The notes under the pieces are model-generated. The model searched no databases. It was not told the origin of the DNA and saw only the letters and a list, made by a program, of their open reading frames with translations. A stretch of 64,000 bases of DNA, from the NCBI RefSeq assembly GCF_005144885.1, contig NZ_CP039690.1:6808873-6872872 (forward strand), given 5' to 3'. Of this stretch, positions 1 through 64,000 are shown one piece after another (positions within the stretch are counted from its first letter, which is position 1; every line of letters begins with the position of its first letter). The translations under genes were made by a program, and so were the position numbers. This DNA comes from Phreatobacter stygius (GTDB lineage Bacteria > Pseudomonadota > Alphaproteobacteria > Rhizobiales > Phreatobacteraceae).

Positions 1-126
1 GGCGGTAAAGGGAACCACGACATTCACCTGCCGCTGCGGCCAGGCGGGCGCCGGCGCGGTCTGCGCCGCGGCGCCTGCGACCCATCCCGCCATCGCGCAC
101 AGGACAGCAATCATCAATCTTTTCAT
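1..126 (-). CDS. Tripartite tricarboxylate transporter substrate-binding protein (TctC/Bug family), N-terminal fragment
   Basis: Only the first 42 codons are inside the window; the gene continues past the left edge. The start ATG (124-126) follows a strong GGAGGAAGCC ribosome site. The protein begins with a signal peptide (MKRLMIAVLCAMAGWVAGAA) and then reads WPQRQVNVVVPFTA, the conserved opening of Bug/TctC periplasmic receptors. Members of this family deliver carboxylates or other organic solutes to TctAB permeases. It lies 153 bases downstream of the amidohydrolase on the same strand, so it may be the last-seen gene of that catabolic operon and import its substrate. The family call rests on a short stretch. 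Confidence 0.75.
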   Translation of the reverse strand, partial: MKRLMIAVLCAMAGWVAGAAAQTAPAPAWPQRQVNVVVPFTA

Positions 127-279
127 TGGCTTCCTCCAGATTCTTGAACCATGGGCCTCCTTGCATGGAAGCTCCTATGCTCAGAGCCTAGGGCGGGCCA
201 CGGCGCGGCGCAACCGCGCGATGTGACGCAAGAGCCCTGCGTCGATCGATCGGGTGTGGAGACGTGTCGAAGCGCCGGC

Positions 280-1674
280 TCAGGCGCCGAGCCACAACAA
301 TTCGCCGGGCGGCCGGGCAATGTCGGGATGATCGGCCACCATGCGCTCCCAGACCCGCCGGGTGACGCTATCGGCCTCGTTCAGGAGCGCCTCTTCGTCG
401 ATGGTCAGCACCTTGCGGTCGCGCATGACGAAAGCGCCGTCGACCATGACCGAATGGACGATGCCGGGATGGCCGTAATGGACGATGTTGGAGACGAGCC
501 GGATCAACGGCCGCAATGCCGGCGTGTTGAGATCGATGAAGGTCAGGTCGGCCTTCTTGCCAACCTCGATCGAGCCGATCTCGGCTTCCGCGCCGACCGA
601 ACGGGCGCCGGCCCGGGTCACCGCGTCGAGCACCTCCTGGGGTGACGGCGAGACGCCGCCCTCCTCCGTCCGGCCGCGGCCGGTGCGGTGGATGATCGAA
701 CCGAAGGCCATGGCGTGGAACATGTCCTCGCTCATGTTGTCGGTGCCGAAAGCGATGCTGACGCCGGCATCGCGGATCTTGCCGATCAGCGCCTTGTGCG
801 CGCCGCGCCTGGAGATGCTGGCCGGCGTATGGGCCATCTGGACGCCCCTGTCCGCCAGGATCGCGATATCGGCCTCGGTGCAGAAGGTCCAATGGGCGGC
901 GATCAGGTCGGGGCCGAGAAAGCCTTCGCGCGCGAGATAGGCAGCCGAAGTCAGCCCATGCGCCCGTTTCACCGCGGCGACCTCGCCCGGGCTCTGCGAC
1001 AGGTGGATGGTCCGGGTCACGCCATGGCGCGCCGCCATCTCGCGCACGTGGGCGAGCATGGCCGGCGAGCAATTGTCGGGCGCATGGGCCGCCACCTGGC
1101 AGCGCACCCGGTCGCCATGGCGGCCGTGCATGGTCTCGATCAGCGCCGTGGCGCGATCGAGAAAGGCCTGGCCGAAGGCCTCGTCGACCGAATAGTCGCC
1201 ATGGCGGATGCGCCGGGTATCGATATCGGCGCAGGCCTCCGACAGCCAGAGGCGCATGCCGGTCGAGGCCATGGCTTCGGCATAGGTGGTGACATGGCGG
1301 AACGGGTCGACCAGCGTCGTCGTGCCGCTGCGGATCGCCTCCAGGCAGCCGAGCATGGCGATGACCGAGCGCTCCTCCGGCGTCATGACATAGGAGATCG
1401 GCGTCATGTAACGGTAGATCGCGTCGCCCGACCAATCCTCCACCGTGCCGCGCAGCGCCATCAGCACGGTGTGGGTATGGGCATTGATGAAGCCCGGCAG
1501 CACGGCGAGGCGCCGGCCGTCGAAGCGCTCGAGCGTCGGGTAGTTCGCCTCCAGTTCGGCGGTCGGACCAAGCGCGGCGATCCGGCCGTCGACAATGGCG
1601 ATGGCATGATGGTCGAGAACGCGGCGCTGGTCGTCGCAGGTGACCGCGACGGTGTCGGTGATCAGGAGGTTCAC
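280..1674 (-). CDS. Amidohydrolase of the TrzA/cytosine-deaminase-like family
   Basis: A 464-residue metal-dependent hydrolase with the usual length for the family. The N-terminal metal motif is FINAHTHT (His66, His68). Further candidate ligands and catalytic residues are His197 (AAHAPD), His224 (IHLSQSPGE), His261 and Asp312 (FGTDN). A C-terminal GKKADLTFIDL segment forms the typical small beta-sandwich domain. Such enzymes deaminate or dechlorinate N-heterocycles such as guanine derivatives or triazines; the exact substrate cannot be read from sequence. It follows the PLP enzyme by 41 bases and precedes a TctC receptor, so it is probably co-transcribed with the kinase and aminotransferase-like genes in a nitrogenous-compound pathway. 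Confidence 0.85.
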   Translation of the reverse strand: MNLLITDTVAVTCDDQRRVLDHHAIAIVDGRIAALGPTAELEANYPTLERFDGRRLAVLPGFINAHTHTVLMALRGTVEDWSGDAIYRYMTPISYVMTPEERSVIAMLGCLEAIRSGTTTLVDPFRHVTTYAEAMASTGMRLWLSEACADIDTRRIRHGDYSVDEAFGQAFLDRATALIETMHGRHGDRVRCQVAAHAPDNCSPAMLAHVREMAARHGVTRTIHLSQSPGEVAAVKRAHGLTSAAYLAREGFLGPDLIAAHWTFCTEADIAILADRGVQMAHTPASISRRGAHKALIGKIRDAGVSIAFGTDNMSEDMFHAMAFGSIIHRTGRGRTEEGGVSPSPQEVLDAVTRAGARSVGAEAEIGSIEVGKKADLTFIDLNTPALRPLIRLVSNIVHYGHPGIVHSVMVDGAFVMRDRKVLTIDEEALLNEADSVTRRVWERMVADHPDIARPPGELLWLGA

Positions 1675-1715
1675 GCCGGATACTCCGTAGGAAGCTTCGC
1701 TGCCGTCGGCGGTGG

Positions 1716-3044
1716 TCAGCGCGTTTTGGCGATATCGGTCAGGACGTCGTCGACCGCGGTCAGGAACAGGTCGGCGTTATCGAGCGAGAAGACCAAAGGC
1801 GGCCGGATCTTCAGCACATTGGCGGCAGGTCCCGCCGCGCTGATCAGCACCCGCTTGTCGCGCAGGCCATTGACCAGCTTCGCCGTTTCGAGCGTCGCCG
1901 GCTGGCGCGTCTCCCGGTCGGCGACCAGTTCCGCGCCGACGAACAGGCCGGCGCCGCGCACGTCGCCGATCAGCTCATGGCGCCTGGCGATCTGTCTCAG
2001 CCCATCCATCAGGCGGGCGCCGACGCGCTTGGCATTGGCGACCAGGTCCTCGTCCTCGATGACGTCGAGCACCGCCATGCCGACCGCACACGACACCGGA
2101 TTGCCGCCGAACGTGTTGAAATAGCGGGTGCGCTGGCCGAAGGTTTCCAGAATGTCCGGCCGCGCCACCATGCCGGCGACCGGATGGCCATTGCCCATCG
2201 GCTTGCCCATGGTGACCATGTCGGGCACCAGGCCGTGACGCTCGAAACCCCACATGCCCTCGCCGGTGCGGCCGAAACCCGGCTGCACCTCGTCGGCGAT
2301 GAACAGGCCGCCGGCCTCGCGGATCGCCGCCACCGCCGGTTTCAGGAAGCCGGCCGGATCGGAGAACACGCCGTCGGAGGAAAAGATCGTGTCGACCAGC
2401 AGCGCCGCCGGCTTGATGCCCTTGGCCAACATGTCGGCGATCGCCGCACGGACATGGGCCGCGAAGGTCTCGCCGACATCCTGGCCGCCCGCGCGATAGA
2501 GATCGGGTGCCGGGATCGTCCTGACATTGGGCGCCAGCGTGATGCCTTGGCCGAGCGACGGCGACATTTCCGAGATCGCCACCGTGACGCCGTGATAGGC
2601 GAGCTCGGTGACGATGAAGCCGGTGCCGCCGGTGAAGGTGCGCGCCGCCCGATAGGCGAGGTCATTGGCCTCGCTGCCGGTGCAGGTGAACATGACATGG
2701 CCGAGTTCGGCCGGGAATTTCGCCAGGAGCCGCTCGGCATAGTCGAGAATGCCGTCGGTGATGTAGCGCGTATGGGTGTTGAGCACCGCCGACTGGCGGG
2801 CGAGTGCCGCCACCACATGCGGGTGGCAATGGCCGACGGAAGCGACGTTGTTATAGACGTCGAGATAGGCCTTGCCGTCGGGATCATGGAGCCAGACGCC
2901 CTCGCCCCGGACGAAATGCACGGGATTGGCGTAGAACAGCCGGTAGGCGGGGCCGAGCAGGCGCTCGCGCCGGGCGATCAGCTGGCGCTCGCGCTCGCTG
3001 ATGCCGGTGGCGGCAGCCGCGTCATAGGCGTTGATCATGGTCAT
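1716..3044 (-). CDS. Class III aminotransferase-fold PLP enzyme (aminotransferase or phospho-lyase)
   Basis: 442 residues when started at the ATG at 3042-3044, whose ribosome site AAGGGGTGA overlaps the stop codon of the upstream kinase; a longer in-frame start at 3089 lies inside that gene and is less likely. Family landmarks are GSEANDLA, the cofactor Asp in LFIADEVQ (Asp251) and the Schiff-base Lys in TMGKPMGNG (Lys281). Class III members include omega-aminotransferases and the phospho-lyases acting on phosphoethanolamine or 5-phosphohydroxylysine. Those phospho-lyases need a kinase to make their substrate, and here the adjacent upstream gene is an aminoglycoside-phosphotransferase-type kinase, so a kinase plus phospho-lyase pair is a credible reading. 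That assignment is inference. Confidence 0.85.
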   Translation of the reverse strand: MTMINAYDAAAATGISERERQLIARRERLLGPAYRLFYANPVHFVRGEGVWLHDPDGKAYLDVYNNVASVGHCHPHVVAALARQSAVLNTHTRYITDGILDYAERLLAKFPAELGHVMFTCTGSEANDLAYRAARTFTGGTGFIVTELAYHGVTVAISEMSPSLGQGITLAPNVRTIPAPDLYRAGGQDVGETFAAHVRAAIADMLAKGIKPAALLVDTIFSSDGVFSDPAGFLKPAVAAIREAGGLFIADEVQPGFGRTGEGMWGFERHGLVPDMVTMGKPMGNGHPVAGMVARPDILETFGQRTRYFNTFGGNPVSCAVGMAVLDVIEDEDLVANAKRVGARLMDGLRQIARRHELIGDVRGAGLFVGAELVADRETRQPATLETAKLVNGLRDKRVLISAAGPAANVLKIRPPLVFSLDNADLFLTAVDDVLTDIAKTR

Positions 3045-3048
3045 GGCG

Positions 3049-4104
3049 TCACCCCTTGGCGATTTCGGCGCCGAGCCAGTTGATGGCATCCTCGCGGGAC
3101 AGTTCGTCCAGCCGCTTCAGCCCGGTCCAGGCCGCCCCCTGGTTGCGCAGGATGTATTCGGCATTGTCCGGATGGCGCGCGGCGCGCCAGGAACTGATGG
3201 CAATGGTCAGCGCCAGGCGGGTGGCGATCAGCTCGGGCAGAACCGCGAGTTCCCTAGGCAGGATCGGGCAGACCGCGTGAAAGGCCGCAGCCATCTCGGC
3301 GACACCCTGCAGCGGGTGGCCTTCCGGGCTCACCTGATAGGCGCAGGCGGTGGCAAGATCCTGGATCAGCGGCGCCCGCACCATGTCGCCGAAATCGATG
3401 ACGCCGGCGATCCGGTCGTCATCGGTCGCGCCGGCCAGCACATTGTGCGGATTGAAGTCGTTGTGGACGACCTGGGCGCGCAGATCCGGCAGCACCGGCA
3501 GGACATGGGCGCTGAACCGGTCGAGCGCCCGTTCGGGCAAAGCCCGGCGTTCGGCATCGGGGATGTCGGCGAGCAGGCCGCGCACCCGGTCGGCCTGCTT
3601 CAGGTCCCACAAGAGATCGTGGTTCTCGGCCGGATGGCGGAAACCGGCCAGCGCCAGGTCGAGCCGGGCCAGGAAGGCGCCGAGATTGCGCCGCTGCGCC
3701 GGGCTGCGCTCGGTCAGGTGCAGCGGCCGACCCTCGAGAAAAGTCAGGCAGCGGACCCGCCGGTCCGGTTCGCCGGCCACCCGCCAGGCGACATCGCCGA
3801 AATGGCTGCCGCGCGGGCGAATGACCCGTGGCGTCGCCAGGCCCGGATCGACGGCGGCGACGTGCAGCAGCGCGCTGCTCTGAAAGTCAGTGACGGCGCG
3901 GTCCTCGGCCGGATGCACGACCTTCAGGACATAACCGCGGCGCCGGATGTCGGTGAGATGAAAATTGCGGTCGCGCTCGCCGGTCAGCGGCCGGACCGTG
4001 ACGTCGAGGCCGAAGTGATCGCGCGCCAGCGCCCGCGCCTGTTCAACCGTCACGGCGGGCGCGGCGACGTCGAGAAGTTCGCCCAATTGTTCAGCCACCT
4101 GCAT
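3049..4104 (-). CDS. APH/ChoK-like small-molecule kinase (phosphotransferase family)
   Basis: 351 residues from the ATG at 4102-4104; an upstream in-frame ATG at 4293 adds 63 residues of low-quality sequence and is not favoured. The catalytic loop is VVHNDFNPHNVL (HxDxxxxN) and the metal-binding motif is GVIDFGDM, both diagnostic of aminoglycoside/homoserine/choline kinase-like enzymes. The N-terminal segment TGERDRNFHL acts as the nucleotide loop and VLKVVHP carries the ATP Lys. It is the first gene of a minus-strand operon, with its stop four bases from the next start. Homologous kinases next to class III PLP enzymes phosphorylate amino alcohols or hydroxylysine; substrate here is unknown. 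Confidence 0.8.
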   Translation of the reverse strand: MQVAEQLGELLDVAAPAVTVEQARALARDHFGLDVTVRPLTGERDRNFHLTDIRRRGYVLKVVHPAEDRAVTDFQSSALLHVAAVDPGLATPRVIRPRGSHFGDVAWRVAGEPDRRVRCLTFLEGRPLHLTERSPAQRRNLGAFLARLDLALAGFRHPAENHDLLWDLKQADRVRGLLADIPDAERRALPERALDRFSAHVLPVLPDLRAQVVHNDFNPHNVLAGATDDDRIAGVIDFGDMVRAPLIQDLATACAYQVSPEGHPLQGVAEMAAAFHAVCPILPRELAVLPELIATRLALTIAISSWRAARHPDNAEYILRNQGAAWTGLKRLDELSREDAINWLGAEIAKG

Positions 4105-4360
4105 CTTCAGCCCAATCTCTTCGCGTCCTGCCGACGGGCTTCGGAATCGCGAACACCAAGGGGAATCGCGAACGCCAAGGCCCTGGCGGAACACCTTATA
4201 GGTGAGGCGGGCGGCGCACATAGACAGGATTGGCCGCCCCACTGCCATGCGGGAGGCGAACTGGGCTTTCGGCAGATTGCCGGCCACTTGCAATAACGCG
4301 CGCTATGATATTTCGTTGGTATTTATTCGTTTGATCAATAGCTGGCCCGGACCGCGCCGG
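4105..4360. promoter_or_regulatory. Intergenic region upstream of the kinase operon, with an AT-rich patch
   Basis: The 256 bases between the kinase start and the LuxR-type regulator stop contain no convincing gene. The only feature is an AT-rich patch at about 4295-4340 in otherwise GC-rich DNA. It probably holds the promoter of the leftward kinase operon. I could not assign clear -35 and -10 boxes. Confidence 0.3.
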
Positions 4361-7066
4361 TCAGTCGATCAGGCCCAGTTCCCGCGCTCGCTGAATCGCG
4401 CCGGACCGCCGGCGGACACCGATCCGGTCATAGATCTGCTGCAGGTACCATTTGACCGAGCCCTCGGTCATTCCGACCCGGTCGCCAATTTCGCTGTTGC
4501 GCATGCCGGCGCCGGCCATCCGCAAGATGTCGATCTGGCGCGCGGTCAAGGCACCGTGCTCGCCGGCGACGATGCCGGCCCGGCCGGCCGCCGGCCCGGG
4601 CGACGGATCGGCACGGTCGGCCAGCAAGCGCGCGAGAAAGCGATCGGCCGGCGTGTCGCAGATCGGCGACGCCTCGAGCTGGCCACGCAGCAGGCCGACC
4701 ACGTCGCTGCCCTCGTCGAGGAAGCTGCGGATGAACTCGCCCGGCGCCGCGCGCCCGACCGCCGATCGGAGCACGCGCTGGGCCTGGCGCTCGTCGTCGC
4801 CGGCCAGACAGGCGCGCGCCAGCAGGATCTCCCAGCGGATGACCGATCGCACCGCGCCGGCCTGCGCGGCAAACCGCAGCCAGCGCTGGGCGAGCGCGGC
4901 CGCCTCGGCCGCGGCGCCGCGCGCGATCGCCAGCCGCATCCAACCGAAGGCGCGCGCCTCGTCGCGGGTGGTGAAATCGGCACGCGGCTTGACGCTGTCC
5001 GACGCCACCAGGAGACCTTCCTCCTGGCCGATCCTGAGGGCCTCTTCGCGCAGGCCGAAACGCAGCATCAGCCTGATCCGCTCGGTGATCAGGTTCTGGC
5101 GCAGGCGGTCCAGGTTGCGCTGTTCGGCGACCGCCAGGCCGCCGACCAGGCGGGCGTCGGCCGCCTCGACGTCGCCGCGCAGCGCCTTCAGCCGCGCATC
5201 GGTCAGATAACCCGCGACATATTGGTCGACAAAGCCCCTGGCGCTCGACGGAAAGTGCCGGGCCAGGAGATCGCGGCTCCGGTCGAGATCGTCGCGCTCG
5301 TAACAAACCTCGGCCAGCAGCGGTCCCGGCAGCTCGGCCAGCCAGCTCTGATCCTCAAAGGCCGTCGCCAGCGCCACCGCCTGGTCGAGACGCCGGGCAG
5401 CTCCGGCGAGATCGCCGGTGACGAAGCGTGTCGGACCGACCACCGAGAGGTGCCAGACCAGGCCATAGGGGCTGTTGCACCGGTTGAACTCGCGGATGCC
5501 GGCGCCTTCCAGGTCGTTGGTGTCGGTCAGCTTGAACTGCTCCCGCCGGGCGTAGAGCAGCGAGCCGTATATGGTGCCGCGGGTATAGGGATCGAAACTG
5601 TCGCAATTGCGCACCAGCTCGACGCATTTGCGCTCGGCCGCGGGCTGGTCGTCCTCGGCTTGGGCCATCAGCATGCGCTTGTGCAGAACCAGATGGTCGA
5701 GCTGGGCGCCGTCCGAGGTCGCCTGCCCGCTGGCGGCCCGCATATGCTCGGCAACCAGGCTCAGCAGATCCTCGGCCACGCCGAATTCCCGGCTGACCGA
5801 CGCCGCCTGGGCGGCATAGAGCAGCAGTTTCGGGTGCTTGCGCAGAACCCGGCGCGGCAGGCGCAGCATCAGCGACGCGAAGCCGTGCCCGACGCCGTTG
5901 CAATAGGCGGTGAAACAATGGGCGCTGAGGATATCGGCGGCGCGATCGAATGCGCCCGCCTCGATGGCCTGTTCCGCGGCGTCGCCGAACCAGCCCTTGA
6001 GCTCCAGCCAGTCCGCCGCCCGGATGGCGAGGCTGTGCACATCGCCCGGCAGCCGGCGCCGCAGCTGCGCACGGAGGAATTGGGCGAACAGCGGGTGATA
6101 GCGATAGCCGCCGCGCTGATCGTCGACGGCGTCCAGGAACAACCCGGCCTGTTCAAGCTGTTCCAGGAGGTCGGCGCTGCCGAACCGGCCGATGACGGCA
6201 TCGCACAGATCGGCGTCCAGCCGGTCGAGCAAGGCGGTGCGGATCAGAAAGTCCTGCAATGGCTGCGGCTGCGGCCCGAGGATTTCCTCCAGGAAGAAGT
6301 CCTGGACGAGCCGGCTTTCGCCCGACACCCGCGCCTGCCGGTCACGCCGGCCGCCGGCGCGCAGCTTGGTGGCCTCCAGGCGCAGCACGAAGGGCCAGCC
6401 CTCGCTCGTCCGTATCAGATCGGCCAGCGTGGCGGCGTCCGGGTTGACGCCGCTTTCCGAGCGCAGCAGTTCCGCCGCCTCGTCGCGGGTAAAGCACAGG
6501 GCTCGCGCATCGATATCGACGACCTGCCCCAGCGCCCGGGCACGCGCCAGCGCGACCCTTGGCGGATGGCGCGAGCCGAGCACGACATGCAGGCCGGAGT
6601 CGCGGCCCGAAATGATCCGGTCGATCAGGCTGTCGGCCAGTTCGGCGGCCAGCAGGTGCCAATCATCGATGATCAGCACGGTTTCGCCCCGCTGGCGCTG
6701 GCGTTCCTCGACCACCGGCGCGATCGCCGCATGGCTGTCGAGCCGAACCGTCGCCGGCCGGCGCAGACTGTCGGTCAGCACGGCGCCCTGCCGCCCGACC
6801 GCGATCGTCACCACGTGCCGCCGCTCGGCGACCATCGTGTCCCGCCACTGCCGGATGAGCGACGACTTTCCGAAGCCCGCCGGCGCCCGCACGATGGTCA
6901 GGCGCGCGCCGCGCGCCGCCTGCAGATCGGCGATCAGGCGCGGCCGGGGCAGAAGCGACGGTTCTGGCGTCACGACCGTGCGGCGATCGGCGAGCACATG
7001 CCGATCCAGAACGCCGGCGCGCCCGAAACCTGGGTCGAAAATGTCTTCGGCTATGAGATCGGTCAT
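4361..7066 (-). CDS. MalT-like large ATP-binding LuxR regulator (LAL family)
   Basis: A 901-residue regulator. It has an N-terminal P-loop at residues 61-69 (APAGFGKSS), a STAND-type NTPase region, a long alpha-helical middle of repeat-like character, and a C-terminal LuxR helix-turn-helix (LTARQIDILRMAGAGMRNSE, then SVKWYLQQIYDRIGV) over roughly the last 65 residues. LAL regulators such as MalT use ATP and an inducer to activate catabolic operons. It is divergent from the hydrolase/MFS/monooxygenase operon starting at 7312, with a 245-base gap, and is the obvious candidate activator. The start has no strong ribosome site, so a slightly different start is possible. Confidence 0.88.
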   Translation of the reverse strand: MTDLIAEDIFDPGFGRAGVLDRHVLADRRTVVTPEPSLLPRPRLIADLQAARGARLTIVRAPAGFGKSSLIRQWRDTMVAERRHVVTIAVGRQGAVLTDSLRRPATVRLDSHAAIAPVVEERQRQRGETVLIIDDWHLLAAELADSLIDRIISGRDSGLHVVLGSRHPPRVALARARALGQVVDIDARALCFTRDEAAELLRSESGVNPDAATLADLIRTSEGWPFVLRLEATKLRAGGRRDRQARVSGESRLVQDFFLEEILGPQPQPLQDFLIRTALLDRLDADLCDAVIGRFGSADLLEQLEQAGLFLDAVDDQRGGYRYHPLFAQFLRAQLRRRLPGDVHSLAIRAADWLELKGWFGDAAEQAIEAGAFDRAADILSAHCFTAYCNGVGHGFASLMLRLPRRVLRKHPKLLLYAAQAASVSREFGVAEDLLSLVAEHMRAASGQATSDGAQLDHLVLHKRMLMAQAEDDQPAAERKCVELVRNCDSFDPYTRGTIYGSLLYARREQFKLTDTNDLEGAGIREFNRCNSPYGLVWHLSVVGPTRFVTGDLAGAARRLDQAVALATAFEDQSWLAELPGPLLAEVCYERDDLDRSRDLLARHFPSSARGFVDQYVAGYLTDARLKALRGDVEAADARLVGGLAVAEQRNLDRLRQNLITERIRLMLRFGLREEALRIGQEEGLLVASDSVKPRADFTTRDEARAFGWMRLAIARGAAAEAAALAQRWLRFAAQAGAVRSVIRWEILLARACLAGDDERQAQRVLRSAVGRAAPGEFIRSFLDEGSDVVGLLRGQLEASPICDTPADRFLARLLADRADPSPGPAAGRAGIVAGEHGALTARQIDILRMAGAGMRNSEIGDRVGMTEGSVKWYLQQIYDRIGVRRRSGAIQRARELGLID

Positions 7067-7311
7067 CTGCGGCGAGAGGGTTCGCGATCCGGGCGGACGC
7101 GGACCTCGCCGCGGCCATCGGCGGCTGCCGACTGTCGGGCCATTCTGCCAGCGCGCCGCCAGGAATCAACCGCCGCGTGGGGGCGGCATCGGCGCCTCGC
7201 GCAGGCCCCCGAGGGCCGATCCGCGCGCCACTATCTTTCGATAGGTGACGGCTCTTGCGCCCCATCCCCACACTCGACCCACGTTCAGAAACAGCAAGTG
7301 GGGAGATTGCC
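7067..7311. promoter_or_regulatory. Divergent control region between LuxR regulator and monooxygenase operon
   Basis: 245 bases separate the two divergent starts and hold no supported gene. The last 20 bases carry the ribosome site GGGGAGA for the hydrolase. The region presumably contains both promoters and the operator of the MalT-like regulator, but I see no clear inverted repeat. Confidence 0.4.
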
Positions 7312-8118
7312 ATGGGATCCGTCATCGACCGCACCCGGGAAACACTGGATGGCTTCGACCGGCAGGAGCTCGACCTCAACGGCATCAAGACCGTCGTCTA
7401 CTCGGCCGGCACCGGCAAGCCGCTGGTCTTTCTGCACGGCTCCGGCACGTTTCCGGGCTTCGCCTTCGCTCGGCGCTGGACCGACAGCCACCGCGTCATC
7501 ATTCCCTATCATCCCGGCTTCGGCGAATCCGGCGACGACGACCGGATCGATTCCATGCAGGACTATGTGCTGCACTATCTGGATCTGTTCGACGCCCTGA
7601 AGCTCGACCGGTTCCACCTCGTCGGTTTCTCGTTCGGCGGCTGGATGGCGGCGGAATTCGCGATCGCCCACCACCACCGGCTCGACAAGCTGGTGCTGGT
7701 CGCGCCGGCCGGGCTGGTGGTCAAGGATCCGCCGGCGACCGACCTGTTCACCATCCCGCCCGCCCAGCTGCCCGGCTATCTGGCGACCAATCCGGCGGCG
7801 CTCGCGCCCTTCCTGCCGGAAGGTCACGACATCGAGTTCCTGACGCTGCGTTACCGCGAGACCACGGCGGTCGCACGCCTGATCTGGGAGCGCGCATCGG
7901 GCAATCCCAAGCTCGCCCAATGGCTGCACCGGGTGCGCGTGCCGTCGCTGCTCTTGTGGGGCGAGCAGGATCGCGTCCGCCCGATCGCCCATGCCGACCA
8001 TTGGCTGAAGCTGCTGCCCGACGCCCGGATCGAGCGCATCCCCGGCACCGGGCACCTCTTGTTCGAGGACACCCCTTCGGCGGCCGAACGTGTCACCGCC
8101 TTCCTCGGCCGAGGCTGA
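7312..8118 (+). CDS. Alpha/beta-fold hydrolase
   Basis: 268 residues from the ATG at 7312, chosen because GGGGAGA lies six bases upstream; an in-frame start at 7255 lacks one. The fold landmarks are the oxyanion motif LHGSG, the nucleophile elbow GFSFGG (Ser107), the acid in WGEQD (Asp220) and the base in GTGHLLFED (His248), so the triad is complete. It opens an operon with a transporter, a luciferase-like monooxygenase and an FMN reductase. A flavin monooxygenase of Baeyer-Villiger type would make an ester or lactone that this enzyme could cleave; this role is inference. Confidence 0.85.
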   Translation: MGSVIDRTRETLDGFDRQELDLNGIKTVVYSAGTGKPLVFLHGSGTFPGFAFARRWTDSHRVIIPYHPGFGESGDDDRIDSMQDYVLHYLDLFDALKLDRFHLVGFSFGGWMAAEFAIAHHHRLDKLVLVAPAGLVVKDPPATDLFTIPPAQLPGYLATNPAALAPFLPEGHDIEFLTLRYRETTAVARLIWERASGNPKLAQWLHRVRVPSLLLWGEQDRVRPIAHADHWLKLLPDARIERIPGTGHLLFEDTPSAAERVTAFLGRG

Positions 8119-8222
8119 CGGCGCCGCGAAAGCGACCGCGTCACCTTGAAGGGGCCAGCCAAGAGCCCCCGATCCAAGAAGCCATCCGCGCAACGCCCAA
8201 CGCCCAAGTCTGGAGGGGACCC

Positions 8223-9566
8223 ATGTCGACCACAGGAGAAAGCCTCAAACCCTGGTTCATCGTCTTCATGCTGACGCTGTTCATGATCCTGGCCTTCGCC
8301 GATCGGGCCGTGCTGGGATTTGCCGCGGTGCCGCTGATGCGCGACCTGAACCTGACCCCGAGCCAGTTCGGCCTGGCGGCCAGCGCCATGTATTGGGTCT
8401 ATCCGATCGCCGGCATTGCCGGCGGCTTCCTGGTCAATCGCTGGCCGACCAAATGGGTTCTCGCCGGCCTCGCGACGGTCTGGGCCGCGACGCAGTTTCC
8501 GATGTTGTGGGCAACCTCGCTCAATGAAGTGGTGGCCGCCCGCGTCCTGCTCGGCCTTGGCGAAGGCCCGGCCTTCGCCGTGGTGCTGCATGCGGTGTTC
8601 AAATGGTTCGAGGACGACCGGCGGGCCGTGCCGACCAGCATCGTGTCGGAGGGCGCCGCCTTCGGCATCGTGCTGGCCGCGCCGATCGTCGCCTATTTCA
8701 TCGTCGCCCAGGGCTGGCGTTTCGGCTTCGGCCTGCTCGGCACCGTCACGGCCGCCTGGGTGGTGCTCTGGCTGATCTTCGGCAGCGAAGGCAAGGTCGC
8801 CACCCCGAGCGCCGGCGCCGGCAATCTGCAACCGGTCAGCTATCGCCTCCTGCTGCTCGACCGGACCTTCATCGGCAACACGCTCGCCGGTTTCGCCGTC
8901 GCCTGCGGCATCACCATCATGCTCGCCTGGCTGCCGCCCTATCTCACCCGTGGGCTTGGCTATTCCACCACCCAGACCGGCTGGCTCACCACCCTGCCCT
9001 GGATCGCCAGCATCGTGCTGGTGCTCGGCGGCGGCTACCTGTCGCAGCGCCTCCTGCTCGCCGGCGTCACCAGCCGCTATGCCCGGTCGGGCCTGCTCTG
9101 CCTGTGCCTGGTGGCGGGCGGAGCGGCGACCGCGGCGATGACCTTCCTGTCGCCCGGTCCGCTGCAATTGGCCTTGCTGGCCATTGGCTTCGGCCTGCCG
9201 ACCCTGGTCTGGACACTCAGCCCGGCGATCATTGCCGAGGTGACCCCGGTCGCCCAGCGCGGCGCCATGCTCGGCCTGTTCTCGACCATCGCCAATTCGG
9301 CCGCCGGTTCGTTCGCGCCCTATCTGATGGGCCTGGCGGTCGAGCGCGGCGCGACGCCGGCGGCGGGCTATGCTTCCGGCTTCCTGCTGCTCGGCGTTCT
9401 GCAGGCCGCCGCGGCGGTCGCCGCCTGGTTCCTGATCCGGCCGGCCGCGACCATCGCCGCATTCCAGGCGGAAGCCGGCAAGGCGACGGGCCGCCGCCCC
9501 GTCACGCCAACCGCCCTGACACCTCAGCCGGCCCGCATCGAGCGGACGGCAAGCGCCGGCGAGTGA
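8223..9566 (+). CDS. MFS transporter
   Basis: 447 residues, about twelve hydrophobic segments, starting at the ATG after the ribosome site GGAGGGGACCC. The opening (FMLTLFMILAFADRAVLGFA) and the loop after TM2-3 (GFLVNRWPTKWVL) are typical of the anion:cation symporter/ACS-like branch of the major facilitator superfamily, which imports organic acids. The family contains many aromatic-acid and sugar-acid carriers. Its place between the hydrolase and the monooxygenase suggests that it imports the compound degraded by the operon. The substrate cannot be read from sequence. Confidence 0.85.
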   Translation: MSTTGESLKPWFIVFMLTLFMILAFADRAVLGFAAVPLMRDLNLTPSQFGLAASAMYWVYPIAGIAGGFLVNRWPTKWVLAGLATVWAATQFPMLWATSLNEVVAARVLLGLGEGPAFAVVLHAVFKWFEDDRRAVPTSIVSEGAAFGIVLAAPIVAYFIVAQGWRFGFGLLGTVTAAWVVLWLIFGSEGKVATPSAGAGNLQPVSYRLLLLDRTFIGNTLAGFAVACGITIMLAWLPPYLTRGLGYSTTQTGWLTTLPWIASIVLVLGGGYLSQRLLLAGVTSRYARSGLLCLCLVAGGAATAAMTFLSPGPLQLALLAIGFGLPTLVWTLSPAIIAEVTPVAQRGAMLGLFSTIANSAAGSFAPYLMGLAVERGATPAAGYASGFLLLGVLQAAAAVAAWFLIRPAATIAAFQAEAGKATGRRPVTPTALTPQPARIERTASAGE

Positions 9567-9621
9567 CGGCTCGCTCGCGCCGCACGCCGAGACATCCATT
9601 CGGACAAAACGGAGAGAAGTG

Positions 9622-10812
9622 ATGCCGATCCTGCCGGATACCAAGTTCTACGCTTGGCATTTCATGCCCTACACGGATCTGCCGGAGAATATCGACGACT
9701 TCGACTCGCTCTGGGTCGACTTCCCGAACAAATATTTCGACCCCAAGGCCGGCCATGCCTTCTACCAGCGCTACCTTTCCGAGCTGGTGCTGGCCGACAA
9801 GCTCGGCTTCGATGGCGTCTGCGTGAACGAACATCACAACACGCCCTACAGCCTGATGCCGATCGCATCCGTCATCGCCGCCGCGCTGATCCCGCAGACC
9901 ACCAAGGCCAAGATCTGCGTGATGGGCACGCCCGCCGGCCTCGACCAGCCGCACCGCCTGGCCGAGTCCTACGCCATGCTCGACGTCATGTCGGGCGGCC
10001 GGCTGGAGGTCGCCTTCCCGCTCGGCACGCCGATGGAATATTGGTCGAACTCGGTCAATCCGGTGACCTCGCGCGAGCGCCAGCAGGAAGCGCTCGACGT
10101 CATCATCCGGGCCTGGACCGAGGATGGCCCGATCCGCCACGAGGGCCGCTTCTACAATTATCGCTACCTGAACATCTGGCCCAAGCCCTATCAGCAGCCT
10201 CACCCCAAGGTCTATCTGGTCGGCTCCGGCAGTCCCGGCACCATCGAACTCGCGGCCCAGCGCGGCTTTGGTTATTCCTCGACCTTCAGTCCGATCGCCA
10301 CTCAGCTCGCCGCGCAGAAGACGCTGAAGGAACGCGCCGCCCATTACGGCCACACCATCACGCCCGATCAGATCCCGATCGTCTGCATGGTCTATATCGG
10401 CGACGACGACGAGAGCGCGCTCGCCGAGATGGAGCCGCATGTCCGCTATTTCTTCACCACGCTGACCAAGGCCGGCCGGTTCATCGACGCACCGGGCTAT
10501 CTGAGCCTCGACGAGTTCAAGAAGCGCAATGGCCGCATGCTGCCGTCGAGCCATGGCGGCGCCTTCGACTGGCATCAGATCCGCCAGCAGTTCCGGGTTG
10601 TCGCCGGCACCGCGAAGACGGTGGCCGACACCATCGAGAAATGGGCCGAGGAAGCCGGATCGAGCCGGATCATCTTCCAGATCCACCGCGGGGACATGCC
10701 GCATTGGAAGGTGGTGCGGACGCTGACCGGTCTCGCCAACGAGGTGATCCCCATGCTGAAGGCCCGCCAGATCCACGCTGACGACCAGCCCCTGAATGTC
10801 GCAGCCGAATGA
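9622..10812 (+). CDS. Luciferase-like flavin-dependent monooxygenase
   Basis: 396 residues from the ATG at 9622; a GTG directly before it (9619) is an alternative, but the ribosome site GGAGAG fits the ATG better. Family features are LGFDGVCVNEHHN near residue 65, the segment DVMSGGRLEVAFPLGTP, and a C-terminal VAGTAKTVADTIEKW motif, all standard in bacterial luciferase-fold enzymes that use reduced FMN (or F420). An FMN reductase is encoded two genes downstream, so this is probably the oxygenase half of a two-component system. The substrate is unknown. Confidence 0.85.
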   Translation: MPILPDTKFYAWHFMPYTDLPENIDDFDSLWVDFPNKYFDPKAGHAFYQRYLSELVLADKLGFDGVCVNEHHNTPYSLMPIASVIAAALIPQTTKAKICVMGTPAGLDQPHRLAESYAMLDVMSGGRLEVAFPLGTPMEYWSNSVNPVTSRERQQEALDVIIRAWTEDGPIRHEGRFYNYRYLNIWPKPYQQPHPKVYLVGSGSPGTIELAAQRGFGYSSTFSPIATQLAAQKTLKERAAHYGHTITPDQIPIVCMVYIGDDDESALAEMEPHVRYFFTTLTKAGRFIDAPGYLSLDEFKKRNGRMLPSSHGGAFDWHQIRQQFRVVAGTAKTVADTIEKWAEEAGSSRIIFQIHRGDMPHWKVVRTLTGLANEVIPMLKARQIHADDQPLNVAAE

Positions 10813-10908
10813 GCCGCAAGCCGCGGCCGCACGCGCAACGCGTTATCCGCCGGCGGCGAGCCAGGCTGCCGCCGGTCGTCCAAAGTCTCTGATCAAAGGA
10901 ACCATCCC

Positions 10909-11352
10909 ATGGCCATGACCGCCGGCTTGACCCGCAAACAGGACAGTCTCGACGGGATCGTCTGGAACATCCTCGGCCAGACCTATGTGCCGAAGCAGCA
11001 TTCGGAGAATTCACTGTCCTGGCACGCGACCTTTCCGGCCGACACGTTCGTGCCGCCGCATATCCACCCGACCCAGGACGAGTTCGTCTATGTGCTCGAC
11101 GGCACGCTCGAGTTCTGGCTCGACGGCCGGGACATGCGGGCGGTGGCGGGCGACCTCGCGAGGCTGCCCATGGGTATCGCGCACGGCATCTTCAACCGGT
11201 CGGGCCAGACCACCACCTGCCTGTTCTGGGTCTCGCCCACCCGCAAGCTGTTCGACCTGTTCAAGGCCCTGCACAACGTGCCGGATCCGGCCGAGGTGGT
11301 GCGGCTGGCGGCCCTGCACGAGGTCGATTTCCTGCCGCCGCCAAACGCCTGA
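10909..11352 (+). CDS. Cupin-domain protein
   Basis: 147 residues after the ribosome site AAAGGAA. A single cupin barrel is visible: motif 1 is PPHIHPTQDEFVYVLDG with the metal ligands His, His and Glu, and motif 2 follows as GDLARLPMGIAHGIFNRSG. Single-domain cupins of this type act as small dioxygenases, isomerases or binding proteins. Its position between the monooxygenase and the FMN reductase suggests a catabolic or accessory role in the same pathway. No more specific function can be claimed. Confidence 0.8.
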   Translation: MAMTAGLTRKQDSLDGIVWNILGQTYVPKQHSENSLSWHATFPADTFVPPHIHPTQDEFVYVLDGTLEFWLDGRDMRAVAGDLARLPMGIAHGIFNRSGQTTTCLFWVSPTRKLFDLFKALHNVPDPAEVVRLAALHEVDFLPPPNA

Positions 11353-11396
11353 TGGCCTCGCGCCGCCCGATGTCCCGGCTTGAACAGGAGCAAGCG

Positions 11397-12014
11397 ATGC
11401 TCGCCCGACCATTCGACAAGTCCGGACGAAAACTGTCCGTGGTCGCGATCTCCGGCAGCCCGTCGCCGGCCTCGACCACCGCCATGCTGGCCGACTACGC
11501 CCTTGGCCAGTTGCCCGCACGGTCCTTCCACGTCAGGCACATCCGGCTCCGCGACATCGACGCGGCGGCGCTGCTGGGCGCGAGGCCTGACGAGGCCGGC
11601 TTGGCTGAAGCGATCGACAGCATCGAGGCGGCCGACGGCATCATCGTCGCCACCCCGATCTACAAGGCCGCCTATTCGGGCCTGCTGAAGGCCTTTCTCG
11701 ACGTGCTGCCGCAGTTCGGTCTTGCCGGCAAGACCGTCCTGCAGCTCGCCACCGGCGGCAGCCTCGCCCATGTCCTGGCGCTCGACTACGCCTTGCGGCC
11801 GGTGCTGCAATCCATGGGCGCGCGCCATATCGTCCAGAGCACCTTCGTCGCGGCCGGCCAGATGCAGCGCAGCGACGCCGGACTGGTGCTGGAGCAGGAA
11901 GCGGCCACCTTGCTCAACGAGGCGATCCTGCATTTCCGTCATTCGGTCATGCTCGCGCCGACCGCCACGCTGCTGGGCCACCCGCGTCCGGTCCGCCAGC
12001 ACGCGGCGGAGTGA
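11397..12014 (+). CDS. NADPH-dependent FMN reductase (SsuE-like)
   Basis: 205 residues from the ATG at 11397, which has AGGAG six bases upstream; an in-frame start at 11352 overlaps the cupin stop and is weaker. The flavodoxin-like phosphate loop is ISGSPSPASTT, followed by the ATPIYKAAYSGLLKAFLDVL segment that identifies the SsuE/NADPH-FMN reductase family. These enzymes release reduced FMN for a separate monooxygenase, here most likely the luciferase-like enzyme at 9622. It is the last gene of the operon; the converging neighbour ends at 12064. Confidence 0.88.
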   Translation: MLARPFDKSGRKLSVVAISGSPSPASTTAMLADYALGQLPARSFHVRHIRLRDIDAAALLGARPDEAGLAEAIDSIEAADGIIVATPIYKAAYSGLLKAFLDVLPQFGLAGKTVLQLATGGSLAHVLALDYALRPVLQSMGARHIVQSTFVAAGQMQRSDAGLVLEQEAATLLNEAILHFRHSVMLAPTATLLGHPRPVRQHAAE

Positions 12015-12063
12015 GGCCTTTCCTCATCGGTCTCCAGCACGCGGCGAAATCGGCAAAGCTCCG

Positions 12064-13563
12064 TCAACTTGCGAGCTGAACCACCGGCGGCGGGGTCCAG
12101 CTGCCGTCGATGGTGGCCGCCTTCGGCCAATAAGTCCGGATATAGAGCGAGAAATCGCCGCCTTTCGGGGCCGGCAGCCAATTGGCGGCATGGTCGGCGG
12201 TCGGCCGGTCGGCCTGGACATGGATCGTCAGCGACCCGTCGGCGTTCAGCTTCAACCCCTTGTTCTTGGTGCCGACCGAATAGCGCTTGATCTCGTTCGG
12301 CGCGAAGAAATGATGCTCGTTGTAAAGCGTCAGCGACCAGAAGCCGTTGACCGGCGGCGTCGCGTCCCTGGCGAAAGTCACCGTGTAGCGGTGCCCGCCA
12401 TTGAGCCGCGCGCCGTTCTCCGCGAGATCCTGATAGAAATATTTCGTCTCGTTCGGCTGGTTGACGAAGATGTTGGATTTGGCGACCGCGGTGCGGGTGA
12501 AATAGTCGGTTCCGAAGGCCGCCCCATTGACCACCGTGCTCCAGTGGTGCGGCAATTGGCGTCCGTAATTGCGGAACTGGAACAACGGCTGGACCAGGGT
12601 CTTGTCGGCATCGCGCGCGGCTTCGATCATCGCCTGCTTGAGCGCCGGGTTCTGCTTGGCCGCGGCGACAACGGCGAGCACCTGGGCGTAACGCGCCTCT
12701 TCGCCTGGCTGCGCCGGTGCGTCGGCGAGCACCAGCGGCAGCACGTCGAAAAACGTTTCCGGCTCGACCCATTTGGTCTCTTCATCGCCGGATGATGAGA
12801 CCGGAAAGGCTGCGACCTTCGACCAGTCCTGGCTCTTCAGGACGCCGTCATATTCGGCGAGCGGATACATCAGGATCTGCGCGAGGCTCGGCTGGATCGC
12901 TCGCCGGTCTTCAGGCGTGTCGTCCATGAACACACGTGGGATGACATTGCCCGTGCTGGTCGTCGCCCGGAACGCGCGCGTGATGCCCTTCGGCGTCTCG
13001 CCCTGCCAGTTGGGTCCGGCAAAGAGATAGAAGCCTGGCGTCGAGCCGTACATCTTGCCGATCTGGATGAAGCCGTCGGTCCTGAGATCGACTGCCTGAT
13101 AGACCCAGAAGCGATCGCCGAAATCCGGCACCTGGATGACCACCGGCGACTGATCGAGCGCCAGGAGCCCGGCCCCATAGACGACGTCCTGATTGGGACA
13201 GGCGACGACGCGTTCCTCCGGCTCGATATAGTCGGTCAGCATGGACAGGCGGTTGAGCGGCGCCATCGGCACCGGGCCGCTGCGCCCGATGGCTGGCACC
13301 TTCGCGAAGGTGAGCCGCCGGTTATAGACATTGACCAGCGGCCAGGCCCAGAAATAGGCGTCGCGCGCCACCAGCCGCGCATAGTCCTCGGTGATCTTGA
13401 CGTTGGCGTCGGGACCCGGCGGCAGCGGAAAACTGATCCTGGCATCAGCCTTGGCGAAGCGCGGCGGGACGCCCGCCAGCACGGCCGCGGCGGTCCCCGC
13501 GGCCAGAAGATGCCGGCGATCGAGACCCGCGGTGGCGGTCGGGCTTTGCTTCGGTCCGGACAT
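12064..13563 (-). CDS. Exported DUF1254/DUF1214 protein
   Basis: 499 residues from the ATG at 13561-13563, with GGAGG upstream. The N-terminus has a twin-arginine-like signal (RRHLLAAGTAAAVLAG, then an Ala-rich cleavage region ending FAKADA). The N-terminal half, with YFWAWPLVNVYN and CPNQDVVYGAG, is the DUF1254 module. The C-terminal half, with NGFWSLTLYNEHHFF and NWLPAPKGGDFSLYIRTYWP, is the DUF1214 module. The family is periplasmic and of unknown biochemical role. It converges on the monooxygenase operon and is divergent from the CoA-transferase gene. Confidence 0.88.
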   Translation of the reverse strand: MSGPKQSPTATAGLDRRHLLAAGTAAAVLAGVPPRFAKADARISFPLPPGPDANVKITEDYARLVARDAYFWAWPLVNVYNRRLTFAKVPAIGRSGPVPMAPLNRLSMLTDYIEPEERVVACPNQDVVYGAGLLALDQSPVVIQVPDFGDRFWVYQAVDLRTDGFIQIGKMYGSTPGFYLFAGPNWQGETPKGITRAFRATTSTGNVIPRVFMDDTPEDRRAIQPSLAQILMYPLAEYDGVLKSQDWSKVAAFPVSSSGDEETKWVEPETFFDVLPLVLADAPAQPGEEARYAQVLAVVAAAKQNPALKQAMIEAARDADKTLVQPLFQFRNYGRQLPHHWSTVVNGAAFGTDYFTRTAVAKSNIFVNQPNETKYFYQDLAENGARLNGGHRYTVTFARDATPPVNGFWSLTLYNEHHFFAPNEIKRYSVGTKNKGLKLNADGSLTIHVQADRPTADHAANWLPAPKGGDFSLYIRTYWPKAATIDGSWTPPPVVQLAS

Positions 13564-13813
13564 GGGAGGCCTCCTGCTGCCCGACCATCGGGCCGCACGA
13601 CAGGCTACGAAACCGGGCTCCGCAGGTGAATCACCCACTACCCCCATGGCGCCATGGGACAACCCCGAGCACCGCCCCGGGGCATTCCCTGATCCGCCAG
13701 GCCATCAAGGCGTTGCGCGCTTCGCCCTGCCGGCCGATGCTGGAGTTTCCCGCGGCCCCCGCCCATGGCTGAACCCGTCGTCGCGGCGGCGCCACCGTTC
13801 AGGAGCCCAGCCG
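13564..13813. promoter_or_regulatory. Divergent intergenic region, DUF1254 protein / CoA-transferase
   Basis: 250 bases without a supported gene. It should hold the promoters of both neighbours. I see only the two ribosome sites (GGAGG next to 13563 and AGGAG at 13801) and no convincing operator repeat. Confidence 0.3.
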
Positions 13814-15016
13814 ATGACGCTTCCGCTCGCCGGTCTTCGCATTCTCGACATGACCAATGTGCTGGCCGGCCCGTTCTGCTGCTATCAGCTCGCCCAGCTC
13901 GGCGCCGATGTCATCAAGGTCGAGACGCCGGGAACCGGCGACCTGGCGCGCCAATTGGGCGCCGATCCCGAGCTCAACAGCCGGCTGATGGGCGCGTCGT
14001 TCCTGGCCCAGAATGCCGGCAAGCGCTCGGTGACGATCAATCTGAAGAGCCCGGCCGGCAAGGCGGTGTTCCGGCGCCTGGTGGCGACCGCCGACGCGGT
14101 GATCGAGAATTTCCGGCCCGGCGTGATGGACCGCCTCGGGCTCGGCTACGAGGCCCTGACGGCGGTCAGGCCGGACCTCGTCTATTGCGCCATTTCGGGT
14201 TTCGGCCAGGACGGGCCGCTGAAGGACAATCCGGCCTATGACCAGATCATCCAGGGCCTGTCCGGCGTGATGAGCGTCACCGGCGACAAGGGCTCGGCGG
14301 GGCTGCGCGTCGGCTATCCCGTCGCCGACACCTTCGGCGGCCTCACCGCGGCCTTCGCGGTCGCCGCCGCGCTGTTCCGGCGCGAGCGCGACGGGTCGGG
14401 CGAAAAGATCGACGTCTCCATGCTGGAGGCAACCCTCGTCTCGATGGGCTGGGCCGTCTCCAACTGGCTGATCGCCGGCGTCCGGCCCGAGCCGATGGGC
14501 AATGACAACGTCACGGCGAGCCCTTCCGGCACCTTCCGCACCGGCGACGGCCTGCTCAACATTGCCGCCAACAAGCAGGAACAGTTCGTCATGCTGTGCC
14601 GGATCATCGGCCGCCCGGAGCTGACCGAGGACCGGCGCTTCGTCGAGCGCGAGGACCGGAAGACGCATCGCGCGGCGCTGACCGCCGAAATCGAGACCGC
14701 GCTGGCAGCAAGACCCGCCGCCGAATGGGCCGTGCTGATGAACAGCGAGGGCGTGCCGGCCGGCGAAGTGCTGAGCGTGCCGCAAGTGCTCGACCATCCG
14801 CAGGTCAAGGCCCGCGACCTGGTCAAGCATTTCCCCGGCGCGCCCGGGGTCGGCCGGAAGGTTTCGGTGGTGCGCGCCGGTTTCCGCCTGGCCAGCGGCG
14901 ACCCCGAACCGCCGACGCCGCCGCCGACGCTCGGCGCCGATAGCGACAGCATTTTCGCCGGGCTCGGTTATGGCCCGGACGAGATCGCGCAATTGCGCCA
15001 TGACGGCGCGATCTGA
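13814..15016 (+). CDS. CaiB/BaiF family (family III) CoA-transferase
   Basis: 400 residues from the ATG at 13814, preceded by AGGAG. The opening LAGLRILDMTNVLAGPFCCY and the following LGADVIKVE are diagnostic of family III. The catalytic Asp lies in NPAYDQIIQGLSG (Asp143). Members move CoA between carboxylic acids or racemise 2-methylacyl-CoA. The next gene is a 2,4-dienoyl-CoA-reductase-like SDR, so the pair probably activates an unsaturated or aromatic-derived acid as its CoA thioester and then reduces it. The substrate is not known. Confidence 0.88.
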   Translation: MTLPLAGLRILDMTNVLAGPFCCYQLAQLGADVIKVETPGTGDLARQLGADPELNSRLMGASFLAQNAGKRSVTINLKSPAGKAVFRRLVATADAVIENFRPGVMDRLGLGYEALTAVRPDLVYCAISGFGQDGPLKDNPAYDQIIQGLSGVMSVTGDKGSAGLRVGYPVADTFGGLTAAFAVAAALFRRERDGSGEKIDVSMLEATLVSMGWAVSNWLIAGVRPEPMGNDNVTASPSGTFRTGDGLLNIAANKQEQFVMLCRIIGRPELTEDRRFVEREDRKTHRAALTAEIETALAARPAAEWAVLMNSEGVPAGEVLSVPQVLDHPQVKARDLVKHFPGAPGVGRKVSVVRAGFRLASGDPEPPTPPPTLGADSDSIFAGLGYGPDEIAQLRHDGAI

Positions 15017-15120
15017 ATCGTCCAAACGGCGGAGCCGGGCACGTCTGTCGCGGCGGCCCGGATGAGGTAGCATTGCCGTCACGCGACGTCGCGGACGCGC
15101 TTGACCGTCGGGAGGCGAAC

Positions 15121-15960
15121 ATGAACGCCAGCAAATATCTGCCGATCACCTTGCTGAAGGGCCAGACCGTCTTCGTCACCGGCGGCGGCAGCGGCATCAA
15201 TCTCGGCATTGCCAAGAGTTTCGCCTCGGTCGGCGCCGATGTGGCGATCTGCGGCCGCACCGCCGAGCGCCTGGAAGCCGCGGCGGCCGAATTGCGTCAC
15301 ATGGGCGCCCGCGTCTCGACCTCGGTCGCCGATGTCCGCGACTACGCGGCGGTCGAAGCAGCACTGGCGAAAAGCCGCGAGGAACTGGGACCGGTCCACA
15401 CCATGGTCTGCGGCGCGGCCGGCAATTTCGTCGCGCGCGCCGAGGCGATCAGCGCCAAGGGATTCCGGACCGTCGTCGAGATCGACCTGCTCGGCGCATT
15501 CCACGGCGCCCATGCCGCCTTCGCCCAGTTGAAGGAGACCCGCGGCAACCTGATCTTCGTCTCGGCCGGCCAGGCCTACCTGCCCTTCGCCTTCCAGGCC
15601 CATGTCGGCGCGGCCAAGGCCGGCATCGACAATCTCATGCGCAATCTGGCGCTCGAATGGGGCCGCCACGGCATCCGGTCCAATTCCATCGTGCCCGGGC
15701 CGATCGAGGGCACCGAGGGCATGAAGCGGCTCGGCGGCGCGGCCGGCGACAATACAGCCGGCGAGGACACCTTCAAGCGCATGGTGCCGCTCGGCCGTTA
15801 TGGCACCGTCGACGATATCGGCGGCATGGCGGTGGTGCTCGCCTCGCCGCTCGGCGCCTATGTCACCGGCGCCCAGATCGTCGTCGACGGCGGCATTGGC
15901 CTGCAAGGCTCCGGCCTGTTCAACCAGGCCGTCGAAAGGGCCATGCCGCCATCGCCGTGA
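15121..15960 (+). CDS. SDR resembling 2,4-dienoyl-CoA reductase
   Basis: 279 residues from the ATG at 15121, preceded by GGGAGG. The NADP loop is TGGGSGINLG. The usual SDR YxxxK is absent; instead the protein reads QAHVGAAKAGID followed by a GPIEGTEGMKRLGG segment. That is the pattern of DECR-type 2,4-dienoyl-CoA reductases, whose catalytic residues are placed differently, so the missing Tyr is normal for this branch. Coupling with the CoA-transferase upstream supports a CoA-thioester substrate. Family assignment is good; physiological substrate unknown. Confidence 0.8.
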   Translation: MNASKYLPITLLKGQTVFVTGGGSGINLGIAKSFASVGADVAICGRTAERLEAAAAELRHMGARVSTSVADVRDYAAVEAALAKSREELGPVHTMVCGAAGNFVARAEAISAKGFRTVVEIDLLGAFHGAHAAFAQLKETRGNLIFVSAGQAYLPFAFQAHVGAAKAGIDNLMRNLALEWGRHGIRSNSIVPGPIEGTEGMKRLGGAAGDNTAGEDTFKRMVPLGRYGTVDDIGGMAVVLASPLGAYVTGAQIVVDGGIGLQGSGLFNQAVERAMPPSP

Positions 15961-16038
15961 GGATCGGCGCACCACCCTTGTGTTGCTCGTTTGTTCACGA
16001 TACAAAGGTGCCCTCGATCAACCTCCAATAGGCTTGCG

Positions 16039-16509
16039 ATGACCCTGAAAGTGGCGATTGGCGCGGCTCTCCTCGGAAGCCTGCTCCTCTCCGGCGCAGG
16101 CTTTGCGCAAACCCCGGGCCAGACGTCCTGTACCAACGTCGGCGGCAACGCCACGTCGCGATTCACCGGGCGGCTGAGCCACCACGTCTTTCCGGGACCG
16201 CCGGGCTACCAGGACGTGCGGAGGGGCGACGCACGCGAACCGGCCTACATCCTGACGCTGCGCCAGCAAACCTGCGTCAATGCCGAGGGCGACGAGGCGC
16301 TTCAGCGCGTCAGGCTCGACCGCATTCATCTGCGGCTCGATAACCGCAACCCCAGAAGCCGCACCGCCTATCGTGGTCTGCGCCGGTTCATTGGCCAGGA
16401 CGTCTCGGTCACCGGGACTGACGGTTTCGGCGAGCACACGGGCCACCATCGGGCGCCGCTGGTGCTGACCGTTGTCGGGGTGGCCGCGAGGCCCGGTCCG
16501 GACAGGTGA
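16039..16509 (+). CDS. Secreted DUF4431-like protein
   Basis: 156 residues. The ATG at 16039 starts a clear signal peptide (MTLKVAIGAALLGSLLLSGA, cleavage near GFAQ). The mature part has a beta-rich FTGRL segment, a conserved Cys-containing stretch (YILTLRQQTCVNAEGDE) and a C-terminal GFGEHTGHHRAPLVLTV motif. These match my recollection of DUF4431 lipocalin-size periplasmic proteins. The ribosome site is weak and the function is unknown. A pair of Cys (near residues 30 and 80) could form a disulphide. Confidence 0.6.
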   Translation: MTLKVAIGAALLGSLLLSGAGFAQTPGQTSCTNVGGNATSRFTGRLSHHVFPGPPGYQDVRRGDAREPAYILTLRQQTCVNAEGDEALQRVRLDRIHLRLDNRNPRSRTAYRGLRRFIGQDVSVTGTDGFGEHTGHHRAPLVLTVVGVAARPGPDR

Positions 16510-16578
16510 ACGCTGCCCCCGACCGCGCATCAGCGGGCGGTGCCATCAACCCGGACCATGCCGGTTCAGTGTGACGGG

Positions 16579-16603
16579 GGAACCAAGGTTCACAAAATTG
16601 GTT
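16579..16603 (+). promoter_or_regulatory. EcfG-like promoter before the Arg/Ser-rich peptide
   Basis: GGAAC, 16-base spacer, GGTT (one mismatch in the -10). The start codon at 16639 is 35 bases downstream. Confidence 0.45.
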
Positions 16604-16638
16604 GTTGGACTCGAGCCCCGCGCTGCAAGGAGGCCAAC

Positions 16639-16911
16639 ATGACCGATGCGACCAAAGGCGATCAGCGTGATCCCGGAACGGCCCGGCGCAGCCTGCTGCT
16701 CGGCCTGGCGGCTTTGGTGGCCTATTCGGCTCCGACCTTCCTCAAGATCGGCGACGCGGCGGAGGCCCGGAGTGGACGGTCGCGCCGCCGGCGCGGCAGT
16801 TCTCGCAGGCGCCGCGGCAGTTCTCGCCGACGCCGGCGCGGCTGGTCCCGGCGCGGCTGGTCGCGGCGGCGTGGCTCGCGGCGGCGTTGGTCCCGACGCT
16901 CCTGGTGGTGA
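16639..16911 (+). CDS. Small exported Arg/Ser/Trp-rich protein, possible modified-peptide precursor
   Basis: 90 residues from an ATG with a perfect AAGGAGG ribosome site. Residues 1-45 form a leader: a polar N-terminus, a twin-arginine-like ARRSLLLGLAALVAYSAPTF and AEARSG. The rest is a low-complexity tail of repeated RRRRGSS units, followed by RRGWSRRGW and a WSRRSWW end, rich in Ser, Arg and Trp. The stop is followed in the same frame by a kinase/PqqD gene. PqqD domains bind leader peptides and HprK-like kinases can phosphorylate Ser, so a precursor-and-modifier pair is possible. A simple nucleic-acid- or surface-binding cationic protein is the alternative. Confidence 0.65.
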   Translation: MTDATKGDQRDPGTARRSLLLGLAALVAYSAPTFLKIGDAAEARSGRSRRRRGSSRRRRGSSRRRRRGWSRRGWSRRRGSRRRWSRRSWW

Positions 16912-16938
16912 GGTCCGCAGCAGCTGAAGGAGGCCGAA

Positions 16939-18117
16939 CTGACCAGCTTCGCGCTCGCCGGTCTGTCGCGACCGATTGATCTCGGCGCCTGCCACGACCT
17001 CTTGCCGGTCTTCGGCACGGTCTTCGGCACCTGGCGCGACGACCGTCCTGCCGACGGCAAGCCGTTCATCGCCATCCGGTCGTCCGGTGGGCGATATCGT
17101 TATCGCTCGACCATTCTCGACCAGGACGTCACGGCCAGATCGGCCATCGGCCTTGCCTGCGAAATCATGGCCGACGCCGTCGCGGCCTTCGGCGACGAAC
17201 ATCACGATGCCGCCTGTCTCCATGCCGCCGCGGTCCAGATCGGCGCGCGCCTCATCCTGTTTCCGGCCGCAACCGGCGAAGGCAAGACGCTGCTGGCGGC
17301 GCGGCTCGCCGCGATGGGCGCACGCATCTTCGCCGACGACGCGGTCCTGATTGCCGGCCCCGACGACCAGGCGATGGCCTTCGGCACCGCTCCGCGCCTG
17401 CGAAAATCCGCGCGCTATGCGCCGACAGCCCCGTTCGCAGCCTTCCTTGCGCACTATGCCGGCCCGGAGGACCGCCAGTTTCTTTATCTGGCCCTGCCCC
17501 CCGACCTGTTGGCTTCTCATGGCGAATGCCTGGGCATCACCGATGTGGTGCGGCTTCGGCGCCGGCGCGGCGAAACCGCCGAACTGACACGGGCGGCACG
17601 GGGCGACGGGCTCGCCGCCCTCCTGCGCCAGGATCTGACGCCGCGGGCGCTCTCGGTCGCAGCGGTCGACCGGCTGCACCGCGTGGCCTCCGCGGCCGAT
17701 GCCTATGGCCTCGCTTATGACGATGTCGACGAGGCCGCCGCCCTGCTGATCCGCGAGTTCAGCAAGCCGACCGGACCGGAGGTCAGATCGGCGCGTCTGG
17801 CGATCAGAGATCGCCGGCCGGCAGCGCGACGCCACGCCGCCATGGCCCGCCGTTTCGTCCGGGCGACCGATGCAACGCGCCGCGAAATCGACGGGCAGCT
17901 CGTGCTGATGCGGCCGGGCAAAGCGGTTTTCGTGCTCAACGAGACCGCCGGCATTGTCTGGGAACTGCTCGACGAGCCGATGCCTGTCGAGCAGCTCGTC
18001 GGCGCACTGATCGCGCTTTTCCCCGCGATTGCGCCGCGCCGCATCACCGCCGACCTGCAAAGCCTGCTGGCCGAACTCAGGCAGGAGCATCTCATCGCCG
18101 AGATCGACCAGGCCTAG
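16939..18117 (+). CDS. HprK-like kinase fused to a PqqD domain, probable CTG start
   Basis: 392 residues if started at CTG 16939, which has AAGGAGG at 16927-16933, five bases upstream. The first ATG/GTG/TTG-class start is TTG at 17002, which lacks a ribosome site and would remove the conserved-looking SFALAGLSRPIDLGACHDLL. The N-terminal two thirds resembles the HPr-kinase C-domain: P-loop FPAATGEGKTLLAARLA, then GARIFADDAVLI. The C-terminal ~90 residues form a PqqD-like winged domain (LMRPGKAVFVLNETAGIVWE, then LLAELRQEHLIAE). It shares reading frame with the upstream peptide gene, separated only by a TGA and nine codons. A role in modifying that peptide is inference. Confidence 0.75.
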   Translation: MTSFALAGLSRPIDLGACHDLLPVFGTVFGTWRDDRPADGKPFIAIRSSGGRYRYRSTILDQDVTARSAIGLACEIMADAVAAFGDEHHDAACLHAAAVQIGARLILFPAATGEGKTLLAARLAAMGARIFADDAVLIAGPDDQAMAFGTAPRLRKSARYAPTAPFAAFLAHYAGPEDRQFLYLALPPDLLASHGECLGITDVVRLRRRRGETAELTRAARGDGLAALLRQDLTPRALSVAAVDRLHRVASAADAYGLAYDDVDEAAALLIREFSKPTGPEVRSARLAIRDRRPAARRHAAMARRFVRATDATRREIDGQLVLMRPGKAVFVLNETAGIVWELLDEPMPVEQLVGALIALFPAIAPRRITADLQSLLAELRQEHLIAEIDQA

Positions 18118-18150
18118 GGTCCGCCTGGAGCGCGGCTGGGCGCCGGCCAT

Positions 18151-18181
18151 TTGGAGCTGGCGAAAATCACACCCATATAAC
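18151..18181 (+). promoter_or_regulatory. Possible sigma-70-like promoter before nfeD-like gene
   Basis: TTGGAG at 18151 and TATAAC at 18176, spacer 19 bases, in a locally AT-rich stretch just before the start at 18205. The spacing is slightly long. Confidence 0.35.
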
Positions 18182-18204
18182 AATCATAGCGCGAGGTCCC
18201 TGCC

Positions 18205-19605
18205 ATGAAGATGGCGCTGACGGCCTGTCTTGTCGCGATTGTCCTGGCTGCCTCCGCCCCGCCCCTGTCGGCGCAGGAGACCGGCCGGAGCGGCTTGGCG
18301 CTGACCATTGATCTCGAAGGTCCGATCGGCCCGGCGGCCGCCCGCCATGTCAAGGAAGCCCTGGCGACGGCCGCCGAAAGGCGTGCGGCGGTGGTCATCC
18401 TGCGCCTGAACACGCCGGGCGGGCTCGTCACCAGCATGCGCGAGATCATCATCGACGTCATTGGTTCGCCCGTACCGGTGATCGGTTATGTCGCGCCATC
18501 GGGTGCCCATGCCGCCAGCGCCGGCACCTATATCCTCTACGCCACCCATGTCGCCGCCATGGCGCCGGGCACCAATCTCGGGGCGGCGACGCCGGTGCAG
18601 ATCGGTGGCCCGCTGCCGGGCCTGCCCGGCGGGCGCGACCGGGACAGCCCGCGCGACGCCCCCAAGGACGGCACGCCGCCCGCCGTCAGGCCGGATGCCA
18701 TGACGGCGAAAGTCACCAATGATGCGGTCGCCCTCATCCGCAGCCTCGCCGAACTGCGCGGGCGCAATGCCGACTGGGCCGAAAAGGCCGTCCGCGAAGC
18801 CGCCAGCCTGTCCGCCGGCGCCGCCTTGCAGGCCGGGGTCATCGACCTGGTCGCCCATAGCCCGGCCGAATTGCTCGAGCGCCTGGACGGCCGCATGGTC
18901 GAGATCAGCGGCGGCCGCCAACAGCGCCTGGCAAGCCAGGGCCTGACCATCGAAGCGCTCACGCCCGGCTGGCTGATCCAGCTGCTGGCGGTGATCACCA
19001 ACCCGAACATCGCCTTCATCCTGATGGTCATCGGCATTTACGGCCTGGTCCTGGAATTCGCCTCGCCCGGGGTGGTCGCGCCGGGCGTCATCGGCACGAT
19101 CTGCCTGCTGCTCGGGCTCTACGGCCTCAACATGTTGCCGATCAATTATGCCGGCCTCGCCCTGATGTTGCTCGGCCTGGCCTTCCTGGTGGTCGAGACC
19201 TTCAACCCGACCGTGGTCGTCGGCCTCGGCGGCGTCGCGTCCTTCCTGCTCGGCGCCGCCATGCTGTTCAGGGTCGAGGCGCCCGGCTACCGGCTGTCAT
19301 GGCCGCTGATCGGCAGCGCCGCGATCCTGCTCATCGGGCTGATCGCCGTGGTGACCGGTTCGCTCTGGCGGGCGCGCCGGAGCCGCGTCTCGGGCGAACT
19401 TCAGGCCATGCGCGGGCTTTCGGCCGAGGTTCTCGACTGGTCCGGCGGCCAAGGCCATGTCGTCGCAGGCGGCGAACGCTGGCAGGCGCGCGGGTCCGAA
19501 ACCTTTGCCTCGGGGGAAACCGTCGAGGTCACCGATATCAAGGACCTGACGCTCCTGGTGCGGCGTCCGCCGGCACGGAGCGCTCTTGAAGGAGGCCTGC
19601 CGTGA
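18205..19605 (+). CDS. NfeD-family membrane-bound ClpP-class serine protease
   Basis: 466 residues. A signal peptide is followed by a ClpP-like protease domain with the candidate nucleophile in [11 protein letters not shown] (Ser105) and Lys169 ([11 protein letters not shown]) as likely partner. Next come four to five transmembrane segments (about 240-390) and a C-terminal OB-fold NfeD domain. This is the full-length, two-part form of the family. The stop overlaps the start of an SPFH gene, the classic NfeD-stomatin operon. In such pairs the protease is thought to cleave or act with the stomatin partner in membrane quality control. Confidence 0.88.
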
Positions 19606-20360
19606 CGCTCGACTATCTTGCCTACGTCCTGCTCGCCCTTGCCGTGGTGCTGTTTCTGGTCAAGGCGATCCGCATCCTCAGGGAATATGAGCGCGGCATC
19701 ATCTTCACGCTCGGCCGGTTCAGCGGCGTGAAGGGCCCGGGGCTGTTCATCCTCATTCCCTTCGTCCAGCAGATGGTGAAGGTCGATCTCCGGCTGGTGG
19801 TGCAGGACGTGCCGCCCCAGGACGTGATCTCGCGCGACAATGTCTCGGTCAAGGTCAACGCGGTGCTCTATTTCCGCATCGTCGATCCGGAACGGGCGAT
19901 CATCAAGGTCGCCGACTTCATGGCTGCGACCAGCCAGCTCGCCCAGACCACGCTGCGCTCGGTGCTGGGCAAACATGAGCTCGACGAGATGCTGGCCGAA
20001 CGCGACCGGCTCAATGCCGACATCCAGGAGATCCTGGATCAGCAGACCGACGCCTGGGGCATCAAGGTGACCAATGTCGAGATCAAACATATCGATCTCA
20101 ACGAATCCATGGTCCGCGCCATCGCCAAACAGGCCGAAGCCGAGCGCCTGAGACGGGCCAAGATCATCAATGCCGAAGGTGAGCAGCAGGCTGCCGAGAA
20201 GCTGGTCGAGGCCGGCCGGATCCTCGCCGGCGAACCGCAGGCCATGCAGCTGCGCTATTTCTCGGCCCTGCACGACATTTCCGGCGAGCGCTCGTCGACG
20301 GTGGTCTTTCCCCTGCCGATGGATCTGCTGGGCGGGCTGACGCCAGGTCGGGCGAAGTAA
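19602..20360 (+). CDS. SPFH/stomatin-like slipin membrane protein
   Basis: 252 residues starting at GTG 19602 with GAAGGAGG upstream; it overlaps the NfeD-like stop by four bases. One N-terminal membrane segment ([18 protein letters not shown]) is followed by the SPFH/band-7 domain ([20 protein letters not shown], then [15 protein letters not shown]) and an Ala/Glu-rich coiled-coil containing [20 protein letters not shown]. This is the slipin group that partners NfeD proteases. It should form oligomeric rings on the cytoplasmic membrane. Confidence 0.9.
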
Positions 20361-20387
20361 GGTTGGGCGAAGCAAGGCCGGGCGGGC

Positions 20388-20786
20388 TTAGTCCTCGCTT
20401 CGGCGCCGGCGCACATAGGGTGCCGCCGGGGCGGGTTCGCGTGCCTGCCGGGCATAATAGATGCCGATCAGGACACCGGCCAGGGCCGCCACGCCAATGG
20501 CGCCGATGGGGTGGCGCGCGGCCTGCCGGAACAGGATGCGCTGCAGCTTGCTCGCTTGCGTTCCGGCAACCTGCTGGACAACCTCCGCTCCGAAACCGAA
20601 ATTCCGGAGCTGGTCATTGGCGGCCGTGGCCATGCCGGAGGCATTGGTCGTCAGGTAGCGCTTGAGATAGTCGACATCCTGCTGCAGCCGCGCCGCGGCC
20701 TCGCTCGCGCGTTCCATGGCGTCATCGGCCATGTCGCGGGCATTCTGCACCTGGTTGCGGACGGTGGACGAAAAAGTGGCGGCCAT
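20388..20786 (-). CDS. DUF883-like (ElaB/YqjD type) membrane-anchored protein
   Basis: 132 residues from the ATG at 20784-20786, with GGAGAG upstream. A long amphipathic helical region (NQVQNARDMADDAMERASEA and onward) is followed by a single C-terminal membrane anchor (HPIGAIGVAALAGVLIGIYY) and a basic tail ending RRRRSED. This is the layout of ElaB/YgaM/YqjD proteins, which sit in the inner membrane and bind ribosomes in stationary phase in E. coli. An EcfG-like promoter lies about 40 bases upstream. It converges on the SPFH gene. Confidence 0.75.
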   Translation of the reverse strand: MAATFSSTVRNQVQNARDMADDAMERASEAAARLQQDVDYLKRYLTTNASGMATAANDQLRNFGFGAEVVQQVAGTQASKLQRILFRQAARHPIGAIGVAALAGVLIGIYYARQAREPAPAAPYVRRRRSED

Positions 20787-20827
20787 GGGACTCTCCGACT
20801 CATCGGTTGCGTCGTGCTCCTGAAAGC

Positions 20828-20853
20828 AACATCCCGAGAGCCGGTTTGGTTCC
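20828..20853 (-). promoter_or_regulatory. EcfG-like promoter before the DUF883-like gene
   Basis: On the minus strand: GGAAC, 17-base spacer, TGTT (one mismatch). It ends 41 bases before the start at 20786. Confidence 0.6.
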
Positions 20854-20884
20854 TCGCAAGCCCCGCCCACGCGCCCGGACGGCG

Positions 20885-21667
20885 TCAGGACGCAGCACCC
20901 GGCCGGTCGTCGGGGGCCTGCACCCTGCCTTCGCCGGCCGGCGGCTGCGGCCAGCGGACCAGCGCCGCGCGCCCGGCATCGGTCAGCACATAGATCCCGC
21001 GCTCGGCGCGGCTGAACCAGCCATAGACATTGCCTTGCAGGATCTTCGCGGCATCCGGCACCAAGAGCTTGAGGTCGCGCGGGCGCTGCGGCCCCTGCGT
21101 CAGGGCCATGGCGCAGGACAGCGCCTGCTGGCGGTAGGCCGTCATGATCGGCTGGCGCGTGCTGCCGCCGGCCGCCGGATCGCCCTGCCGCTTCTGATGT
21201 TCCGCGACGATGCGCGAGCGCCGGCGGGCATTCTTGCGCAAGCCCGGCGCCTCCGGATTGGCCAGGACGTGGACCTCGCCTTTTTCGGTGACGCCGAGCA
21301 ATCCGAAGCCGAGCCGGCGGCAGAGATTGCGAAAGCGCGCATCGCTTTCACGGCCCTTGCCGCGCGCCGACATACGCGCGGCGAGCCAGACCTCGTCGCA
21401 GACCGAGGCGCGGTCGACACCCTGAAGCACGAGCTCGAGGTTGAAGCTCAGCTTCAGTTCGCCGATCACCACGACCGGCGGGTCGCTGCCCTTGATCGCG
21501 ACCAGGTCGCAGCCTGCCACCTCGCCCTTGACGGTGAAGCCGAGGGTTTCGAGGAAGCGCTTGACCGGCAGGTAGAGCGAGGTCTCCAGGGCTTCGATCT
21601 CCGCTTTGCCAAATTCCGACGCAAGTTCCGAGGCAAGTTCCGACGTTCGGCTCCCGACGTTAGACAC
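20885..21667 (-). CDS. DUF2161 PD-(D/E)XK-type nuclease-fold protein
   Basis: 260 residues. Conserved opening ETSLYLPVKRFLETLGF, then the nuclease-fold core AGCDLVAIKG with the Asp and PPVVVIGELKLSF with the ExK pair. The C-terminal part (about 175-240) looks like a winged-helix segment (GNVYGWFSRAERGIYVLTDAG). DUF2161 proteins are predicted phosphodiesterases of unknown role. The listed start is GTG at 21665-21667, but no ribosome site is visible. The first ~25 residues include a repeated SELASE, so a later unorthodox start is possible. Confidence 0.75.
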   Translation of the reverse strand: MSNVGSRTSELASELASEFGKAEIEALETSLYLPVKRFLETLGFTVKGEVAGCDLVAIKGSDPPVVVIGELKLSFNLELVLQGVDRASVCDEVWLAARMSARGKGRESDARFRNLCRRLGFGLLGVTEKGEVHVLANPEAPGLRKNARRRSRIVAEHQKRQGDPAAGGSTRQPIMTAYRQQALSCAMALTQGPQRPRDLKLLVPDAAKILQGNVYGWFSRAERGIYVLTDAGRAALVRWPQPPAGEGRVQAPDDRPGAAS

Positions 21668-21770
21668 GAGTCGCGCACGCCGATCATGTCGAAACCAGCG
21701 GAACCGGCCGGTTCGCTCACCGCCCGACGCCCGGCGGCCGCCGGAACCCGCCGATCGGGACGCCGCCGCT

Positions 21771-21795
21771 GGAACCGCAAGGCACTGTCGGCGTT
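21771..21795 (+). promoter_or_regulatory. EcfG promoter (exact) before small exported protein
   Basis: GGAAC, 16-base spacer, CGTT. The start codon at 21833 is 37 bases downstream. Confidence 0.7.
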
Positions 21796-21832
21796 ATCGA
21801 AAATGGGTGGGCGATCATGAGGAGGAGCGGCC

Positions 21833-22135
21833 ATGGACCGCAGATCATTCTTCACGATCCTGGCAGGCGGCGTGGCCGCGGCAGCCGGCGTCAGCACCGA
21901 TGCCCGGGCTGCCCCGATCTCTGCCGAACCGTTGGAAATGCAATGGGGATGGGGCGGCCCTGGCCCCTATTACGGTCATGGCTGGGGCGGACCACGTCCG
22001 TGGCGCCGCAGGCATTATGGTTATGGCTATGGCCCCGGCTTTGGTCCCGGCTTCGGTCCCCGCCCCTGGGGACCGCCCATGTACCGGCGACGTTGCTGGA
22101 TCAACCGCTGGGGCGAGCGGGTCTGCCGCTTCTGA
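21833..22135 (+). CDS. Small Tat-exported Gly/Trp/Tyr-rich protein
   Basis: 100 residues, ribosome site AGGAGG upstream. Twin-arginine signal MDRRSFFTILAGGVAAAAGV with cleavage near ARAAP. The mature protein is rich in Gly, Trp, Pro and Tyr (GYGYGPGFGPGFGPRPWGPP) and ends with a Cys pair, RCWINRWGERVCRF. The ending resembles that of the Gly-rich protein at 32384 (a YCW and a VCR segment), so both may share a disulphide-closed C-terminal hairpin. The function is unknown; the exact EcfG promoter suggests a stress-induced envelope protein. Confidence 0.75.
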   Translation: MDRRSFFTILAGGVAAAAGVSTDARAAPISAEPLEMQWGWGGPGPYYGHGWGGPRPWRRRHYGYGYGPGFGPGFGPRPWGPPMYRRRCWINRWGERVCRF

Positions 22136-22146
22136 CGCCTTGAAAC

Positions 22147-22172
22147 GGACGGCCGAGATCGATCGGCCGTCC
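22147..22172. terminator. Hairpin between convergent genes
   Basis: A perfect 10-bp stem (GGACGGCCGA with TCGGCCGTCC) and six-base loop, twelve bases after one stop and 39 before the other. No T-run on either side. Confidence 0.5.
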
Positions 22173-22210
22173 ACCGGCTTCACCCATTTGCGCGCCAGCC
22201 GCGGCCGGGG

Positions 22211-23110
22211 TCAGGCCGCGCGTGTCCGTTCGGTCGGACCGTCCTCGGGCAGGCCGACAATATCGACCCCGACAAAAAGTCCGGTCAGCGCTCCCGCGGG
22301 CCCGACGAAGCTTCCGGACACCGGCGAGGCCTCCCAGGGAACCCTGGCCATCGCGACCCGGATCAGATGCGGGTCGGCGACCAGCGCATTGGTCGGATCG
22401 AACTCCACCCAACCGTCGCCCGGAATGAACAGCTCGGCCCAGGCATGGGTGAGGCTGGTCGGCGCACGCAGGGCCGTGTCCTGGCTCAGCCCGTCATGCA
22501 GGTAGCCCGAAACGAACCGCGCGGCATAACCGAGCCGCCGCACCGCCTCGATGAACAGCCAGGCGAGATCGCGGCACGAGCCCGTGCGCAGGGCCAGCGT
22601 CATGGCCGGCGCCTGGACGCCCTCTTCATAGCGCAGCGCATAGGCGAAATTGGCGTTGATGGCATTGAGCAGGCGGGCGATCGGATCATCGCCTGGTGTC
22701 TGGTCGGCGAGAACCTGATGCATCCAGTCGGTCAGCACGGATGCGCCGTCGCTGCTCGCCGGCGCCAGGAACGGCTGCAGCACGATGCGTTCGTCGTCGG
22801 AATAACGAGGGGCGAACTGGGCGCCGCGCGCCGACGCATGATTGCGCGGCAAGGTCGAGCCATAACGCCTGAGGATCAGCTCGCTGGTGATCTCGAGCCG
22901 GTCGCCCGGCTCCCGAAAGGTCGCGATGGCCACCGGATTTCCATAGACGTCATGGATCCATTCGACCTGCGCCGCCGGCCAGATGTCCAGCCGGGTGTCG
23001 AGGATCCTCAGATCGAAACTGTCGCGCGGCCGCAGCATCAGCCGATGCGGCCCGAACGCAACGCCTGAGCCATACTGATAGGTCGTCTTATGCCTGATGC
23101 GGATATCCAT
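22211..23110 (-). CDS. Transglutaminase-like cysteine protease-fold protein
   Basis: 299 residues from the ATG at 23108-23110; an in-frame GTG-type start further upstream adds low-quality sequence. An N-terminal beta-sandwich begins IRIRHKTTYQYGSGVAFGPH, as in bacterial transglutaminase N-terminal domains. The catalytic triad is Cys in RTGSCRDLAWLF, His in LTHAWAELF and Asp in EFDPTNAL. Such proteins are cytoplasmic and often lie in clusters with proteasome-like or ATP-grasp genes; none is present here. Substrate and role are unknown. Confidence 0.82.
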   Translation of the reverse strand: MDIRIRHKTTYQYGSGVAFGPHRLMLRPRDSFDLRILDTRLDIWPAAQVEWIHDVYGNPVAIATFREPGDRLEITSELILRRYGSTLPRNHASARGAQFAPRYSDDERIVLQPFLAPASSDGASVLTDWMHQVLADQTPGDDPIARLLNAINANFAYALRYEEGVQAPAMTLALRTGSCRDLAWLFIEAVRRLGYAARFVSGYLHDGLSQDTALRAPTSLTHAWAELFIPGDGWVEFDPTNALVADPHLIRVAMARVPWEASPVSGSFVGPAGALTGLFVGVDIVGLPEDGPTERTRAA

Positions 23111-23295
23111 ATCGCAGTGTCCGATCCCGCTCGCCGAGCCCGCCCGCGCGCCGGACCGTCGTCCAGCCATTCGAAACGCCAGGTTCATCGGCAACTCTTG
23201 GGAGGCCGTTGAGTTGCAGGCCCATAAGTTCATTTGCCGTCGTCCCGTCTGATGTCGGGACGGCGACCACGCGTTTCAACTGCCCAGGACCCACC

Positions 23296-24139
23296 ATGGC
23301 CGATGCGCCGAGCCCAGCCACCCGCCGCCAGCCCGACCCCGGCACGCTCGCCGGCCAGCCCGCCCTGGTCACCGGCGCCAGCTCCGGCATCGGCCGCGCC
23401 GTGGCCCTCGGCCTTGCCGCGGCAGGCGCCGATGTCGCGGTCAACTATGCCTCCGACCGAGCATCGGCCGAGGCGCTTTGCCGCGAGATCGAGGCCATGG
23501 GCCGGCGCACCGTCGCGATCCGGGCGGATGTCGCGGACGAGGCGGCGGTCACCGCCCTGTTCGCGGAGGCCATCGACGCCTTCGGCACCTTGCACGTGGT
23601 GGTCAGCAATGCCGGGCCTCAGCGCGACGCCGCCTTCGACCAGATGACGCTCGACCAGTGGAACCGCGTGATCGCGGTCAATCTCACCGGCCAGTTCCTG
23701 GTGACCCGTGCCGCCGCGCGCGAATTCAAGCGCCGCGGTCCGGACCCGGCCCTATCGTCGGCCACCGGCAAGATCATCTGCATGAGCTCGGTGCATCAGC
23801 AGATCCCCTGGGCCGGACACGCCAATTACGCCGCATCCAAGGGCGGCGTCATGCTGCTGATGCAGTCGATTGCCCAGGAACTGGCGCCGGCGCGGATCCG
23901 GGTCAATGCGATGGCGCCCGGCGCGATCCGGACCCCGATCAACACGGCGGCCTGGAACACGGCCGAGGCCTATGCCGCCTTGATGAAACTGGTGCCCTAC
24001 GGGCGCATCGGCGAGCCCGACGACATCGCGCAGGCCGCCGTCTAGCTGGCCTCGGATGCCTCGGACCATGTCACCGGCGCGACCCTTTTCGTCGACGGCG
24101 GGCATGACGCTCTATCCCGAATTCGCCGCGGGCGGCTGA
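23296..24139 (+). pseudogene. SDR-family dehydrogenase disrupted near its 3' end
   Basis: From the ATG at 23296 the frame encodes a glucose/ribitol-dehydrogenase-like SDR: TGASSGIGRAVALGLA, NAG, MSSVHQQIPWAGHANYAASK with the catalytic Ser, Tyr and Lys, and DDIAQAAV. There it meets TAG at 24043-24045 where the family has Trp (AAVWLASD). Beyond it the frame continues LASDASDHVTGATLFVDGG, then one extra G at about 24096-24100 shifts the frame; in the shifted frame it reads MTLYPEFAAGG and stops at 24137-24139. Two independent lesions 55 bases apart suggest a recent pseudogene or, less likely, two sequence errors. The truncated product lacks the C-terminal strand. Confidence 0.85.
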
Positions 24140-24180
24140 CGCCGGGGCCATGAGGGTCGGCCCTATCTTGGTCATCGCCC

Positions 24181-24205
24181 GGAACGAAGCTGCCGCTCGG
24201 CTGTT
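24181..24205 (+). promoter_or_regulatory. EcfG-like promoter before the proline-rich small protein
   Basis: GGAAC, 16-base spacer, TGTT (one mismatch). The start codon at 24234 is 28 bases downstream. Confidence 0.55.
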
Positions 24206-24233
24206 CAGTCTTTCGGACCCGATGGAGATGATC

Positions 24234-24416
24234 ATGACCCGACTGGACGAAGACGCACTCACGGTTCGCGGCGGACAGGCCGGCGATCCGCAACCGCCGC
24301 CGGAACCCTTTCCCGGCCCGGTGCCGCAACCGATCCCGCCGCAGCCGGGGCAGCCGGAACCGTCGCCCCAGCCGATCCCGCCGGCCGATCCGAGCAATCC
24401 GCCCGACCGGATGTAA
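24234..24416 (+). CDS. Small proline-rich protein
   Basis: 60 residues from the ATG at 24234, preceded by GGAG with six-base spacing; in-frame ATGs at 24222 and 24228 are possible. The sequence is short, acidic at the N-terminus (MTRLDEDALTVRGGQAGD), then consists of PQP/PEP/QPIPP repeats to the end. There is no signal peptide. No family recognised. The stress-type promoter and ribosome site argue that it is translated. Confidence 0.55.
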   Translation: MTRLDEDALTVRGGQAGDPQPPPEPFPGPVPQPIPPQPGQPEPSPQPIPPADPSNPPDRM

Positions 24417-24446
24417 GGCGCTCGCGCCGGCGCGGCGGTCACCCGG

Positions 24447-25520
24447 TCATTTGCCGGCCTTATTGGTGAAGCTGGCATTGCCGAGGCCGGTGCCGATGGT
24501 CACCACGCCCCAGGTCTTGACGTCCTGCATGAACGGCACCTCGGCGAGCCCCTGTACCACCGCGTCGTTGTGGATCACCACGAAGGTCTCGTGATCGCCA
24601 ATGGCCGGGATCGCCTTGATCAGCGCAGCCGCCAGGTTGAAGCTTTCGCTCTCCCAATTGCCGCCGGGCAGGTTCTGTCCGCCACGCTCGATCCGGCCAT
24701 CGGGCTCGATCAGGCCGGGACAGCCAATGCCAATGAAGGGCGCCAGCTTGAGCTCCGCCTTGTCGGCCTGATTGATGTGATCCTTCAAAATCTTGACGAG
24801 CTTTTTTACAGCGTCCGTCCGGGACGGGCTGTCGTCGGCGTGCCGCCACAGATCGGATTTCCAGACCTCGGCTTCGGACAGGTCGGCGGCCTTTTTCAGG
24901 TTGAGCTTGACCACTCCCACCCGGATATTGCTGCCGCCGATATCGACCGCCAGGATGGCGTCATGGCCGGCGAACATCCAGGCCGGCACGAGATGGATGG
25001 CGCCGATCAGGCCAGCCTCGTCGGGATGATGGTGGATCGGCTGCAGATCGACCTCGCTACCGGCGGCATTCAGGATCACCTTGGCACGCGCGATCGCCAG
25101 TTCGCCGACCCGGCTCTCCTTGAAGCCGCCGCCGGCGGCGATCCGTTCGACCCCTCCCCAGCCCTTGGTGCGCATGAAGCGCCTGATCACCTCGGCCAGT
25201 TCGCCGGCAAACTCCTCGATCGCGCCATGGATCAGCGCGGCGGCGCCGGCATCCTTGCCCATCACATGCTGGTCGAGCTGCTTCTTCGAGATATCCTCCG
25301 TCGCCACGTCGCCGATCGGATCGGCATCGACCTTCTGCAGGCGCGAGCGCAGGTCCTCGAGCTTGTCGACGAAGGCGCGCTTGCTGGCGCGATCGCCAAT
25401 GAAGCCGTCCTTGTCGCGCAGCTCCAGATTGTAGCTGTCGACCGAGACCGACGACAGTTCCGAGGCCCCATGGCCGATGGTCAGTTCGGCAGGGCGGGTC
25501 TTCGCTTCGCTTTTGGCCAT
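24447..25520 (-). CDS. ROK-like sugar kinase-fold protein
   Basis: 357 residues from the ATG at 25518-25520. The ASKHA-fold phosphate loop appears as ILAVDIGGSNIRVGVVKL near residue 190, followed by IGIGCPGLIEPDGRI and a C-terminal TWGVVTIGTGLGNASF. It resembles ROK kinases, but about 185 residues precede the phosphate loop, where ordinary ROK proteins have only a few. That extension contains AAGGGFKESRVGELAIARAK and is otherwise unfamiliar. It may be a polyphosphate/glucose kinase relative or a non-catalytic homologue. An exact EcfG promoter lies 56 bases upstream. Confidence 0.65.
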   Translation of the reverse strand: MAKSEAKTRPAELTIGHGASELSSVSVDSYNLELRDKDGFIGDRASKRAFVDKLEDLRSRLQKVDADPIGDVATEDISKKQLDQHVMGKDAGAAALIHGAIEEFAGELAEVIRRFMRTKGWGGVERIAAGGGFKESRVGELAIARAKVILNAAGSEVDLQPIHHHPDEAGLIGAIHLVPAWMFAGHDAILAVDIGGSNIRVGVVKLNLKKAADLSEAEVWKSDLWRHADDSPSRTDAVKKLVKILKDHINQADKAELKLAPFIGIGCPGLIEPDGRIERGGQNLPGGNWESESFNLAAALIKAIPAIGDHETFVVIHNDAVVQGLAEVPFMQDVKTWGVVTIGTGLGNASFTNKAGK

Positions 25521-25575
25521 GGGCGGACACTGCTCTCCGGGCCGTCCGGCGGGTGCGCTGACGGTGCAGGCCATC

Positions 25576-25600
25576 AACGCATCATGGCGCCTCGCGTTCC
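25576..25600 (-). promoter_or_regulatory. EcfG promoter (exact) before the ROK-like gene
   Basis: On the minus strand: GGAAC, 16-base spacer, CGTT, ending 55 bases before the start at 25520. Confidence 0.7.
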
Positions 25601-25642
25601 CTGGGGCCTGACGCCATGGACGCGATCAGGCATCGCTGCCGG

Positions 25643-26887
25643 TCAGCCGGGCTTGTCGCGATCGAGCGCGAAATCGTCGTGCCACGCGGCGGTTTCGCCG
25701 GCGATCATCGCGCCGATCATCCGGGAGGCCAGGAAGCTGAAGGTGATGCCGTTGCCGCCATAACCATAGGCCGCGAAAATCCGCCGCCGGCCCGGCACCG
25801 GCCCGATCAGCGGCAAGCCATCCCCGGTCTCGCCAAAGGCGCCGGACCAGGCATAGGCGGCCTCCGTGCTGGCCCGCGGCCAGAGCGCCGCCAGCATGGC
25901 ACGCAAGGCCTCATGTTTGAGCGCCGCCTTGTCGAGCCTTTGGTCCTGTTCGTCGAAAGGCTCGTCGCCGCCGCCGATGATGATCCGCCCATCGGTCGTC
26001 GTCCGCAGATAATGATAGGCCTCGCCCGCCTCCCAGATCAGCGCCCGGTCGCGCCAGAGCCGCGCCGGATCCTGCGGCCCGGTCGCCATGGCCCAGGTCG
26101 ACGTCACCTGGTGCAGACCGCTGCGGACGAAATCCGGCATGACGTAGCCGGTCGCCAGAACCATGTGCCCGGCCTTGATTTCGTGACCATCGGCGAGGCC
26201 GATATGGACCTCGCGATCGGTCGCATCGAAATCCCGCGCATCGCCGCTGACCAGCCGGACGCGGCGCTTCGCCGCGACATCGGCGAGGCCCGTCGCCAGC
26301 GCCACCGGATCCGCCTCGGCCGATCCGGGCGACAGGATGGCGCCGGCCCGATCGATCTCGAATGTCCCATGGAGGGCGGCGAAGTCGAGATGATGGCCGG
26401 GCAGCTCGGCGCGGCGGCGCAAGGCGAATTCGGGCAGGATGTCGTGGGATTGGCTGTCGCCGGGCGCCAGATAGAGCGAGCTTCGCGGCTGAAAGCTGCA
26501 GGACAGGCCGAGCGCGCCGACGAGGCCGGTCAGTCCGGCGACCGCCGACAGGCTCAGCCGATAGGCGCGTACCGCGCGTTCGAAACCATAAAGCCCGGTC
26601 AGTTCGACCAGCGAGCGGTCGATTTCCCACAAGAGCATCGCGGTGCTGGCGGCGGTGCTGCCATGGGAAGCCTGTTCGCGATCGATCAGCACGACATCCA
26701 GCCCGCGCGCCGACAGGTGCTCGGCGACCAGCGAACCGGTGATGCCGGCCCCGACGATCGCGACGTCACAGGTGAGGCTCTCGCGCGGCGCGACGAAGCC
26801 TTCTCCGGTCCCCGCCGGCCAGGGCGGCCGGCCTTCGCGCAGGTCGCCATGCGACGCGTCCTGGTCAAGGTGCTGGTCGGGAGCCAT
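25643..26887 (-). CDS. FAD-dependent oxidoreductase (DAO family)
   Basis: 414 residues from the ATG at 26885-26887, which overlaps the topoisomerase stop by 23 bases; a longer start at 26962 lies well inside that gene. The dinucleotide-binding motif is CDVAIVGAGITGSLVAEHL, followed by VVLIDRE and a conserved HGSTAASTAMLLWE. The C-terminal flavin motif is AYGYGGNGITFSFLAS. Members oxidise amines or amino acids such as glycine, sarcosine or gamma-glutamylputrescine. The overlap suggests translational coupling to topoisomerase IB, an unusual partnership. Substrate unknown. Confidence 0.85.
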   Translation of the reverse strand: MAPDQHLDQDASHGDLREGRPPWPAGTGEGFVAPRESLTCDVAIVGAGITGSLVAEHLSARGLDVVLIDREQASHGSTAASTAMLLWEIDRSLVELTGLYGFERAVRAYRLSLSAVAGLTGLVGALGLSCSFQPRSSLYLAPGDSQSHDILPEFALRRRAELPGHHLDFAALHGTFEIDRAGAILSPGSAEADPVALATGLADVAAKRRVRLVSGDARDFDATDREVHIGLADGHEIKAGHMVLATGYVMPDFVRSGLHQVTSTWAMATGPQDPARLWRDRALIWEAGEAYHYLRTTTDGRIIIGGGDEPFDEQDQRLDKAALKHEALRAMLAALWPRASTEAAYAWSGAFGETGDGLPLIGPVPGRRRIFAAYGYGGNGITFSFLASRMIGAMIAGETAAWHDDFALDRDKPG

Positions 26888-27983
26888 TGGAACCGCCCTG
26901 GATGATCGGCAAGACGGCGGCGGCCACCCGCGACTGGCGGCGGCTTCGCGCCCGCCCGGCAAGCCGGTGCAACATCTGCTCGACGCGTCGCATGTTGCGG
27001 CGCGGTTCGGTGGCCCGGTAAAGCCGCTTCAGCGCGCCGGCCATGAAGGCGTCGACCAGCACGACATGCACATAACTCTTGCGCGCCACCGCCGGCGTAT
27101 TGCCCAGGCGCTCGGACACCACGCGCATGACCTCGGCGAGCTGACGCCGCTTGGCGCGCTCCTGCGGTGCCGGCTCGACCTTGACCAGGATTTCCGCGGC
27201 CAGGACGCTGCCGGCGAGCATGCGCAGGTCCTTGGCGCTGATCGCGACGCCGGTCGCGTCGCGCAAATAGGCGTTGATATCGGCCGCGCCGATCCTGTGC
27301 ACCGTGCCGTCCTCGGCCCGATATTGCAGCATGCGGCGGCCGGGCAGCCGCATCACGGCGGACAAGGTCCTGGCCAGCGCCGCGTCTTCGATGTCGCATT
27401 CAACCGTCTTGCCGCCCTTGCCACGGAAATTCAGCCGGATCCCGCCGCCTGTCAGTCTGACGTCGCGTTTCAGCAAGGTCGCGGCCCCTCGCCCGCCATT
27501 GGCGCGCGCATAGGCGTCGCCGCCGACCCGGATAGAGGTACGGTCGATCAAGGCCACCGCCAGGGCCAGCACCATGCGTCGGCCGACGCCTGGAAGGGCG
27601 AGGTCGCGGCGCATGGCGGCGCGCAGCCGCGGCAGGGCATCGGCGACCCCCGCCAGCCGCCTGGCCTTGCGCGCCTCACGAACCACCTCCCAATCCCGGT
27701 GATAGCGATATTGCAGGCGGCCCGCTTCGTCGCGGCCGACCGCCTGGAGATGCGCGTTCGGATCGGACGAAATCCTGACGTCCTCATAGGCCGGAGGCAC
27801 GGCGAGCGACCGGATGCGGGCGAGGATCGTTGCCTTGGTGATGTGCTCGCCGGTCTCGTCGCGATAGCTGAAGCCGCGCCCCGACCGCAGGCGCCTGATG
27901 GTCAGGCCCTGGCGTCCGGCGGTGGTCAGCCGCCCCGCCCGGCTCTTGGCGGACACGTCTGGACGATCGCGCTCATCGGTCAT
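26865..27983 (-). CDS. DNA topoisomerase IB (poxvirus-like)
   Basis: 372 residues from the ATG at 27981-27983. The N-terminal domain includes RRLRSGRGFSYRD and IRSLAVPPAYEDVRIS. The catalytic part contains the conserved Arg/Lys set in SIRVGGDAYARANGGRGAAT, the SAKDLRMLAGSV segment and the nucleophile Tyr in VARKSYVHVVL. Bacterial type IB enzymes relax supercoils through a 3'-phosphotyrosyl intermediate. They often accompany stress or repair genes, in keeping with Ku and LigD nearby. I saw no EcfG-like site directly upstream. Confidence 0.9.
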   Translation of the reverse strand: MTDERDRPDVSAKSRAGRLTTAGRQGLTIRRLRSGRGFSYRDETGEHITKATILARIRSLAVPPAYEDVRISSDPNAHLQAVGRDEAGRLQYRYHRDWEVVREARKARRLAGVADALPRLRAAMRRDLALPGVGRRMVLALAVALIDRTSIRVGGDAYARANGGRGAATLLKRDVRLTGGGIRLNFRGKGGKTVECDIEDAALARTLSAVMRLPGRRMLQYRAEDGTVHRIGAADINAYLRDATGVAISAKDLRMLAGSVLAAEILVKVEPAPQERAKRRQLAEVMRVVSERLGNTPAVARKSYVHVVLVDAFMAGALKRLYRATEPRRNMRRVEQMLHRLAGRARSRRQSRVAAAVLPIIQGGSNGSRPAP

Positions 27984-28020
27984 TACGGCGTTCCATCTGT
28001 CTCGATCCCGGCCCAAATGA

Positions 28021-28055
28021 CGGCCGCCGGCGTGCTGCGGGCACGCCGGCGGCCG
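28021..28055. terminator. Strong GC hairpin after CsbD gene
   Basis: A perfect 15-bp stem (starting CGGCCGCCGGCGTGC) with five-base loop TGCGG, downstream of the leftward CsbD gene and upstream of topoisomerase IB. The T-run is poor. Confidence 0.55.
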
Positions 28056-28099
28056 ATCGAACGGTTGCTCTACGACCGAACGGGCTCAGACCTCGGGCC

Positions 28100-28291
28100 T
28101 CAGGCCTTGTCGACGACCTTCTTGATGGCGTCCTTGGCCTTGCCGACAGCCTGCTGAGCCTCGCCCTTGCGCTCCTGCATGGCGCCCTTGACCTGCATTT
28201 CGGTATTGCCGATCGCCTTGCCGGCGGCCTGCTTCACATTGCCCGCGGCTTCGTTGGCGAGGCCTTTGATCTTGTCGGAGGTGCTGCCCAT
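28100..28291 (-). CDS. CsbD-family stress protein
   Basis: 63 residues with AAGGACG as ribosome site. It begins MGSTSDKIKGLANEAAGNVK and has the CsbD pattern of amphipathic Gly/Ala/Lys-rich repeats (VKGAMQERKGEAQQAVGKAK). CsbD proteins are small, hydrophilic and induced by general stress in many bacteria; their mechanism is unknown. An exact EcfG promoter lies 50 bases upstream, consistent with that regulation. Confidence 0.9.
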   Translation of the reverse strand: MGSTSDKIKGLANEAAGNVKQAAGKAIGNTEMQVKGAMQERKGEAQQAVGKAKDAIKKVVDKA

Positions 28292-28340
28292 TGTCGGTCG
28301 TCCTTCTGATCTGACGCGGCCTGATCGCCGCTCCCGATAG

Positions 28341-28366
28341 AACGGCCCGGCACCGGTTTTGGTTCC
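28341..28366 (-). promoter_or_regulatory. EcfG promoter (exact) before csbD-like gene
   Basis: On the minus strand: GGAAC, 17-base spacer, CGTT, ending 49 bases before the start at 28291. Confidence 0.75.
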
Positions 28367-28433
28367 GCCGTTGCGCGCGACGCAGCCTGCCCGAGCGCCT
28401 GCGCAAGCCTTGCCGCCGCCATCCGGATGCAGA

Positions 28434-28458
28434 ACGGGCCGCCTTGATGGCGGCCCGT
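28434..28458. terminator. Hairpin after the 17M-like gene
   Basis: A perfect 10-bp stem (ACGGGCCGCC with GGCGGCCCGT) and five-base loop, 32 bases past the leftward stop at 28490. No clear T-run. Confidence 0.5.
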
Positions 28459-28489
28459 CGACGTCACGATGGATCCGGTCCCGGCCGGC

Positions 28490-29053
28490 TCAGATCGGAT
28501 CGTTCGGATAGCGTCCGCTCCAGCCCTCGTCGCGCCATGTCCGATCCCGTTCGGCGAGACTGTAGGAGCCGCTATCGAGCACCGCCTTGATGCGGTTGCG
28601 ATCGGCATCGGGGACACGGGCGTTGACCAGCGTGCCGCCGCGCCGAACACCCTCGGCATAGGCATGGGCATCACGCTCGTCGACGCCGGAACCGACCAGC
28701 GCCCCGACAATGCCGCCGGCAACGCCGACCGCCGTCGCGCCGACCAGGGTGGAGGCAAGCCAGCCCGCCGCAACCACCGGGCCGAGGCCCGGAATGGCAA
28801 TGATGCCGAGACCGGCGAGCAGGCCGCCCGCCGCACCGGCCATCACGCCGAGGCCGGCGCCGGTGCCGGCGCCGTCAGCGGCCTCGGACGTGCCGGGATA
28901 ACGATAGTCCGCATAGCCTGCCCGGTCGGCGCCGGCGTCGTTCGACACCAGGCTGATGTCGTTGGCGGGCACGCCCGCTGCCTTGACCCGCTCGACCGCG
29001 GCCGTGGCGTCGCCATAGGTGTCGTAAATCGCTGAAACCGTTGTGGTCATCAT
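28490..29053 (-). CDS. General stress protein 17M/YflT-like with glycine-zipper core
   Basis: 187 residues. Two adjacent ATGs follow CAGGAGACG; the second (29050) has the better spacing. The N-terminal ~45 residues (VSAIYDTYGDATAAVERVKA, then GVPANDISLVSND) match the YflT/17M-type stress domain. The middle is a hydrophobic, Gly-rich stretch (GAGLGVMAGAAGGLLAGLGI, GGIVGALVGSGVDE) like glycine-zipper membrane segments. The C-terminus is polar. It is 36 bases downstream of the PepSY-like gene on the same strand, so both are probably driven by the exact EcfG promoter at 29434-29459. Confidence 0.8.
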   Translation of the reverse strand: MMTTTVSAIYDTYGDATAAVERVKAAGVPANDISLVSNDAGADRAGYADYRYPGTSEAADGAGTGAGLGVMAGAAGGLLAGLGIIAIPGLGPVVAAGWLASTLVGATAVGVAGGIVGALVGSGVDERDAHAYAEGVRRGGTLVNARVPDADRNRIKAVLDSGSYSLAERDRTWRDEGWSGRYPNDPI

Positions 29054-29089
29054 CGTCTCCTGAACTGTCTGAAGCCCGCAGACCGGGCG

Positions 29090-29401
29090 TTATTCGGCGC
29101 GGACATTGCCGCGGAAATCGACGCCGACGGTGACGGCGGCACCATTGCGCGTCGCCCGGCCGCGCCAGATGCCCTGGTCGTCTTTCTTCAATTCGCCGAT
29201 GCCGGTGACGCCGGCCTGTTCGAGGCGCGCGCGGGCCTGGCCTTCGGTGAAACTGTTGGCGCCGGATTCGAGCGCGGTCGCGTTGATGGCCGCCGGCGGC
29301 GTCGGCGCCGTCGTGCCGGTGGTTGCCGGCGCGGTCTGGGCGGCGGCGGCGCTGATCGCGGCGATCGACAGCGCCACGGCGGTGAAGGTCTTTCGGAACA
29401 T
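29090..29401 (-). CDS. Small secreted PepSY-like protein
   Basis: 103 residues from the ATG at 29399-29401, with CCAGGAGAC upstream. A signal peptide (MFRKTFTAVALSIAAISAAA) and an Ala/Thr/Pro-rich linker precede a single domain of about 55 residues: FTEGQARARLEQAGVTGIGE, then GIWRGRATRNGAAVTVGVDF. That helix-plus-sheet pattern is PepSY-like. Such small periplasmic proteins may inhibit proteases or bind envelope components. The exact EcfG promoter upstream implies induction by general stress. Confidence 0.7.
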   Translation of the reverse strand: MFRKTFTAVALSIAAISAAAAQTAPATTGTTAPTPPAAINATALESGANSFTEGQARARLEQAGVTGIGELKKDDQGIWRGRATRNGAAVTVGVDFRGNVRAE

Positions 29402-29433
29402 CGCTTGTCTCCTGGCTTTGGGTGTGCCTGGAG

Positions 29434-29459
29434 AACGTGTCGTCAGCGGTAACGGTTCC
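29434..29459 (-). promoter_or_regulatory. EcfG promoter (exact) before PepSY-like/17M-like operon
   Basis: On the minus strand: GGAAC, 17-base spacer, CGTT, ending 32 bases before the start at 29401. Confidence 0.75.
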
Positions 29460-29517
29460 GGCCCGCCGCACAATCGCGCCGCCGATCGACGGGCCCGGAC
29501 AAAAAAGCCGCCGGTCG

Positions 29518-29542
29518 GGAACGCCTCGCTCCGCCATTGGTT
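29518..29542 (+). promoter_or_regulatory. EcfG-like promoter before the 89-residue protein
   Basis: GGAAC, 16-base spacer, GGTT (one mismatch), ending 38 bases before the start at 29581. It is divergent from the exact site at 29434. Confidence 0.55.
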
Positions 29543-29580
29543 TTGTCTGTCAATTGGTCCCATCAGACTCAGGAGGCCGG

Positions 29581-29850
29581 ATGGCTGAGATATCCCTGTT
29601 CGAACCTCTGGAAGTCCAACCCGAAGACCTCGGCGAATTCGAGAAGCGCTTTCTGCTCGATGTCGCCGCTGGCGTTGTCCGGGTGGTCGATGCCGCGACG
29701 ATCGGCAAGATGAAGAGCTACGGCCTGATCGTCGTGCTGAACCGCCATGTCAGGCTGACCGAGCGCGGCCACCTGTTCTGCAGGTCCTATACCGTCAAGC
29801 GGCCGGCCTTCGCCGACAGCACCGGCAAGGCGGTCCGAACGCCGCGCTGA
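29581..29850 (+). CDS. Hypothetical small cytoplasmic protein
   Basis: 89 residues from the ATG at 29581, with AGGAGG upstream. The sequence MAEISLFEPLEVQPEDLGEF followed by an alpha/beta pattern (IGKMKSYGLIVVLNRHVRLT) has no signal peptide or membrane segment. I do not recognise a family. The EcfG-like promoter and the DUF3008 gene 63 bases downstream on the same strand suggest a stress operon. Confidence 0.65.
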   Translation: MAEISLFEPLEVQPEDLGEFEKRFLLDVAAGVVRVVDAATIGKMKSYGLIVVLNRHVRLTERGHLFCRSYTVKRPAFADSTGKAVRTPR

Positions 29851-29913
29851 AGCGGCATCGCCTGCGCGTCGCCGGCCACCGGCCGGCGGGCCGCCGAGCG
29901 TCAGGAGGCACCC

Positions 29914-30102
29914 ATGCCGGCAAAATCCAAGGCACAGCAGAAGGCCGCCGGCGCCGCGCTGGCCGCCAAGCGCGGCGACATCAGCAAAAGCGAACTGAAA
30001 GGCGCCTCCAGGTCGATGGCCAGGTCGATGAGCGAGAAGGAACTCCACGACATGACCTCGACCAAGCGCAAGGGCAAACCGGAACACGTGTCGAAATCGT
30101 AA
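29914..30102 (+). CDS. DUF3008 small basic protein
   Basis: 62 residues with CAGGAGGCACCC before the ATG. The sequence MPAKSKAQQKAAGAALAAKR, then ISKSELKGASRSM and ELHDMTSTKRKGKPEHV, is the whole DUF3008 domain. These Lys-rich cytoplasmic proteins are widespread in Alphaproteobacteria and have no known function. It probably shares the upstream stress promoter at 29518. Confidence 0.88.
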   Translation: MPAKSKAQQKAAGAALAAKRGDISKSELKGASRSMARSMSEKELHDMTSTKRKGKPEHVSKS

Positions 30103-30139
30103 TCGGGTGGCCGGAAGCGGGCCGGCGCGATCGCAAGAC

Positions 30140-30164
30140 GGAACCCGGCCGACGGCGCGGCGTT
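30140..30164 (+). promoter_or_regulatory. EcfG promoter (exact) before a truncated gene
   Basis: GGAAC, 16-base spacer, CGTT. It is 31 bases before the ATG at 30196 of the remnant described there. Confidence 0.65.
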
Positions 30165-30195
30165 TGCCTTGAGGCCGGCCGCCCGGGAGGTCCCG

Positions 30196-30290
30196 ATGTC
30201 GTTGTCGTCGAGATTTTCCAGCATTGCCGGCGCGGTCGCCCGCGCCTCCGGTCCGCCGGCCGTCTTCATCGCGGCCGCGGCAAGATCCGC
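30196..30290 (+). pseudogene. 5' remnant of a low-affinity iron permease-like gene
   Basis: An ATG with GGGAGG upstream and an exact EcfG promoter opens a frame reading MSLSSRFSSIAGAVARASGP then PAVFIAAA. This resembles the first ~28 residues of small low-affinity iron permease-family proteins (FxRFAxxxARAxGxPxxFxxA). After that the resemblance ends: the membrane segments are missing and the frame only runs antisense through Ku. The remainder was probably deleted. The family identification rests on a short segment and memory of the family. Confidence 0.45.
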
Positions 30291-30336
30291 GCAAGACGAT
30301 TTCGCTTGGCGCGCGGCGCGCCGACGCACCCCGCGT

Positions 30337-31167
30337 TCAACTGCGTTTCGGCCCGCCCCTGGGGGCCGATGTCCGCTCCGATTGCAGGCTTTTCTTCAGC
30401 GCGTCGAACAGGTTGACCACATTGCCCGGGCGCTCGGCGGCACTGCTCACGGCCGCCGTCCCGGCCTTTGCCCGCTTGGGCTTCTTTTTCGACCGGATCA
30501 GCTGCAACAATTGGTCCTGGATCGGATCCTTGACCATGCCCGGATCCCAGTCCGCGGTTCGCTGGGCGATGACCTTCTTGATCATGCCCATCAGCGCGGT
30601 GTCCGGCTTGGCCGTCCTGATCCCTGCGAAATAATCCTTGTCGTCGCGCACCTCGTCGCCATAACGCAGCGTCCACAGCACGATGCCGGAATCGCGCGGT
30701 TCCAGCATCACCGCGCGCTCCCGCCGATAGAGAACCAGCCGCGAAATGCCGACCATGCCGGTCGCCGCCATGGCGTCGCGGATGACCGAATAGGCCTCCT
30801 CGCCGACCGGCTCGTTGGGCACCAGGTAATGCGGCTTGTCCTGGTAGATCCAGGCAATGGAATCGCGTTCGACAAAGGTGTCGATGTCGATCGTGCGGGT
30901 GCTCTCCAGCGCCACGTCTTCCAGCTCGTCGTCTTCCAGCATGACATAGTCGTCGGCGCCGGTCTGATAACCCTTGACCTCATTGTCCTCAGCCACCGGC
31001 TTGCCGGTGACCGCATCGACGTAGCGGCTCTCGACCCGATGGCCGGTGGCGCGGTTGAGCGTATGAAAGCGCACCTTCTCGCCTTCCGTGGTCGCCGGCA
31101 GCATCGCGACCGGACAGGTGACCAGAGACAGTTTCAGATAGCCCTTCCAGAACGATCGGGGTGCCAT
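30337..31167 (-). CDS. ku: Ku-type NHEJ DNA end-binding protein (copy 1)
   Basis: 276 residues from the ATG at 31165-31167, preceded by GAGG. Bacterial Ku signature is complete: RSFWKGYLKLSLVTCPVAML, the HTLNRATGHRVESRYVDAVT segment, TIDIDTFVERDSIAWIYQDK, and a C-terminal LLQLIRSKKKPKRAK basic tail. Ku rings bind broken DNA ends and recruit LigD, which is encoded at 37366. It is divergent from a second Ku gene, with exact EcfG promoters for each in the 151-base gap. Confidence 0.93.
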   Translation of the reverse strand: MAPRSFWKGYLKLSLVTCPVAMLPATTEGEKVRFHTLNRATGHRVESRYVDAVTGKPVAEDNEVKGYQTGADDYVMLEDDELEDVALESTRTIDIDTFVERDSIAWIYQDKPHYLVPNEPVGEEAYSVIRDAMAATGMVGISRLVLYRRERAVMLEPRDSGIVLWTLRYGDEVRDDKDYFAGIRTAKPDTALMGMIKKVIAQRTADWDPGMVKDPIQDQLLQLIRSKKKPKRAKAGTAAVSSAAERPGNVVNLFDALKKSLQSERTSAPRGGPKRS

Positions 31168-31214
31168 GATCAGCCTCGATGCCGGCCGGCGAAGCGCCGC
31201 CGCGATCTGTGACC

Positions 31215-31239
31215 AACGCCTGCGGCGCGCGGCGGTTCC
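31215..31239 (-). promoter_or_regulatory. EcfG promoter (exact) for Ku copy 1
   Basis: On the minus strand: GGAAC, 16-base spacer, CGTT, ending 47 bases before the start at 31167. Confidence 0.8.
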
Positions 31240-31247
31240 CTCGCCCC

Positions 31248-31272
31248 GGAACATCGCGGCGGCGCGGGCGTT
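31248..31272 (+). promoter_or_regulatory. EcfG promoter (exact) for Ku copy 2
   Basis: GGAAC, 16-base spacer, CGTT, ending 46 bases before the start at 31319. The two Ku promoters are back to back, eight bases apart. Confidence 0.8.
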
Positions 31273-31280
31273 GGGTTTGG

Positions 31281-31306
31281 CAAGTCATGTGGTGTCAAGT
31301 CATGTG
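31281..31306 (+). repeat. Direct repeat in Ku copy 2 leader
   Basis: CAAGTCATGTGG occurs twice, 14 bases apart, in the 5' leader between promoter and start codon. Confidence 0.6.
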
Positions 31307-31318
31307 GAGTGCTGCGTC

Positions 31319-32245
31319 ATGCCCTTGCCCAGAGCCAACTGGAAAGGCCATCTGAAGATCGGCGAGCTGAACTGCGCCGTGGCCCTGTTCTCCGCCGCCT
31401 TGGCCTCGGAGCGGATCGCCTTCCACATCCTCAATCGCAAGACCGGCAACCGCATCCGCCGGGAATTCATCGATCCGGCGACCGGCAAGCCGGTCGATCG
31501 CGATGATCAGGTCAAGGGTTACGAGGTCTCGCCCGACGACTATGTCGTTCTGGAGCCGGACGAAGTGGCGAGCGTCGTGCCGGACAGCGACAAGACGCTG
31601 GCGATCAAATCCTTCATTCCTTGCGACCAGGTCGACACCGTCTATTTCGACAAGCCTTATTATCTCGCTCCAGCGAACGCGATGGCGGATGACGCCTTTG
31701 CGGTGCTGCGCGACGGCATGGCGACCGGCAAGGTCGTGGCGCTTGCCCGGGCCATCCTGTTCCGGCGCGTGCGGACGCTGCTGATCCGGCCGGAGGGTAC
31801 CGGCCTGATCGCCCATACACTGAAATTCGACTATGAGATCCGGCCGGCGAAAGAGGCCTTCGACGACATCCCCGAGTTGAAGATCAAGGGCGAGATGCTC
31901 GATCTCGCCAAACACATCATCACGACCAAGAAGGGCCACTTCGACCCGGCAACCTTCGAAGACCGCTACGAGGCGGCGGTCGCCGACCTGGTGCGCGCGA
32001 AGATGGAGGGCCGTCCGGCCAAGCGCCGTCGCGCACCAGCCGAGGCCAAGGTCGTCGACCTCATGGAAGCGCTGCGCGCCAGCGCCGGGGCCAAGGCGCC
32101 GGCCCGCCGCGCGACAGCCGCCGGTGGCCGAGCCACGGCGGCCAAACCCAAGGCGACGTCCAAGCCCAAGACAACAGCCAAACCCAAGACAACAGCCAAA
32201 CCCAACACAAAGATGCCGCGGAGCCGAGTCAAAAAAGCCGGCTAA
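31319..32245 (+). CDS. ku: Ku-type NHEJ DNA end-binding protein (copy 2)
   Basis: 308 residues from the ATG at 31319. The Ku core is present: PRANWKGHLKIGELNCAVAL, AFHILNRKTGNR (as FHILNRKTGNRIRREF) and TLAIKSFIPCDQVDTVYFDK. The C-terminus is longer than in copy 1 and ends in an Ala/Lys/Pro tail with KTTAKPKTTAKPNT-like repeats, encoded by a short tandem DNA repeat near 32160-32210. Such basic tails in bacterial Ku affect DNA and LigD binding. The two Ku proteins are clearly diverged paralogues and may form a heterodimer. Confidence 0.93.
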   Translation: MPLPRANWKGHLKIGELNCAVALFSAALASERIAFHILNRKTGNRIRREFIDPATGKPVDRDDQVKGYEVSPDDYVVLEPDEVASVVPDSDKTLAIKSFIPCDQVDTVYFDKPYYLAPANAMADDAFAVLRDGMATGKVVALARAILFRRVRTLLIRPEGTGLIAHTLKFDYEIRPAKEAFDDIPELKIKGEMLDLAKHIITTKKGHFDPATFEDRYEAAVADLVRAKMEGRPAKRRRAPAEAKVVDLMEALRASAGAKAPARRATAAGGRATAAKPKATSKPKTTAKPKTTAKPNTKMPRSRVKKAG

Positions 32246-32265
32246 GGGTCAAGGGGCCGGATTTC

Positions 32266-32290
32266 GGAACCAATCCCGGCAGGCGGCGTT
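32266..32290 (+). promoter_or_regulatory. EcfG promoter (exact) before the Gly-rich secreted protein
   Basis: GGAAC, 16-base spacer, CGTT, ending 93 bases before the start at 32384. Confidence 0.65.
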
Positions 32291-32383
32291 CAGGCACTAC
32301 CAGCCAGTGCAGGACAAACCGTTCCTGACCGCCCCCGCGCCCGGCGCGCGGGCTCCTTTTGGCTGAGCCCAAGGACACGCACC

Positions 32384-33130
32384 ATGACGACAATGACGTT
32401 TCGAGGTCTGGTCAGTCTCGCGGCTTTGACCGTGCTGGTGATCGCTCCGCCAAGTCCGGCCTGGTCAGGCATGCTGAGCGGTCTGCCGCAACTGGGACTG
32501 TCGCCCGGCGGCGGCTTCGTGCCGGTCCAAATGCCCGGCCGGCCCGCGACGCCGGGTGACGCACCGGCCGTTCCGGGCGTCCCGACCGCGCCGGGCGCCC
32601 CGAGCGCCGGCGGTGGCGACCCTCAACAAGGACGCGGATCCCGCGGTGGCGGCGACGGACGCGGACCAGGCGGCGGCGGTCCCGGCGGCGGCCAGGGAGC
32701 CCAGCAAGGCGGCGGCGAAAGACGTGGCCCTGGTGCCGGCGGGCCGGGCGGCCAAGGAGGGGCACAAGGCGGCGGCCTTCCCTCGCCCGGATCGTTCAGC
32801 GGCGGCCGTGTCCGCGAGGGCGGCGATGCCGACCGCGGCGGCCGGGGTGGCCGCGGCGACGGTGATCGCGGCGGTCGTGGCGACGGCGACCGGGGCGGTC
32901 GTGGTGACGGCGACCGCGGCGGTCGTGGCAATTGGCAGCAGGGTGGCGGTGACGGCGAACGTGCCGGCCGCGGCGGCTGGGACCGCCGGGGCGACTGGGA
33001 ACGGTCCCGGCCACGCCGCTATCATGGCCGCGTCTATCGTGGTCATGACGCGCCCTATTGCTGGACGGTGAGGCGCTGGGTCGAAACGCCTTATGGCCCG
33101 CGCCGGCGCATCGTGCGGGTCTGCCGCTGA
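32384..33130 (+). CDS. Secreted glycine-rich protein with RGG repeats
   Basis: 248 residues, AAGGA ribosome site. A signal peptide (LVSLAALTVLVIAPPSPAWS) is followed by a Pro/Gly linker, a long Gly-rich region and a core of GDGDRGGRG repeated at least three times. The C-terminal ~40 residues are ordered, Tyr/Arg-rich with two Cys (HDAPYCWTVRRWVETPYG, then VRVCR). The ending resembles that of the protein at 21833. RGG repeats are common in RNA-binding proteins, but the signal peptide points to the envelope. Function unknown. Confidence 0.75.
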   Translation: MTTMTFRGLVSLAALTVLVIAPPSPAWSGMLSGLPQLGLSPGGGFVPVQMPGRPATPGDAPAVPGVPTAPGAPSAGGGDPQQGRGSRGGGDGRGPGGGGPGGGQGAQQGGGERRGPGAGGPGGQGGAQGGGLPSPGSFSGGRVREGGDADRGGRGGRGDGDRGGRGDGDRGGRGDGDRGGRGNWQQGGGDGERAGRGGWDRRGDWERSRPRRYHGRVYRGHDAPYCWTVRRWVETPYGPRRRIVRVCR

Positions 33131-33174
33131 GCACGGCCTTTCAGTTCCCCGGCCCGTTCGATCTGTCCGGGCCG

Positions 33175-33199
33175 GGAACCTCGGGTTCGGCCGTGCGTT
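33175..33199 (+). promoter_or_regulatory. EcfG promoter (exact) before PRC-barrel-like protein 1
   Basis: GGAAC, 16-base spacer, CGTT, ending 76 bases before the start at 33276. Confidence 0.65.
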
Positions 33200-33275
33200 G
33201 AGGCATTTCCACGGCCCTCGCGCTGGCGGGCGCGCGAAGGAGAGCCCGACAGCGCGCGGCAAACCGGAGACAGCA

Positions 33276-33869
33276 ATGGTGAGCAAGATCCTGATGACGG
33301 CGGCCGCGGCCCTGCTGCTGGCGGGCGGCGTTCGCGCCCAGGCGCCGGCCCCCGCGCCGGTGCCGGCCCCTGCCCCCCAGACCGCTCCGAACGTGACGCC
33401 AGCCCCCGGAGCGCCCGCGGCGCGGGCGCCGGTGCAGCCAACCACGCTCAGCCCTGGCGAAATCACCGTCACCAGCGTCCTGGGTGTCAAGATTTATGTC
33501 CCGAAGCCGGGCACGCCGGCGGCCAATGCGGCGGCCAACCGGCCGAGCGACGCGCCGATATCGCCCACTGCATCCGGCGCGCCGGCGCGCAATACGATGA
33601 TCCTGACCCTGTCGGAGACCGACTGGACCGCGCTACGCGAGCACCACGACAGCATTGGTGACGTCAACAATATCGTGCTCGACAATGGCGGCCGGGTACG
33701 CCAGGTCGTGCTCGGCGTCGGCGGTTTCCTCGGCATTGGCGAGAAGGCCGTTGCCGTCGACTGGAGCCATATCAACTGGATGCGCGATCCCAGCGGACAT
33801 TTGCTCGGCATCGTCCTGCGCACCAAGCAGCAGTTGGAAGCAGCGCCGCGATTCGTCGACCGGAGCTAG
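33276..33869 (+). CDS. Secreted PRC-barrel-like protein (paralogue 1)
   Basis: 197 residues from the ATG at 33276, with CCGGAGACAGCA upstream. A signal peptide and an Ala/Pro-rich linker precede two conserved parts: LSPGEITVTSVLGVKIYVPK and, after a second linker, a C-terminal barrel (VNNIVLDNGGRVRQVVLGVG, then AVAVDWSHINW). The spacing matches PRC-barrel proteins, here split by a linker. A paralogue with the same layout lies at 44900. Exonuclease III begins 18 bases after the stop, so the two may be co-transcribed from the stress promoter. Confidence 0.7.
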   Translation: MVSKILMTAAAALLLAGGVRAQAPAPAPVPAPAPQTAPNVTPAPGAPAARAPVQPTTLSPGEITVTSVLGVKIYVPKPGTPAANAAANRPSDAPISPTASGAPARNTMILTLSETDWTALREHHDSIGDVNNIVLDNGGRVRQVVLGVGGFLGIGEKAVAVDWSHINWMRDPSGHLLGIVLRTKQQLEAAPRFVDRS

Positions 33870-33887
33870 GCTGCTGATGCTCCGGCG

Positions 33888-34658
33888 ATGAAGATCGCGA
33901 CCTTCAACATCAACGGCATCAACGGCCGGCTGGAGCAATTGCTCGCCTGGCTCGCGCTGACCGGCCCGGACGTCGTTTGCCTGCAGGAACTGAAGTGCTC
34001 CGGTCCGAAATTCCCGGCGCCGGCGCTGGCCGAGGCCGGTTATGGCGCGGTCTCCGCCTGTGACCGGGGTTTCAACGGCGTGGCGATCCTGGCCCGCGAC
34101 ACCGAGCCGGTGCTGATCCGCGACGCCTTGCCGGGATCATCCGATGACGGCCAAAGCCGCTATATCGAGGCCGCGGTCGGCGGCATCGTCATCGCCTCGC
34201 TCTATCTGCCGAACGGCAACCCGCAGCCGGGACCGAAATTTACCTACAAGCTCGCCTGGTTCGAGCGCCTGATCAGCCATGCCGCCGGATTGAAGGCGGC
34301 CGGCGTTCCCGTGGTTCTCGCCGGCGACTACAATGTCGTGCCGACCGATCTGGATATCTATCCAACCAGGTCCTGGACCGACAACGCCCTGCTGCAGCCG
34401 GAGAGCCGCCAGGCCTATCGCCGGCTGGTCGGGCAAGGCTGGGTCGACGCGCTCAGGCGGCTGTTTCCCAAGGAACGGATCTACACCTTCTGGGACTACA
34501 AGCGGAACCGCTGGCAACGCGATGCCGGCCTCAGGATCGATCATCTTCTGCTCAGCCGCGATCTGGCGAAACGACTGGTCGAGGCTGGCGTCGACCGGGC
34601 GGTGCGCGGGCTGCCACGGGCCAGCGATCATGCCCCGGTCTGGATCCGGCTGCGCTGA
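33888..34658 (+). CDS. xthA: Exodeoxyribonuclease III (AP endonuclease)
   Basis: 256 residues, the usual size. Motifs of the exonuclease-endonuclease-phosphatase fold are MKIATFNINGINGR, VCLQELKC (catalytic Glu), AGDYNVVPTDLDIY (Asp/Asn), RIDHLLLS and a C-terminal RASDHAPVWIRL (Asp-His). It nicks abasic sites and trims 3' blocks in base-excision repair. It lies close behind a stress-promoter gene and between Ku and LigD, which fits a stationary-phase repair set. The ribosome site is weak. Confidence 0.92.
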   Translation: MKIATFNINGINGRLEQLLAWLALTGPDVVCLQELKCSGPKFPAPALAEAGYGAVSACDRGFNGVAILARDTEPVLIRDALPGSSDDGQSRYIEAAVGGIVIASLYLPNGNPQPGPKFTYKLAWFERLISHAAGLKAAGVPVVLAGDYNVVPTDLDIYPTRSWTDNALLQPESRQAYRRLVGQGWVDALRRLFPKERIYTFWDYKRNRWQRDAGLRIDHLLLSRDLAKRLVEAGVDRAVRGLPRASDHAPVWIRLR

Positions 34659-34691
34659 TGCCAGGCGTGCGCCCGCCCGCCCGGGGCCCCG

Positions 34692-34700
34692 CTTTTTTTT
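34692..34700 (+). terminator. T-run after exonuclease III gene
   Basis: A run of eight T follows a GC-rich, partly self-complementary stretch (CCCGGGGCCCCGC). A stable stem with a proper loop is not obvious, so this is a weak terminator candidate. Confidence 0.35.
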
Positions 34701-34711
34701 CGCACCCGGAG

Positions 34712-34737
34712 CGAACTCCGCAGCGATCGGACACGTT
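34712..34737 (+). promoter_or_regulatory. EcfG-like promoter before the DUF1236 gene
   Basis: CGAAC (one mismatch), 17-base spacer, CGTT, ending 58 bases before the start at 34796. Confidence 0.55.
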
Positions 34738-34795
34738 CCACCTCGGTCCATGCAGTGCATGGCAATGTCGCCTGAAGCCTGAGGAGATGGTTGAT

Positions 34796-35236
34796 ATGAA
34801 ACGTTATTCTCTCGCGAAGATGACTGTCCTGAGTATCGTCCTGGCGCCGGGCCTCGCCTTGGCCCAGGTCGTTGAACCCGCGCCGCCTCCGGGCGTGCCG
34901 CCGGGCGTCGGCGCGGGTGCCGCAACCGGCGCCGTCGGCGGCGCCATCGTCGGTGGCCCGGTCGGTGCCGCGGTTGGCGGCGTCGCCGGCGCGGTTGTCG
35001 GCGGCATCGCCGAAGCCTCGCGTCCGCAGTTCCGCAGCTATGTGGTCGAACGGCGTCATCCGTCCTACCGCTACTCGTCCGAGGTCGTCGTCGGCGCCGA
35101 GCTGCCGGCCTCCGGCGTGACCTACTACCAGGTGCCGCGTCAGTTCGGCGAGGTCGAGTACCGCTACACGATCGTCAACGACCGCACCGTGCTGGTCGAT
35201 CCGCGGACACGGCGGATCATCCAGATCGTCGACTGA
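34796..35236 (+). CDS. Secreted DUF1236 protein
   Basis: 146 residues from the ATG at 34796, with GAGGAGATGG upstream. It has a signal peptide (KMTVLSIVLAPGLALAQ), a Gly/Ala-rich glycine-zipper stretch (AATGAVGGAIVGGPVGAAVG) and a C-terminal DUF1236 domain: VVVGAELPASGVTYYQVPRQ, then YRYTIVNDRTVLVDPRTRRI. The domain is common in Hyphomicrobiales and its function is unknown. It is followed by a strong hairpin. Confidence 0.85.
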   Translation: MKRYSLAKMTVLSIVLAPGLALAQVVEPAPPPGVPPGVGAGAATGAVGGAIVGGPVGAAVGGVAGAVVGGIAEASRPQFRSYVVERRHPSYRYSSEVVVGAELPASGVTYYQVPRQFGEVEYRYTIVNDRTVLVDPRTRRIIQIVD

Positions 35237-35292
35237 GCCGGTTCCGGTTTGTCGGCAGGGGCGGTCTCGCGCCCGCGCGACGGCCGCCGTCC

Positions 35293-35326
35293 GGCGTCCC
35301 GCCGGCAATCCGTCCGGCGGGACGCC
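35293..35326 (+). terminator. Perfect 13-bp hairpin after the DUF1236 gene
   Basis: GGCGTCCCGCCGG pairs exactly with CCGGCGGGACGCC across the eight-base loop CAATCCGT. There is no T-run; it is followed directly by a 15-bp tandem repeat. Confidence 0.55.
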
Positions 35327-35340
35327 AAGGCCCCAAGGGC

Positions 35341-35415
35341 ACCAAGTCCAACCGCACCAAGTCCAACCGCACCAAGTCCAACCGCACCAAGTCCAACCGC
35401 ATCAAGTCTAACGGC
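35341..35415 (+). repeat. 15-bp tandem repeat, five units
   Basis: ACCAAGTCCAACCGC is repeated four times exactly (35341-35400) and once with three changes (35401-35415). It lies between a hairpin and the EcfG promoter of the YciF-like gene. No coding role is supported. Confidence 0.9.
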
Positions 35416-35423
35416 ATCCGCCA

Positions 35424-35449
35424 GGAACTTGTCCGGCGACGCGCACGTT
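35424..35449 (+). promoter_or_regulatory. EcfG promoter (exact) before the YciF-like gene
   Basis: GGAAC, 17-base spacer, CGTT, ending 66 bases before the start at 35516 and nine bases after the tandem repeat. Confidence 0.75.
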
Positions 35450-35515
35450 AGATCCATGACGTCTCGCATGGAGACGCCTTCCCGCTTTTCTTCCCACGCC
35501 GACAGGAGGTCGATC

Positions 35516-36022
35516 ATGGGCTGGTTTTCCAAGGACATTCAAACCATGGACGATCTGTTCGTCCATACCTTGCGCGACATCTATTATGCCGAGCATCAGA
35601 TCGTCAAAGCCCTGCCCTCGATGATCGACAAGACCACCGATCCGCAGTTGCGCGACAGCTTTTCCATGCATCTGAAGGAAACCCACGGCCATGTGAAGCG
35701 GCTGGAAGAGGTGTTCCGGATGCATGGGGTCGAGGCCGGCGGCGTCGATTGCCCGGCGATCGACGGCATTCTCGAAGAGGCTGACGATATCGTCGGCGAC
35801 GTTGCCGACAAACGCGTGCTGGATGCGGCGCTGATCGCCGCGGCCCAGTCCGTCGAGCATTACGAGATGACCCGCTACGGCACGCTGATTGCCTGGGCCA
35901 AGCAGCTCGGCCGCAATGACTGCGCCAGCCTGCTCCAGAAGAACCTCGACGAGGAAAAGGCGACCGACCGGAGATTGACCGAGATCGCCGAGGCCAAGGT
36001 CAACCTGCGCGCCGCCAGCTGA
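35516..36022 (+). CDS. DUF892 ferritin-like protein (YciE/YciF family)
   Basis: 168 residues from the ATG at 35516, with CAGGAGGTCGATC upstream. The four-helix family pattern is clear: TMDDLFVHTLRDIYYAEHQI, then HLKETHGHVKRLEEVF and AAAQSVEHYEMTRYGTLIAW, which carry the Glu/His residues of a possible diiron site. YciF-like proteins are induced by osmotic and general stress. An intrinsic terminator follows 23 bases after the stop. Confidence 0.9.
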   Translation: MGWFSKDIQTMDDLFVHTLRDIYYAEHQIVKALPSMIDKTTDPQLRDSFSMHLKETHGHVKRLEEVFRMHGVEAGGVDCPAIDGILEEADDIVGDVADKRVLDAALIAAAQSVEHYEMTRYGTLIAWAKQLGRNDCASLLQKNLDEEKATDRRLTEIAEAKVNLRAAS

Positions 36023-36044
36023 GCGCTGCGCCGACTTGAGAAAT

Positions 36045-36079
36045 CCCCCGCTTCGCGCCGAAGCGGGGGAGCTTGTTTT
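36045..36079 (+). terminator. Intrinsic terminator of the YciF-like gene
   Basis: A perfect 10-bp stem (CCCCCGCTTC with GAAGCGGGGG), loop GCGCC, then AGCTTGTTTT. Confidence 0.8.
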
Positions 36080-36213
36080 GGCTCAAGCGCCGCCCGCGGC
36101 GCCGGCCTGGCCGGGCTTTCGTCGCGGCGGTTCTTGCAAGACCTGAAGGCTCCGGCGGGCTCGTCCATGCGCATTTCGCATGGTCGGTTCGCCTTGATGG
36201 CGCGCCCCTGCGA

Positions 36214-36239
36214 GGAACCGTCGCGACGCGGCCGGCGTT
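36214..36239 (+). promoter_or_regulatory. Orphan exact EcfG promoter, no gene downstream on its strand
   Basis: GGAAC, 17-base spacer, CGTT. It points into the 52-codon gene on the opposite strand (36266-36424). It may drive an antisense or small RNA, or be chance. Confidence 0.35.
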
Positions 36240-36265
36240 TGGTTCAGAGCGCGGCGCGGCGCCGC

Positions 36266-36424
36266 TCAGGCGGCGAACTGGCGCTCGCGATAGAGGATTC
36301 GCCTGGCTTCCGCCCGGTAGGCTTCGCGCGCCACTTCGGACAATTCGCTCCAGGTCACATTGGTCAGGCATTCCCGCAGAAAAATCTTCTTGGCGAGCCG
36401 TTCGACATCGGACAACGCAAACAT
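36266..36424 (-). CDS. 52-residue hypothetical protein
   Basis: ATG at 36422-36424, stop TGA at 36266-36268, with AAAGG upstream. The product begins MFALSDVERLAKKIFLRECL, continues TNVTWSELSEVAREAYRAEA and ends RRILYRERQFAA. It is helical, charged and without signal peptide, and looks like a genuine small cytoplasmic protein. An exact EcfG promoter lies 66 bases upstream. No family recognised. Confidence 0.7.
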   Translation of the reverse strand: MFALSDVERLAKKIFLRECLTNVTWSELSEVAREAYRAEARRILYRERQFAA

Positions 36425-36489
36425 TTCCAGTCGCCTTTCATGCTTCAGGCGGCGATCACAGCCTATCCGATCGCCACCTTCGGGCGGTC

Positions 36490-36514
36490 AACGCGCAGGT
36501 GGGCTTGAGGTTCC
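36490..36514 (-). promoter_or_regulatory. EcfG promoter (exact) before the 52-residue protein
   Basis: On the minus strand: GGAAC, 16-base spacer, CGTT, ending 65 bases before the start at 36424. Confidence 0.7.
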
Positions 36515-36534
36515 CGCGCGACCGACGGGCCGCA

Positions 36535-36765
36535 TCAGGCGACGGGTTTGCCGGCACCACGGGCGGCCGCGGTGATCGCTGCGACATCCCAGTTGCCGCG
36601 TTCGACCTCTTTCAGAATGGTGCGCGCGATGGCCTCGCGCGTCGGCTTGTCATCCGGGCCGACCGAACGCTCGGCGCAGACCGACATATAGATGACCTGC
36701 ATCATAGCCAGTTCGTCAGGGGTAAAGGCGCCCCGGCTTTCGAGGTCGGGAATGATCGTCCGCAT
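36535..36765 (-). CDS. Hypothetical small helical protein
   Basis: 76 residues from the ATG at 36763-36765, with AAGAGG upstream. The sequence MRTIIPDLESRGAFTPDELA and the C-terminal REAIARTILKEVERGNWDVA resemble the protein at 42673 (RAIAAAILHMVGADEIDQDA). I suspect both belong to one unnamed Hyphomicrobiales family of small proteins. There is no signal peptide. It is divergent from the acidic protein at 36967. No EcfG-like site was found on its own strand upstream. Confidence 0.65.
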   Translation of the reverse strand: MRTIIPDLESRGAFTPDELAMMQVIYMSVCAERSVGPDDKPTREAIARTILKEVERGNWDVAAITAAARGAGKPVA

Positions 36766-36911
36766 TGAAAGCCTCTTGCGTAGGTCCGGCAAGGTCGCGT
36801 GAATGCGCAGGCGCCTCGCGCCATGGACGGATCATCCTCGCACAGATCGACCGACAATTCGATGCGGACGCGTGTCGCGAGGCCCAATGCCGGCCCGTCA
36901 TGTCGCGGCAG

Positions 36912-36937
36912 GGAACCCCTGCCCGAGACGGGCCGTT
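36912..36937 (+). promoter_or_regulatory. EcfG promoter (exact) before the 121-residue acidic protein
   Basis: GGAAC, 17-base spacer, CGTT, ending 29 bases before the start at 36967. Confidence 0.75.
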
Positions 36938-36966
36938 ACCTCCAACAGACATCAGGAGGACGGGTC

Positions 36967-37332
36967 ATGGGTTGGAACGATCACGAACAGGCGTCCGGAC
37001 CGGACGCGGGGGCGTTGCGGCGCCGGATCGAGGCGGGTCGCTTTGTCGAGGGCTCCGAGGAATATCTGGTCGCCGACCAGGTCGCCCGCGAGGGCATCGG
37101 CTCGCTGAGCGATCGTCAACGCGGCATCTTCGACAGTGCGATCCAGCCGATCCTCGACGAGCCGGACGATCCGCCGCCCGCCGCAAGCGATCTCGGCAAC
37201 CAGATCGACGGCCCGATGGCCGATGACGGTTCGGTCGAGCCCGGGCAGGATGCCGAAGGCGACGGCGACGACGAGGTCGACGAAATCCATGATGCGCCGA
37301 CAATCCAGCCGCCGGATTTTGGTCGCGATTGA
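36967..37332 (+). CDS. Hypothetical acidic protein
   Basis: 121 residues from the ATG at 36967, ribosome site AGGAGG. The N-terminal half (MGWNDHEQASG, then RRRIEAGRFVEGSEEYLVAD and SDRQRGIFDSAIQPILDEP) looks folded; the C-terminal half is strongly acidic and Asp/Glu/Pro-rich (QDAEGDGDDEVDEIHDAPT) and probably disordered. No signal peptide and no recognised family. The exact EcfG promoter close upstream places it in the stress set. Confidence 0.7.
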   Translation: MGWNDHEQASGPDAGALRRRIEAGRFVEGSEEYLVADQVAREGIGSLSDRQRGIFDSAIQPILDEPDDPPPAASDLGNQIDGPMADDGSVEPGQDAEGDGDDEVDEIHDAPTIQPPDFGRD

Positions 37333-37365
37333 CGGCGGCCGGCGACGCCAGGTCGCCTGATCACC

Positions 37366-39918
37366 CTATTTGCGCCGCAGCGGCTTGGCCGCGGCGCGGA
37401 AATCGCGCCAGGGCGCGGCCTTCAGGATCGCCTTCAGCAGATCCGAACCGACCTGATAATCCGCCGGGCCGATCCCCTTCTCGACCGCCTGCCACGGCAC
37501 CGGCATGGCCACCGCCGATCCCGGCCGCGCGCGGGTGGAAAAGGGCGCGATCGCCGTCGCGCCGCGCCCGTTGCGCAGATAATCGATGAAGATCTTGCCC
37601 TTGCGGGCGCTTTTCGACAGCGTCGCCGTATAGGATTTCGGATCCGACTGCTCGAGCGCCTCGGCGAAGTCATGGGCGAAACTTTTCACCTCGGGCCATT
37701 CGGCCTGCGGCGCGAGCGGCATGACGACATGAAAGCCCTTGCCCCCGGAGGTCTTGGCAAAGCTTGAGAAACCGAGATCGGCCAGCCGGTCGCGCACCAG
37801 AAAGGCAGCCTCGCGCACACGCTCCGCCGACACCCCGGGATCGGGATCGAGATCGAAGATGACCTGGTCCGGCTTTTCGATGCTGTCCTTGGTCGAACCC
37901 CAGACATGGATCTCGACCACGCCAAGCTGGACCAGGGCGGCGAGCCCGTCGAAGTCGCGGATGAACAGCAGGTCCTCGCCGTCCTTCGGGTCCTTCACCG
38001 TGGCGATGGCCTCGTGCATGCCGGGCGATGCATGTTTCTGAAAGAAGGTTTGTTTGTCGATGCCGCTGGGCGCGCGCAAGAGGCTGAGCGGCCGGTCGAG
38101 CACATGCGCCCGCATCTGCGGCCAGACCGATTGGTAATAGCCCAGAAGGCCGCTTTTGGTGAGCCCGGTATCCGGCCACAACACCTTGTCCGGATTGCTC
38201 AGCACAACCTTGGTTTCGGGCGCCTTGGCCCTGGCCGGCACCTGCTGCCCGGCCCGCTTTTCGGGACCTTTCTTGCGACTTTCCGTTGGATGATCTCCGG
38301 CACGTTCCACGACAATCTCCCTGGCAGGCTTGTCCTCGCGCAGGCCCTTGAACGCCGCCTGGCGCAAGATCTTGCCGGCGGTCCAGCTGCGGAACTCCAC
38401 CTCCGCCACCAGTTCGGGCCTGACCCAGACGACGCCTTTCTCGCGGGCGGCGGCGCCGGCAAGCGCCGAACCGGCTGTTCTCAGGACGTCGAGCCGCGCC
38501 CTGAGCTGGCCGATCGTCTTCGCACTGAAGCCGGTGCCGACCCGTCCCGCCGGCTTGAGCTCGCCATCCTCGTAATAGCCGACGACCAGCGATCTTAAGC
38601 CCCGCCCGGCGACTTTCGAAGGGACATAACCGGCAATGACGAATTCCTGGTTCAGCGTGCATTTCGATTTCAGCCAGTCACCGCCGCGGCCGCTGCGATA
38701 GGGCGCATCGGCGCGTTTCGAAATGATGCCTTCGAGGCCGAGCCGGCAGGCATGTTTCAGCATCACCTGGCCGGGCTCGCTGAAATCCTCGCTGTAGCGC
38801 AACTGCCCGGCGTCGGCCGCAGCCAGCAGGTCCTTCAGCCGTTCCTTCCGGGCGATCAGCGGATCCGGCCTGAGGTCACGGCCATCGAGATGCAGGAGAT
38901 CGAAGGCGAAATAGACAAATCCCGCCGCCCGTTCTTCCGACAAGGCCTGCTGCAAGGCGGCAAACGACGAGATGCCGGCCTCGTTCATCACCACGATCTC
39001 GCCGTCGAGCAGGGTCGTTTCGCATGGCAGCGCCGACAGGGCCTTGGCCAGGCCGGCGCCGAACCTGGCCGTCCAGTCGAGGCCGGTGCGGGTCAGCAAG
39101 ACGACCTTGCCCCGGTCGATGCGCGCCTCGATGCGATAGCCGTCGAACTTCACCTCGTGAAGCCATCCGGCACCCTCGCCCGGCGCCGGCTTCAGCCTCG
39201 CGAGGCAGGGTTCGACAAAGCCCGGCAGCGGATCGGACGCCGCTCGCCTGGTCGGCCTGGCCGGCCGCGGTTTCGCCTTGCCGGCCGGCGGTTTCGTCTT
39301 GCCGGCCGGCGGCTTGGCGGCGATCGGCCGCGTCGACGCCGCCCGGCCCGCCTCGACGTCTTCCACCGTCCGCCCCGACGCCACCGACGCTGGTTCGTCC
39401 GCCAGGATGTCGCCGTCCTCGCGCGCCGCCTGGTCGCGCACCTTGATCAGCAGCCAGTTGTCGCGCGTCTCGCCGCGCCGCGGCTTCAGCCGCACGAGAT
39501 GCCAGGCCCCGTGCAGCTTGTGGCCCTCCAGGGTGAACGACAGATGCCCCTTGGCCAGGCCCTTGGCCGGATCGGCCTCGGGCATCCAGCGCCCCTCGTC
39601 CCAGACGATGACCGCGCCGCCGCCATATTGGCCTTTGGGAATCATCCCTTCGAACCCGCCATAATCGAGCGGGTGGTCCTCGACATGGACGGCCAGCCGT
39701 TTTTCGCCTGGATCGAGGCTCGGCCCCTTGGTCACCGCCCAGCTCCACAGCACGCCGTCCTGTTCGAGCCGCAGGTCGTAATGCAATCGCCGCGCGGCGT
39801 GCTTGTGCACGACGAAGGCCCCGCCGACCGCCTTCGTCCGGCGGGCCCTGCCTGTCCCCGAAGGCTCCGCGGTGCGGCTGAAGTCGCGCTTGGCGCGATA
39901 AAGGTCGAGCCCAGGCAT
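37366..39918 (-). CDS. ligD: ATP-dependent DNA ligase D (phosphoesterase-ligase-polymerase)
   Basis: 850 residues with AGGGAGATC upstream. Three domains in order: an N-terminal 3'-phosphoesterase (FVVHKHAARRLHYDLRLE, HVEDHPLDYGGFEGMIP; residues 35-165), a Lys/Ala/Pro linker, the ligase with the adenylation motif HEVKFDGYRIEAR (Lys257), and a C-terminal primase-polymerase starting near KVVLSNPDKVLWPDTGLTK with FDLDPDPG metal ligands. This is the full three-domain enzyme that, with Ku, carries out bacterial end joining. It lies 31 bases behind an HWE kinase on the same strand, so the two may be co-transcribed. Confidence 0.95.
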   Translation of the reverse strand: MPGLDLYRAKRDFSRTAEPSGTGRARRTKAVGGAFVVHKHAARRLHYDLRLEQDGVLWSWAVTKGPSLDPGEKRLAVHVEDHPLDYGGFEGMIPKGQYGGGAVIVWDEGRWMPEADPAKGLAKGHLSFTLEGHKLHGAWHLVRLKPRRGETRDNWLLIKVRDQAAREDGDILADEPASVASGRTVEDVEAGRAASTRPIAAKPPAGKTKPPAGKAKPRPARPTRRAASDPLPGFVEPCLARLKPAPGEGAGWLHEVKFDGYRIEARIDRGKVVLLTRTGLDWTARFGAGLAKALSALPCETTLLDGEIVVMNEAGISSFAALQQALSEERAAGFVYFAFDLLHLDGRDLRPDPLIARKERLKDLLAAADAGQLRYSEDFSEPGQVMLKHACRLGLEGIISKRADAPYRSGRGGDWLKSKCTLNQEFVIAGYVPSKVAGRGLRSLVVGYYEDGELKPAGRVGTGFSAKTIGQLRARLDVLRTAGSALAGAAAREKGVVWVRPELVAEVEFRSWTAGKILRQAAFKGLREDKPAREIVVERAGDHPTESRKKGPEKRAGQQVPARAKAPETKVVLSNPDKVLWPDTGLTKSGLLGYYQSVWPQMRAHVLDRPLSLLRAPSGIDKQTFFQKHASPGMHEAIATVKDPKDGEDLLFIRDFDGLAALVQLGVVEIHVWGSTKDSIEKPDQVIFDLDPDPGVSAERVREAAFLVRDRLADLGFSSFAKTSGGKGFHVVMPLAPQAEWPEVKSFAHDFAEALEQSDPKSYTATLSKSARKGKIFIDYLRNGRGATAIAPFSTRARPGSAVAMPVPWQAVEKGIGPADYQVGSDLLKAILKAAPWRDFRAAAKPLRRK

Positions 39919-39948
39919 CGTGCGTGATCTCCCTGGCGGGGCAGCCGG

Positions 39949-40935
39949 TCAGCGCGACAGGATCGAGGTCACCGGCGCTTCGAGCGACCAGTGCAGGCCG
40001 CGCGGCGCATAGATCATCGTCACTGCAGCGTGCAAGGTCGCCTCGGTCATGCGAACCAGGACCGAATGGCCAAATCCGTAATGAGCCGGCTGGCTCACCG
40101 GCGGCCCTCCGGCTTCGCGCCAGGTCAGGACGAACTGCTGCGGTTCGCCGGTGACAGCCCATTGCAAATGCACGGTGCCCCGGTCGTTCGACAGCGCGCC
40201 GAACTTGAGCGCGTTGGTCGAGAGTTCGTGCAGGGCCATGCCCAGCGCCTGCGCGCCGTTCGGCGACAGCATGAGTGGCGGGCCGTCCAGGTCGATGCGC
40301 GGGGCTTCGGCGCCGTCGACATGTTCCAGCTGCCTCTTGGCCAGCGCCCTGATCTCCACCCCCGCCCAATTGCCGTTGACCAGCAGATCCTGGCTCGCCG
40401 CCATGGACTGCAGGCGCCCGGACAATTCCTTGGCGAAGTCCTCCGACGACGAGCGCCTGATCGTCTGGCGGACGATTGCCTCGACGATCGCCAGCATGTT
40501 CTTCGAGCGGTGGGCGACCTCGCGCATGAGCATGTCGCGGATTTCTTCGCTCCTGCGCCGCGCGCTGATGTCCCGGGCGATCTTGGACGCCCCGATGACG
40601 ACACCCTGGCTGTTGACGATCGGCGAAATCGTCACCGAGACATGGACGTCTTCGCCGCTTTTCCTGCGGCGGATGCTGGTGAACGTCTCGACGCGCTTGC
40701 CGGCCCGGATGGTGTCCAGGATGACCCGCTCTTCCGCGTGGCGATCCGGCGGGATCAGGCGTGTGATCGGCTCGCCGATGATCTCATCGGCCGAAAAGCC
40801 GAAGATCCTCTCGGCCGCGGGGTTCCACGAGGTGATGATACCGTCGAGATCCTTGCTGACGATCGCGTCGTCGGTCGAATCGACGATCGACGCCAGCAGC
40901 GCCCGATAGTCCAGTTGCGCTCGGGTCTGAGCCAT
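39949..40935 (-). CDS. PAS-HWE histidine kinase
   Basis: 328 residues from the ATG at 40933-40935; in-frame starts at 40986 (ATG) and 41004 (TTG) are alternatives. One PAS domain (residues 11-125, including ASIVDSTDDAIVSKDLDGII) is followed by the HWE phosphoacceptor region EVAHRSKNMLAIVEAIVRQ (His142) and an ATPase domain with ALHELSTNALKFGALS. HWE kinases are largely alphaproteobacterial and several feed the PhyR/NepR/EcfG general stress pathway. Its position directly upstream of ligD and within a stress gene set makes that a reasonable hypothesis. Confidence 0.88.
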   Translation of the reverse strand: MAQTRAQLDYRALLASIVDSTDDAIVSKDLDGIITSWNPAAERIFGFSADEIIGEPITRLIPPDRHAEERVILDTIRAGKRVETFTSIRRRKSGEDVHVSVTISPIVNSQGVVIGASKIARDISARRRSEEIRDMLMREVAHRSKNMLAIVEAIVRQTIRRSSSEDFAKELSGRLQSMAASQDLLVNGNWAGVEIRALAKRQLEHVDGAEAPRIDLDGPPLMLSPNGAQALGMALHELSTNALKFGALSNDRGTVHLQWAVTGEPQQFVLTWREAGGPPVSQPAHYGFGHSVLVRMTEATLHAAVTMIYAPRGLHWSLEAPVTSILSR

Positions 40936-41276
40936 GCCCGCCACCCCATTCCCATCCGTGAGCCGGAATTCAGAAGCAGGCGGCATCGTCGGGGTGGTTG
41001 CCAAGGAGCAGCAGGTGCCAGCCTGTCCCGGGAGCCGGGCTCTGTCATGTCAATCCGCAAATAGATCCAAAGTTCCAACGGCTTCCCCTTACGCCTTCAC
41101 GGCCCCGATGGCGGCACGATCGAACCGGCAGGTCATGACCGGTTTCCCTGGCGATTTCGAAGGTTGTCGGCGGGGCGGATGACTCGCAGCCTCCGATGCC
41201 CGATGATCCAGCGATCGCACCATCGTCCTGCTCGGCGGCCGGGCCTGGTGCGGCGACAATGGCTTGGGGGACCGCC
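40936..41276. promoter_or_regulatory. Divergent intergenic region, HWE kinase / WYL-TerB-like protein
   Basis: 341 bases with no supported gene. On the minus strand there is GGAAC at 41072-41076, but the bases 16-17 further on (GATT) match the EcfG -10 poorly. I see no other clear signal. Confidence 0.3.
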
Positions 41277-42026
41277 ATGGCCACCCGCCCGATCACCCGC
41301 CCGCCACGGCCCGGCGCGGCCGACGCGCCCGACGCCTCGCTGCCGCCTATCGCGGCTGGCCGATCCTTCCTGATCGAGTATGAGGACGCCGCCGGCCGCC
41401 TGCAGCTCCGGCCGGTGACCGTCTGGTCCGTCAAGGTCGGCGCCGACGGTGTGCCGATCCTGGTCGTCCACAGTCACGATCGCCGGGCGCTGCGCTCGTT
41501 CCGTCTCGACCGGATCAAGGCGGTGGCCGATTTCGACGGCGTGGTTCAGGAACCGCTGGCCGACTTCTTCATGCAGGTGCTGGGGCTCGACTGGCCGGGG
41601 CCGAGCCATGGTCGGTCGGATGCCAAGCTTGCGGCCGATCGCTGGGCCGTCGTGCGCAAGGTGGCGCGCGAGGGTGGCCTGGTGCTGCTGGCGGCGATGG
41701 CGGCCGCCGACAGCCATGTGTCGGCCGAAGAGGTCCAGGTGATCCTCGATCATGCGCTGCGCACCTGCGCCGCGCAGGGCATCAGGCTGACGATCGCCGA
41801 AAGCGAGCGTCTGCGCACCTCGATCGGCCGCATGCGTCCGTCACCCGAGGCCGTCGACCGGGCCGTTGTTGCGCTGGCCGACGCCGACGCGGCCACCATC
41901 GCGGCCGTAATCGACGCCTGCCTCGCCATCGCCGACGCGGATGGCTTCCGGCACCACCGCGAAATGACCCTGCTGAACCGGCTGAGCTTCGGCCTGACCG
42001 GCAGGCGATTGCCAGGCGCGGCCTGA
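41277..42026 (+). CDS. Protein with WYL-like and TerB-like domains
   Basis: 249 residues from the ATG at 41277, preceded by a GGGGG stretch. Residues ~30-95 resemble a WYL ligand-binding module: FLIEYEDAAGRLQLRPVTVW, then LVVHSHDRRALRSFRLDRIK. Residues ~140-245 are all-helical and TerB-like: GLVLLAAMAAADSHVSAEEV and AIADADGFRHHREMTLLNRL. WYL domains sense nucleotides or DNA ends in repair and defence regulators; TerB domains bind metals near membranes. There is no DNA-binding domain, so it may be a sensor or adaptor. Both domain calls are from pattern only. Confidence 0.6.
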   Translation: MATRPITRPPRPGAADAPDASLPPIAAGRSFLIEYEDAAGRLQLRPVTVWSVKVGADGVPILVVHSHDRRALRSFRLDRIKAVADFDGVVQEPLADFFMQVLGLDWPGPSHGRSDAKLAADRWAVVRKVAREGGLVLLAAMAAADSHVSAEEVQVILDHALRTCAAQGIRLTIAESERLRTSIGRMRPSPEAVDRAVVALADADAATIAAVIDACLAIADADGFRHHREMTLLNRLSFGLTGRRLPGAA

Positions 42027-42073
42027 AGGCGGCCCGCGGCATTGCCGGGTCTGAAAAAAATGTCGCCCGGCAT

Positions 42074-42098
42074 GGAACCAGTTGGGCCGCCGCCCGTT
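42074..42098 (+). promoter_or_regulatory. EcfG promoter (exact) before the 30-residue membrane protein
   Basis: GGAAC, 16-base spacer, CGTT, ending 49 bases before the start at 42148. Confidence 0.75.
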
Positions 42099-42147
42099 GA
42101 CGCGCAGATCCGAACCGCGGCGAAGCGCGGCACCGAAGGAGGCGTCC

Positions 42148-42240
42148 ATGGGTGTGCTCGATCACCTTTCGATGGTGATGATGATCGGCCTTGGCTTTCT
42201 GACCGGCGTTTTCGTCGCGGCGCAACGCCTGGTATTTTAG
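42148..42240 (+). CDS. 30-residue single-span membrane protein
   Basis: ATG at 42148 with a textbook GAAGGAGG site six bases upstream, stop TAG at 42238-42240. The product is MGVLDHLSMVMMIGLGFLTG followed by VFVAAQRLVF, one transmembrane helix with short ends. An exact EcfG promoter precedes it. Such tiny membrane proteins often modulate larger membrane complexes; no partner can be named. Confidence 0.75.
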   Translation: MGVLDHLSMVMMIGLGFLTGVFVAAQRLVF

Positions 42241-42259
42241 AGAAAACCGGCGGTTTCCG

Positions 42260-42460
42260 TCAGTTGATCGCCGGCGCGCCATCGGCCGCGATGGCGATGA
42301 CATTGGCCTCGAAGATGACGATGGGGCGAAACCCGCTCGTCAGCAGTTCTTCCGTTGTCACATAGCCCTGTTCGACCAGTTCCGCGGCGAGATCGACGAG
42401 ATCGCGGACGTCCCGTATCTGGATCGTTCCCGAGGTCGTCTGGACGGCATAATTGGCCAT
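42260..42460 (-). CDS. Hypothetical 66-residue protein
   Basis: ATG at 42458-42460 with CAGGAG upstream. The product MANYAVQTTSGTIQIRDVRD, then LVDLAAELVEQGYVTTEELL and FRPIVIFEANVIAIA, is a small alpha/beta protein without signal peptide. It converges on the 30-residue gene with only 19 bases between stops. A one-mismatch EcfG-like site lies 62 bases upstream. No family recognised. Confidence 0.7.
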   Translation of the reverse strand: MANYAVQTTSGTIQIRDVRDLVDLAAELVEQGYVTTEELLTSGFRPIVIFEANVIAIAADGAPAIN

Positions 42461-42522
42461 GGAATGCTCCTGTCGGCGGCCCGCGCAGGATTGCGCGTGT
42501 GCCGCCCTGGTCTCCTCCAACC

Positions 42523-42547
42523 AACCGCCGGGGCGATCCGTGGTTCC
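42523..42547 (-). promoter_or_regulatory. EcfG-like promoter before the 66-residue protein
   Basis: On the minus strand: GGAAC, 16-base spacer, GGTT (one mismatch), ending 62 bases before the start at 42460. Confidence 0.5.
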
Positions 42548-42672
42548 GGTCCAATCCCGGCCGAGCCGCGGCCGCAACTCCGACGCGCTCGCCGAACGAG
42601 CCGCATCCCGCTACTGTCTTTGGTGACCCTCGATCCGCACGCGGCCCCTCCCGCCTGAAAGGACTTCAAGGC

Positions 42673-42927
42673 ATGCCAGATCCTGTCGACGACATCGCAA
42701 CGCGCAGCTTTCCGCCGGCAGTTGTCCAGGCCATGCGCGAGGCCTATCGGGAGGCCTGTTCCGAACTCGGCCTGGGGCCCGAACAGACCGACCAGCATCG
42801 CGCCATCGCCGCCGCTATCCTGCACATGGTAGGGGCGGACGAGATCGACCAGGACGCCCTGGTGAAGACCGCCGTCGCCGCCGGCAAGGCCGCGGCGCCG
42901 CCCGCCGCGGAGCCGGATCCGGCCTGA
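42673..42927 (+). CDS. Hypothetical small helical protein
   Basis: 84 residues from the ATG at 42673; the ribosome site is weak (AAGG close to the ATG). The sequence includes AVVQAMREAYREACSELGLG and RAIAAAILHMVGADEIDQDA, with an Ala/Pro-rich tail. It resembles the 36535-36765 product in the C-terminal half. No signal peptide, no known function. Confidence 0.65.
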   Translation: MPDPVDDIATRSFPPAVVQAMREAYREACSELGLGPEQTDQHRAIAAAILHMVGADEIDQDALVKTAVAAGKAAAPPAAEPDPA

Positions 42928-42951
42928 CCGGCGGAGCGGCCGGTGGTGCGG

Positions 42952-43281
42952 TCAGATCCCTGAGCTGGCGACGATATCGAGAACCTGAACGCTGTCGGGA
43001 AGCTCAAGGAGATAGTCCGCATCGCGCTCCAGATGGTGGATGCGGCGCGGGTCCTTGCCGGCGAAGCGCGACATGGCCTCGACCGATTCCCAATAGGAGA
43101 TGGCGATGAAATGGCTTTCGGCATCGCGATCCTCGCGGAGCAGCTGGACCGCCATGGCCTTCTCCTCCAGCGGCTTGATGCCGTGCTCATAGAGATAGGC
43201 ATGGTATTCGTCGGCTCTCGCCCGGCTGGTGCGCCCGCGCCAGATCCGGGCGATCTTCGGCTCGGCCTGCATGCTATCCAC
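42952..43281 (-). CDS. ABM-like (antibiotic biosynthesis monooxygenase fold) protein
   Basis: 109 residues from GTG at 43279-43281, which has AAGGAG with good spacing; the ATG three codons later does not. The dimeric ferredoxin-like fold pattern is seen in IARIWRGRTSRARADEYHAY, KAMAVQLLREDRDAESHFIA and ISYWESVEAMSRFAG, as in ABM-domain proteins. Members include heme- and cofactor-free oxygenases. It is 29 bases downstream of the membrane protein at 43311 on the same strand and may be co-transcribed. Specific function unknown. Confidence 0.75.
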   Translation of the reverse strand: MDSMQAEPKIARIWRGRTSRARADEYHAYLYEHGIKPLEEKAMAVQLLREDRDAESHFIAISYWESVEAMSRFAGKDPRRIHHLERDADYLLELPDSVQVLDIVASSGI

Positions 43282-43310
43282 CGATCGGCTCCTTCACACA
43301 GGGTGCCCGT

Positions 43311-43931
43311 TCACGATCCCGTCGCCTCGCCCGGCATCGTATCGAGCGCGGCCCCCTCCTCCGCGCCGGCCACCCGCGCCCGCGGCTTGGCGGCAACCAC
43401 GTCGGCTTCGGCCAGCCGGCGATAGAGGTTGCGCGAGCGCCGGACCGGCCACCAGTCGTAGAACAGGATCTGCGCCGGGCGCCAGTTGGCGACCCAGCCG
43501 AAGACCGAAATGCCGTCGCGAATGCCTTCGCGCCAGCCGTCGCGGATCGGTGCCTCGTCGACGGCGCGCGCCAGGGCGGTGCAGATGGCGAGCACGACCA
43601 TGCCGATGGCCAGCGACACCAGGCCGGTGCGGATCAGTTTGCGCAGGTTCTGCGCCTCGGTCGCGGCCGCGCGCTTGAAATGGAACCGCAGCACCGTCTT
43701 GAGCTTTTCGGCCGCCGGACGATCCGCCGCCTTGCCGCGCAGGCCCAGCTCGATGATGAACCGGTTGCCGCGTGGCGCGTACCAGGCTTCCGACGCGATA
43801 TATTGCGCGGCGGTGCTGTTGAGGCTGAACTCGTGGAAGGGCGAGGGATCGAAGGTCGAGAACAGCTGGTCGACGTTGTGGACATCGAGCGCGATCCGCG
43901 TGATCCCTGCCTCGTTTCGTGTTGATGGCAT
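43311..43931 (-). CDS. Hypothetical membrane protein
   Basis: 206 residues from the ATG at 43929-43931. The N-terminal ~100 residues are soluble (ITRIALDVHNVDQLFSTFDP, then NRFIIELGLRGKAADRPAAE). Next come a transmembrane helix (GLVSLAIGMVVLAICTALA) and a second, weaker hydrophobic stretch (GISVFGWVANWRPAQILFYD). The segment FSTFDPSPFHEFSLNSTAAQ and the RDLD-like linker look conserved, but I recognise no family. The ribosome site is poor. Confidence 0.65.
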   Translation of the reverse strand: MPSTRNEAGITRIALDVHNVDQLFSTFDPSPFHEFSLNSTAAQYIASEAWYAPRGNRFIIELGLRGKAADRPAAEKLKTVLRFHFKRAAATEAQNLRKLIRTGLVSLAIGMVVLAICTALARAVDEAPIRDGWREGIRDGISVFGWVANWRPAQILFYDWWPVRRSRNLYRRLAEADVVAAKPRARVAGAEEGAALDTMPGEATGS

Positions 43932-44103
43932 CTCGTTGCACCGTTGGTTTTTTGCTCGATGGCGACGCACCGGCCTGCGCGCTCGGTGGCGCAGGCCGGT
44001 GCATGCGACAGGCCCTGGCATTCCGTCGCGACATGTGCCGTTGAAGGCGATCAATACCACGCTCCGGAACCGCGCCCCGGAACGCTCCTATCAGGCCATG
44101 GGT

Positions 44104-44670
44104 TCACACCCGTGACGCCCCTTGCCCTGGCCGTGCGGTCCCCGCCGGTGAACCCTCCGGCTTTGTCCAGAGGTCGACCAGCGCGCCGCTTGGACCCAAG
44201 ACCGGATCGCTGGCGGGAAAATCGACTGTCAGCATGCGCTCGATCATGTCAGGGGTCGGCGCGTCCCGCACGATGTCAGCCGCCTGCCCCGGCGGATAGG
44301 CGCCAATGACAAGGAAGTCGTCGCTCGCCGCGATGCGGACATGGCCGGTGCCTGCCGGCAAGACCAGGACGTCGCCGGCCCGGACCTTGGTTTCAGGTCC
44401 GCCCGGTCCGCCCAGCGCGAGCCTCGCGGCCCCCGCGGCAACCCCCAGCACCTCATGCGCCTCCAGGTGATAGTGGTGAAAGGCGTAAACCCCGTTGCGC
44501 CAGAGTGGCGGCCAGCCGTTGCGCGCGAAGCGCTCTTCCATGGCCCTGGCCATCGGCTCGCCCGGCTGGTCCTCGAACGCTTCGCGATAGAGCAGCACCG
44601 GCAGAACCGGGTTGTTCGGCACCCAATGGCGGCGTTCCAGAAACAGTGTTTGCGGCGTCATGGTTTGCAT
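44104..44670 (-). CDS. Cupin-fold protein (YjlB-like)
   Basis: 188 residues; ATGs at 44670 and 44661 are both possible, the first closer to CCAAGG. A cupin core is visible: YAFHHYHLEAHEVLGVAAGA (His, His, Glu metal set) and AGDVLVLPAGTGHVRI. The flanking LPVLLYREAFEDQPGEPMAR and FLVIGAYPPGQ match YjlB-type cupins. Enzymatic role unknown. A one-mismatch EcfG-like promoter lies 82 bases upstream, back to back with one for the PRC-barrel gene. Confidence 0.78.
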   Translation of the reverse strand: MQTMTPQTLFLERRHWVPNNPVLPVLLYREAFEDQPGEPMARAMEERFARNGWPPLWRNGVYAFHHYHLEAHEVLGVAAGAARLALGGPGGPETKVRAGDVLVLPAGTGHVRIAASDDFLVIGAYPPGQAADIVRDAPTPDMIERMLTVDFPASDPVLGPSGALVDLWTKPEGSPAGTARPGQGASRV

Positions 44671-44752
44671 CGACCTTGGATCGCTCGAGATGAGCGCCGG
44701 ATGGCGCTTGCAGGGCCGGCCCGCTCGTCCGGCGCGGGCCTGTCGAGCGGAG

Positions 44753-44777
44753 AACCATGGCCGCCACCCATTGTTCC
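44753..44777 (-). promoter_or_regulatory. EcfG-like promoter before the YjlB-like gene
   Basis: On the minus strand: GGAAC, 16-base spacer, GGTT (one mismatch), ending 82 bases before the start at 44670. Confidence 0.45.
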
Positions 44778-44820
44778 ATGATCCGCTGTTCGATGCTCCG
44801 GCCCCTTAAGCAGCGGCAGC

Positions 44821-44845
44821 GGAACCCGTGCCGACCTGGGCGGTT
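44821..44845 (+). promoter_or_regulatory. EcfG-like promoter before PRC-barrel-like protein 2
   Basis: GGAAC, 16-base spacer, GGTT (one mismatch), ending 54 bases before the start at 44900. Confidence 0.5.
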
Positions 44846-44899
44846 GCCCAGACATAGGCCCTGCGAGCCCGCTCGGCAGGACAGAGGCAGGAGGCAAAG

Positions 44900-45460
44900 A
44901 TGCGGATCAGAACCCTGATAGCCCTCGCCGCACTGACCGCGGTGACCGCCACGGTCCATGCGCAGGCATCCGCGCCGACGCTCGCCCGCAACGAGCCGGC
45001 GGTCGATGCCGGCAACGCTCAGCCGCGGCCAAGGCCCGGCGAACTGAGCCTGCGCGGCTTGCTGACCGCCAAGATCTATACGCCCAAGCTCGGCACCGCG
45101 GCGACTGGTTCGGCCAGCACCCGCGCCGCTCCCTCGACCCGCGAGCCGGCCGGTGGCGCCGGCCATGACGCGACGGCCAGCAGCGTGCCCACCGGGCGGC
45201 GGCTGACCATGGCCGAGGCGGAATGGCAGACCTTGCGCCAAACCTATGATCACGTCGGCGACCTCACCGACGTCGCGGTTTCCGACGAAGGCCGGATCCG
45301 GCAGATCGTCGTCAAGCTGAGCCCCTCGCTCGGCCTCGGCGAGAAGTCCGCAACGATCGATTGGAGCGACATCAACTGGATCGTCAGTGCCAGTGGTGAC
45401 CTGGCCGGCGTGGTCGATCGCAGCAAGCTGCAACTCGAAGCCGCGGCGCCGGCGCGATGA
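44900..45460 (+). CDS. Secreted PRC-barrel-like protein (paralogue 2)
   Basis: 186 residues with CAGGAGGCAAAG before the ATG. It has a signal peptide, then RPGELSLRGLLTAKIYTPKL, an Ala/Gly-rich linker, and the C-terminal barrel (VAVSDEGRIRQIVVKLSPSL, then SATIDWSDINWIVS). The order and spacing match the protein at 33276, so they are paralogues. PRC barrels mediate protein or RNA contacts; a periplasmic role is likely here. Function unknown. Confidence 0.72.
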   Translation: MRIRTLIALAALTAVTATVHAQASAPTLARNEPAVDAGNAQPRPRPGELSLRGLLTAKIYTPKLGTAATGSASTRAAPSTREPAGGAGHDATASSVPTGRRLTMAEAEWQTLRQTYDHVGDLTDVAVSDEGRIRQIVVKLSPSLGLGEKSATIDWSDINWIVSASGDLAGVVDRSKLQLEAAAPAR

Positions 45461-45552
45461 TCGCTTTGGCCGGCGCGGGTGTCGGCCCGACGATATCTGC
45501 GGCCACAGGGAACGATCGCGGCGGGCTGCGCTTCATCGGGACGGTGATGAAC

Positions 45553-45637
45553 CAAGACCCCTGACACCCAAGACCTCTGACAATGCAAGACCTCTGACAA
45601 TGCAAGACCTCTGACAATGCAAGACCTCTGACAATGA
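45553..45637 (+). repeat. 17-bp tandem repeat, four full units plus one degenerate
   Basis: AAGACCTCTGACAATGC repeats at 45570, 45587, 45604 and 45621 (last base changed), after a degenerate copy at 45553. The array ends eleven bases before the GFA gene and its last unit runs into that gene's ribosome site. Confidence 0.9.
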
Positions 45638-45648
45638 AGGAGGCCAGC

Positions 45649-46047
45649 ATGGCCCCTGTCCTCACCGGCGGATGCAATTGCGGCGCGGTTCGTTACACGG
45701 CGGAAGGCCCGCCGCTGCGCACCGGCCTGTGCCATTGCCAGACCTGCCGTCGCGAAACCGGCTCGCATGGCATGTGGTTCGGCGTCTGGAATCGCGGCGC
45801 CGTATCGATCTCGGGGGAAACGTCCAGCTGGACCGAACGGACCGAGACGCGCCACTTCTGCCCGCGCTGCGGCTCGCGCCTGTTCGCAACCTCGGATGAC
45901 GAAGAGATCGAGATCCGGCTCGGAACGCTCGACCAGGCGCCGAGCAAGCTCAGGCCCGACTACGAGTTGTGGATCGTCCGCCGCGAACACTGGGCCGAAC
46001 CTCTGGCCGGAACCGCGCAATATCCCGGCAATCGGAGCGAAGGATAA
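45649..46047 (+). CDS. GFA-family zinc-binding protein
   Basis: 132 residues from the ATG at 45649, with GAAGGAGGCC upstream; an ATG at 45634 lies within the tandem repeat. Zinc ligands follow the GFA pattern: GGCNCGAVRY, LCHCQTCRRETGS and FCPRCGSRLF. The family is named for glutathione-dependent formaldehyde activation, but most members are uncharacterised. The tandem repeat just upstream may influence expression. Confidence 0.88.
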   Translation: MAPVLTGGCNCGAVRYTAEGPPLRTGLCHCQTCRRETGSHGMWFGVWNRGAVSISGETSSWTERTETRHFCPRCGSRLFATSDDEEIEIRLGTLDQAPSKLRPDYELWIVRREHWAEPLAGTAQYPGNRSEG

Positions 46048-46064
46048 TCAAGCCGATATCCCGA

Positions 46065-46367
46065 CTACCGGCGGCTGTGGCGTTGGCGCCGCCTGCGCGG
46101 CCGACCGCGCGCCTGCCGCTGCCTGGCCCGCGGTCGCCCGCGTCCGGCCTGGCGCCGGCCCTCGCCGCCGGCCTCGCGGCCCTGGGCCAATTCGTCGTCG
46201 CGCGTCATCCCGCCGCCCAGCATGCCGCCGGCCGAACTGGCGCCGCCCGCGCCACTTTCCGGCTCAACCCGCAATGGCGGCTGGGCCCGCGCCGGTTGGC
46301 CCGGCAACAAGCCGGCGACAGCGGCAAGGCCGGCGACAACACCGAGCAGGTTGCGGCGATCCAGCAT
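46065..46367 (-). CDS. Small exported protein with Arg-rich tail
   Basis: 100 residues from the ATG at 46365-46367, with GGAGGA upstream. A twin-arginine-like signal (MLDRRNLLGVVAGLAAVAGL) with cleavage near PARAQ is followed by a Gly/Ser region and a long Arg-rich C-terminus (RRQAGRGRPRARQRQARGRP and further). No known family. The start and signal are convincing; the low-complexity tail could be partly spurious. A one-mismatch EcfG-like site is 26 bases upstream. Confidence 0.55.
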   Translation of the reverse strand: MLDRRNLLGVVAGLAAVAGLLPGQPARAQPPLRVEPESGAGGASSAGGMLGGGMTRDDELAQGREAGGEGRRQAGRGRPRARQRQARGRPRRRRQRHSRR

Positions 46368-46393
46368 CTCGTTCGTCCTCCGATTGAAACAGC

Positions 46394-46418
46394 AACCATT
46401 TCACCGGGCGAACGTTCC
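46394..46418 (-). promoter_or_regulatory. EcfG-like promoter before the Arg-tailed protein
   Basis: On the minus strand: GGAAC, 16-base spacer, GGTT (one mismatch), ending 26 bases before the start at 46367. Confidence 0.5.
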
Positions 46419-46495
46419 AACGAAGGTGGCTTGCGCCGGTGACAGGGTTCCGCACCGCGCTCGGCCGCCTGGGACAAAACGTCAGGAGACGCACC

Positions 46496-46942
46496 ATGTC
46501 CGAACCGACGGTCGAACTGACCAGACGCATCGAGGCACCACCCGCGCAGATCTGGAGCGCGCTGACCTCGCCTGACCTCATCAAGCGCTACTTCTTTGGC
46601 GCGGATGTCGAAACCGATTGGGTGGTTGGCAATCCGATCCGGTTTCGCGGCGAATTCAAAGGCAAGGCCTATGAAGACAAGGGCACGATCCTCGCCTTCG
46701 AGCCGGAAAAGCTCTTGAGCTATTCGCATTGGAGCCCACTCTCGGGCGAGCCCGACACCGACGAAAACTACCGCGTGGTGACCTTCGGCCTGAAGCCTGA
46801 GGACGATGCGACCCTCGTCAGCATTGCGCAGGCCCATCTGACCGGCGACGAGCGGCCGGAGGATCGCGCCAAAAAGGCCGAATACGAAAGCAACTGGTCG
46901 AAGGTGCTGGACGGCCTGAGCGACGTCGTCGGCCGCGCCTGA
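46496..46942 (+). CDS. SRPBCC/AHSA1-family protein
   Basis: 148 residues from the ATG at 46496, with CAGGAGACGC upstream. The START-like fold is recognisable: VELTRRIEAPPAQIWSALTS, DLIKRYFFGADVETDWVVGN, and a C-terminal helix NWSKVLDGLSDVVGR. AHSA1-type proteins bind hydrophobic ligands or Hsp90; many bacterial ones have no assigned role. It stands alone between a small exported protein and a direct repeat. Confidence 0.85.
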   Translation: MSEPTVELTRRIEAPPAQIWSALTSPDLIKRYFFGADVETDWVVGNPIRFRGEFKGKAYEDKGTILAFEPEKLLSYSHWSPLSGEPDTDENYRVVTFGLKPEDDATLVSIAQAHLTGDERPEDRAKKAEYESNWSKVLDGLSDVVGRA

Positions 46943-46946
46943 CCGA

Positions 46947-46994
46947 TAGCGATCCGGCCGGTCGCCACGGTAGCGATCCGGCCGGTCGCCACGG
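46947..46994 (+). repeat. 24-bp direct repeat, two adjacent units
   Basis: TAGCGATCCGGCCGGTCGCC plus ACGG occurs twice in direct succession right after the SRPBCC stop. It may have arisen by slippage. Confidence 0.85.
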
Positions 46995-47004
46995 GTGGGC
47001 GGCG

Positions 47005-47029
47005 GGAACAGATCGGCGTTCCGCGGGTT
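47005..47029 (+). promoter_or_regulatory. EcfG-like promoter upstream of the glycogen-type operon
   Basis: GGAAC, 16-base spacer, GGTT (one mismatch). An intrinsic-terminator-like hairpin lies between this site and the start at 47211. Confidence 0.4.
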
Positions 47030-47084
47030 GAGCCTGCGATGTAACGCCGGAGCCTCGGCTCGACTGATCAAAGACTCCTTGAGA

Positions 47085-47115
47085 GCGGGGCCCGGCCACA
47101 GCCCCGCCGCTTTTT
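47085..47115 (+). terminator. Intrinsic terminator-like hairpin in front of the glycosyltransferase
   Basis: A seven-bp stem (GCGGGGC with GCCCCGC), nine-base loop, then CGCTTTTT. It may end the SRPBCC transcript or act as an attenuator of the next operon. Confidence 0.6.
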
Positions 47116-47210
47116 GGGGGTGCCCTGTCGGTCTCGATACGGCACCGCCGGGCCGCTTTCGCACCGGCGCCTTGACTGTCGAAGCCTTGCTCCCGTCAGG
47201 AGGCATGCCG

Positions 47211-48323
47211 ATGAAGATCGCCCAGATTGCCCCGCTCTGCGAGCGGGTTCCGCCGCGCTTTTACGGCGGCACCGAACGCATCGTGTCCTATCTGACCGAG
47301 GAACTGGTCCGTCAGGGCCATGACGTGACCCTGTTCGCCAGTGGCGATTCCGTCACCTCGGCCAATCTTGTCCGCTGTTCGGACATGGCTTTGCGGTTGA
47401 ACCCGTCGGTCAAGGATTACCTGCCTTATCACGTGATCATGCTCGACGAGGTGGCCCGTCGCGCCGATGAATTCGACGTGCTGCATTTCCACATCGACAT
47501 CCTGCAGTTCCCGCTGATCCGCGGCCTCGCCGACCGGACGGTCACGACCCTGCACGGCCGGCTCGACCTGCCGGACATGAAACCGTTCTACGCCGCCTTT
47601 CCCGAGGTGCCGCTGGTGTCGATCTCGCAGCACCAGCGCGAACCGATGCCGCCGGCGCTCAACTGGGTCGGCATGGTGCACCATGGCTTGCCGCCGGACC
47701 TTCTGACGTTCAACCCCACGCCATCGGGCGATTATCTCGCCTTTCTCGGCCGCATATCGCCGGAGAAGCGGCCGGACCGGGCGATCGAGATCGCGCTGGC
47801 CGCCGGCGTGCCGCTGAAGATCGCGGCCAAGGTCGACAAGGTCGACCAGGTCTATTGGGAAACGGTGATCGAGCCGATGGTCACCGCCCATCCGAGCATC
47901 GATTACATTGGCGAGATCAGCGAGCAGGAAAAGGCCGAATTCCTCGGCAATGCCCGCGCCTTGCTGTTTCCCATCGATTGGCCCGAACCGTTCGGCCTCG
48001 CCATGATCGAGGCCATGGCCTGCGGCACGCCGGTGATCGCCTTCCGCTCGGGCTCGGTGCCCGAGGTCGTCGATCACGGCCGCTCCGGCTTCATCGTCGA
48101 CACCATCGTCGAGGCGGCCGAGGCCGTTCCGCTCGCCAGCACGCTCAGCCGCGCCGGCGTCCGCGCCACCTTCGAGGCGCGCTTCACCGCCGCGCGCATG
48201 GCCGCCGACTATGTCGACATCTATCGCGCCTTGCCCGGCGTCCGCGCCGAGGCGGCCCGTTTCCGACGCCGCAACGGCGATGGCGCCGGCCTGCACCTGG
48301 TCGGATCGGGCGCGCTGGCCTGA
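47211..48323 (+). CDS. GT4-family glycosyltransferase
   Basis: 370 residues from the ATG at 47211, six bases after AGGAGG; an ATG at 47205 touches the ribosome site. The GT-B fold is clear: KIAQIAPLCERVPPRFYGGT with the N-terminal glycine loop, FLGRISPEKRPDRAIEIA, and the donor-site motif PEPFGLAMIEAMACGTPVIA. Family 4 enzymes use nucleotide sugars. It lies 90 bases before a glycogen-debranching-type enzyme, a pairing seen in operons for trehalose- or glycogen-like storage. Acceptor unknown. Confidence 0.88.
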   Translation: MKIAQIAPLCERVPPRFYGGTERIVSYLTEELVRQGHDVTLFASGDSVTSANLVRCSDMALRLNPSVKDYLPYHVIMLDEVARRADEFDVLHFHIDILQFPLIRGLADRTVTTLHGRLDLPDMKPFYAAFPEVPLVSISQHQREPMPPALNWVGMVHHGLPPDLLTFNPTPSGDYLAFLGRISPEKRPDRAIEIALAAGVPLKIAAKVDKVDQVYWETVIEPMVTAHPSIDYIGEISEQEKAEFLGNARALLFPIDWPEPFGLAMIEAMACGTPVIAFRSGSVPEVVDHGRSGFIVDTIVEAAEAVPLASTLSRAGVRATFEARFTAARMAADYVDIYRALPGVRAEAARFRRRNGDGAGLHLVGSGALA

Positions 48324-48413
48324 CCGAAGCCGCCACGGGCCCGGCCGCGGACGCGCAGCCGGGCTGATGTTTCCGACAAATCCGTTTCATGCCCTCGCAG
48401 GAGGTTCGAGCCG

Positions 48414-50630
48414 ATGCCGTCAGTGAGCGCCGAAATCGCCCCCCATGCTCCGGCTCCGGCCGGGCCGGCCGCCCAACCGCTCGCACAGTTCTTCATTCCC
48501 GCCGCCGCCTCCTTGCAGGAGCGGCGGCCGCGCACGCTCAAGCACGGCGATACTTTCGCCGTGTTCGACCATAATGGCGACGCGCTGGCCGGCCCCGGCA
48601 GCCCCGAGGGCATCTATCACCGGGACACGCGCTATCTCTCGCATCTCTACCTGACCACCGGCGGCGCGCGGCCGATGCTGCTGTCCTCGACGCTGCGCGA
48701 CGACAATGCGGCGCTGACCTGCGACCTGACCAATCCGGATCTGTTCGACGACGGCGGCCGCCTGATCCTGGAGCATGACCTCATCCACATCCGCCGGTCG
48801 CGCTTTCTGTGGAACGCCACGTGTTACGAACGCCTGGCGGTCCGCAACTTCGATATGCAGCCACGCTCGGTCCGGCTGACCCTGGCCTATGCCGCCGATT
48901 ACGCCGATCTGTTCGAGGTGCGCGGCACCCGGCGGCTCCGGCGTGGCCATCATCATCCCCCGGTGGTCGGCAAGGACGGCGTGACGCTGGCCTATACCGG
49001 GCTCGACGGACGCCGGCGCGAAACCAGCCTGCGCTTCGAACCGGCGCCGAGCCAGATCAGCGCCGAGGTCGCGGTGTTCGACTTCGACCTGGCGCCGCAT
49101 GAAATGCAGCTCCTGTTCGCCCAGGTCCGCTGCGACCCGGAAGGCGAGGCCCAGGCGCCACGCCGGGCCTTTTTCGTGGCGCTCAGGGAATCCCGCCGGG
49201 CGCTCAGGGTCTCGTCCTCGCGCGCGGCCTCGATCTCGTCGTCCAACGACATCTTCAACCAGGCGGCGCGGCGCAGCGTCTCCGACCTCTACATGCTGAT
49301 GACCGATACGCCCGAGGGCCCCTACCCCTATGCCGGCATCCCCTGGTTCTCGACCGCCTTTGGCCGCGACGCGCTGATCACCGCCCTGCAGACGCTCTGG
49401 CTCGATCCGGCCATCGCCCGCGGCGTGCTCGGTTACCTCGCCGCCAACCAGGCGACCAAGCTGGACCCCGTCGCCGATGCCGAACCGGGCAAGATCCTGC
49501 ATGAGATGCGCCAGGGCGAGATGGCCGAACTCGGCGAAGTGCCGTTCCGCCGCTATTACGGCAGCGTCGATTCGACGCCCCTGTTCATCATGCTGGCCGG
49601 CGCCTACCTGAAGCGCACCGGCGACGCGGAAACCATCCAGAAGCTCTGGCCGAACATCGAGGCGGCGATCGCCTGGATCGACACCTATGGCGATGTCGAC
49701 GGCGACGGTTTCGTCGAATATTCGCGCCGCACCGCCGAGGGCCTCGTCAACCAGGGCTGGAAGGACAGCCATGACAGCATCTTCCACGCCGACGGCACGC
49801 TCGCCCACGGGCCGGTCGCGCTGGTCGAAGTCCAGGCCTATGTCTTCGGCGCCTGGGTGGCCGCGGCCGAGATCGCACTGACGCTCGGCAACGCCGCCAT
49901 GGCCATGGATTTCGAGGCCAGGGCCGAGACCCTGCGAACGCATTTCGACGCGACCTTTTTCGATGCCGAACTCGGCACCTATGTGCTGGCGCTCGACGGC
50001 GACAAACGGCCATGCCGGGTGCGGGCCTCCAATGCCGGCCACGCCCTGTTCACCGGCATCGCCGAGCCGAAGCGCGCCGCCGCGGTCGTCGCGACCTTGA
50101 TGACCAATGCGTCCTTTTCCGGCTGGGGCGTGCGCACGCTCGCCGCGACCGAGGCCCGCTACAATCCGATGAGCTATCACAACGGCTCGGTCTGGCCCCA
50201 TGACAACGCGCTGATCGCCGCGGGTTTTGCCCGCTACGGCTTCCGCCACGAGGCCGCGCGGATCTTCGAAGGCCTGTTCGCCGCCTCGATCTATATCGAC
50301 CTGCACCGCCTGCCGGAGCTGTTCTGCGGTTTTCCGCGCCAGCGCAGCCACGGCCCGACCTTCTACCCGGTCGCCTGTGCGCCCCAGGCCTGGGCTGCCG
50401 CCACGCCCCTGTCGCTGGTCCAGTCCTGTCTCGGGCTGGGTTTCGATATCGCCACCGGCCAGATCATCTTCGAGCGGCCGGTCATGCCCGACTTCCTCAA
50501 CGAGATCACCCTGCGCGGCCTGGCGGTCAATGGCGGTTCGATCGCCGTCGCGCTGAGAAGGACCGGCTCGGAGGTCGTTGCCAACGTGCTGTCGCGGCAA
50601 GGCGATATCCGGGTCGTGACGATGAGCTAG
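48414..50630 (+). CDS. Amylo-alpha-1,6-glucosidase (glycogen-debranching-type)
   Basis: 738 residues with CGCAGGAGG upstream. The N-terminal debranching-enzyme domain (HGDTFAVFDHNGDALAGPGS, then GIYHRDTRYLSHLYL) is followed by an (alpha/alpha)6 barrel: AGIPWFSTAFGRDALITALQ, GLVNQGWKDSHDSIFH with catalytic-type acids, and YNPMSYHNGSVWPHDNALIA. This is the bacterial form lacking a transferase domain. It should hydrolyse alpha-1,6 or related linkages in an alpha-glucan. It is probably co-transcribed with the glycosyltransferase. Confidence 0.9.
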   Translation: MPSVSAEIAPHAPAPAGPAAQPLAQFFIPAAASLQERRPRTLKHGDTFAVFDHNGDALAGPGSPEGIYHRDTRYLSHLYLTTGGARPMLLSSTLRDDNAALTCDLTNPDLFDDGGRLILEHDLIHIRRSRFLWNATCYERLAVRNFDMQPRSVRLTLAYAADYADLFEVRGTRRLRRGHHHPPVVGKDGVTLAYTGLDGRRRETSLRFEPAPSQISAEVAVFDFDLAPHEMQLLFAQVRCDPEGEAQAPRRAFFVALRESRRALRVSSSRAASISSSNDIFNQAARRSVSDLYMLMTDTPEGPYPYAGIPWFSTAFGRDALITALQTLWLDPAIARGVLGYLAANQATKLDPVADAEPGKILHEMRQGEMAELGEVPFRRYYGSVDSTPLFIMLAGAYLKRTGDAETIQKLWPNIEAAIAWIDTYGDVDGDGFVEYSRRTAEGLVNQGWKDSHDSIFHADGTLAHGPVALVEVQAYVFGAWVAAAEIALTLGNAAMAMDFEARAETLRTHFDATFFDAELGTYVLALDGDKRPCRVRASNAGHALFTGIAEPKRAAAVVATLMTNASFSGWGVRTLAATEARYNPMSYHNGSVWPHDNALIAAGFARYGFRHEAARIFEGLFAASIYIDLHRLPELFCGFPRQRSHGPTFYPVACAPQAWAAATPLSLVQSCLGLGFDIATGQIIFERPVMPDFLNEITLRGLAVNGGSIAVALRRTGSEVVANVLSRQGDIRVVTMS

Positions 50631-50651
50631 GGGCCGGCCCCAACAGGGCTC

Positions 50652-50672
50652 GGGCTCGCGACGCGCGAGCCC
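50652..50672 (+). terminator. Hairpin after the debranching enzyme
   Basis: A perfect nine-bp stem (GGGCTCGCG with CGCGAGCCC) and loop ACG, 21 bases after the stop. No T-run. Confidence 0.5.
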
Positions 50673-50673
50673 C

Positions 50674-50698
50674 GGAACCAGCCTTGGGTCGGCGCGTT
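50674..50698 (+). promoter_or_regulatory. EcfG promoter (exact) before the 67/101-residue gene pair
   Basis: GGAAC, 16-base spacer, CGTT. The next start on this strand is 50874, 175 bases further, so the leader would be long and may hold an unseen short gene. Confidence 0.55.
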
Positions 50699-50873
50699 AG
50701 CAGGAGGGCCGGCCGAACGTCCCGGCCGCGCCGGAGCACGGGATGAAGCGCTCTGTCCGCCGCATCGCAGCCGGGACAGCCGGCAACGATTTCGCCGGCC
50801 GGGCCATGCCCGGCTGGCGCGCAGCGGGTACAGTGGGCGTAGCGGCTGCAAAACCCGAACAGGACGCACGACC

Positions 50874-51077
50874 ATGGACGACACGGATGTCATGATCCTC
50901 GAGCTCGACAAGCGTATCGCCGCGACGCGGGACAACATTCGCCAGCTCGTCGAACAGGCGGCCGCGGTCACCGGCATCGCCGCCGAGGAGGCCGCCGCCG
51001 ACCGCATGGCCGAACAGGAGGCCGTGCTGGCGGAGTTGATCAAGGCGCGGGACAATCTGACCGGAGGCAAGCCATGA
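50874..51077 (+). CDS. Hypothetical small coiled-coil protein
   Basis: 67 residues. It is a single predicted helix or coiled coil: MDDTDVMILELDKRIAATRD, then RQLVEQAAAVTG and EAVLAELIKARDNLTGGKP. No signal peptide. Its TGA overlaps the next start as ATGA, which supports translation of both. Function unknown. Confidence 0.65.
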   Translation: MDDTDVMILELDKRIAATRDNIRQLVEQAAAVTGIAAEEAAADRMAEQEAVLAELIKARDNLTGGKP

Positions 51078-51379
51078 ACACCGCCAACCTTCAGCTCGAA
51101 GGCCTTTGCATGGCCGTCGCGGCGTTGACCCGCCTGCTCGTCCAGAAAGGCGTGGTGACCGCGGACGAGGTGGACCTGGCATTGCACAGGGCCGAGGCCA
51201 ACCTGACCAGCGAGGACCGGCAAGCCGAGGACATGTCGCCCGCCAATCGCAATGCCGTGGTCTTCCCGTTGCGGCTGTTGCGGCTCGCCAACCGCCGGCT
51301 CAACCAGCCCGAGCCGTCATTCGCGGAACTGGCGGTCCTCGTCGGCGAAACCAAGCGTCCCTATAACGACCAGATGTAG
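51074..51379 (+). CDS. Hypothetical small protein
   Basis: 101 residues, start overlapping the previous stop by four bases, with GGAGG upstream. The sequence MNTANLQLEGLCMAVAALTR, LLVQKGVVTADEVDLALHRA is helical and resembles small regulatory or phage-derived helical proteins, but I assign no family. The C-terminal part (VVFPLRLLRLANRRLNQPEP) is amphipathic. Coupled to the coiled-coil gene, so the two products may interact. Confidence 0.65.
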   Translation: MNTANLQLEGLCMAVAALTRLLVQKGVVTADEVDLALHRAEANLTSEDRQAEDMSPANRNAVVFPLRLLRLANRRLNQPEPSFAELAVLVGETKRPYNDQM

Positions 51380-51728
51380 GTCCGGCCCGCCGCGGCCGTC
51401 GCGCTCGCGAAAAGCGGCCCGCTTCATTGCTGAAGCGGGCCAGGGAGGTCATTGGTAGATTGGCTGCAGTTCATCCCCTGCAGGCAGTCGCGCGGTCGCG
51501 AAGGCCTGTAGGGGATCGGTGACCAGTCTAGCCGCGACAGCCGGCATCGCCACTCAGTCGAAGTGCTGACTGGCCGGCGGGGCCTTGACACCGCGCCGGC
51601 CCTTAAAAGCCTGGTCCAAGGGTCTTAGTCGTTCGGCGCAACATGTCATTTGACATTGTCGCCCCCAGCCATCCCGATAGCGTCGTCCCGCGCGGCCGGC
51701 GGCAGGTCGCCCGAGGGCTTGAGCCGAT
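51380..51728. other. 349-base region with two strong hairpins, no confirmed gene
   Basis: Hairpin A (51416-51441) has a perfect 11-bp stem and loop TTGC; read on the minus strand it is followed by GCTTTT, so it could terminate a leftward transcript. Hairpin B (51473-51516) has a 13-bp stem with one G-U pair and an inner 5-bp stem. A 32-codon minus-strand frame (MPAVAARLVTDPLQAFATAR, ending LQPIYQ) ends just before hairpin A, and a TGTCA/TGACA inverted pair lies at 51644-51655. A small RNA or small protein on the minus strand is possible. Confidence 0.45.
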
Positions 51729-51986
51729 ATGCCAGGAAGACCGATATTTGCGATCGGCGACCATGTGGTGTCGAAAGTCGACGGCCGCGAGATGGAGGTG
51801 GTGAGCGTCCGGACCGCCGCCGCGGGCAAGACCGCCATCTATTGCGCCTGGGGCCTGCCGGGCTCGCATCGTGTGATCAGGCGCTTTCTGGCCGATCAGA
51901 TCGACAAGATCCCGAAACCGGCCAAGGACGGCCCGGTCGAGGCCGCCGAGGCCACACCGCAGGAGGGCGGTGGCGATCCGCCGTGA
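51729..51986 (+). CDS. Small DUF2158-like protein
   Basis: 85 residues. The N-terminal two thirds, FAIGDHVVSKVDGREMEVVS followed by AIYCAWGLPGSHRVIRRFLA, is the small beta-barrel pattern of DUF2158 (GDxVxLKSGGPxMxV, then YCxWF), with a Pro/Glu-rich tail. No signal peptide. The ribosome site is distant, so the exact start is uncertain. Function unknown. Confidence 0.65.
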   Translation: MPGRPIFAIGDHVVSKVDGREMEVVSVRTAAAGKTAIYCAWGLPGSHRVIRRFLADQIDKIPKPAKDGPVEAAEATPQEGGGDPP

Positions 51987-52076
51987 CCGGCTCGCGCCGG
52001 ACGGGCTGGCTGGCACGACATCACCAGGATAGGCTGCAATCGGGCGCGATCCGACGAATGCCGGTCCGTGGCCGGG

Positions 52077-52101
52077 GGAACCGGTCGCGAGATCATGAGT
52101 T
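52077..52101 (+). promoter_or_regulatory. EcfG-like promoter before the hybrid HWE kinase
   Basis: GGAAC, 16-base spacer, AGTT (one mismatch), ending 21 bases before the start at 52123. Confidence 0.45.
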
Positions 52102-52122
52102 TCATGACCCTAGGGGAACCTC

Positions 52123-53904
52123 ATGATCGCCGGTACCGACCTGCTCGAAGCCCTGCCCGTCGCGGTCTACACGACCGATGCCGAAGGCCGCATCACCTTC
52201 TACAATGAGGCGGCCGCGCAGTTCTGGGGCCACCGGCCGACGCTTGGAAGCGACAGGTGGTGCGGGTCATGGCGCCTGTTCTGGCCGGACGGCCGCCCTC
52301 TCCCCCATGACGAATGCCCGATGGCGGTGACGCTCAGGGAAGGCCGGCCGGTCCGCGGGGTCGAGGCCGTGGCCGAGAGGCCAGACGGCACGCGCGTGCC
52401 CTTCATGCCCTATCCCACCCCCTTGAAGGACGCCTCGGGCCAGGTGACCGGGGCGATCAATCTCCTGGTCGACATTGGCCACCACAAGACGGCCGAGATC
52501 GAATCGGCGCGTCTGGCGGCGATCGTCGCCTCGTCCGACGATGCGATCATCAGCAAGACGCTTGAAGGCCGGATCACCTCATGGAATGCCGGCGCGACAC
52601 GCATCTTCGGCTACGAGGCGGACGAGATGATCGGCGCGCCGATCCTGCGCATCATTCCGCCGGAGCTGCACGAGGAAGAATTCGAGATTCTCGCCAAGTT
52701 GAAGCGCGGCGAACGCCTTGATCATTTCGAGACGATCCGGGTCGCCCGCGATGGCCGGCGGCTGGACATATCGCTGACCGTCTCGCCCTTGTTCGACAAG
52801 GCCGGACATGTCATCGGCACCTCGAAGGTCGCCCGCGACATCACCGAGCGCAAGCGCAGCGAGGAACTGCAACGCCTGCTGTTCGACGAGCTCAACCATC
52901 GCGTCAAGAACACCCTGGCGACGATTCAGGCCATCGCCAGCCAGTCGTTGCGCCGCGCGACGAGCCCTGGCGATTTCGTCCAGAGCTTCAACGGCCGCGT
53001 TCAGGCGCTGGCGCGCGCGCACGATCTCCTGGTCAGGGGCAAGATGACCGGCGCCGATGTGGCCGAACTCGTCCGCGAGCAGGTCGTGCTCGGCTCCCCG
53101 GACGGCACCCGCATCGTGTGTTCCGGGCCGCGCCTGAAGCTTGATGCCCAGGCCGCCGTGCAACTGGCGCTGGTCCTGCACGAGCTTGCCACCAATGCCC
53201 GGAAATACGGGGCGCTGTCGGTGCCGACGGGACAACTCTCGATCAACTGGAAGATGCAGATGAACGGCGGGCGCGAGCTGTTCCTGGAATGGCAGGAAAG
53301 CGGCGTTCCCAAGGTCGATGCGCCAACCTCGCACGGCTTCGGCACGACTCTCATTCAGCGCACCCTCGAAACCAATGGCGGCCAGGCCGACATGCACTAC
53401 GGCGCCCATGGCGTGGTTTGCGAGATCCGCCTGCATTTGCCCGAACAGGCTGCGTTGGAATTCGGTGAAAGGGCTGCACTGGCGCTGGTCGACGATCGGC
53501 CCGGCGTGGCGGAGCCGGCCGGCCTCGCCGATCTGCGCGGCAAGCGGATCCTGCTCATCGAGGACGAGCCGCTGGTCGCCATGGATATCGAACATGAGCT
53601 CATTGCCGCCGGCTGCCAGGTCATCGGCCCAGCCGGCACCATCACGAGCGCGAGCCGGCTGATCGCCGATACGCCCTGTGACGCCGCGCTGGTCGACGCG
53701 AACCTCGCTGGCCATCCGGTCGACGAACTCGCCGCGGCCCTGGCCGCGAAGGGCATCCCCTTCGCCTTCGCAACCGGATACGGACGGGATGGCCTGCCCG
53801 GCGCCTTCCAGGAGAAACCCATCCTGGCGAAACCTTTCAGTTCGGCGCAACTGCTCGCGATGATGACCGGCCTGCTCGGCAAGGGCGGCCAGCCTCCGAG
53901 CTGA
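52123..53904 (+). CDS. Hybrid PAS-PAS-HWE histidine kinase with C-terminal receiver
   Basis: 593 residues, AGGGGAA upstream. Two PAS domains (about 5-118 and 130-245), HWE phosphoacceptor DELNHRVKNTLATIQAIASQ (His259), ATPase domain with LVLHELATNARKYGALS, and a C-terminal receiver starting KRILLIEDEPLVAMD with phosphoacceptor Asp525 in LVDANLAG. It lacks transmembrane segments, so it is a soluble sensor; PAS domains could bind heme or flavin, but the Cys of LOV domains is not evident. Like the kinase at 39949 it may feed the PhyR stress pathway. Confidence 0.9.
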   Translation: MIAGTDLLEALPVAVYTTDAEGRITFYNEAAAQFWGHRPTLGSDRWCGSWRLFWPDGRPLPHDECPMAVTLREGRPVRGVEAVAERPDGTRVPFMPYPTPLKDASGQVTGAINLLVDIGHHKTAEIESARLAAIVASSDDAIISKTLEGRITSWNAGATRIFGYEADEMIGAPILRIIPPELHEEEFEILAKLKRGERLDHFETIRVARDGRRLDISLTVSPLFDKAGHVIGTSKVARDITERKRSEELQRLLFDELNHRVKNTLATIQAIASQSLRRATSPGDFVQSFNGRVQALARAHDLLVRGKMTGADVAELVREQVVLGSPDGTRIVCSGPRLKLDAQAAVQLALVLHELATNARKYGALSVPTGQLSINWKMQMNGGRELFLEWQESGVPKVDAPTSHGFGTTLIQRTLETNGGQADMHYGAHGVVCEIRLHLPEQAALEFGERAALALVDDRPGVAEPAGLADLRGKRILLIEDEPLVAMDIEHELIAAGCQVIGPAGTITSASRLIADTPCDAALVDANLAGHPVDELAAALAAKGIPFAFATGYGRDGLPGAFQEKPILAKPFSSAQLLAMMTGLLGKGGQPPS

Positions 53905-53955
53905 CGCCCCAATCCTGATCGCCCCGATCCTGAGACGGCCCAACAGCGAAATGCG

Positions 53956-54255
53956 TCAGGGCCGGCTGCCCGTCACCGGATTGGCGTCAGGCAGCCCGCG
54001 GTTCCCTTCGGTCTCGGCCGGTGGATTGTCGAGATCGGCAACCGCCTGACCGAGTTCCTTGCGCTCCCGTGGATCCGGTGCTTGCGGAGCGTCCGGGGCC
54101 TTCTGATCTTGCTCGGCCCCCGCCCCTTGGCCGCCGGCCGGCCGATCGGCTTCCGATCCTTGACCGGGCCACATTTTCCCGAGGTCGTCGGCCGCCGGCC
54201 GGTCCGGGTCCTGGCCGGGTGTCGAGGCCGGGTTGGTCATGGGCGCGCCAGACAT
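53956..54255 (-). CDS. Hypothetical disordered protein
   Basis: 99 residues from the ATG at 54253-54255, with AGGGAG upstream. The sequence is Pro/Asp/Gly/Gln-rich (MSGAPMTNPASTPGQDPDRP, then GQAVADLDNPPAETEGNRGL), hydrophilic, and probably unfolded. No family. A one-mismatch EcfG-like promoter is 29 bases upstream, directly beside the terminator of the preceding gene. Confidence 0.6.
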   Translation of the reverse strand: MSGAPMTNPASTPGQDPDRPAADDLGKMWPGQGSEADRPAGGQGAGAEQDQKAPDAPQAPDPRERKELGQAVADLDNPPAETEGNRGLPDANPVTGSRP

Positions 54256-54284
54256 GTTCGTTCTCCCTTGCTTCATCCAGGACC

Positions 54285-54309
54285 AACCGATGGCCTGCGC
54301 ATCCGTTCC
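54285..54309 (-). promoter_or_regulatory. EcfG-like promoter before the disordered protein
   Basis: On the minus strand: GGAAC, 16-base spacer, GGTT (one mismatch), ending 29 bases before the start at 54255. Confidence 0.5.
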
Positions 54310-54313
54310 GCTC

Positions 54314-54344
54314 AAAAAAGTGGCCCGCCGATCGGGCGGGCCAC
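54314..54344 (-). terminator. Intrinsic terminator of the membrane-protein gene
   Basis: On the minus strand a 10-bp stem (GTGGCCCGCC with GGCGGGCCAC), five-base loop, then TTTTTTG. Confidence 0.85.
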
Positions 54345-54383
54345 GGACGACGACATACCGGCGGGAGGCGCCGGGCTTTGAGC

Positions 54384-55238
54384 TCACTCGAACAGCGGCA
54401 CGTCGTCGCGGTAGCTCGCGCCGAGGGCCGCCGCGACACAGGCAATGAAGGCACCGATCAGCAATGACAGGAAGACCAGGAGCGATCCGAGCGAGGCGGC
54501 CTTGCGGGCCTTGTCGGCGGTCTCCTGGGCCTTGACCTTGGCCGCCTGGGCCTTGGCCAGCACGGCGTCGACGCGGCGCAGCGCCTCGTCCTGGCCGATG
54601 CCGGCGCGCTGGGCGACGATCTGGGCGAGATAGGTCTTGTCGGCAGCCGGCATTTCACCGCTGGTCGCCGCGCTGACCAGGATCCGCGTCGCCTCGCCGC
54701 GCGTGTCGGCATTGTTTGCCGGCGCCGCGGCCGCACCCCGGAACAGCGTGTCCACCACATAACCCGTGACATCGCCGGATGAACCGGATTGCCCGTCCGT
54801 CACCCCGCCGACTGCGCCGGCTGCGACCGTAGCAGTCGCCTGGACGCCGGTCCGGGTGATCGCCGAGATCGTCGAGGTCAGGCAGATCGCGACGATCAGG
54901 GTTGCGACGCACCAGGTCAAAAGCCCGTTCGCCGTATCGCGAAAGAACACCTCGTCGCTGTGCAGATTGGCCCACCGTGTCCGCAGCCTGCCGGTCACGA
55001 AGCCGCCGACACCGGAGGAAATCCATTGCACCAGGATCAGGCCGATGCCGCTGGCCACGCCTAAGGCGGTGCCGCCAACGCCTTGCCCCGACCAGGGTGA
55101 CACGCTGGCAAGGCCAATTGCCGCGCACAGAAACAGCAGCGACAGGCTGGCCGTCGCGGCAACGACGGCGCCGGCAAAAACCGCACTCCACGAGACCGCC
55201 GACCATGGCGATTCAACTGCGGCAGTTGTTTGAGTCAT
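54384..55238 (-). CDS. Multi-pass membrane protein of unknown family
   Basis: 284 residues with GAGGAGG upstream. Transmembrane helices at about 15-40, 58-80, 105-127 and 250-275. Conserved-looking features are SWSAVFAGAVVAATASLSLL and GFVTGRLRTRW; a long soluble loop or coiled-coil (AKAQAAKVKAQETADKARKA) precedes the last helix. It resembles a group of alphaproteobacterial membrane proteins with no assigned role. It follows a 25-residue membrane protein gene by 15 bases and shares its exact EcfG promoter. Confidence 0.75.
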   Translation of the reverse strand: MTQTTAAVESPWSAVSWSAVFAGAVVAATASLSLLFLCAAIGLASVSPWSGQGVGGTALGVASGIGLILVQWISSGVGGFVTGRLRTRWANLHSDEVFFRDTANGLLTWCVATLIVAICLTSTISAITRTGVQATATVAAGAVGGVTDGQSGSSGDVTGYVVDTLFRGAAAAPANNADTRGEATRILVSAATSGEMPAADKTYLAQIVAQRAGIGQDEALRRVDAVLAKAQAAKVKAQETADKARKAASLGSLLVFLSLLIGAFIACVAAALGASYRDDVPLFE

Positions 55239-55253
55239 CTTGCCCTCCTCGAT

Positions 55254-55331
55254 TCAGCGCGTGAATAACGCGAGAAGAATGATGACCGGGATTGGAATGC
55301 CGAGCAGCCAAAGCAGAATTCCGCGACCCAT
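55254..55331 (-). CDS. 25-residue single-span membrane protein
   Basis: ATG at 55329-55331 with AGGAGG upstream, stop at 55254-55256. The product MGRGILLWLLGIPIPVIILL followed by ALFTR is one hydrophobic helix with a Gly-Ile-Pro kink. Very similar tiny proteins occur widely in Proteobacteria, usually next to stress or membrane genes. It is the first gene behind an exact EcfG promoter, followed by the larger membrane protein. Confidence 0.8.
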   Translation of the reverse strand: MGRGILLWLLGIPIPVIILLALFTR

Positions 55332-55356
55332 TGATGCCTCCTGTGTTTGCAAAGAC

Positions 55357-55382
55357 AACGGTGCTGCCGGCGAATTGGTTCC
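55357..55382 (-). promoter_or_regulatory. EcfG promoter (exact) before the 25-residue protein operon
   Basis: On the minus strand: GGAAC, 17-base spacer, CGTT, ending 25 bases before the start at 55331. Confidence 0.8.
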
Positions 55383-55594
55383 AGCCGGGACGTTTCAAGC
55401 GGCCGCAACGCGCAAGCGCTGCAATCGTCAGCGCATTTGCGGGAGCGACTCCTGATATCGGCACCCGACTTTTCAAGCGTTCTCATTCCGGCAACACGCC
55501 ATGCGCAAGATTGGGCTTCCGGCGGAAATTCCCCCTGTCACACTCCGGTCAGAAACTCTGTCCTGCGAGATGGGGTTAGAAGGGGACATTTCTC

Positions 55595-56794
55595 ATGGAT
55601 CGGCGTTCACTGCTCGGCGGCCTCTCCGCCGCGGCCCTCGGCTCTCGCTTCGCTTTCGGCCAGACCACCAGCGAAATCCGTATTGGCGCGCCGCTGCCCT
55701 TGACCGGGCCGCTGGCGCCGGAAGGTCGCAAGCAGAAGCGCGGTTACGATCTGTGGGCCGCCGAGGTCGCCAAGCAGGGCGGCGTCGAGGTCGGCGGACG
55801 AAAGCTGCCGGTCAAGATCATCTATTCCGACTACCAGTCGGCCACGCCCCGTGGCGTCCAGGCCTGCGACCTCCTGGTCAGCCAGGAGAAGGTGCAGTTT
55901 CTGTTCTCGCCGTTCGGATCGGGCGCCGCCAAGGCGGGCAGCGCCATTGCCGAGCGCTACAAGATCCCGATGATCGCGCCGACCGCCTCCTCGGTCGAGG
56001 TCTATGACCAGGGCTTCAAATATCTGTTCGGCACCTTCACGCCGAACTCGACCCTGACCGAACCGCTCGCCAAGCTGGTCACCGAGAAGGCGCCTGATGT
56101 GAAGAAGGTGGCGATCTTCTCGCGCAACGACCTGCTGCCGCTGTCGCTGGCGGTGGAAATGCGCAAGTCCTGCCAGGCGCGCAATCTGAACGTCGTCTAT
56201 GACGAGAAGTTCGCCATCGGCACGCTCGATTTCGCCTCCGCCCTGACCCAGATCCGGGCCGCGGCCCCGGACTGGATCTTTGTCGGCGGCTATATCAACG
56301 ACCTCGTCCAGGTCCGGTCCCAGATGCGCGATCTCGGCCTCAAGCCGAAGGTGCTGACCATGATCGCCGGCCCGGCTTACGAGGAATATATCCAGGCCCT
56401 CGGCAGCGCCGCCGAAAACGTCACCAGCGCCTCCTGGTGGCATCCCGCCGTGCGCTACGAAGGCGCCGACCTGTTCGGCTCGACCGCGCGTTACGTCCAG
56501 ACCTTCCGCGCCGCCTATGCCGGCGAAACCCCCGACTATGCCGAGGCCTCGGCCTCGGCCGCGGGCGCCATCCTGCAGCTTGCCATCAAGCAGGCCGGCA
56601 CGCTGGAAGGGCCGGTCGTGCGCGATGCGCTCGCCGCCCTCAATGTCCAGACCTTCTGGGGCCCGGTCCATTTCGGCGCGAGCGGCCAGATCGACAGCCT
56701 GACCCCGCCGGTGTTCCAGATCCAGGACGGCAAGACCGTCGTGCTGCTGCCCGGCGAGATCAAGCAGGGCGAGCTCAAGTTCGGCATCGCCTGA
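55595..56794 (+). CDS. Branched-chain-amino-acid-type ABC transporter substrate-binding protein
   Basis: 399 residues, GAAGGGGA upstream. A twin-arginine-like signal MDRRSLLGGLSAAALGSRFA is followed by a periplasmic type I binding fold: IRIGAPLPLTGPLAPEGRKQ, FSPFGSGAAKAGSAIAERYK, MIAPTASSVEVYDQGFKYLF. These receptors bind amino acids, short amides or aromatic acids. It opens an operon of five transporter genes and two catabolic genes. The ligand is unknown but is probably the substrate of the downstream enzymes. Confidence 0.9.
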   Translation: MDRRSLLGGLSAAALGSRFAFGQTTSEIRIGAPLPLTGPLAPEGRKQKRGYDLWAAEVAKQGGVEVGGRKLPVKIIYSDYQSATPRGVQACDLLVSQEKVQFLFSPFGSGAAKAGSAIAERYKIPMIAPTASSVEVYDQGFKYLFGTFTPNSTLTEPLAKLVTEKAPDVKKVAIFSRNDLLPLSLAVEMRKSCQARNLNVVYDEKFAIGTLDFASALTQIRAAAPDWIFVGGYINDLVQVRSQMRDLGLKPKVLTMIAGPAYEEYIQALGSAAENVTSASWWHPAVRYEGADLFGSTARYVQTFRAAYAGETPDYAEASASAAGAILQLAIKQAGTLEGPVVRDALAALNVQTFWGPVHFGASGQIDSLTPPVFQIQDGKTVVLLPGEIKQGELKFGIA

Positions 56795-56797
56795 GCC

Positions 56798-57673
56798 ATG
56801 AGCGCCTCCCTCCTCGCGCAAGTCCTCGCCAACGGCCTGTTGCTCGGCGGCCTCTATGCCGCCGTCGCAGCCGGTTTCTCGCTGGTCTGGGGCGTCCTCA
56901 ACGTCGTCAACATGCTGCACGGCTCGGCGATCGTGCTGGGCTCCTACGCGGCCTTTTTCGGCTGGCAGAAGTTCGGCGTGAATCCGTTCCTGTCGGCCCT
57001 GGTGGTCGGTCCGGCGATCGGCGCGCTCGGCTGGGCGGTGCAGCGCTATCTGGTCGAGCGGGTCATCGCCGCGCCGGTGCTGATCACGCTGGTGCTGACC
57101 TTTGCCCTCGACCTGATCCTCAACAACGCCATGATCGCCGCCTTCTCGGCCGACTACCGCAAGATCGGCAGCGTCTCGGGCCTGCCGCCCTTGACCATCG
57201 GCCCTGTCGGCGTGCCGGTCGACCGGCTGCTGGCAGCACTCGCCGGCATTGCCGCAACCCTTGCCATCCACCTCTACCTGACCCGCTCGCGGCTCGGCCG
57301 CGCCATTGTCGCCGTGCGCATGGACCGCGAGACGGCCATGCTGATGGGCGTCAAAGTCGAGGCGATCTATGCCGCCACCTTCGGCATCGGCCTGGCGCTG
57401 GCCGGCATTGCCGGCTGCCTGATGGCCGCGGTCTTCCCGATCTCGCCGCTGAACAGCCCCGGCTATCTCGGCGTCGCCTTCGTCGCCTGCGTTCTCGGCG
57501 GCCTCGGCAGTGTCGTCGGCGCCATTGTCGGCGGCCTGGTGCTGGGCGTGGTCGAAAGCTTCGGCGCCATCTTCGTCGGCCCGGAATACAGCGTCACGGT
57601 CGCCTCGGTCCTGCTGATCATCATGCTGCTGTGGCGTCCGCAAGGGCTTCTCGGCCGAGCCGGTTACGAATGA
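56798..57673 (+). CDS. ABC transporter permease, LivH-like
   Basis: 291 residues, about eight transmembrane helices. Starts MSASLLAQVLANGLLLGGLY AAV, with the conserved LVWGVLNVVNMLHGSAIVLG segment and a C-terminal MLLWRPQGLLGR. It is one of two membrane subunits of the Liv-type importer and follows the binding protein by three bases. The next gene overlaps it by four bases. Confidence 0.9.
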   Translation: MSASLLAQVLANGLLLGGLYAAVAAGFSLVWGVLNVVNMLHGSAIVLGSYAAFFGWQKFGVNPFLSALVVGPAIGALGWAVQRYLVERVIAAPVLITLVLTFALDLILNNAMIAAFSADYRKIGSVSGLPPLTIGPVGVPVDRLLAALAGIAATLAIHLYLTRSRLGRAIVAVRMDRETAMLMGVKVEAIYAATFGIGLALAGIAGCLMAAVFPISPLNSPGYLGVAFVACVLGGLGSVVGAIVGGLVLGVVESFGAIFVGPEYSVTVASVLLIIMLLWRPQGLLGRAGYE

Positions 57674-58629
57674 GCAGCCCGATGAAATCCTTGACACAAT
57701 CGCCCTGGCTGCTGCCGGTCCTGGTGCTGGCGGCGGGTGCTGCCATCGCCATCGGCGCGCCGGCACTGCTCAGCCAACACACCTATGTCTCGCGGCTGGC
57801 GACCTCGCTCGCGCTGCTGGTGACCCTGTCGATCGCCTGGAACCTGGTCGGCGGCTTCACCGGCTACCCCTCCTTCGCCACCGCCGCCTTTTTCGGCCTT
57901 GGCGCCTATGCCACCGCGGTCGCCCAGCAGGCCGGCTGGCCGGTCATGGCCGGCTTTGCACTGGCCGCCATCTGCGGCGCCTTGCTGGCGGCGCCTTTCG
58001 GCTTCGCCATCCTGCGCCTGCGCGGCCATTATTTCGCGATCGCCAGCCTCATGCTGGTGACCATCCTGAAGGAACTGACCACCGGCTGGGCCTCCCTCAC
58101 CGGCGGCGGCATGGGCATCAACCTGCCCGGCGCCGGCGGCGACCCGATCGCCATCGCGCGCATCGCGCTACAGACCATGGTCATGCTGGCGGCCGTCGCC
58201 CTGGCCTTGTCGATCGTGGTTGCCAAGGGGCGGCTCGGCTTCGGCCTTGCCTGCATCCGGATGAACGAGACCGCCGCGCTCGGCGCCGGCATCGACGCAC
58301 CGCGCCTGAAGACCATCGCCTTCACGCTGTCGGCGGCGATCTGTGGCCTGGCCGGTGCGGCCTATGCCCGCTGGATCGGCTATATCGACCCCTCCGACGT
58401 CTATGACGTCATGTGGTCGGTGCGCCCGATCATCGCGACCCTGATCGGCGGCGTCGGCACCATTTTCGGGCCGGTGGTCGGCGCCATCGTCTACATGGTT
58501 TTCGAAGAGCTCATGTGGCGCAACCTGCTGACCTTCGGCACCGGCGCGCTCGGCGTTCTCATCGCCCTGCTGGTCCTGGTCATGCCGGGCGGCATCATCC
58601 CGACCTTGCTGAAGCGGAAAGCGTCATGA
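57670..58629 (+). CDS. ABC transporter permease, LivM-like
   Basis: 319 residues; the ATG overlaps the previous stop as ATGA. Features are TLSIAWNLVGGFTGYPSFAT, the EAA-type loop AFTLSAAICGLAGAAYARWI (as seen in SAAICGLAGAAYARW) and a C-terminal VMPGGIIPTLLKRK. It is the second membrane subunit. It overlaps the ATPase gene by four bases. Confidence 0.9.
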   Translation: MSSPMKSLTQSPWLLPVLVLAAGAAIAIGAPALLSQHTYVSRLATSLALLVTLSIAWNLVGGFTGYPSFATAAFFGLGAYATAVAQQAGWPVMAGFALAAICGALLAAPFGFAILRLRGHYFAIASLMLVTILKELTTGWASLTGGGMGINLPGAGGDPIAIARIALQTMVMLAAVALALSIVVAKGRLGFGLACIRMNETAALGAGIDAPRLKTIAFTLSAAICGLAGAAYARWIGYIDPSDVYDVMWSVRPIIATLIGGVGTIFGPVVGAIVYMVFEELMWRNLLTFGTGALGVLIALLVLVMPGGIIPTLLKRKAS

Positions 58630-59377
58630 CCACAACGCCTTTGCTCCAGCTCGACGGCCTGACCCGCCGTTTCGGCGGCCTGACCGCGGTCAATGACGTC
58701 ACCCTGTCGTTCGGCGAGGGCGAAATCGTCGGCCTGATCGGCTCCAACGGCGCCGGCAAGACCACCCTGGTCAACCTGGTGACCGGCCATCTCAAGCCGA
58801 GCGCCGGCCGGGTCACCTTCGCCGGCCGCGACATCACGGGATCGCCGCCCTACCGGCTCGCCCGCCTTGGGCTGCTGCGCACCTTCCAGGTGGTGCAGCC
58901 CTTCGCCCAGCTGCCGGCGCGCGACAACGTCGCGGCGGCAGCCCTGTTCTCGGGCGCGGCACCCGACATGGCCTCGGCCCGCGACGCGGCTGAGGCGGCC
59001 TTGCTCAGGCTCGGCATTGCCCATGTCGCCGACAAGCTGCCGCCGCACCTGACGCTTGCCGAACGGAAGCGCCTGGAGCTCGCCAAGTCATTGGCCGCCA
59101 AGCCGAAAATGCTGTTCCTCGACGAGGTCAACGCCGGCCTCAACTCGGCCGAGATCGACGCCGTGCTCGACATGATCCGGTCGATCGCCGCCGAAGGCGT
59201 CACCATTGTCGTGATCGAACATCTGATGAAGGTCGTGCGCGGCCTGTGCACACGCCTGGTCGTGCTGCATCAGGGCGCGCTGCTGGCCGACGGCCCGACC
59301 GACGCGGTCGCCCGCGACCCCGCCGTCATCGATGCCTATCTCGGCGCCCGCGGCGCCGCCATGCTGGAGGCAGCCCG

Positions 59378-59381
<4 letters not shown>
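58626..59381 (+). CDS. ABC transporter ATP-binding protein, LivG-like
   Basis: 251 residues. Walker A GSNGAGKTTLVNL, Q-loop near LRTFQVVQPF, Walker B MLFLDEV, H-loop IEHLMKVV. The signature is LTLAERKRLELAK, lacking the Gly usually present in LSxGQ-type motifs; some LivG relatives show similar degeneration. It is one of two ATPases of the importer and overlaps both neighbours by four bases. Confidence 0.9.
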
Positions 59382-60094
<713 letters not shown>

Positions 60095-60121
60095 TCCTTA
60101 TCTCACGTCCGGACATCAATC

Positions 60122-61585
60122 ATGACGCAAGCCACATTCGAGGTCATTCGCTCGCCGTTCGACGGCGCGCCGGTCGGCGAGATGCCGGTCGCCGACGAGG
60201 CCGCGGTCGAGGCCGCCGTCGTCGCCGCCGGCCGCGCCTTCGAGACCATGCGGCGCCTGCCGCGCTTCGCCCGGGCCGACATTCTCGACCGTGCCGCCGA
60301 GATCCTGCGGCGGCGCCGCGACGAGGCCGTGCAGATCATCGCCGCGGAGGCCGGCAAGCCGCTCTACGACGCCCGCGGCGAGGTTGCCCGCTCGCTGTTC
60401 AACCTGACCAATGCCGCCGCCGAAACCCGCCGCTTCGGCGGCCACGAAGTGCCCTTGGACATGGATGCCGGGGTGTTCGAATATCAGACCACCACCTCGA
60501 GCGGCGCCAAGCTCGACCTGGCCAAGGCGCCGATCGACGACCTTGCCGCGCTGCGCCGGCGCGTCGGCATCGCCCGGCGTTTCCCGATCGGCCCGATCCT
60601 CGCCATCGCGCCGTTCAACTTTCCGCTCAACCTGGTCCTGCACAAGGTCGCGCCGGCCATTGCGGTCGGCAATTCGGTGGTGCTCAAACCGGCGCCGCAG
60701 ACACCGCTGACCTCGCTGCTGCTGGCCGACGTGTTCCGCGAGGCCGGGCTGCCCGATGGCGCCCTCTCGGTGGTCCATTGCGCCGTGCCGCTGGCCGAGA
60801 AGCTCGTCCGCGACGAACGCTTCGCCATGGTCACCTTCACCGGCTCGGCCAAGGTCGGCTGGCACATCAAGGCGATCGCCGGGCGTAAGAAAGTGGCCCT
60901 CGAGCTTGGCGGCAATGGCGCGGTGATCGTCTGCGCCGATGCCGATCTCGATCTCGCGGCGGCGCGCTGCGTGCGCGGCGGCATGGTCTATGGCGGCCAA
61001 TATTGCATTGGCGTCCAGCGCATCATGGTCGAGCGTCCGGTCCACGACGCCTTCGTCGAAAAGCTGCTGGCCTGCGTGCGCGCGCTGAAGGTCGGCAACC
61101 CCATGCAGGAGGGCGTCGATGTCGGCCCGGTCATCGACGAGGGCTCGGCGAAGCGTATCGAGAGCTGGATCGGCGAGGCCAAGGCCGGCGGCGCCCGCGC
61201 GCTGATCGGCGGCGACCGCGACCGCGCGGTCATCCAGCCCTGCGTCCTCACCGACACCCAGCCCGGCATGAAGGTCGAGGACGAGGAAATCTTCGGCCCG
61301 GTCATCACGGTCAATCCGTTCGACCGGTTCGAGGACGCGGTGGCGCGCGCCAATTCCGGCAAATACGGCCTGCAGGGCGGGCTGTTCACCGGCGACCTGA
61401 AGCGCGCCTTCCGCGCCATCGAGGACTGGGACGTCGGCGGCCTGATGGTCAATGACGTGCCGATCTACCGGCTCGACAACATGCCCTTCGGCGGCTGGAA
61501 GGAATCCGGTCTCGGCCGCGAAGGCACGGTCTACGCCATGGAAGAGATGACCGACATCAAGCACCTGGTCGTCAACTACGCCTGA
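60122..61585 (+). CDS. Aldehyde dehydrogenase family protein
   Basis: 487 residues. Landmarks: APFNFPLNLVLHKVAPAIAV, KPAPQTPLTSL, FTGSAKVGWHI, the general base in VALELGGNG, and the nucleophile in GGQYCIGVQR (Cys), then EEIFGPVITV. The enzyme is a complete NAD(P)-dependent ALDH. Between residues ~118 and ~160 there is an apparent insertion of about 25 residues (GVFEYQTTTSSGAKLDLAKA and on) not usual in lactaldehyde- or succinic-semialdehyde-type relatives. It probably oxidises a semialdehyde from the compound imported by the Liv-type system. Confidence 0.88.
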   Translation: MTQATFEVIRSPFDGAPVGEMPVADEAAVEAAVVAAGRAFETMRRLPRFARADILDRAAEILRRRRDEAVQIIAAEAGKPLYDARGEVARSLFNLTNAAAETRRFGGHEVPLDMDAGVFEYQTTTSSGAKLDLAKAPIDDLAALRRRVGIARRFPIGPILAIAPFNFPLNLVLHKVAPAIAVGNSVVLKPAPQTPLTSLLLADVFREAGLPDGALSVVHCAVPLAEKLVRDERFAMVTFTGSAKVGWHIKAIAGRKKVALELGGNGAVIVCADADLDLAAARCVRGGMVYGGQYCIGVQRIMVERPVHDAFVEKLLACVRALKVGNPMQEGVDVGPVIDEGSAKRIESWIGEAKAGGARALIGGDRDRAVIQPCVLTDTQPGMKVEDEEIFGPVITVNPFDRFEDAVARANSGKYGLQGGLFTGDLKRAFRAIEDWDVGGLMVNDVPIYRLDNMPFGGWKESGLGREGTVYAMEEMTDIKHLVVNYA

Positions 61586-61633
61586 GCCGCGATCGACCGA
61601 CCTTTTCCCGTTTCATTCAATGAGAGATATCCC

Positions 61634-62383
61634 ATGACCGAGGTCATCGATTTTGCCACCGGCGGCTACAAGTTCATCAAGGGCGTGTCGCAATATTCCG
61701 CCGGCGTCGCCGCCCTGCCCGGCTTCCGGCTCGAGCGCGTTCGCTTCGCCTCGCCCGTGCCGCTGGCCGAGGGCTTTCGCCGCATCGCCGAGATCATCAA
61801 GGCCGCCGGCCGGTCGCTGACCGCTTTCGCGGCCTGCGAGCTGCGCTCGCCGGCGCCCTTCACCGAACAGGGCTTCGTCGCCTTCAATTCGGTCTATATC
61901 ACCACGCTGAAGGAGTGGGGCCTGTTCGAGAACGGCCTCAACCCGATCGCCCGCAGCAATGTCTGCCCGGAGGTCTTGCCGCCGTCGGAGCCGAGCTTCT
62001 ACGCCTTCTCCTTCACCACCGTCGCGCCCGATGCAGCGCCCTCCTTCGTGGTTGCCGGCAGTGGCGAAGCGCCCGAGGGCCATGCCACCTATGCCGACCA
62101 TATCGTCAGCCGCGGCGACCTCAGCCAGGAGGGCCTGCGCGCCAAGGCGCGTTTCGTGCTCGCCGAAATGGAACGGCGCATGGCGGCCCTCGGCTTCACC
62201 TGGGCCGACGCCACCGCCTCCCAGCTCTATACCGTGCACAACGTCCATCCCTTCCTCGCCGACGAGATCGCCCGCCGCGGCGCCATGCGCGCCGGCCTGA
62301 CCTGGCATTTCAACCGGCCGCCGGTGCAGGAGCTGGAATATGAAATGGACTGCCGCGGCCTGGCGATCGAACACGTCGCCTGA
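61634..62383 (+). CDS. RidA-like deaminase protein, similar to 2-amino-5-chloromuconate deaminase (CnbZ) type
   Basis: 249 residues with GAGAGATATCCC near the start. The sequence MTEVIDFATGGYKFIKGVSQ, YSAGVAALPGFRLERVRFAS, ACELRSPAPFTEQGF and AKARFVLAEMERRMAALGFT matches, to my memory, the RidA-related proteins annotated as CnbZ/2-aminomuconate deaminase. These hydrolyse the enamine or imine of aminomuconates during nitro- or aminoaromatic breakdown. With the aldehyde dehydrogenase upstream this suggests catabolism of an amino-substituted ring-cleavage-type acid. The naming is by recollection; the pathway is inference. Confidence 0.55.
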   Translation: MTEVIDFATGGYKFIKGVSQYSAGVAALPGFRLERVRFASPVPLAEGFRRIAEIIKAAGRSLTAFAACELRSPAPFTEQGFVAFNSVYITTLKEWGLFENGLNPIARSNVCPEVLPPSEPSFYAFSFTTVAPDAAPSFVVAGSGEAPEGHATYADHIVSRGDLSQEGLRAKARFVLAEMERRMAALGFTWADATASQLYTVHNVHPFLADEIARRGAMRAGLTWHFNRPPVQELEYEMDCRGLAIEHVA

Positions 62384-62416
62384 CACGGCCGGAGCGGCTC
62401 GGACTTTGGCAACGCA

Positions 62417-62445
62417 ACAAGGCCCGTCCGGTGGACGGGCCTTGT
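62417..62445 (+). terminator. Terminator between the Liv operon and LysR gene
   Basis: A perfect 13-bp stem (ACAAGGCCCGTCC with its complement), loop GGT, then CCTTTT. It separates convergent genes and reads best on the plus strand. Confidence 0.85.
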
Positions 62446-62467
62446 CCTTTTGAGCGTCTTTCGGCGG

Positions 62468-63361
62468 TCAGCGGCGGGCGGCGGCGAGTGCCCGCAAGGT
62501 CCTGAGGAAGGCCTCGACAGCCAGCGGCAGCCGACGTCCGCCCAGCACCAGCACGTCGATGGAAGCGACGAGCACAGGATCGGCCAGCCGGATCGAGACG
62601 AGTTCGCCGGCGGCGACATCGCGCTGGCACGACATGCCGGTGATCAGGGACACGCCGATGCCCGCCTTGGCGAAGGTCCTCAAGGCATCGATGCTGTTGG
62701 TCACCAGCGCCGGCATGGCGCGCAGCCGCTGCACCCGGCAGCTCTCGTCGACCAGCGCCCGGATGCCGAAACTGGTCACCGGCATGGCAACCGGATAACC
62801 GAACACGTCGCGCAGCGAGACTTTGGCGAGCCGCGTCAGCGGGTGGTCGGGGCTGCACATGGCCCGGACCTCGTCGTCGAGCTGGAACAGGAACTCGACC
62901 TGCGGATCCGGCTTGGCGTTGAAGGCGATGCCGATGTCGGCATCGCCCTTGCGGACGTCGGCGACGACATCGGCGGTGCCGGTCACCATCAGCTCGAAGC
63001 TGATGTCGGGGTGATCGGCCCGGAACCGGCCGATCGCCTCCATCAGGTAGCTCGACACCACGCCCTCGACCACCACAAGCCTGACGCCGCCGCGCTCCAG
63101 GCCGCGCAGCGCCGCAAGCTCGGAGCGGGCGCGTTCGGCGTCCATCATCACCAGCTTGGCGTGCAGGGCATAGATCTCGCCGGCCTCGGTCAACCGCATG
63201 CCGCGGGTGTGCCGTTCGAACAGGGGCATGCCGACCTGGTGTTCGAGCTGCTGGATCTGCCGGCTCAAGGCCGATGGCGCGACGTTGAGCTTGTCCGAGG
63301 CCTTGCGGATGGTGCCGACCTGGGCGACCTCGTGAAAATAACGCAACTGGGTGAAATCCAT
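62468..63361 (-). CDS. LysR-family transcriptional regulator
   Basis: 297 residues. N-terminal winged helix-turn-helix (MDFTQLRYFHEVAQVGTIRK, then LNVAPSALSRQIQQLE) and a C-terminal periplasmic-binding-fold effector domain (VVEGVVSSYLMEAIGRFRAD onward). LysR proteins usually regulate a divergent gene and their own. Here the divergent gene is the YcaO-like fragment at 63615, while the Liv operon is convergent; either could be the target. The conserved opening and size are normal. Confidence 0.9.
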   Translation of the reverse strand: MDFTQLRYFHEVAQVGTIRKASDKLNVAPSALSRQIQQLEHQVGMPLFERHTRGMRLTEAGEIYALHAKLVMMDAERARSELAALRGLERGGVRLVVVEGVVSSYLMEAIGRFRADHPDISFELMVTGTADVVADVRKGDADIGIAFNAKPDPQVEFLFQLDDEVRAMCSPDHPLTRLAKVSLRDVFGYPVAMPVTSFGIRALVDESCRVQRLRAMPALVTNSIDALRTFAKAGIGVSLITGMSCQRDVAAGELVSIRLADPVLVASIDVLVLGGRRLPLAVEAFLRTLRALAAARR

Positions 63362-63614
63362 CCGGACGCCTCGTCTCCGGCCGCCCCCGCGAGCGCACCG
63401 GCCAGGTGACTGGTGTCATGACTTCGGAAGGTTGCGCAAGCTCTGGCGGGCGCAGCCGGACTGAGCCCTGTTCGCGGGCGGCCGCTGAGCGCCGCGTTCG
63501 CGCGACGGGGGCCGCGGGCCCATTTGCAGTCCCTATCCGTTTGCCGCAATACTCCGGGGTTGCCGGTACCCTTGCGTATTTTGCCACGCTGACCTCGCCC
63601 CGCGGGCCGCTCCG
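63362..63614. promoter_or_regulatory. Divergent region between LysR and YcaO-like gene
   Basis: 253 bases with no supported gene. A possible, weak plus-strand promoter is TTGCAG near 63524 with CAATAC 17 bases later. No clear LysR box was found. Confidence 0.3.
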
Positions 63615-64000
63615 ATGAAGCTTCGCGCCTTTGTTCCAGGAGCCTTCCGGGCCTCGGCCAGCCCAGGGCAGCCTCAGCCGTCCGATCCGGATCTGGTCCG
63701 CGATGCCGAGGCTATTCGCCGAGGCCTCTACGGCAATCAACCGGCCGCGACACTCGCGCCGAACCGAGGCACGCTCGATCTTGCCTTTCTCGATGCCGCG
63801 GACCGCGCCGAAGCGATTTTCGAAGTCGCCGCTCCCGATGCTCCCGGCCTGGTCTTCATCGGAGCCATGACCGATGCGCGGCGCCACCTCGACCACGCCG
63901 GTGCCTCCGCGACCGTCAGCGCCGGCGGCTGCGGCGGCGACTTTCGCCAGGCGTTCCTGGCCTGTGTCGGGGAAATGGCCGAGCGCGTGTCGCAAAGAAG
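63615..64000 (+). CDS. YcaO-like protein, N-terminal fragment
   Basis: An open frame of 128 codons from the ATG at 63615 runs off the right edge. The product begins MKLRAFVPGAFRASASPGQP and continues with TLDLAFLDAADRAEAI, LVFIGAMTDARRHLD and SAGGCGGDFRQAFLACVGEM AERVSQ. The last segment matches the YcaO pattern (SGxGxxxxxAxxxxxGExxER), whose Glu residues bind ATP. YcaO proteins activate peptide backbones to make azolines or thioamides, often with a TfuA partner. The start and family are provisional because most of the domain is outside the window. Confidence 0.55.
   Translation, partial: MKLRAFVPGAFRASASPGQPQPSDPDLVRDAEAIRRGLYGNQPAATLAPNRGTLDLAFLDAADRAEAIFEVAAPDAPGLVFIGAMTDARRHLDHAGASATVSAGGCGGDFRQAFLACVGEMAERVSQR

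Follow-up and report, generated by a model that had tools for sequence, protein, structure and literature searches.

A ~39-kb stretch (positions 16579-55382) of the window, by which we mean the whole 64,000 nucleotides of Phreatobacter stygius DNA analysed here, is very probably a satellite island of the EcfG general stress response. The preliminary description had called it a stress island, and this is supported by its cluster of EcfG-type promoter sites, by the core ecfG/nepR/phyR locus of the genome and by partial conservation in a congener, G003. A motif search of the window for GGAAC-N16/17-CGTT returned 16 exact sites, 10 on the plus strand and 6 on the minus strand, which are the same sixteen that had been listed from reading by eye. 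Shuffled versions of the window contained a mean of 0.83 exact sites, with a maximum of 4 in 100 shuffles, and 359 decoys, in which the letters of both boxes were permuted, averaged 1.15 sites per window and never exceeded 7. At the background rate of 0.013 per kb, the Poisson probability of 16 exact sites in 33.6 kb is ~6e-20. One-mismatch forms, for which only the first base of the -10 was allowed to vary, comprise nine sites with a -10 of GGTT, against 0.41 expected, and four with A/TGTT; twelve had been claimed without coordinates, so that a similar number was found but the two sets cannot be matched one to one. EcfG-type (ECF15-type) promoters, exact and GGTT, are therefore present well above chance, and none of these 25 sites falls at 1-16000 or 56001-64000 of the window.

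All 16 exact sites lie outside genes, although 84% of the window is coding according to our own gene caller, and the intergenic placement claimed for them is thus confirmed. With the gene list as called, 10 of the 16 have a same-strand start within 130 bp (at 29-76 bp); with a corrected list the number is 14 (at 25-93 bp), a count that is partly circular since the correction was made after the sites had been seen. The correction added six short or missed ORFs (16639, 21833, 32384, 50743, 53957 and 55257) and removed two doubtful calls (the antisense 32465-33046, and 46065-46367); four of the six additions have a counterpart in G003 by eye, in a comparison that left out 16639 and 32384. The earlier statement that nearly all sites are in sense, 25-100 bases before a start, holds for these 14 exact sites (10 with the uncorrected list) but not for those at 30140 and 36214, which have no convincing gene behind them. 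Among the one-mismatch sites, the GGTT site at 44079 touches an opposite-strand gene and that at 46394 is upstream of an ORF judged doubtful, while the A/TGTT site at 24181 is inside a gene and that at 34714 has no start in range. The stretch comprises ~41 transcription units; 21 of them have a site of the exact or GGTT type no more than 200 bp away and 20 do not, the latter including the kinase-ligD unit (37366-40935) and the kinase gene at 52123-53904.

Isolated matches to the motif mean little, because the exact motif occurs 123 times in the 7.35-Mb genome against 161 times for the reversed control, and because, in a sample of 43 background sites, 16 fall within genes (11 of these antisense) and 4 more overlap a gene end. 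The sample consists of the odd-numbered entries in a list of 100 places, excluding those in the core cluster and the window; 9 of the 123 never entered a list, and the genes around the sampled sites are those of the uncorrected gene caller. Predicting a regulon across the whole genome from this motif by itself was therefore discarded, as isolated matches are at background level. According to the preliminary description, a motif equally frequent within genes and in the wrong orientation would speak against its reading; outside the clusters this is close to being the case, but not in the window, where no exact site is inside a gene and where the cluster is real given 16 intergenic sites against ~1 by chance. 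A second cluster, of 12 exact sites, surrounds the nepR-ecfG/phyR locus, 0.8 Mb from the window. The nepR search gave a single match genome-wide, adjoining the gene of an EcfG-type sigma factor, with phyR divergent, and a GGTT-type site is found 300 bp before ecfG, with nepR in between. Since nepR, the EcfG-type sigma factor and phyR were all found, the genome possesses the factor that usually reads GGAAC-N16/17-CGTT, and the general-stress reading of the motif is strengthened by a core locus that has its own motif cluster. The window contains no nepR match, the sole match in the genome being at the core locus, and Pfam matched neither a sigma factor nor PhyR in the 40 window proteins submitted to it. 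Of the exact EcfG sites that are well placed, roughly half may be concentrated in about 1% of the genome.

The left part of the island begins with a GGTT site (16579..16603, +) 35 bp before a 90-aa Arg-rich ORF (16639-16911) that was added after the site had been seen, followed by a TGTT site (20828..20853, -) 41 bp before a 132-aa gene (20388-20786), where G003 has CGTT at equal distance. The first exact site (21771..21795, +) is 37 bp before a 100-aa ORF (21833-22135), and G003 has a similar protein and site; the next (25576..25600, -) precedes a ROK-family gene (24447-25520) and is exact in the aligned G003 DNA too. The site at 28341..28366 (-) precedes the CsbD gene (28100-28291), downstream of which, on the same strand and with no site of their own, are the genes of a topoisomerase IB (26865-27983) and an FAD oxidoreductase (25643-26887). 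Upstream of 29090-29401 and of 28490-29050, the latter with a weak YflT-like match below the cut-off, is the exact site 29434..29459 (-), and a GGTT site (29518..29542, +) precedes 29581-29850, whose G003 orthologue is also preceded by a GGTT site, and the DUF3008 gene (29914-30102). The exact site 30140..30164 (+) has no convincing ORF behind it and faces the 3' end of the Ku gene kuA; at gathering thresholds no Rfam family was matched anywhere in the window, including behind this orphan site, and a terminator scan of 30000-36600 was uninformative (8 matches against 4.8 expected).

Further to the right, the exact site 32266..32290 (+) is 93 bp before ORF 32384-33130, likewise added after the site had been seen. 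By eye, this ORF has a signal-peptide-like start. The site 33175..33199 (+), conserved in G003, precedes a PRC-barrel gene (33276-33869) and an endonuclease/exonuclease-family gene (33888-34658), and 35424..35449 (+) precedes a DUF892/YciF-like gene (35516-36022). No gene is found behind 36214..36239 (+) in the source genome; 36490..36514 (-), before a 52-aa gene (36266-36424), is conserved in G003, and 36912..36937 (+) is 29 bp before a 121-aa gene (36967-37332). At 42074..42098 (+) an exact site precedes a 30-aa ORF (42148-42240), both conserved in G003. GGTT sites precede a 66-aa gene (site 42523..42547, -; gene 42260-42460), a cupin gene (44753..44777, -; 44104-44661) and a paralogue of 33276-33869 (44821..44845, +; 44900-45460), and another (47005..47029, +), with an aligned site in G003, is 181 bp before a glycosyltransferase gene (47211-48323) that is followed by a GDE-type glycosidase gene (48414-50630). 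The exact site 50674..50698 (+), before small-protein genes (50743-51379), is conserved in G003, as is the GGTT site 54285..54309 (-), which precedes a ~100-aa ORF (53957-54256, start by eye) with a similar protein in G003. The last exact site (55357..55382, -) is 25 bp before a 25-aa hydrophobic ORF (55257-55331), with the same 25-bp spacing in G003, and also 118 bp before a 284-aa ORF starting at 55238. Of the stress families claimed downstream of the sites, CsbD, DUF892 (YciF-like) and DUF3008 were found by Pfam, but the DUF883-like protein, presumably that of 20388-20786, has no Pfam match.

End-joining repair is the best-understood cargo of the island. Two Ku genes, kuA (30337..31167, -; PF02735, E=3e-44) and kuB (31319..32245, +; PF02735, E=1.5e-39), whose products are 36% identical and presumably pair with each other, diverge from two exact sites that stand back to back 8 bp apart, one (31215..31239, -) 47 bp before kuA and the other (31248..31272, +) 46 bp before kuB. 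LigD (37366..39918, -) has 3'-phosphoesterase, ligase and primase-polymerase domains, so that the domains of bacterial NHEJ, the Ku barrel domain and the ligase and polymerase domains of LigD, are all found. These three genes were absent from the preliminary description. No exact or GGTT site is found upstream of ligD or of the kinase-ligD unit; a GGAAC ~130 bp before the kinase, conserved with G003 by eye, was considered as a ligD promoter and was not counted because it has no good -10.

We surveyed the best 80 Ku loci of 250 relatives, with G003 included and several genera repeated, and within 300 bp upstream of the kuA homologues the motif was found 22-42 bp before the start in 52 of the 80, against ~2 expected. 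By our own count of the entries these span 12 of 20 named genera; the 28 homologues without the motif include all 5 from Shinella. A reverse-strand site is found in the same 300 bp in 16 of the 80, five of which have no sense site. In the same loci, with a 360-bp window that added three sites at 315-320 bp, the motif is upstream of 40 of 75 kuB and 11 of 16 topoisomerase IB matches. Gene order is kuA> <ligD <kuB in 57 of the 80 loci, and kuB is divergent in five. Of 12 genus members examined, 6 have Ku, and in each of these 6 one or more Ku genes are preceded by a site. Judging from these upstream motifs, EcfG control of Ku looks widespread among these homologues. It is already published for two sphingomonads, as excerpts of PMC7083833 and PMC6599016 give ku-ligD and csbD of Sphingopyxis granuli and Ku of Sphingomonas melonis as EcfG-dependent.

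Of the two HWE kinases noticed in the preliminary description, one was confirmed by Pfam and the other is supported by its motifs and its similarity to the first. The confirmed one is the PAS-HWE histidine kinase at 39949..40935 (-), whose gene ends 30 bp before ligD in the same orientation (PF07536, E=2.8e-23; H-box and WxE motifs present). In G007 a homologue (63% identical) is encoded close to nepR, with an exact EcfG site in front of it. The kinase at 52123..53904 (+), with a C-terminal extension and only an AGTT-type site upstream, was assigned by its H-box (HRxKN) and WxE motifs and by its 43% identity to the first.

Inspection of G003 showed the island kept between matching flanks, with several gene blocks that differ. 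Fifteen flank proteins have a counterpart, with identities of 88-98% for 14 of them and 81% for the other, and most island orthologues are 65-91% identical. The G003 island has 14 exact and 6 GGTT sites and its flanks have none. Among 23 gene pairs compared with a 200-bp limit, both genomes have a site in 10, a single genome has one in 5, and 8 pairs lack it altogether; promoters are thus conserved at part of the orthologous genes. Three further shared sites, before 24447, 29090 and 47211, were found by aligned DNA outside those 10, the 200-bp limit having missed that of 47211 (181 bp plus the length of the site) and the 29090 pair being outside the 23. For nine of the 16 exact sites the surrounding DNA finds no match in the island of G003; two of the nine (33175 and 36490) have an orthologous G003 site, and the remaining seven belong to exchanged blocks.

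An accidental accumulation of GGAAC...CGTT in a GC-rich window can be given next to no credence. The genome-wide motif count does fall below the reversed control, but shuffles and decoys of the same window, which yield ~1 site, rule out an origin by chance or composition, site placement is non-random and many sites are conserved in G003. It is also quite improbable that the promoters are real but are read mainly by a different ECF sigma factor sharing the GGAAC -35: an AAC-containing -35 is preferred by many ECF sigma factors, according to an excerpt of PMC7083833 on the AAC triplet, but a -10 of CGTT or GGTT with a 16/17 spacer is the EcfG consensus in the excerpts of PMC4814048, PMC7083833 and PMC3892343, and the motif clusters at the ecfG locus, with a GGTT-type site before nepR-ecfG.

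We consider it unlikely, too, that the island is a horizontally mobile stress element, derived from an ICE or a plasmid, that brought its promoters along, the clustering being a by-product of transfer. In its favour, a close left-flank protein match and any match to the island glycosidase are found in only two of 12 genus members, G000 and G003, and gene blocks differ between the source genome and G003; against it, synteny between the two genomes extends over the flanks and much of the island, the GC content is 0.677 compared with 0.650-0.678 in other stretches, and Pfam gave no integrase or conjugation family for the 40 window proteins searched, about a dozen small and other ORFs having been left out. 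Moreover, groups of sites in other gene orders occur in G008 and, around the core locus, in G010 from another family, where CsbD and DUF892 homologues are found near ecfG and phyR among many sites. For the satellite island we tentatively suggest a wider setting, in which part of the EcfG regulon of the Hyphomicrobiales lineage might consist of islands acting as recruitment hotspots, whose place and backbone are kept and whose blocks are gained or exchanged with their own or an acquired EcfG promoter.

We infer that the island promoters depend on EcfG and respond to stresses sensed by kinases. Stress-sensing HisKA_2/HWE kinases, to which the two island kinases would belong, may phosphorylate PhyR, which would then remove NepR from EcfG, and EcfG-RNA polymerase would fire the island promoters together. 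The products would include CsbD, the YciF-like protein, DUF3008, many small proteins, carbohydrate enzymes and DNA repair proteins, and the two Ku, made from back-to-back EcfG promoters, would probably act with LigD in rejoining double-strand breaks in starved or dried cells. The ~39-kb region would thus represent part of the alphaproteobacterial stress regulon in compact form, and its genes, many of them small and unnamed, can be tied to the stress response by their promoter and about a dozen also by conservation. The kuA survey (52/80) is further evidence for a switching of end joining by the general stress response in many Alphaproteobacteria; such switching would fit error-prone repair in non-growing or dried cells, in which mutation and DNA capture could become stress-induced.

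The system resembles the EcfG/SigT/RpoE2 (PhyR-NepR-EcfG) regulon in its -35/-10 consensus and spacer and in having nepR adjoining ecfG with phyR divergent, and csbD and Ku or Ku-LigD are also members of published EcfG regulons as excerpted (PMC7083833, PMC6599016). It differs in that 16 exact sites are gathered in 34 kb at 0.8 Mb from the core locus, whereas the excerpts of published regulons mention only core genes as sharing one locus, and in that a relative has the island in the corresponding place, though not with all of the same gene blocks. A search of open-licence literature turned up neither a description of a satellite EcfG island nor a survey of EcfG promoters at Ku genes, which does not prove absence. 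Clusters in the nepR-ecfG-phyR neighbourhood carry similar types of cargo, but there nepR is at the locus, unlike in the window. For end joining, the closest comparison is the stress-inducible NHEJ of Sinorhizobium meliloti, which Dupuy et al. reportedly described in 2019, with Ku2/LigD2 and Ku3-Ku4/LigD4 said to be partly under RpoE2 control. Both systems have two different Ku and LigD with stress-regulated expression, predicted here from the promoters, but in the island the Ku genes diverge from a pair of EcfG sites spaced by 8 bp, and LigD is ~5 kb away.

All sixteen exact EcfG promoter-like sites (GGAAC-N16/17-CGTT) claimed in the preliminary description were recovered where it had placed them, and they are the full count for the window (64 kb, GC 67.7%); it had called the sites mostly intergenic, and this holds for 16 of 16. 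Dinucleotide shuffles of the window gave an expectation of 0.83 exact sites, with a maximum of 4 in 100 shuffles, and the form with GGTT as the -10 element occurs 9 times against 0.41 expected. Decoys made by permuting the letters of both boxes (n = 359) were found 1.15 times on average and never more than 7 times, versus 16 for the real motif. A same-strand start follows within 130 bp for 10 exact sites in the uncorrected gene list and for 14 in the corrected list, which is partly circular in that short ORFs were added and doubtful calls removed after the sites had been seen; by this list, 14 sites of the real motif are promoter-placed versus a decoy mean of 0.05 and a maximum of 3. The exact and GGTT sites are confined (25/25) to 16.5-55.4 kb of the window, referred to here as the island. 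An exact or GGTT site lies no more than 200 bp from 21 of the 41 transcription units in the corrected list, and the kinase-LigD unit is not one of these.

The window spans positions 6,808,873-6,872,872 of the genome (7.35 Mb, single contig), which contains 123 exact sites in total, and the motif is without genome-wide excess because the reversed pattern, used as a control, is more frequent (161 versus 123). Two site clusters are present, one in the window (16) and a core cluster at 5,987,028-6,006,589 (12), with Poisson probabilities at the background rate of ~6e-20 and ~1e-16, respectively. The core cluster holds the genome's only nepR match, an EcfG-type sigma factor (L003:5006-5578), phyR (L003:5982-6767) and two HisKA_2-type kinases. 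In a background sample of 43 sites from elsewhere in the genome, 16 fall within genes, 11 of these in antisense orientation, and 4 straddle a gene end; 17 have a same-strand start within 250 bp and are not within a gene. A spacing of 28-130 bp to the following start is seen for 10 of the 43, or ~22 when extrapolated to 95 sites. With 14 well-placed exact sites in the window (10 by the uncorrected list) and 8 in the core cluster, we estimate that 45-50% of the genome's well-placed exact sites fall in ~1% of the genome, some background sites being due to chance.

A congener, G003, carries the island on contig C47. Gene order is kept in the flanks, where seven proteins on the left (7312-15960) and eight on the right (55595-63361) have G003 counterparts; identity is 88-98% for 14 of the 15 and 81% for the other. 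Neither left-flank gene 12064-13563 nor gene 16039-16509 has a counterpart in the G003 stretch. Most island orthologues are 65-91% identical, and 14 exact and 6 GGTT sites fall within the G003 island, with none in its flanks. In aligned upstream regions the -35 and -10 elements are often kept and the spacer has drifted; examples are found upstream of the PRC gene and of the ORFs of 25, 30 and 52 aa. Among 23 gene pairs, a site within 200 bp is found in both genomes for 10, in one genome for 5 (24150, 24447, 41277, 43311 and 54384) and in neither for 8, and DNA alignment reveals extra shared sites before 24447, 29090 and 47211. Eight stretches of P. stygius sequence of >900 bp (14.6 kb in total) are unmatched at the DNA level in the G003 island, and 9 of the 16 exact sites fall in them; two of these nine, 33175 and 36490, nevertheless have an orthologous site in G003, and three G003-specific stretches (13.3 kb) carry 2 exact and 1 GGTT sites. 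The Ku pair forms one unmatched block and is found in G003 on contig C1 instead, in a group of its own with 6 exact and 1 GGTT sites and no LigD within the 38 kb examined. In G003 only the polymerase part of LigD is present, at the island position, the genome's only LigD match covering residues 513-847 (L130-L131, G003:C47:59960-60949), with the two Ku genes elsewhere.

Stress-type Pfam matches among the island proteins are CsbD, DUF3008 and DUF892 (YciF-like), and DNA-related ones comprise two Ku proteins (kuA, 30337-31167, minus strand; kuB, 31319-32245, plus strand), LigD with three domains (37366-39918, minus), topoisomerase IB and an endonuclease/exonuclease-family protein. Further matches are PRC-barrel, TerB/WYL, ROK, transglutaminase, GFA, AHSA1 and cupin, together with a glycosyltransferase and a GDE-type glycosidase; many short island proteins have no Pfam match. 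Pfam identifies a PAS-HWE kinase at 39949-40935, and a second kinase (52123-53904) has H-box HRVKN and WQE motifs. A homologue of the former (63% identical) lies near nepR in the genus member G007 (L046 ~5120), behind an exact EcfG site, which connects kinases of this type with the stress response.

Two small ORFs, one of 25 aa and hydrophobic (55257-55331, minus) and one of 30 aa (42148-42240, plus), each have a good-looking ribosome-binding site and an EcfG site, are conserved in G003 with similar spacing, and are candidate stress microproteins. The exact sites 30140-30164 and 36214-36239 have no gene behind them; the former, aimed at the 3' end of kuA, could possibly give a small or antisense RNA, and the latter may be the positional counterpart of a G003 site preceding a 105-aa gene not seen in the window. 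An SDR-family ORF (23296-24045, plus) ends at an in-frame stop that by eye looks early for the family, and is possibly a pseudogene. Two paralogous pairs, 33276-33869/44900-45460 (40% identity) and 36535-36765/42673-42927 (32%), suggest local duplication.

The divergent kuA and kuB have start codons 151 bp apart, and their two EcfG sites are 8 bp apart. Ku is patchy in the genus (6 of 12 members), 7 of the 12 give a LigD match, weak or partial in two of them, and each of the six Ku-bearing members has an EcfG site ahead of one or more of its Ku genes. Four of the genus members (G001, G002, G006 and G008; L031, L033, L038 and L040) have a 71-74-aa ORF, grouped by size and position, between an EcfG site and ligD; the gene calls around ligD in the window include no such ORF. 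We surveyed 300 bp upstream of kuA in the best 80 of 250 relatives, G003 itself included; because some genera are represented more than once, these loci are not independent. A sense GGAAC-N16/17-SGTT site precedes 52 of the 80 homologues, always at 22-42 bp before the start and with CGTT in 46 of the 52, and the site density of these loci predicts 0.028 per region by chance, ~2.2 in total. By our own count, a kuA locus with a site occurs in 12 of the 20 named genera, those without being Shinella (0/5), Kaistia (0/2) and six single-locus genera. A reverse-strand site was found in 16 of these 80 regions, 8 overlapping the sense site and 5 lacking one; the eight overlapping pairs (L051, L059, L063, L064, L066, L073, L108 and L115; Rhizobium-type, with one Paracoccus and one Bosea) are near-palindromic, so this promoter may fire both ways. 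In the same best 80 of 250 loci, a sense site within 360 bp precedes 40 of 75 kuB and 11 of 16 topoisomerase IB genes, and 3 of 69 ligD genes, as expected of a downstream operon gene.

PhyR-NepR-EcfG partner switching and Ku/LigD end joining are established. The motif with its statistics and placement, its partial conservation and the presence of ecfG, nepR and phyR are direct observations, and the general reading as an EcfG stress-response island is well supported. EcfG would drive the island genes in vivo, the island kinases would feed PhyR, the Ku proteins would pair, and island blocks would have been recruited together with their own promoters. The island as a recruitment hotspot is only a hypothesis, since two genomes cannot separate gain from loss. 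Among the 12 genus members, P. stygius and G003 are alone in having a close match to the left-flank protein 9622-10812, and they are also the only two with any match to the island glycosidase. G008 has another site group at ~605-625 kb with homologues of several island genes in different surroundings, and in G010, from another family, a site group includes ecfG and phyR matches and CsbD and DUF892 homologues.

Our literature search did not find a satellite EcfG island described. The motif agrees with the reported consensus GAAC-N16,17-C/GGTT (PMC4814048) and with GGAAC-N16-CGTT in Rhizobium etli (PMC3892343), and phyR, nepR and ecfG usually share a common locus (PMC4814048). The RpoE2 regulon includes many unnamed genes and sRNAs, and the terms 'Ku protein', 'LigD' and 'DNA ligase' are absent from the main text of that study (PMC3616915); NHEJ work in S. 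meliloti is cited by PMC10932983. Ku and its promoter are listed for Sphingomonas melonis (PMC6599016), and in Sphingopyxis granuli, where the -35 AAC is nearly invariant and the -10 flexible, direct EcfG targets include both csbD and ku-ligD (PMC7083833).
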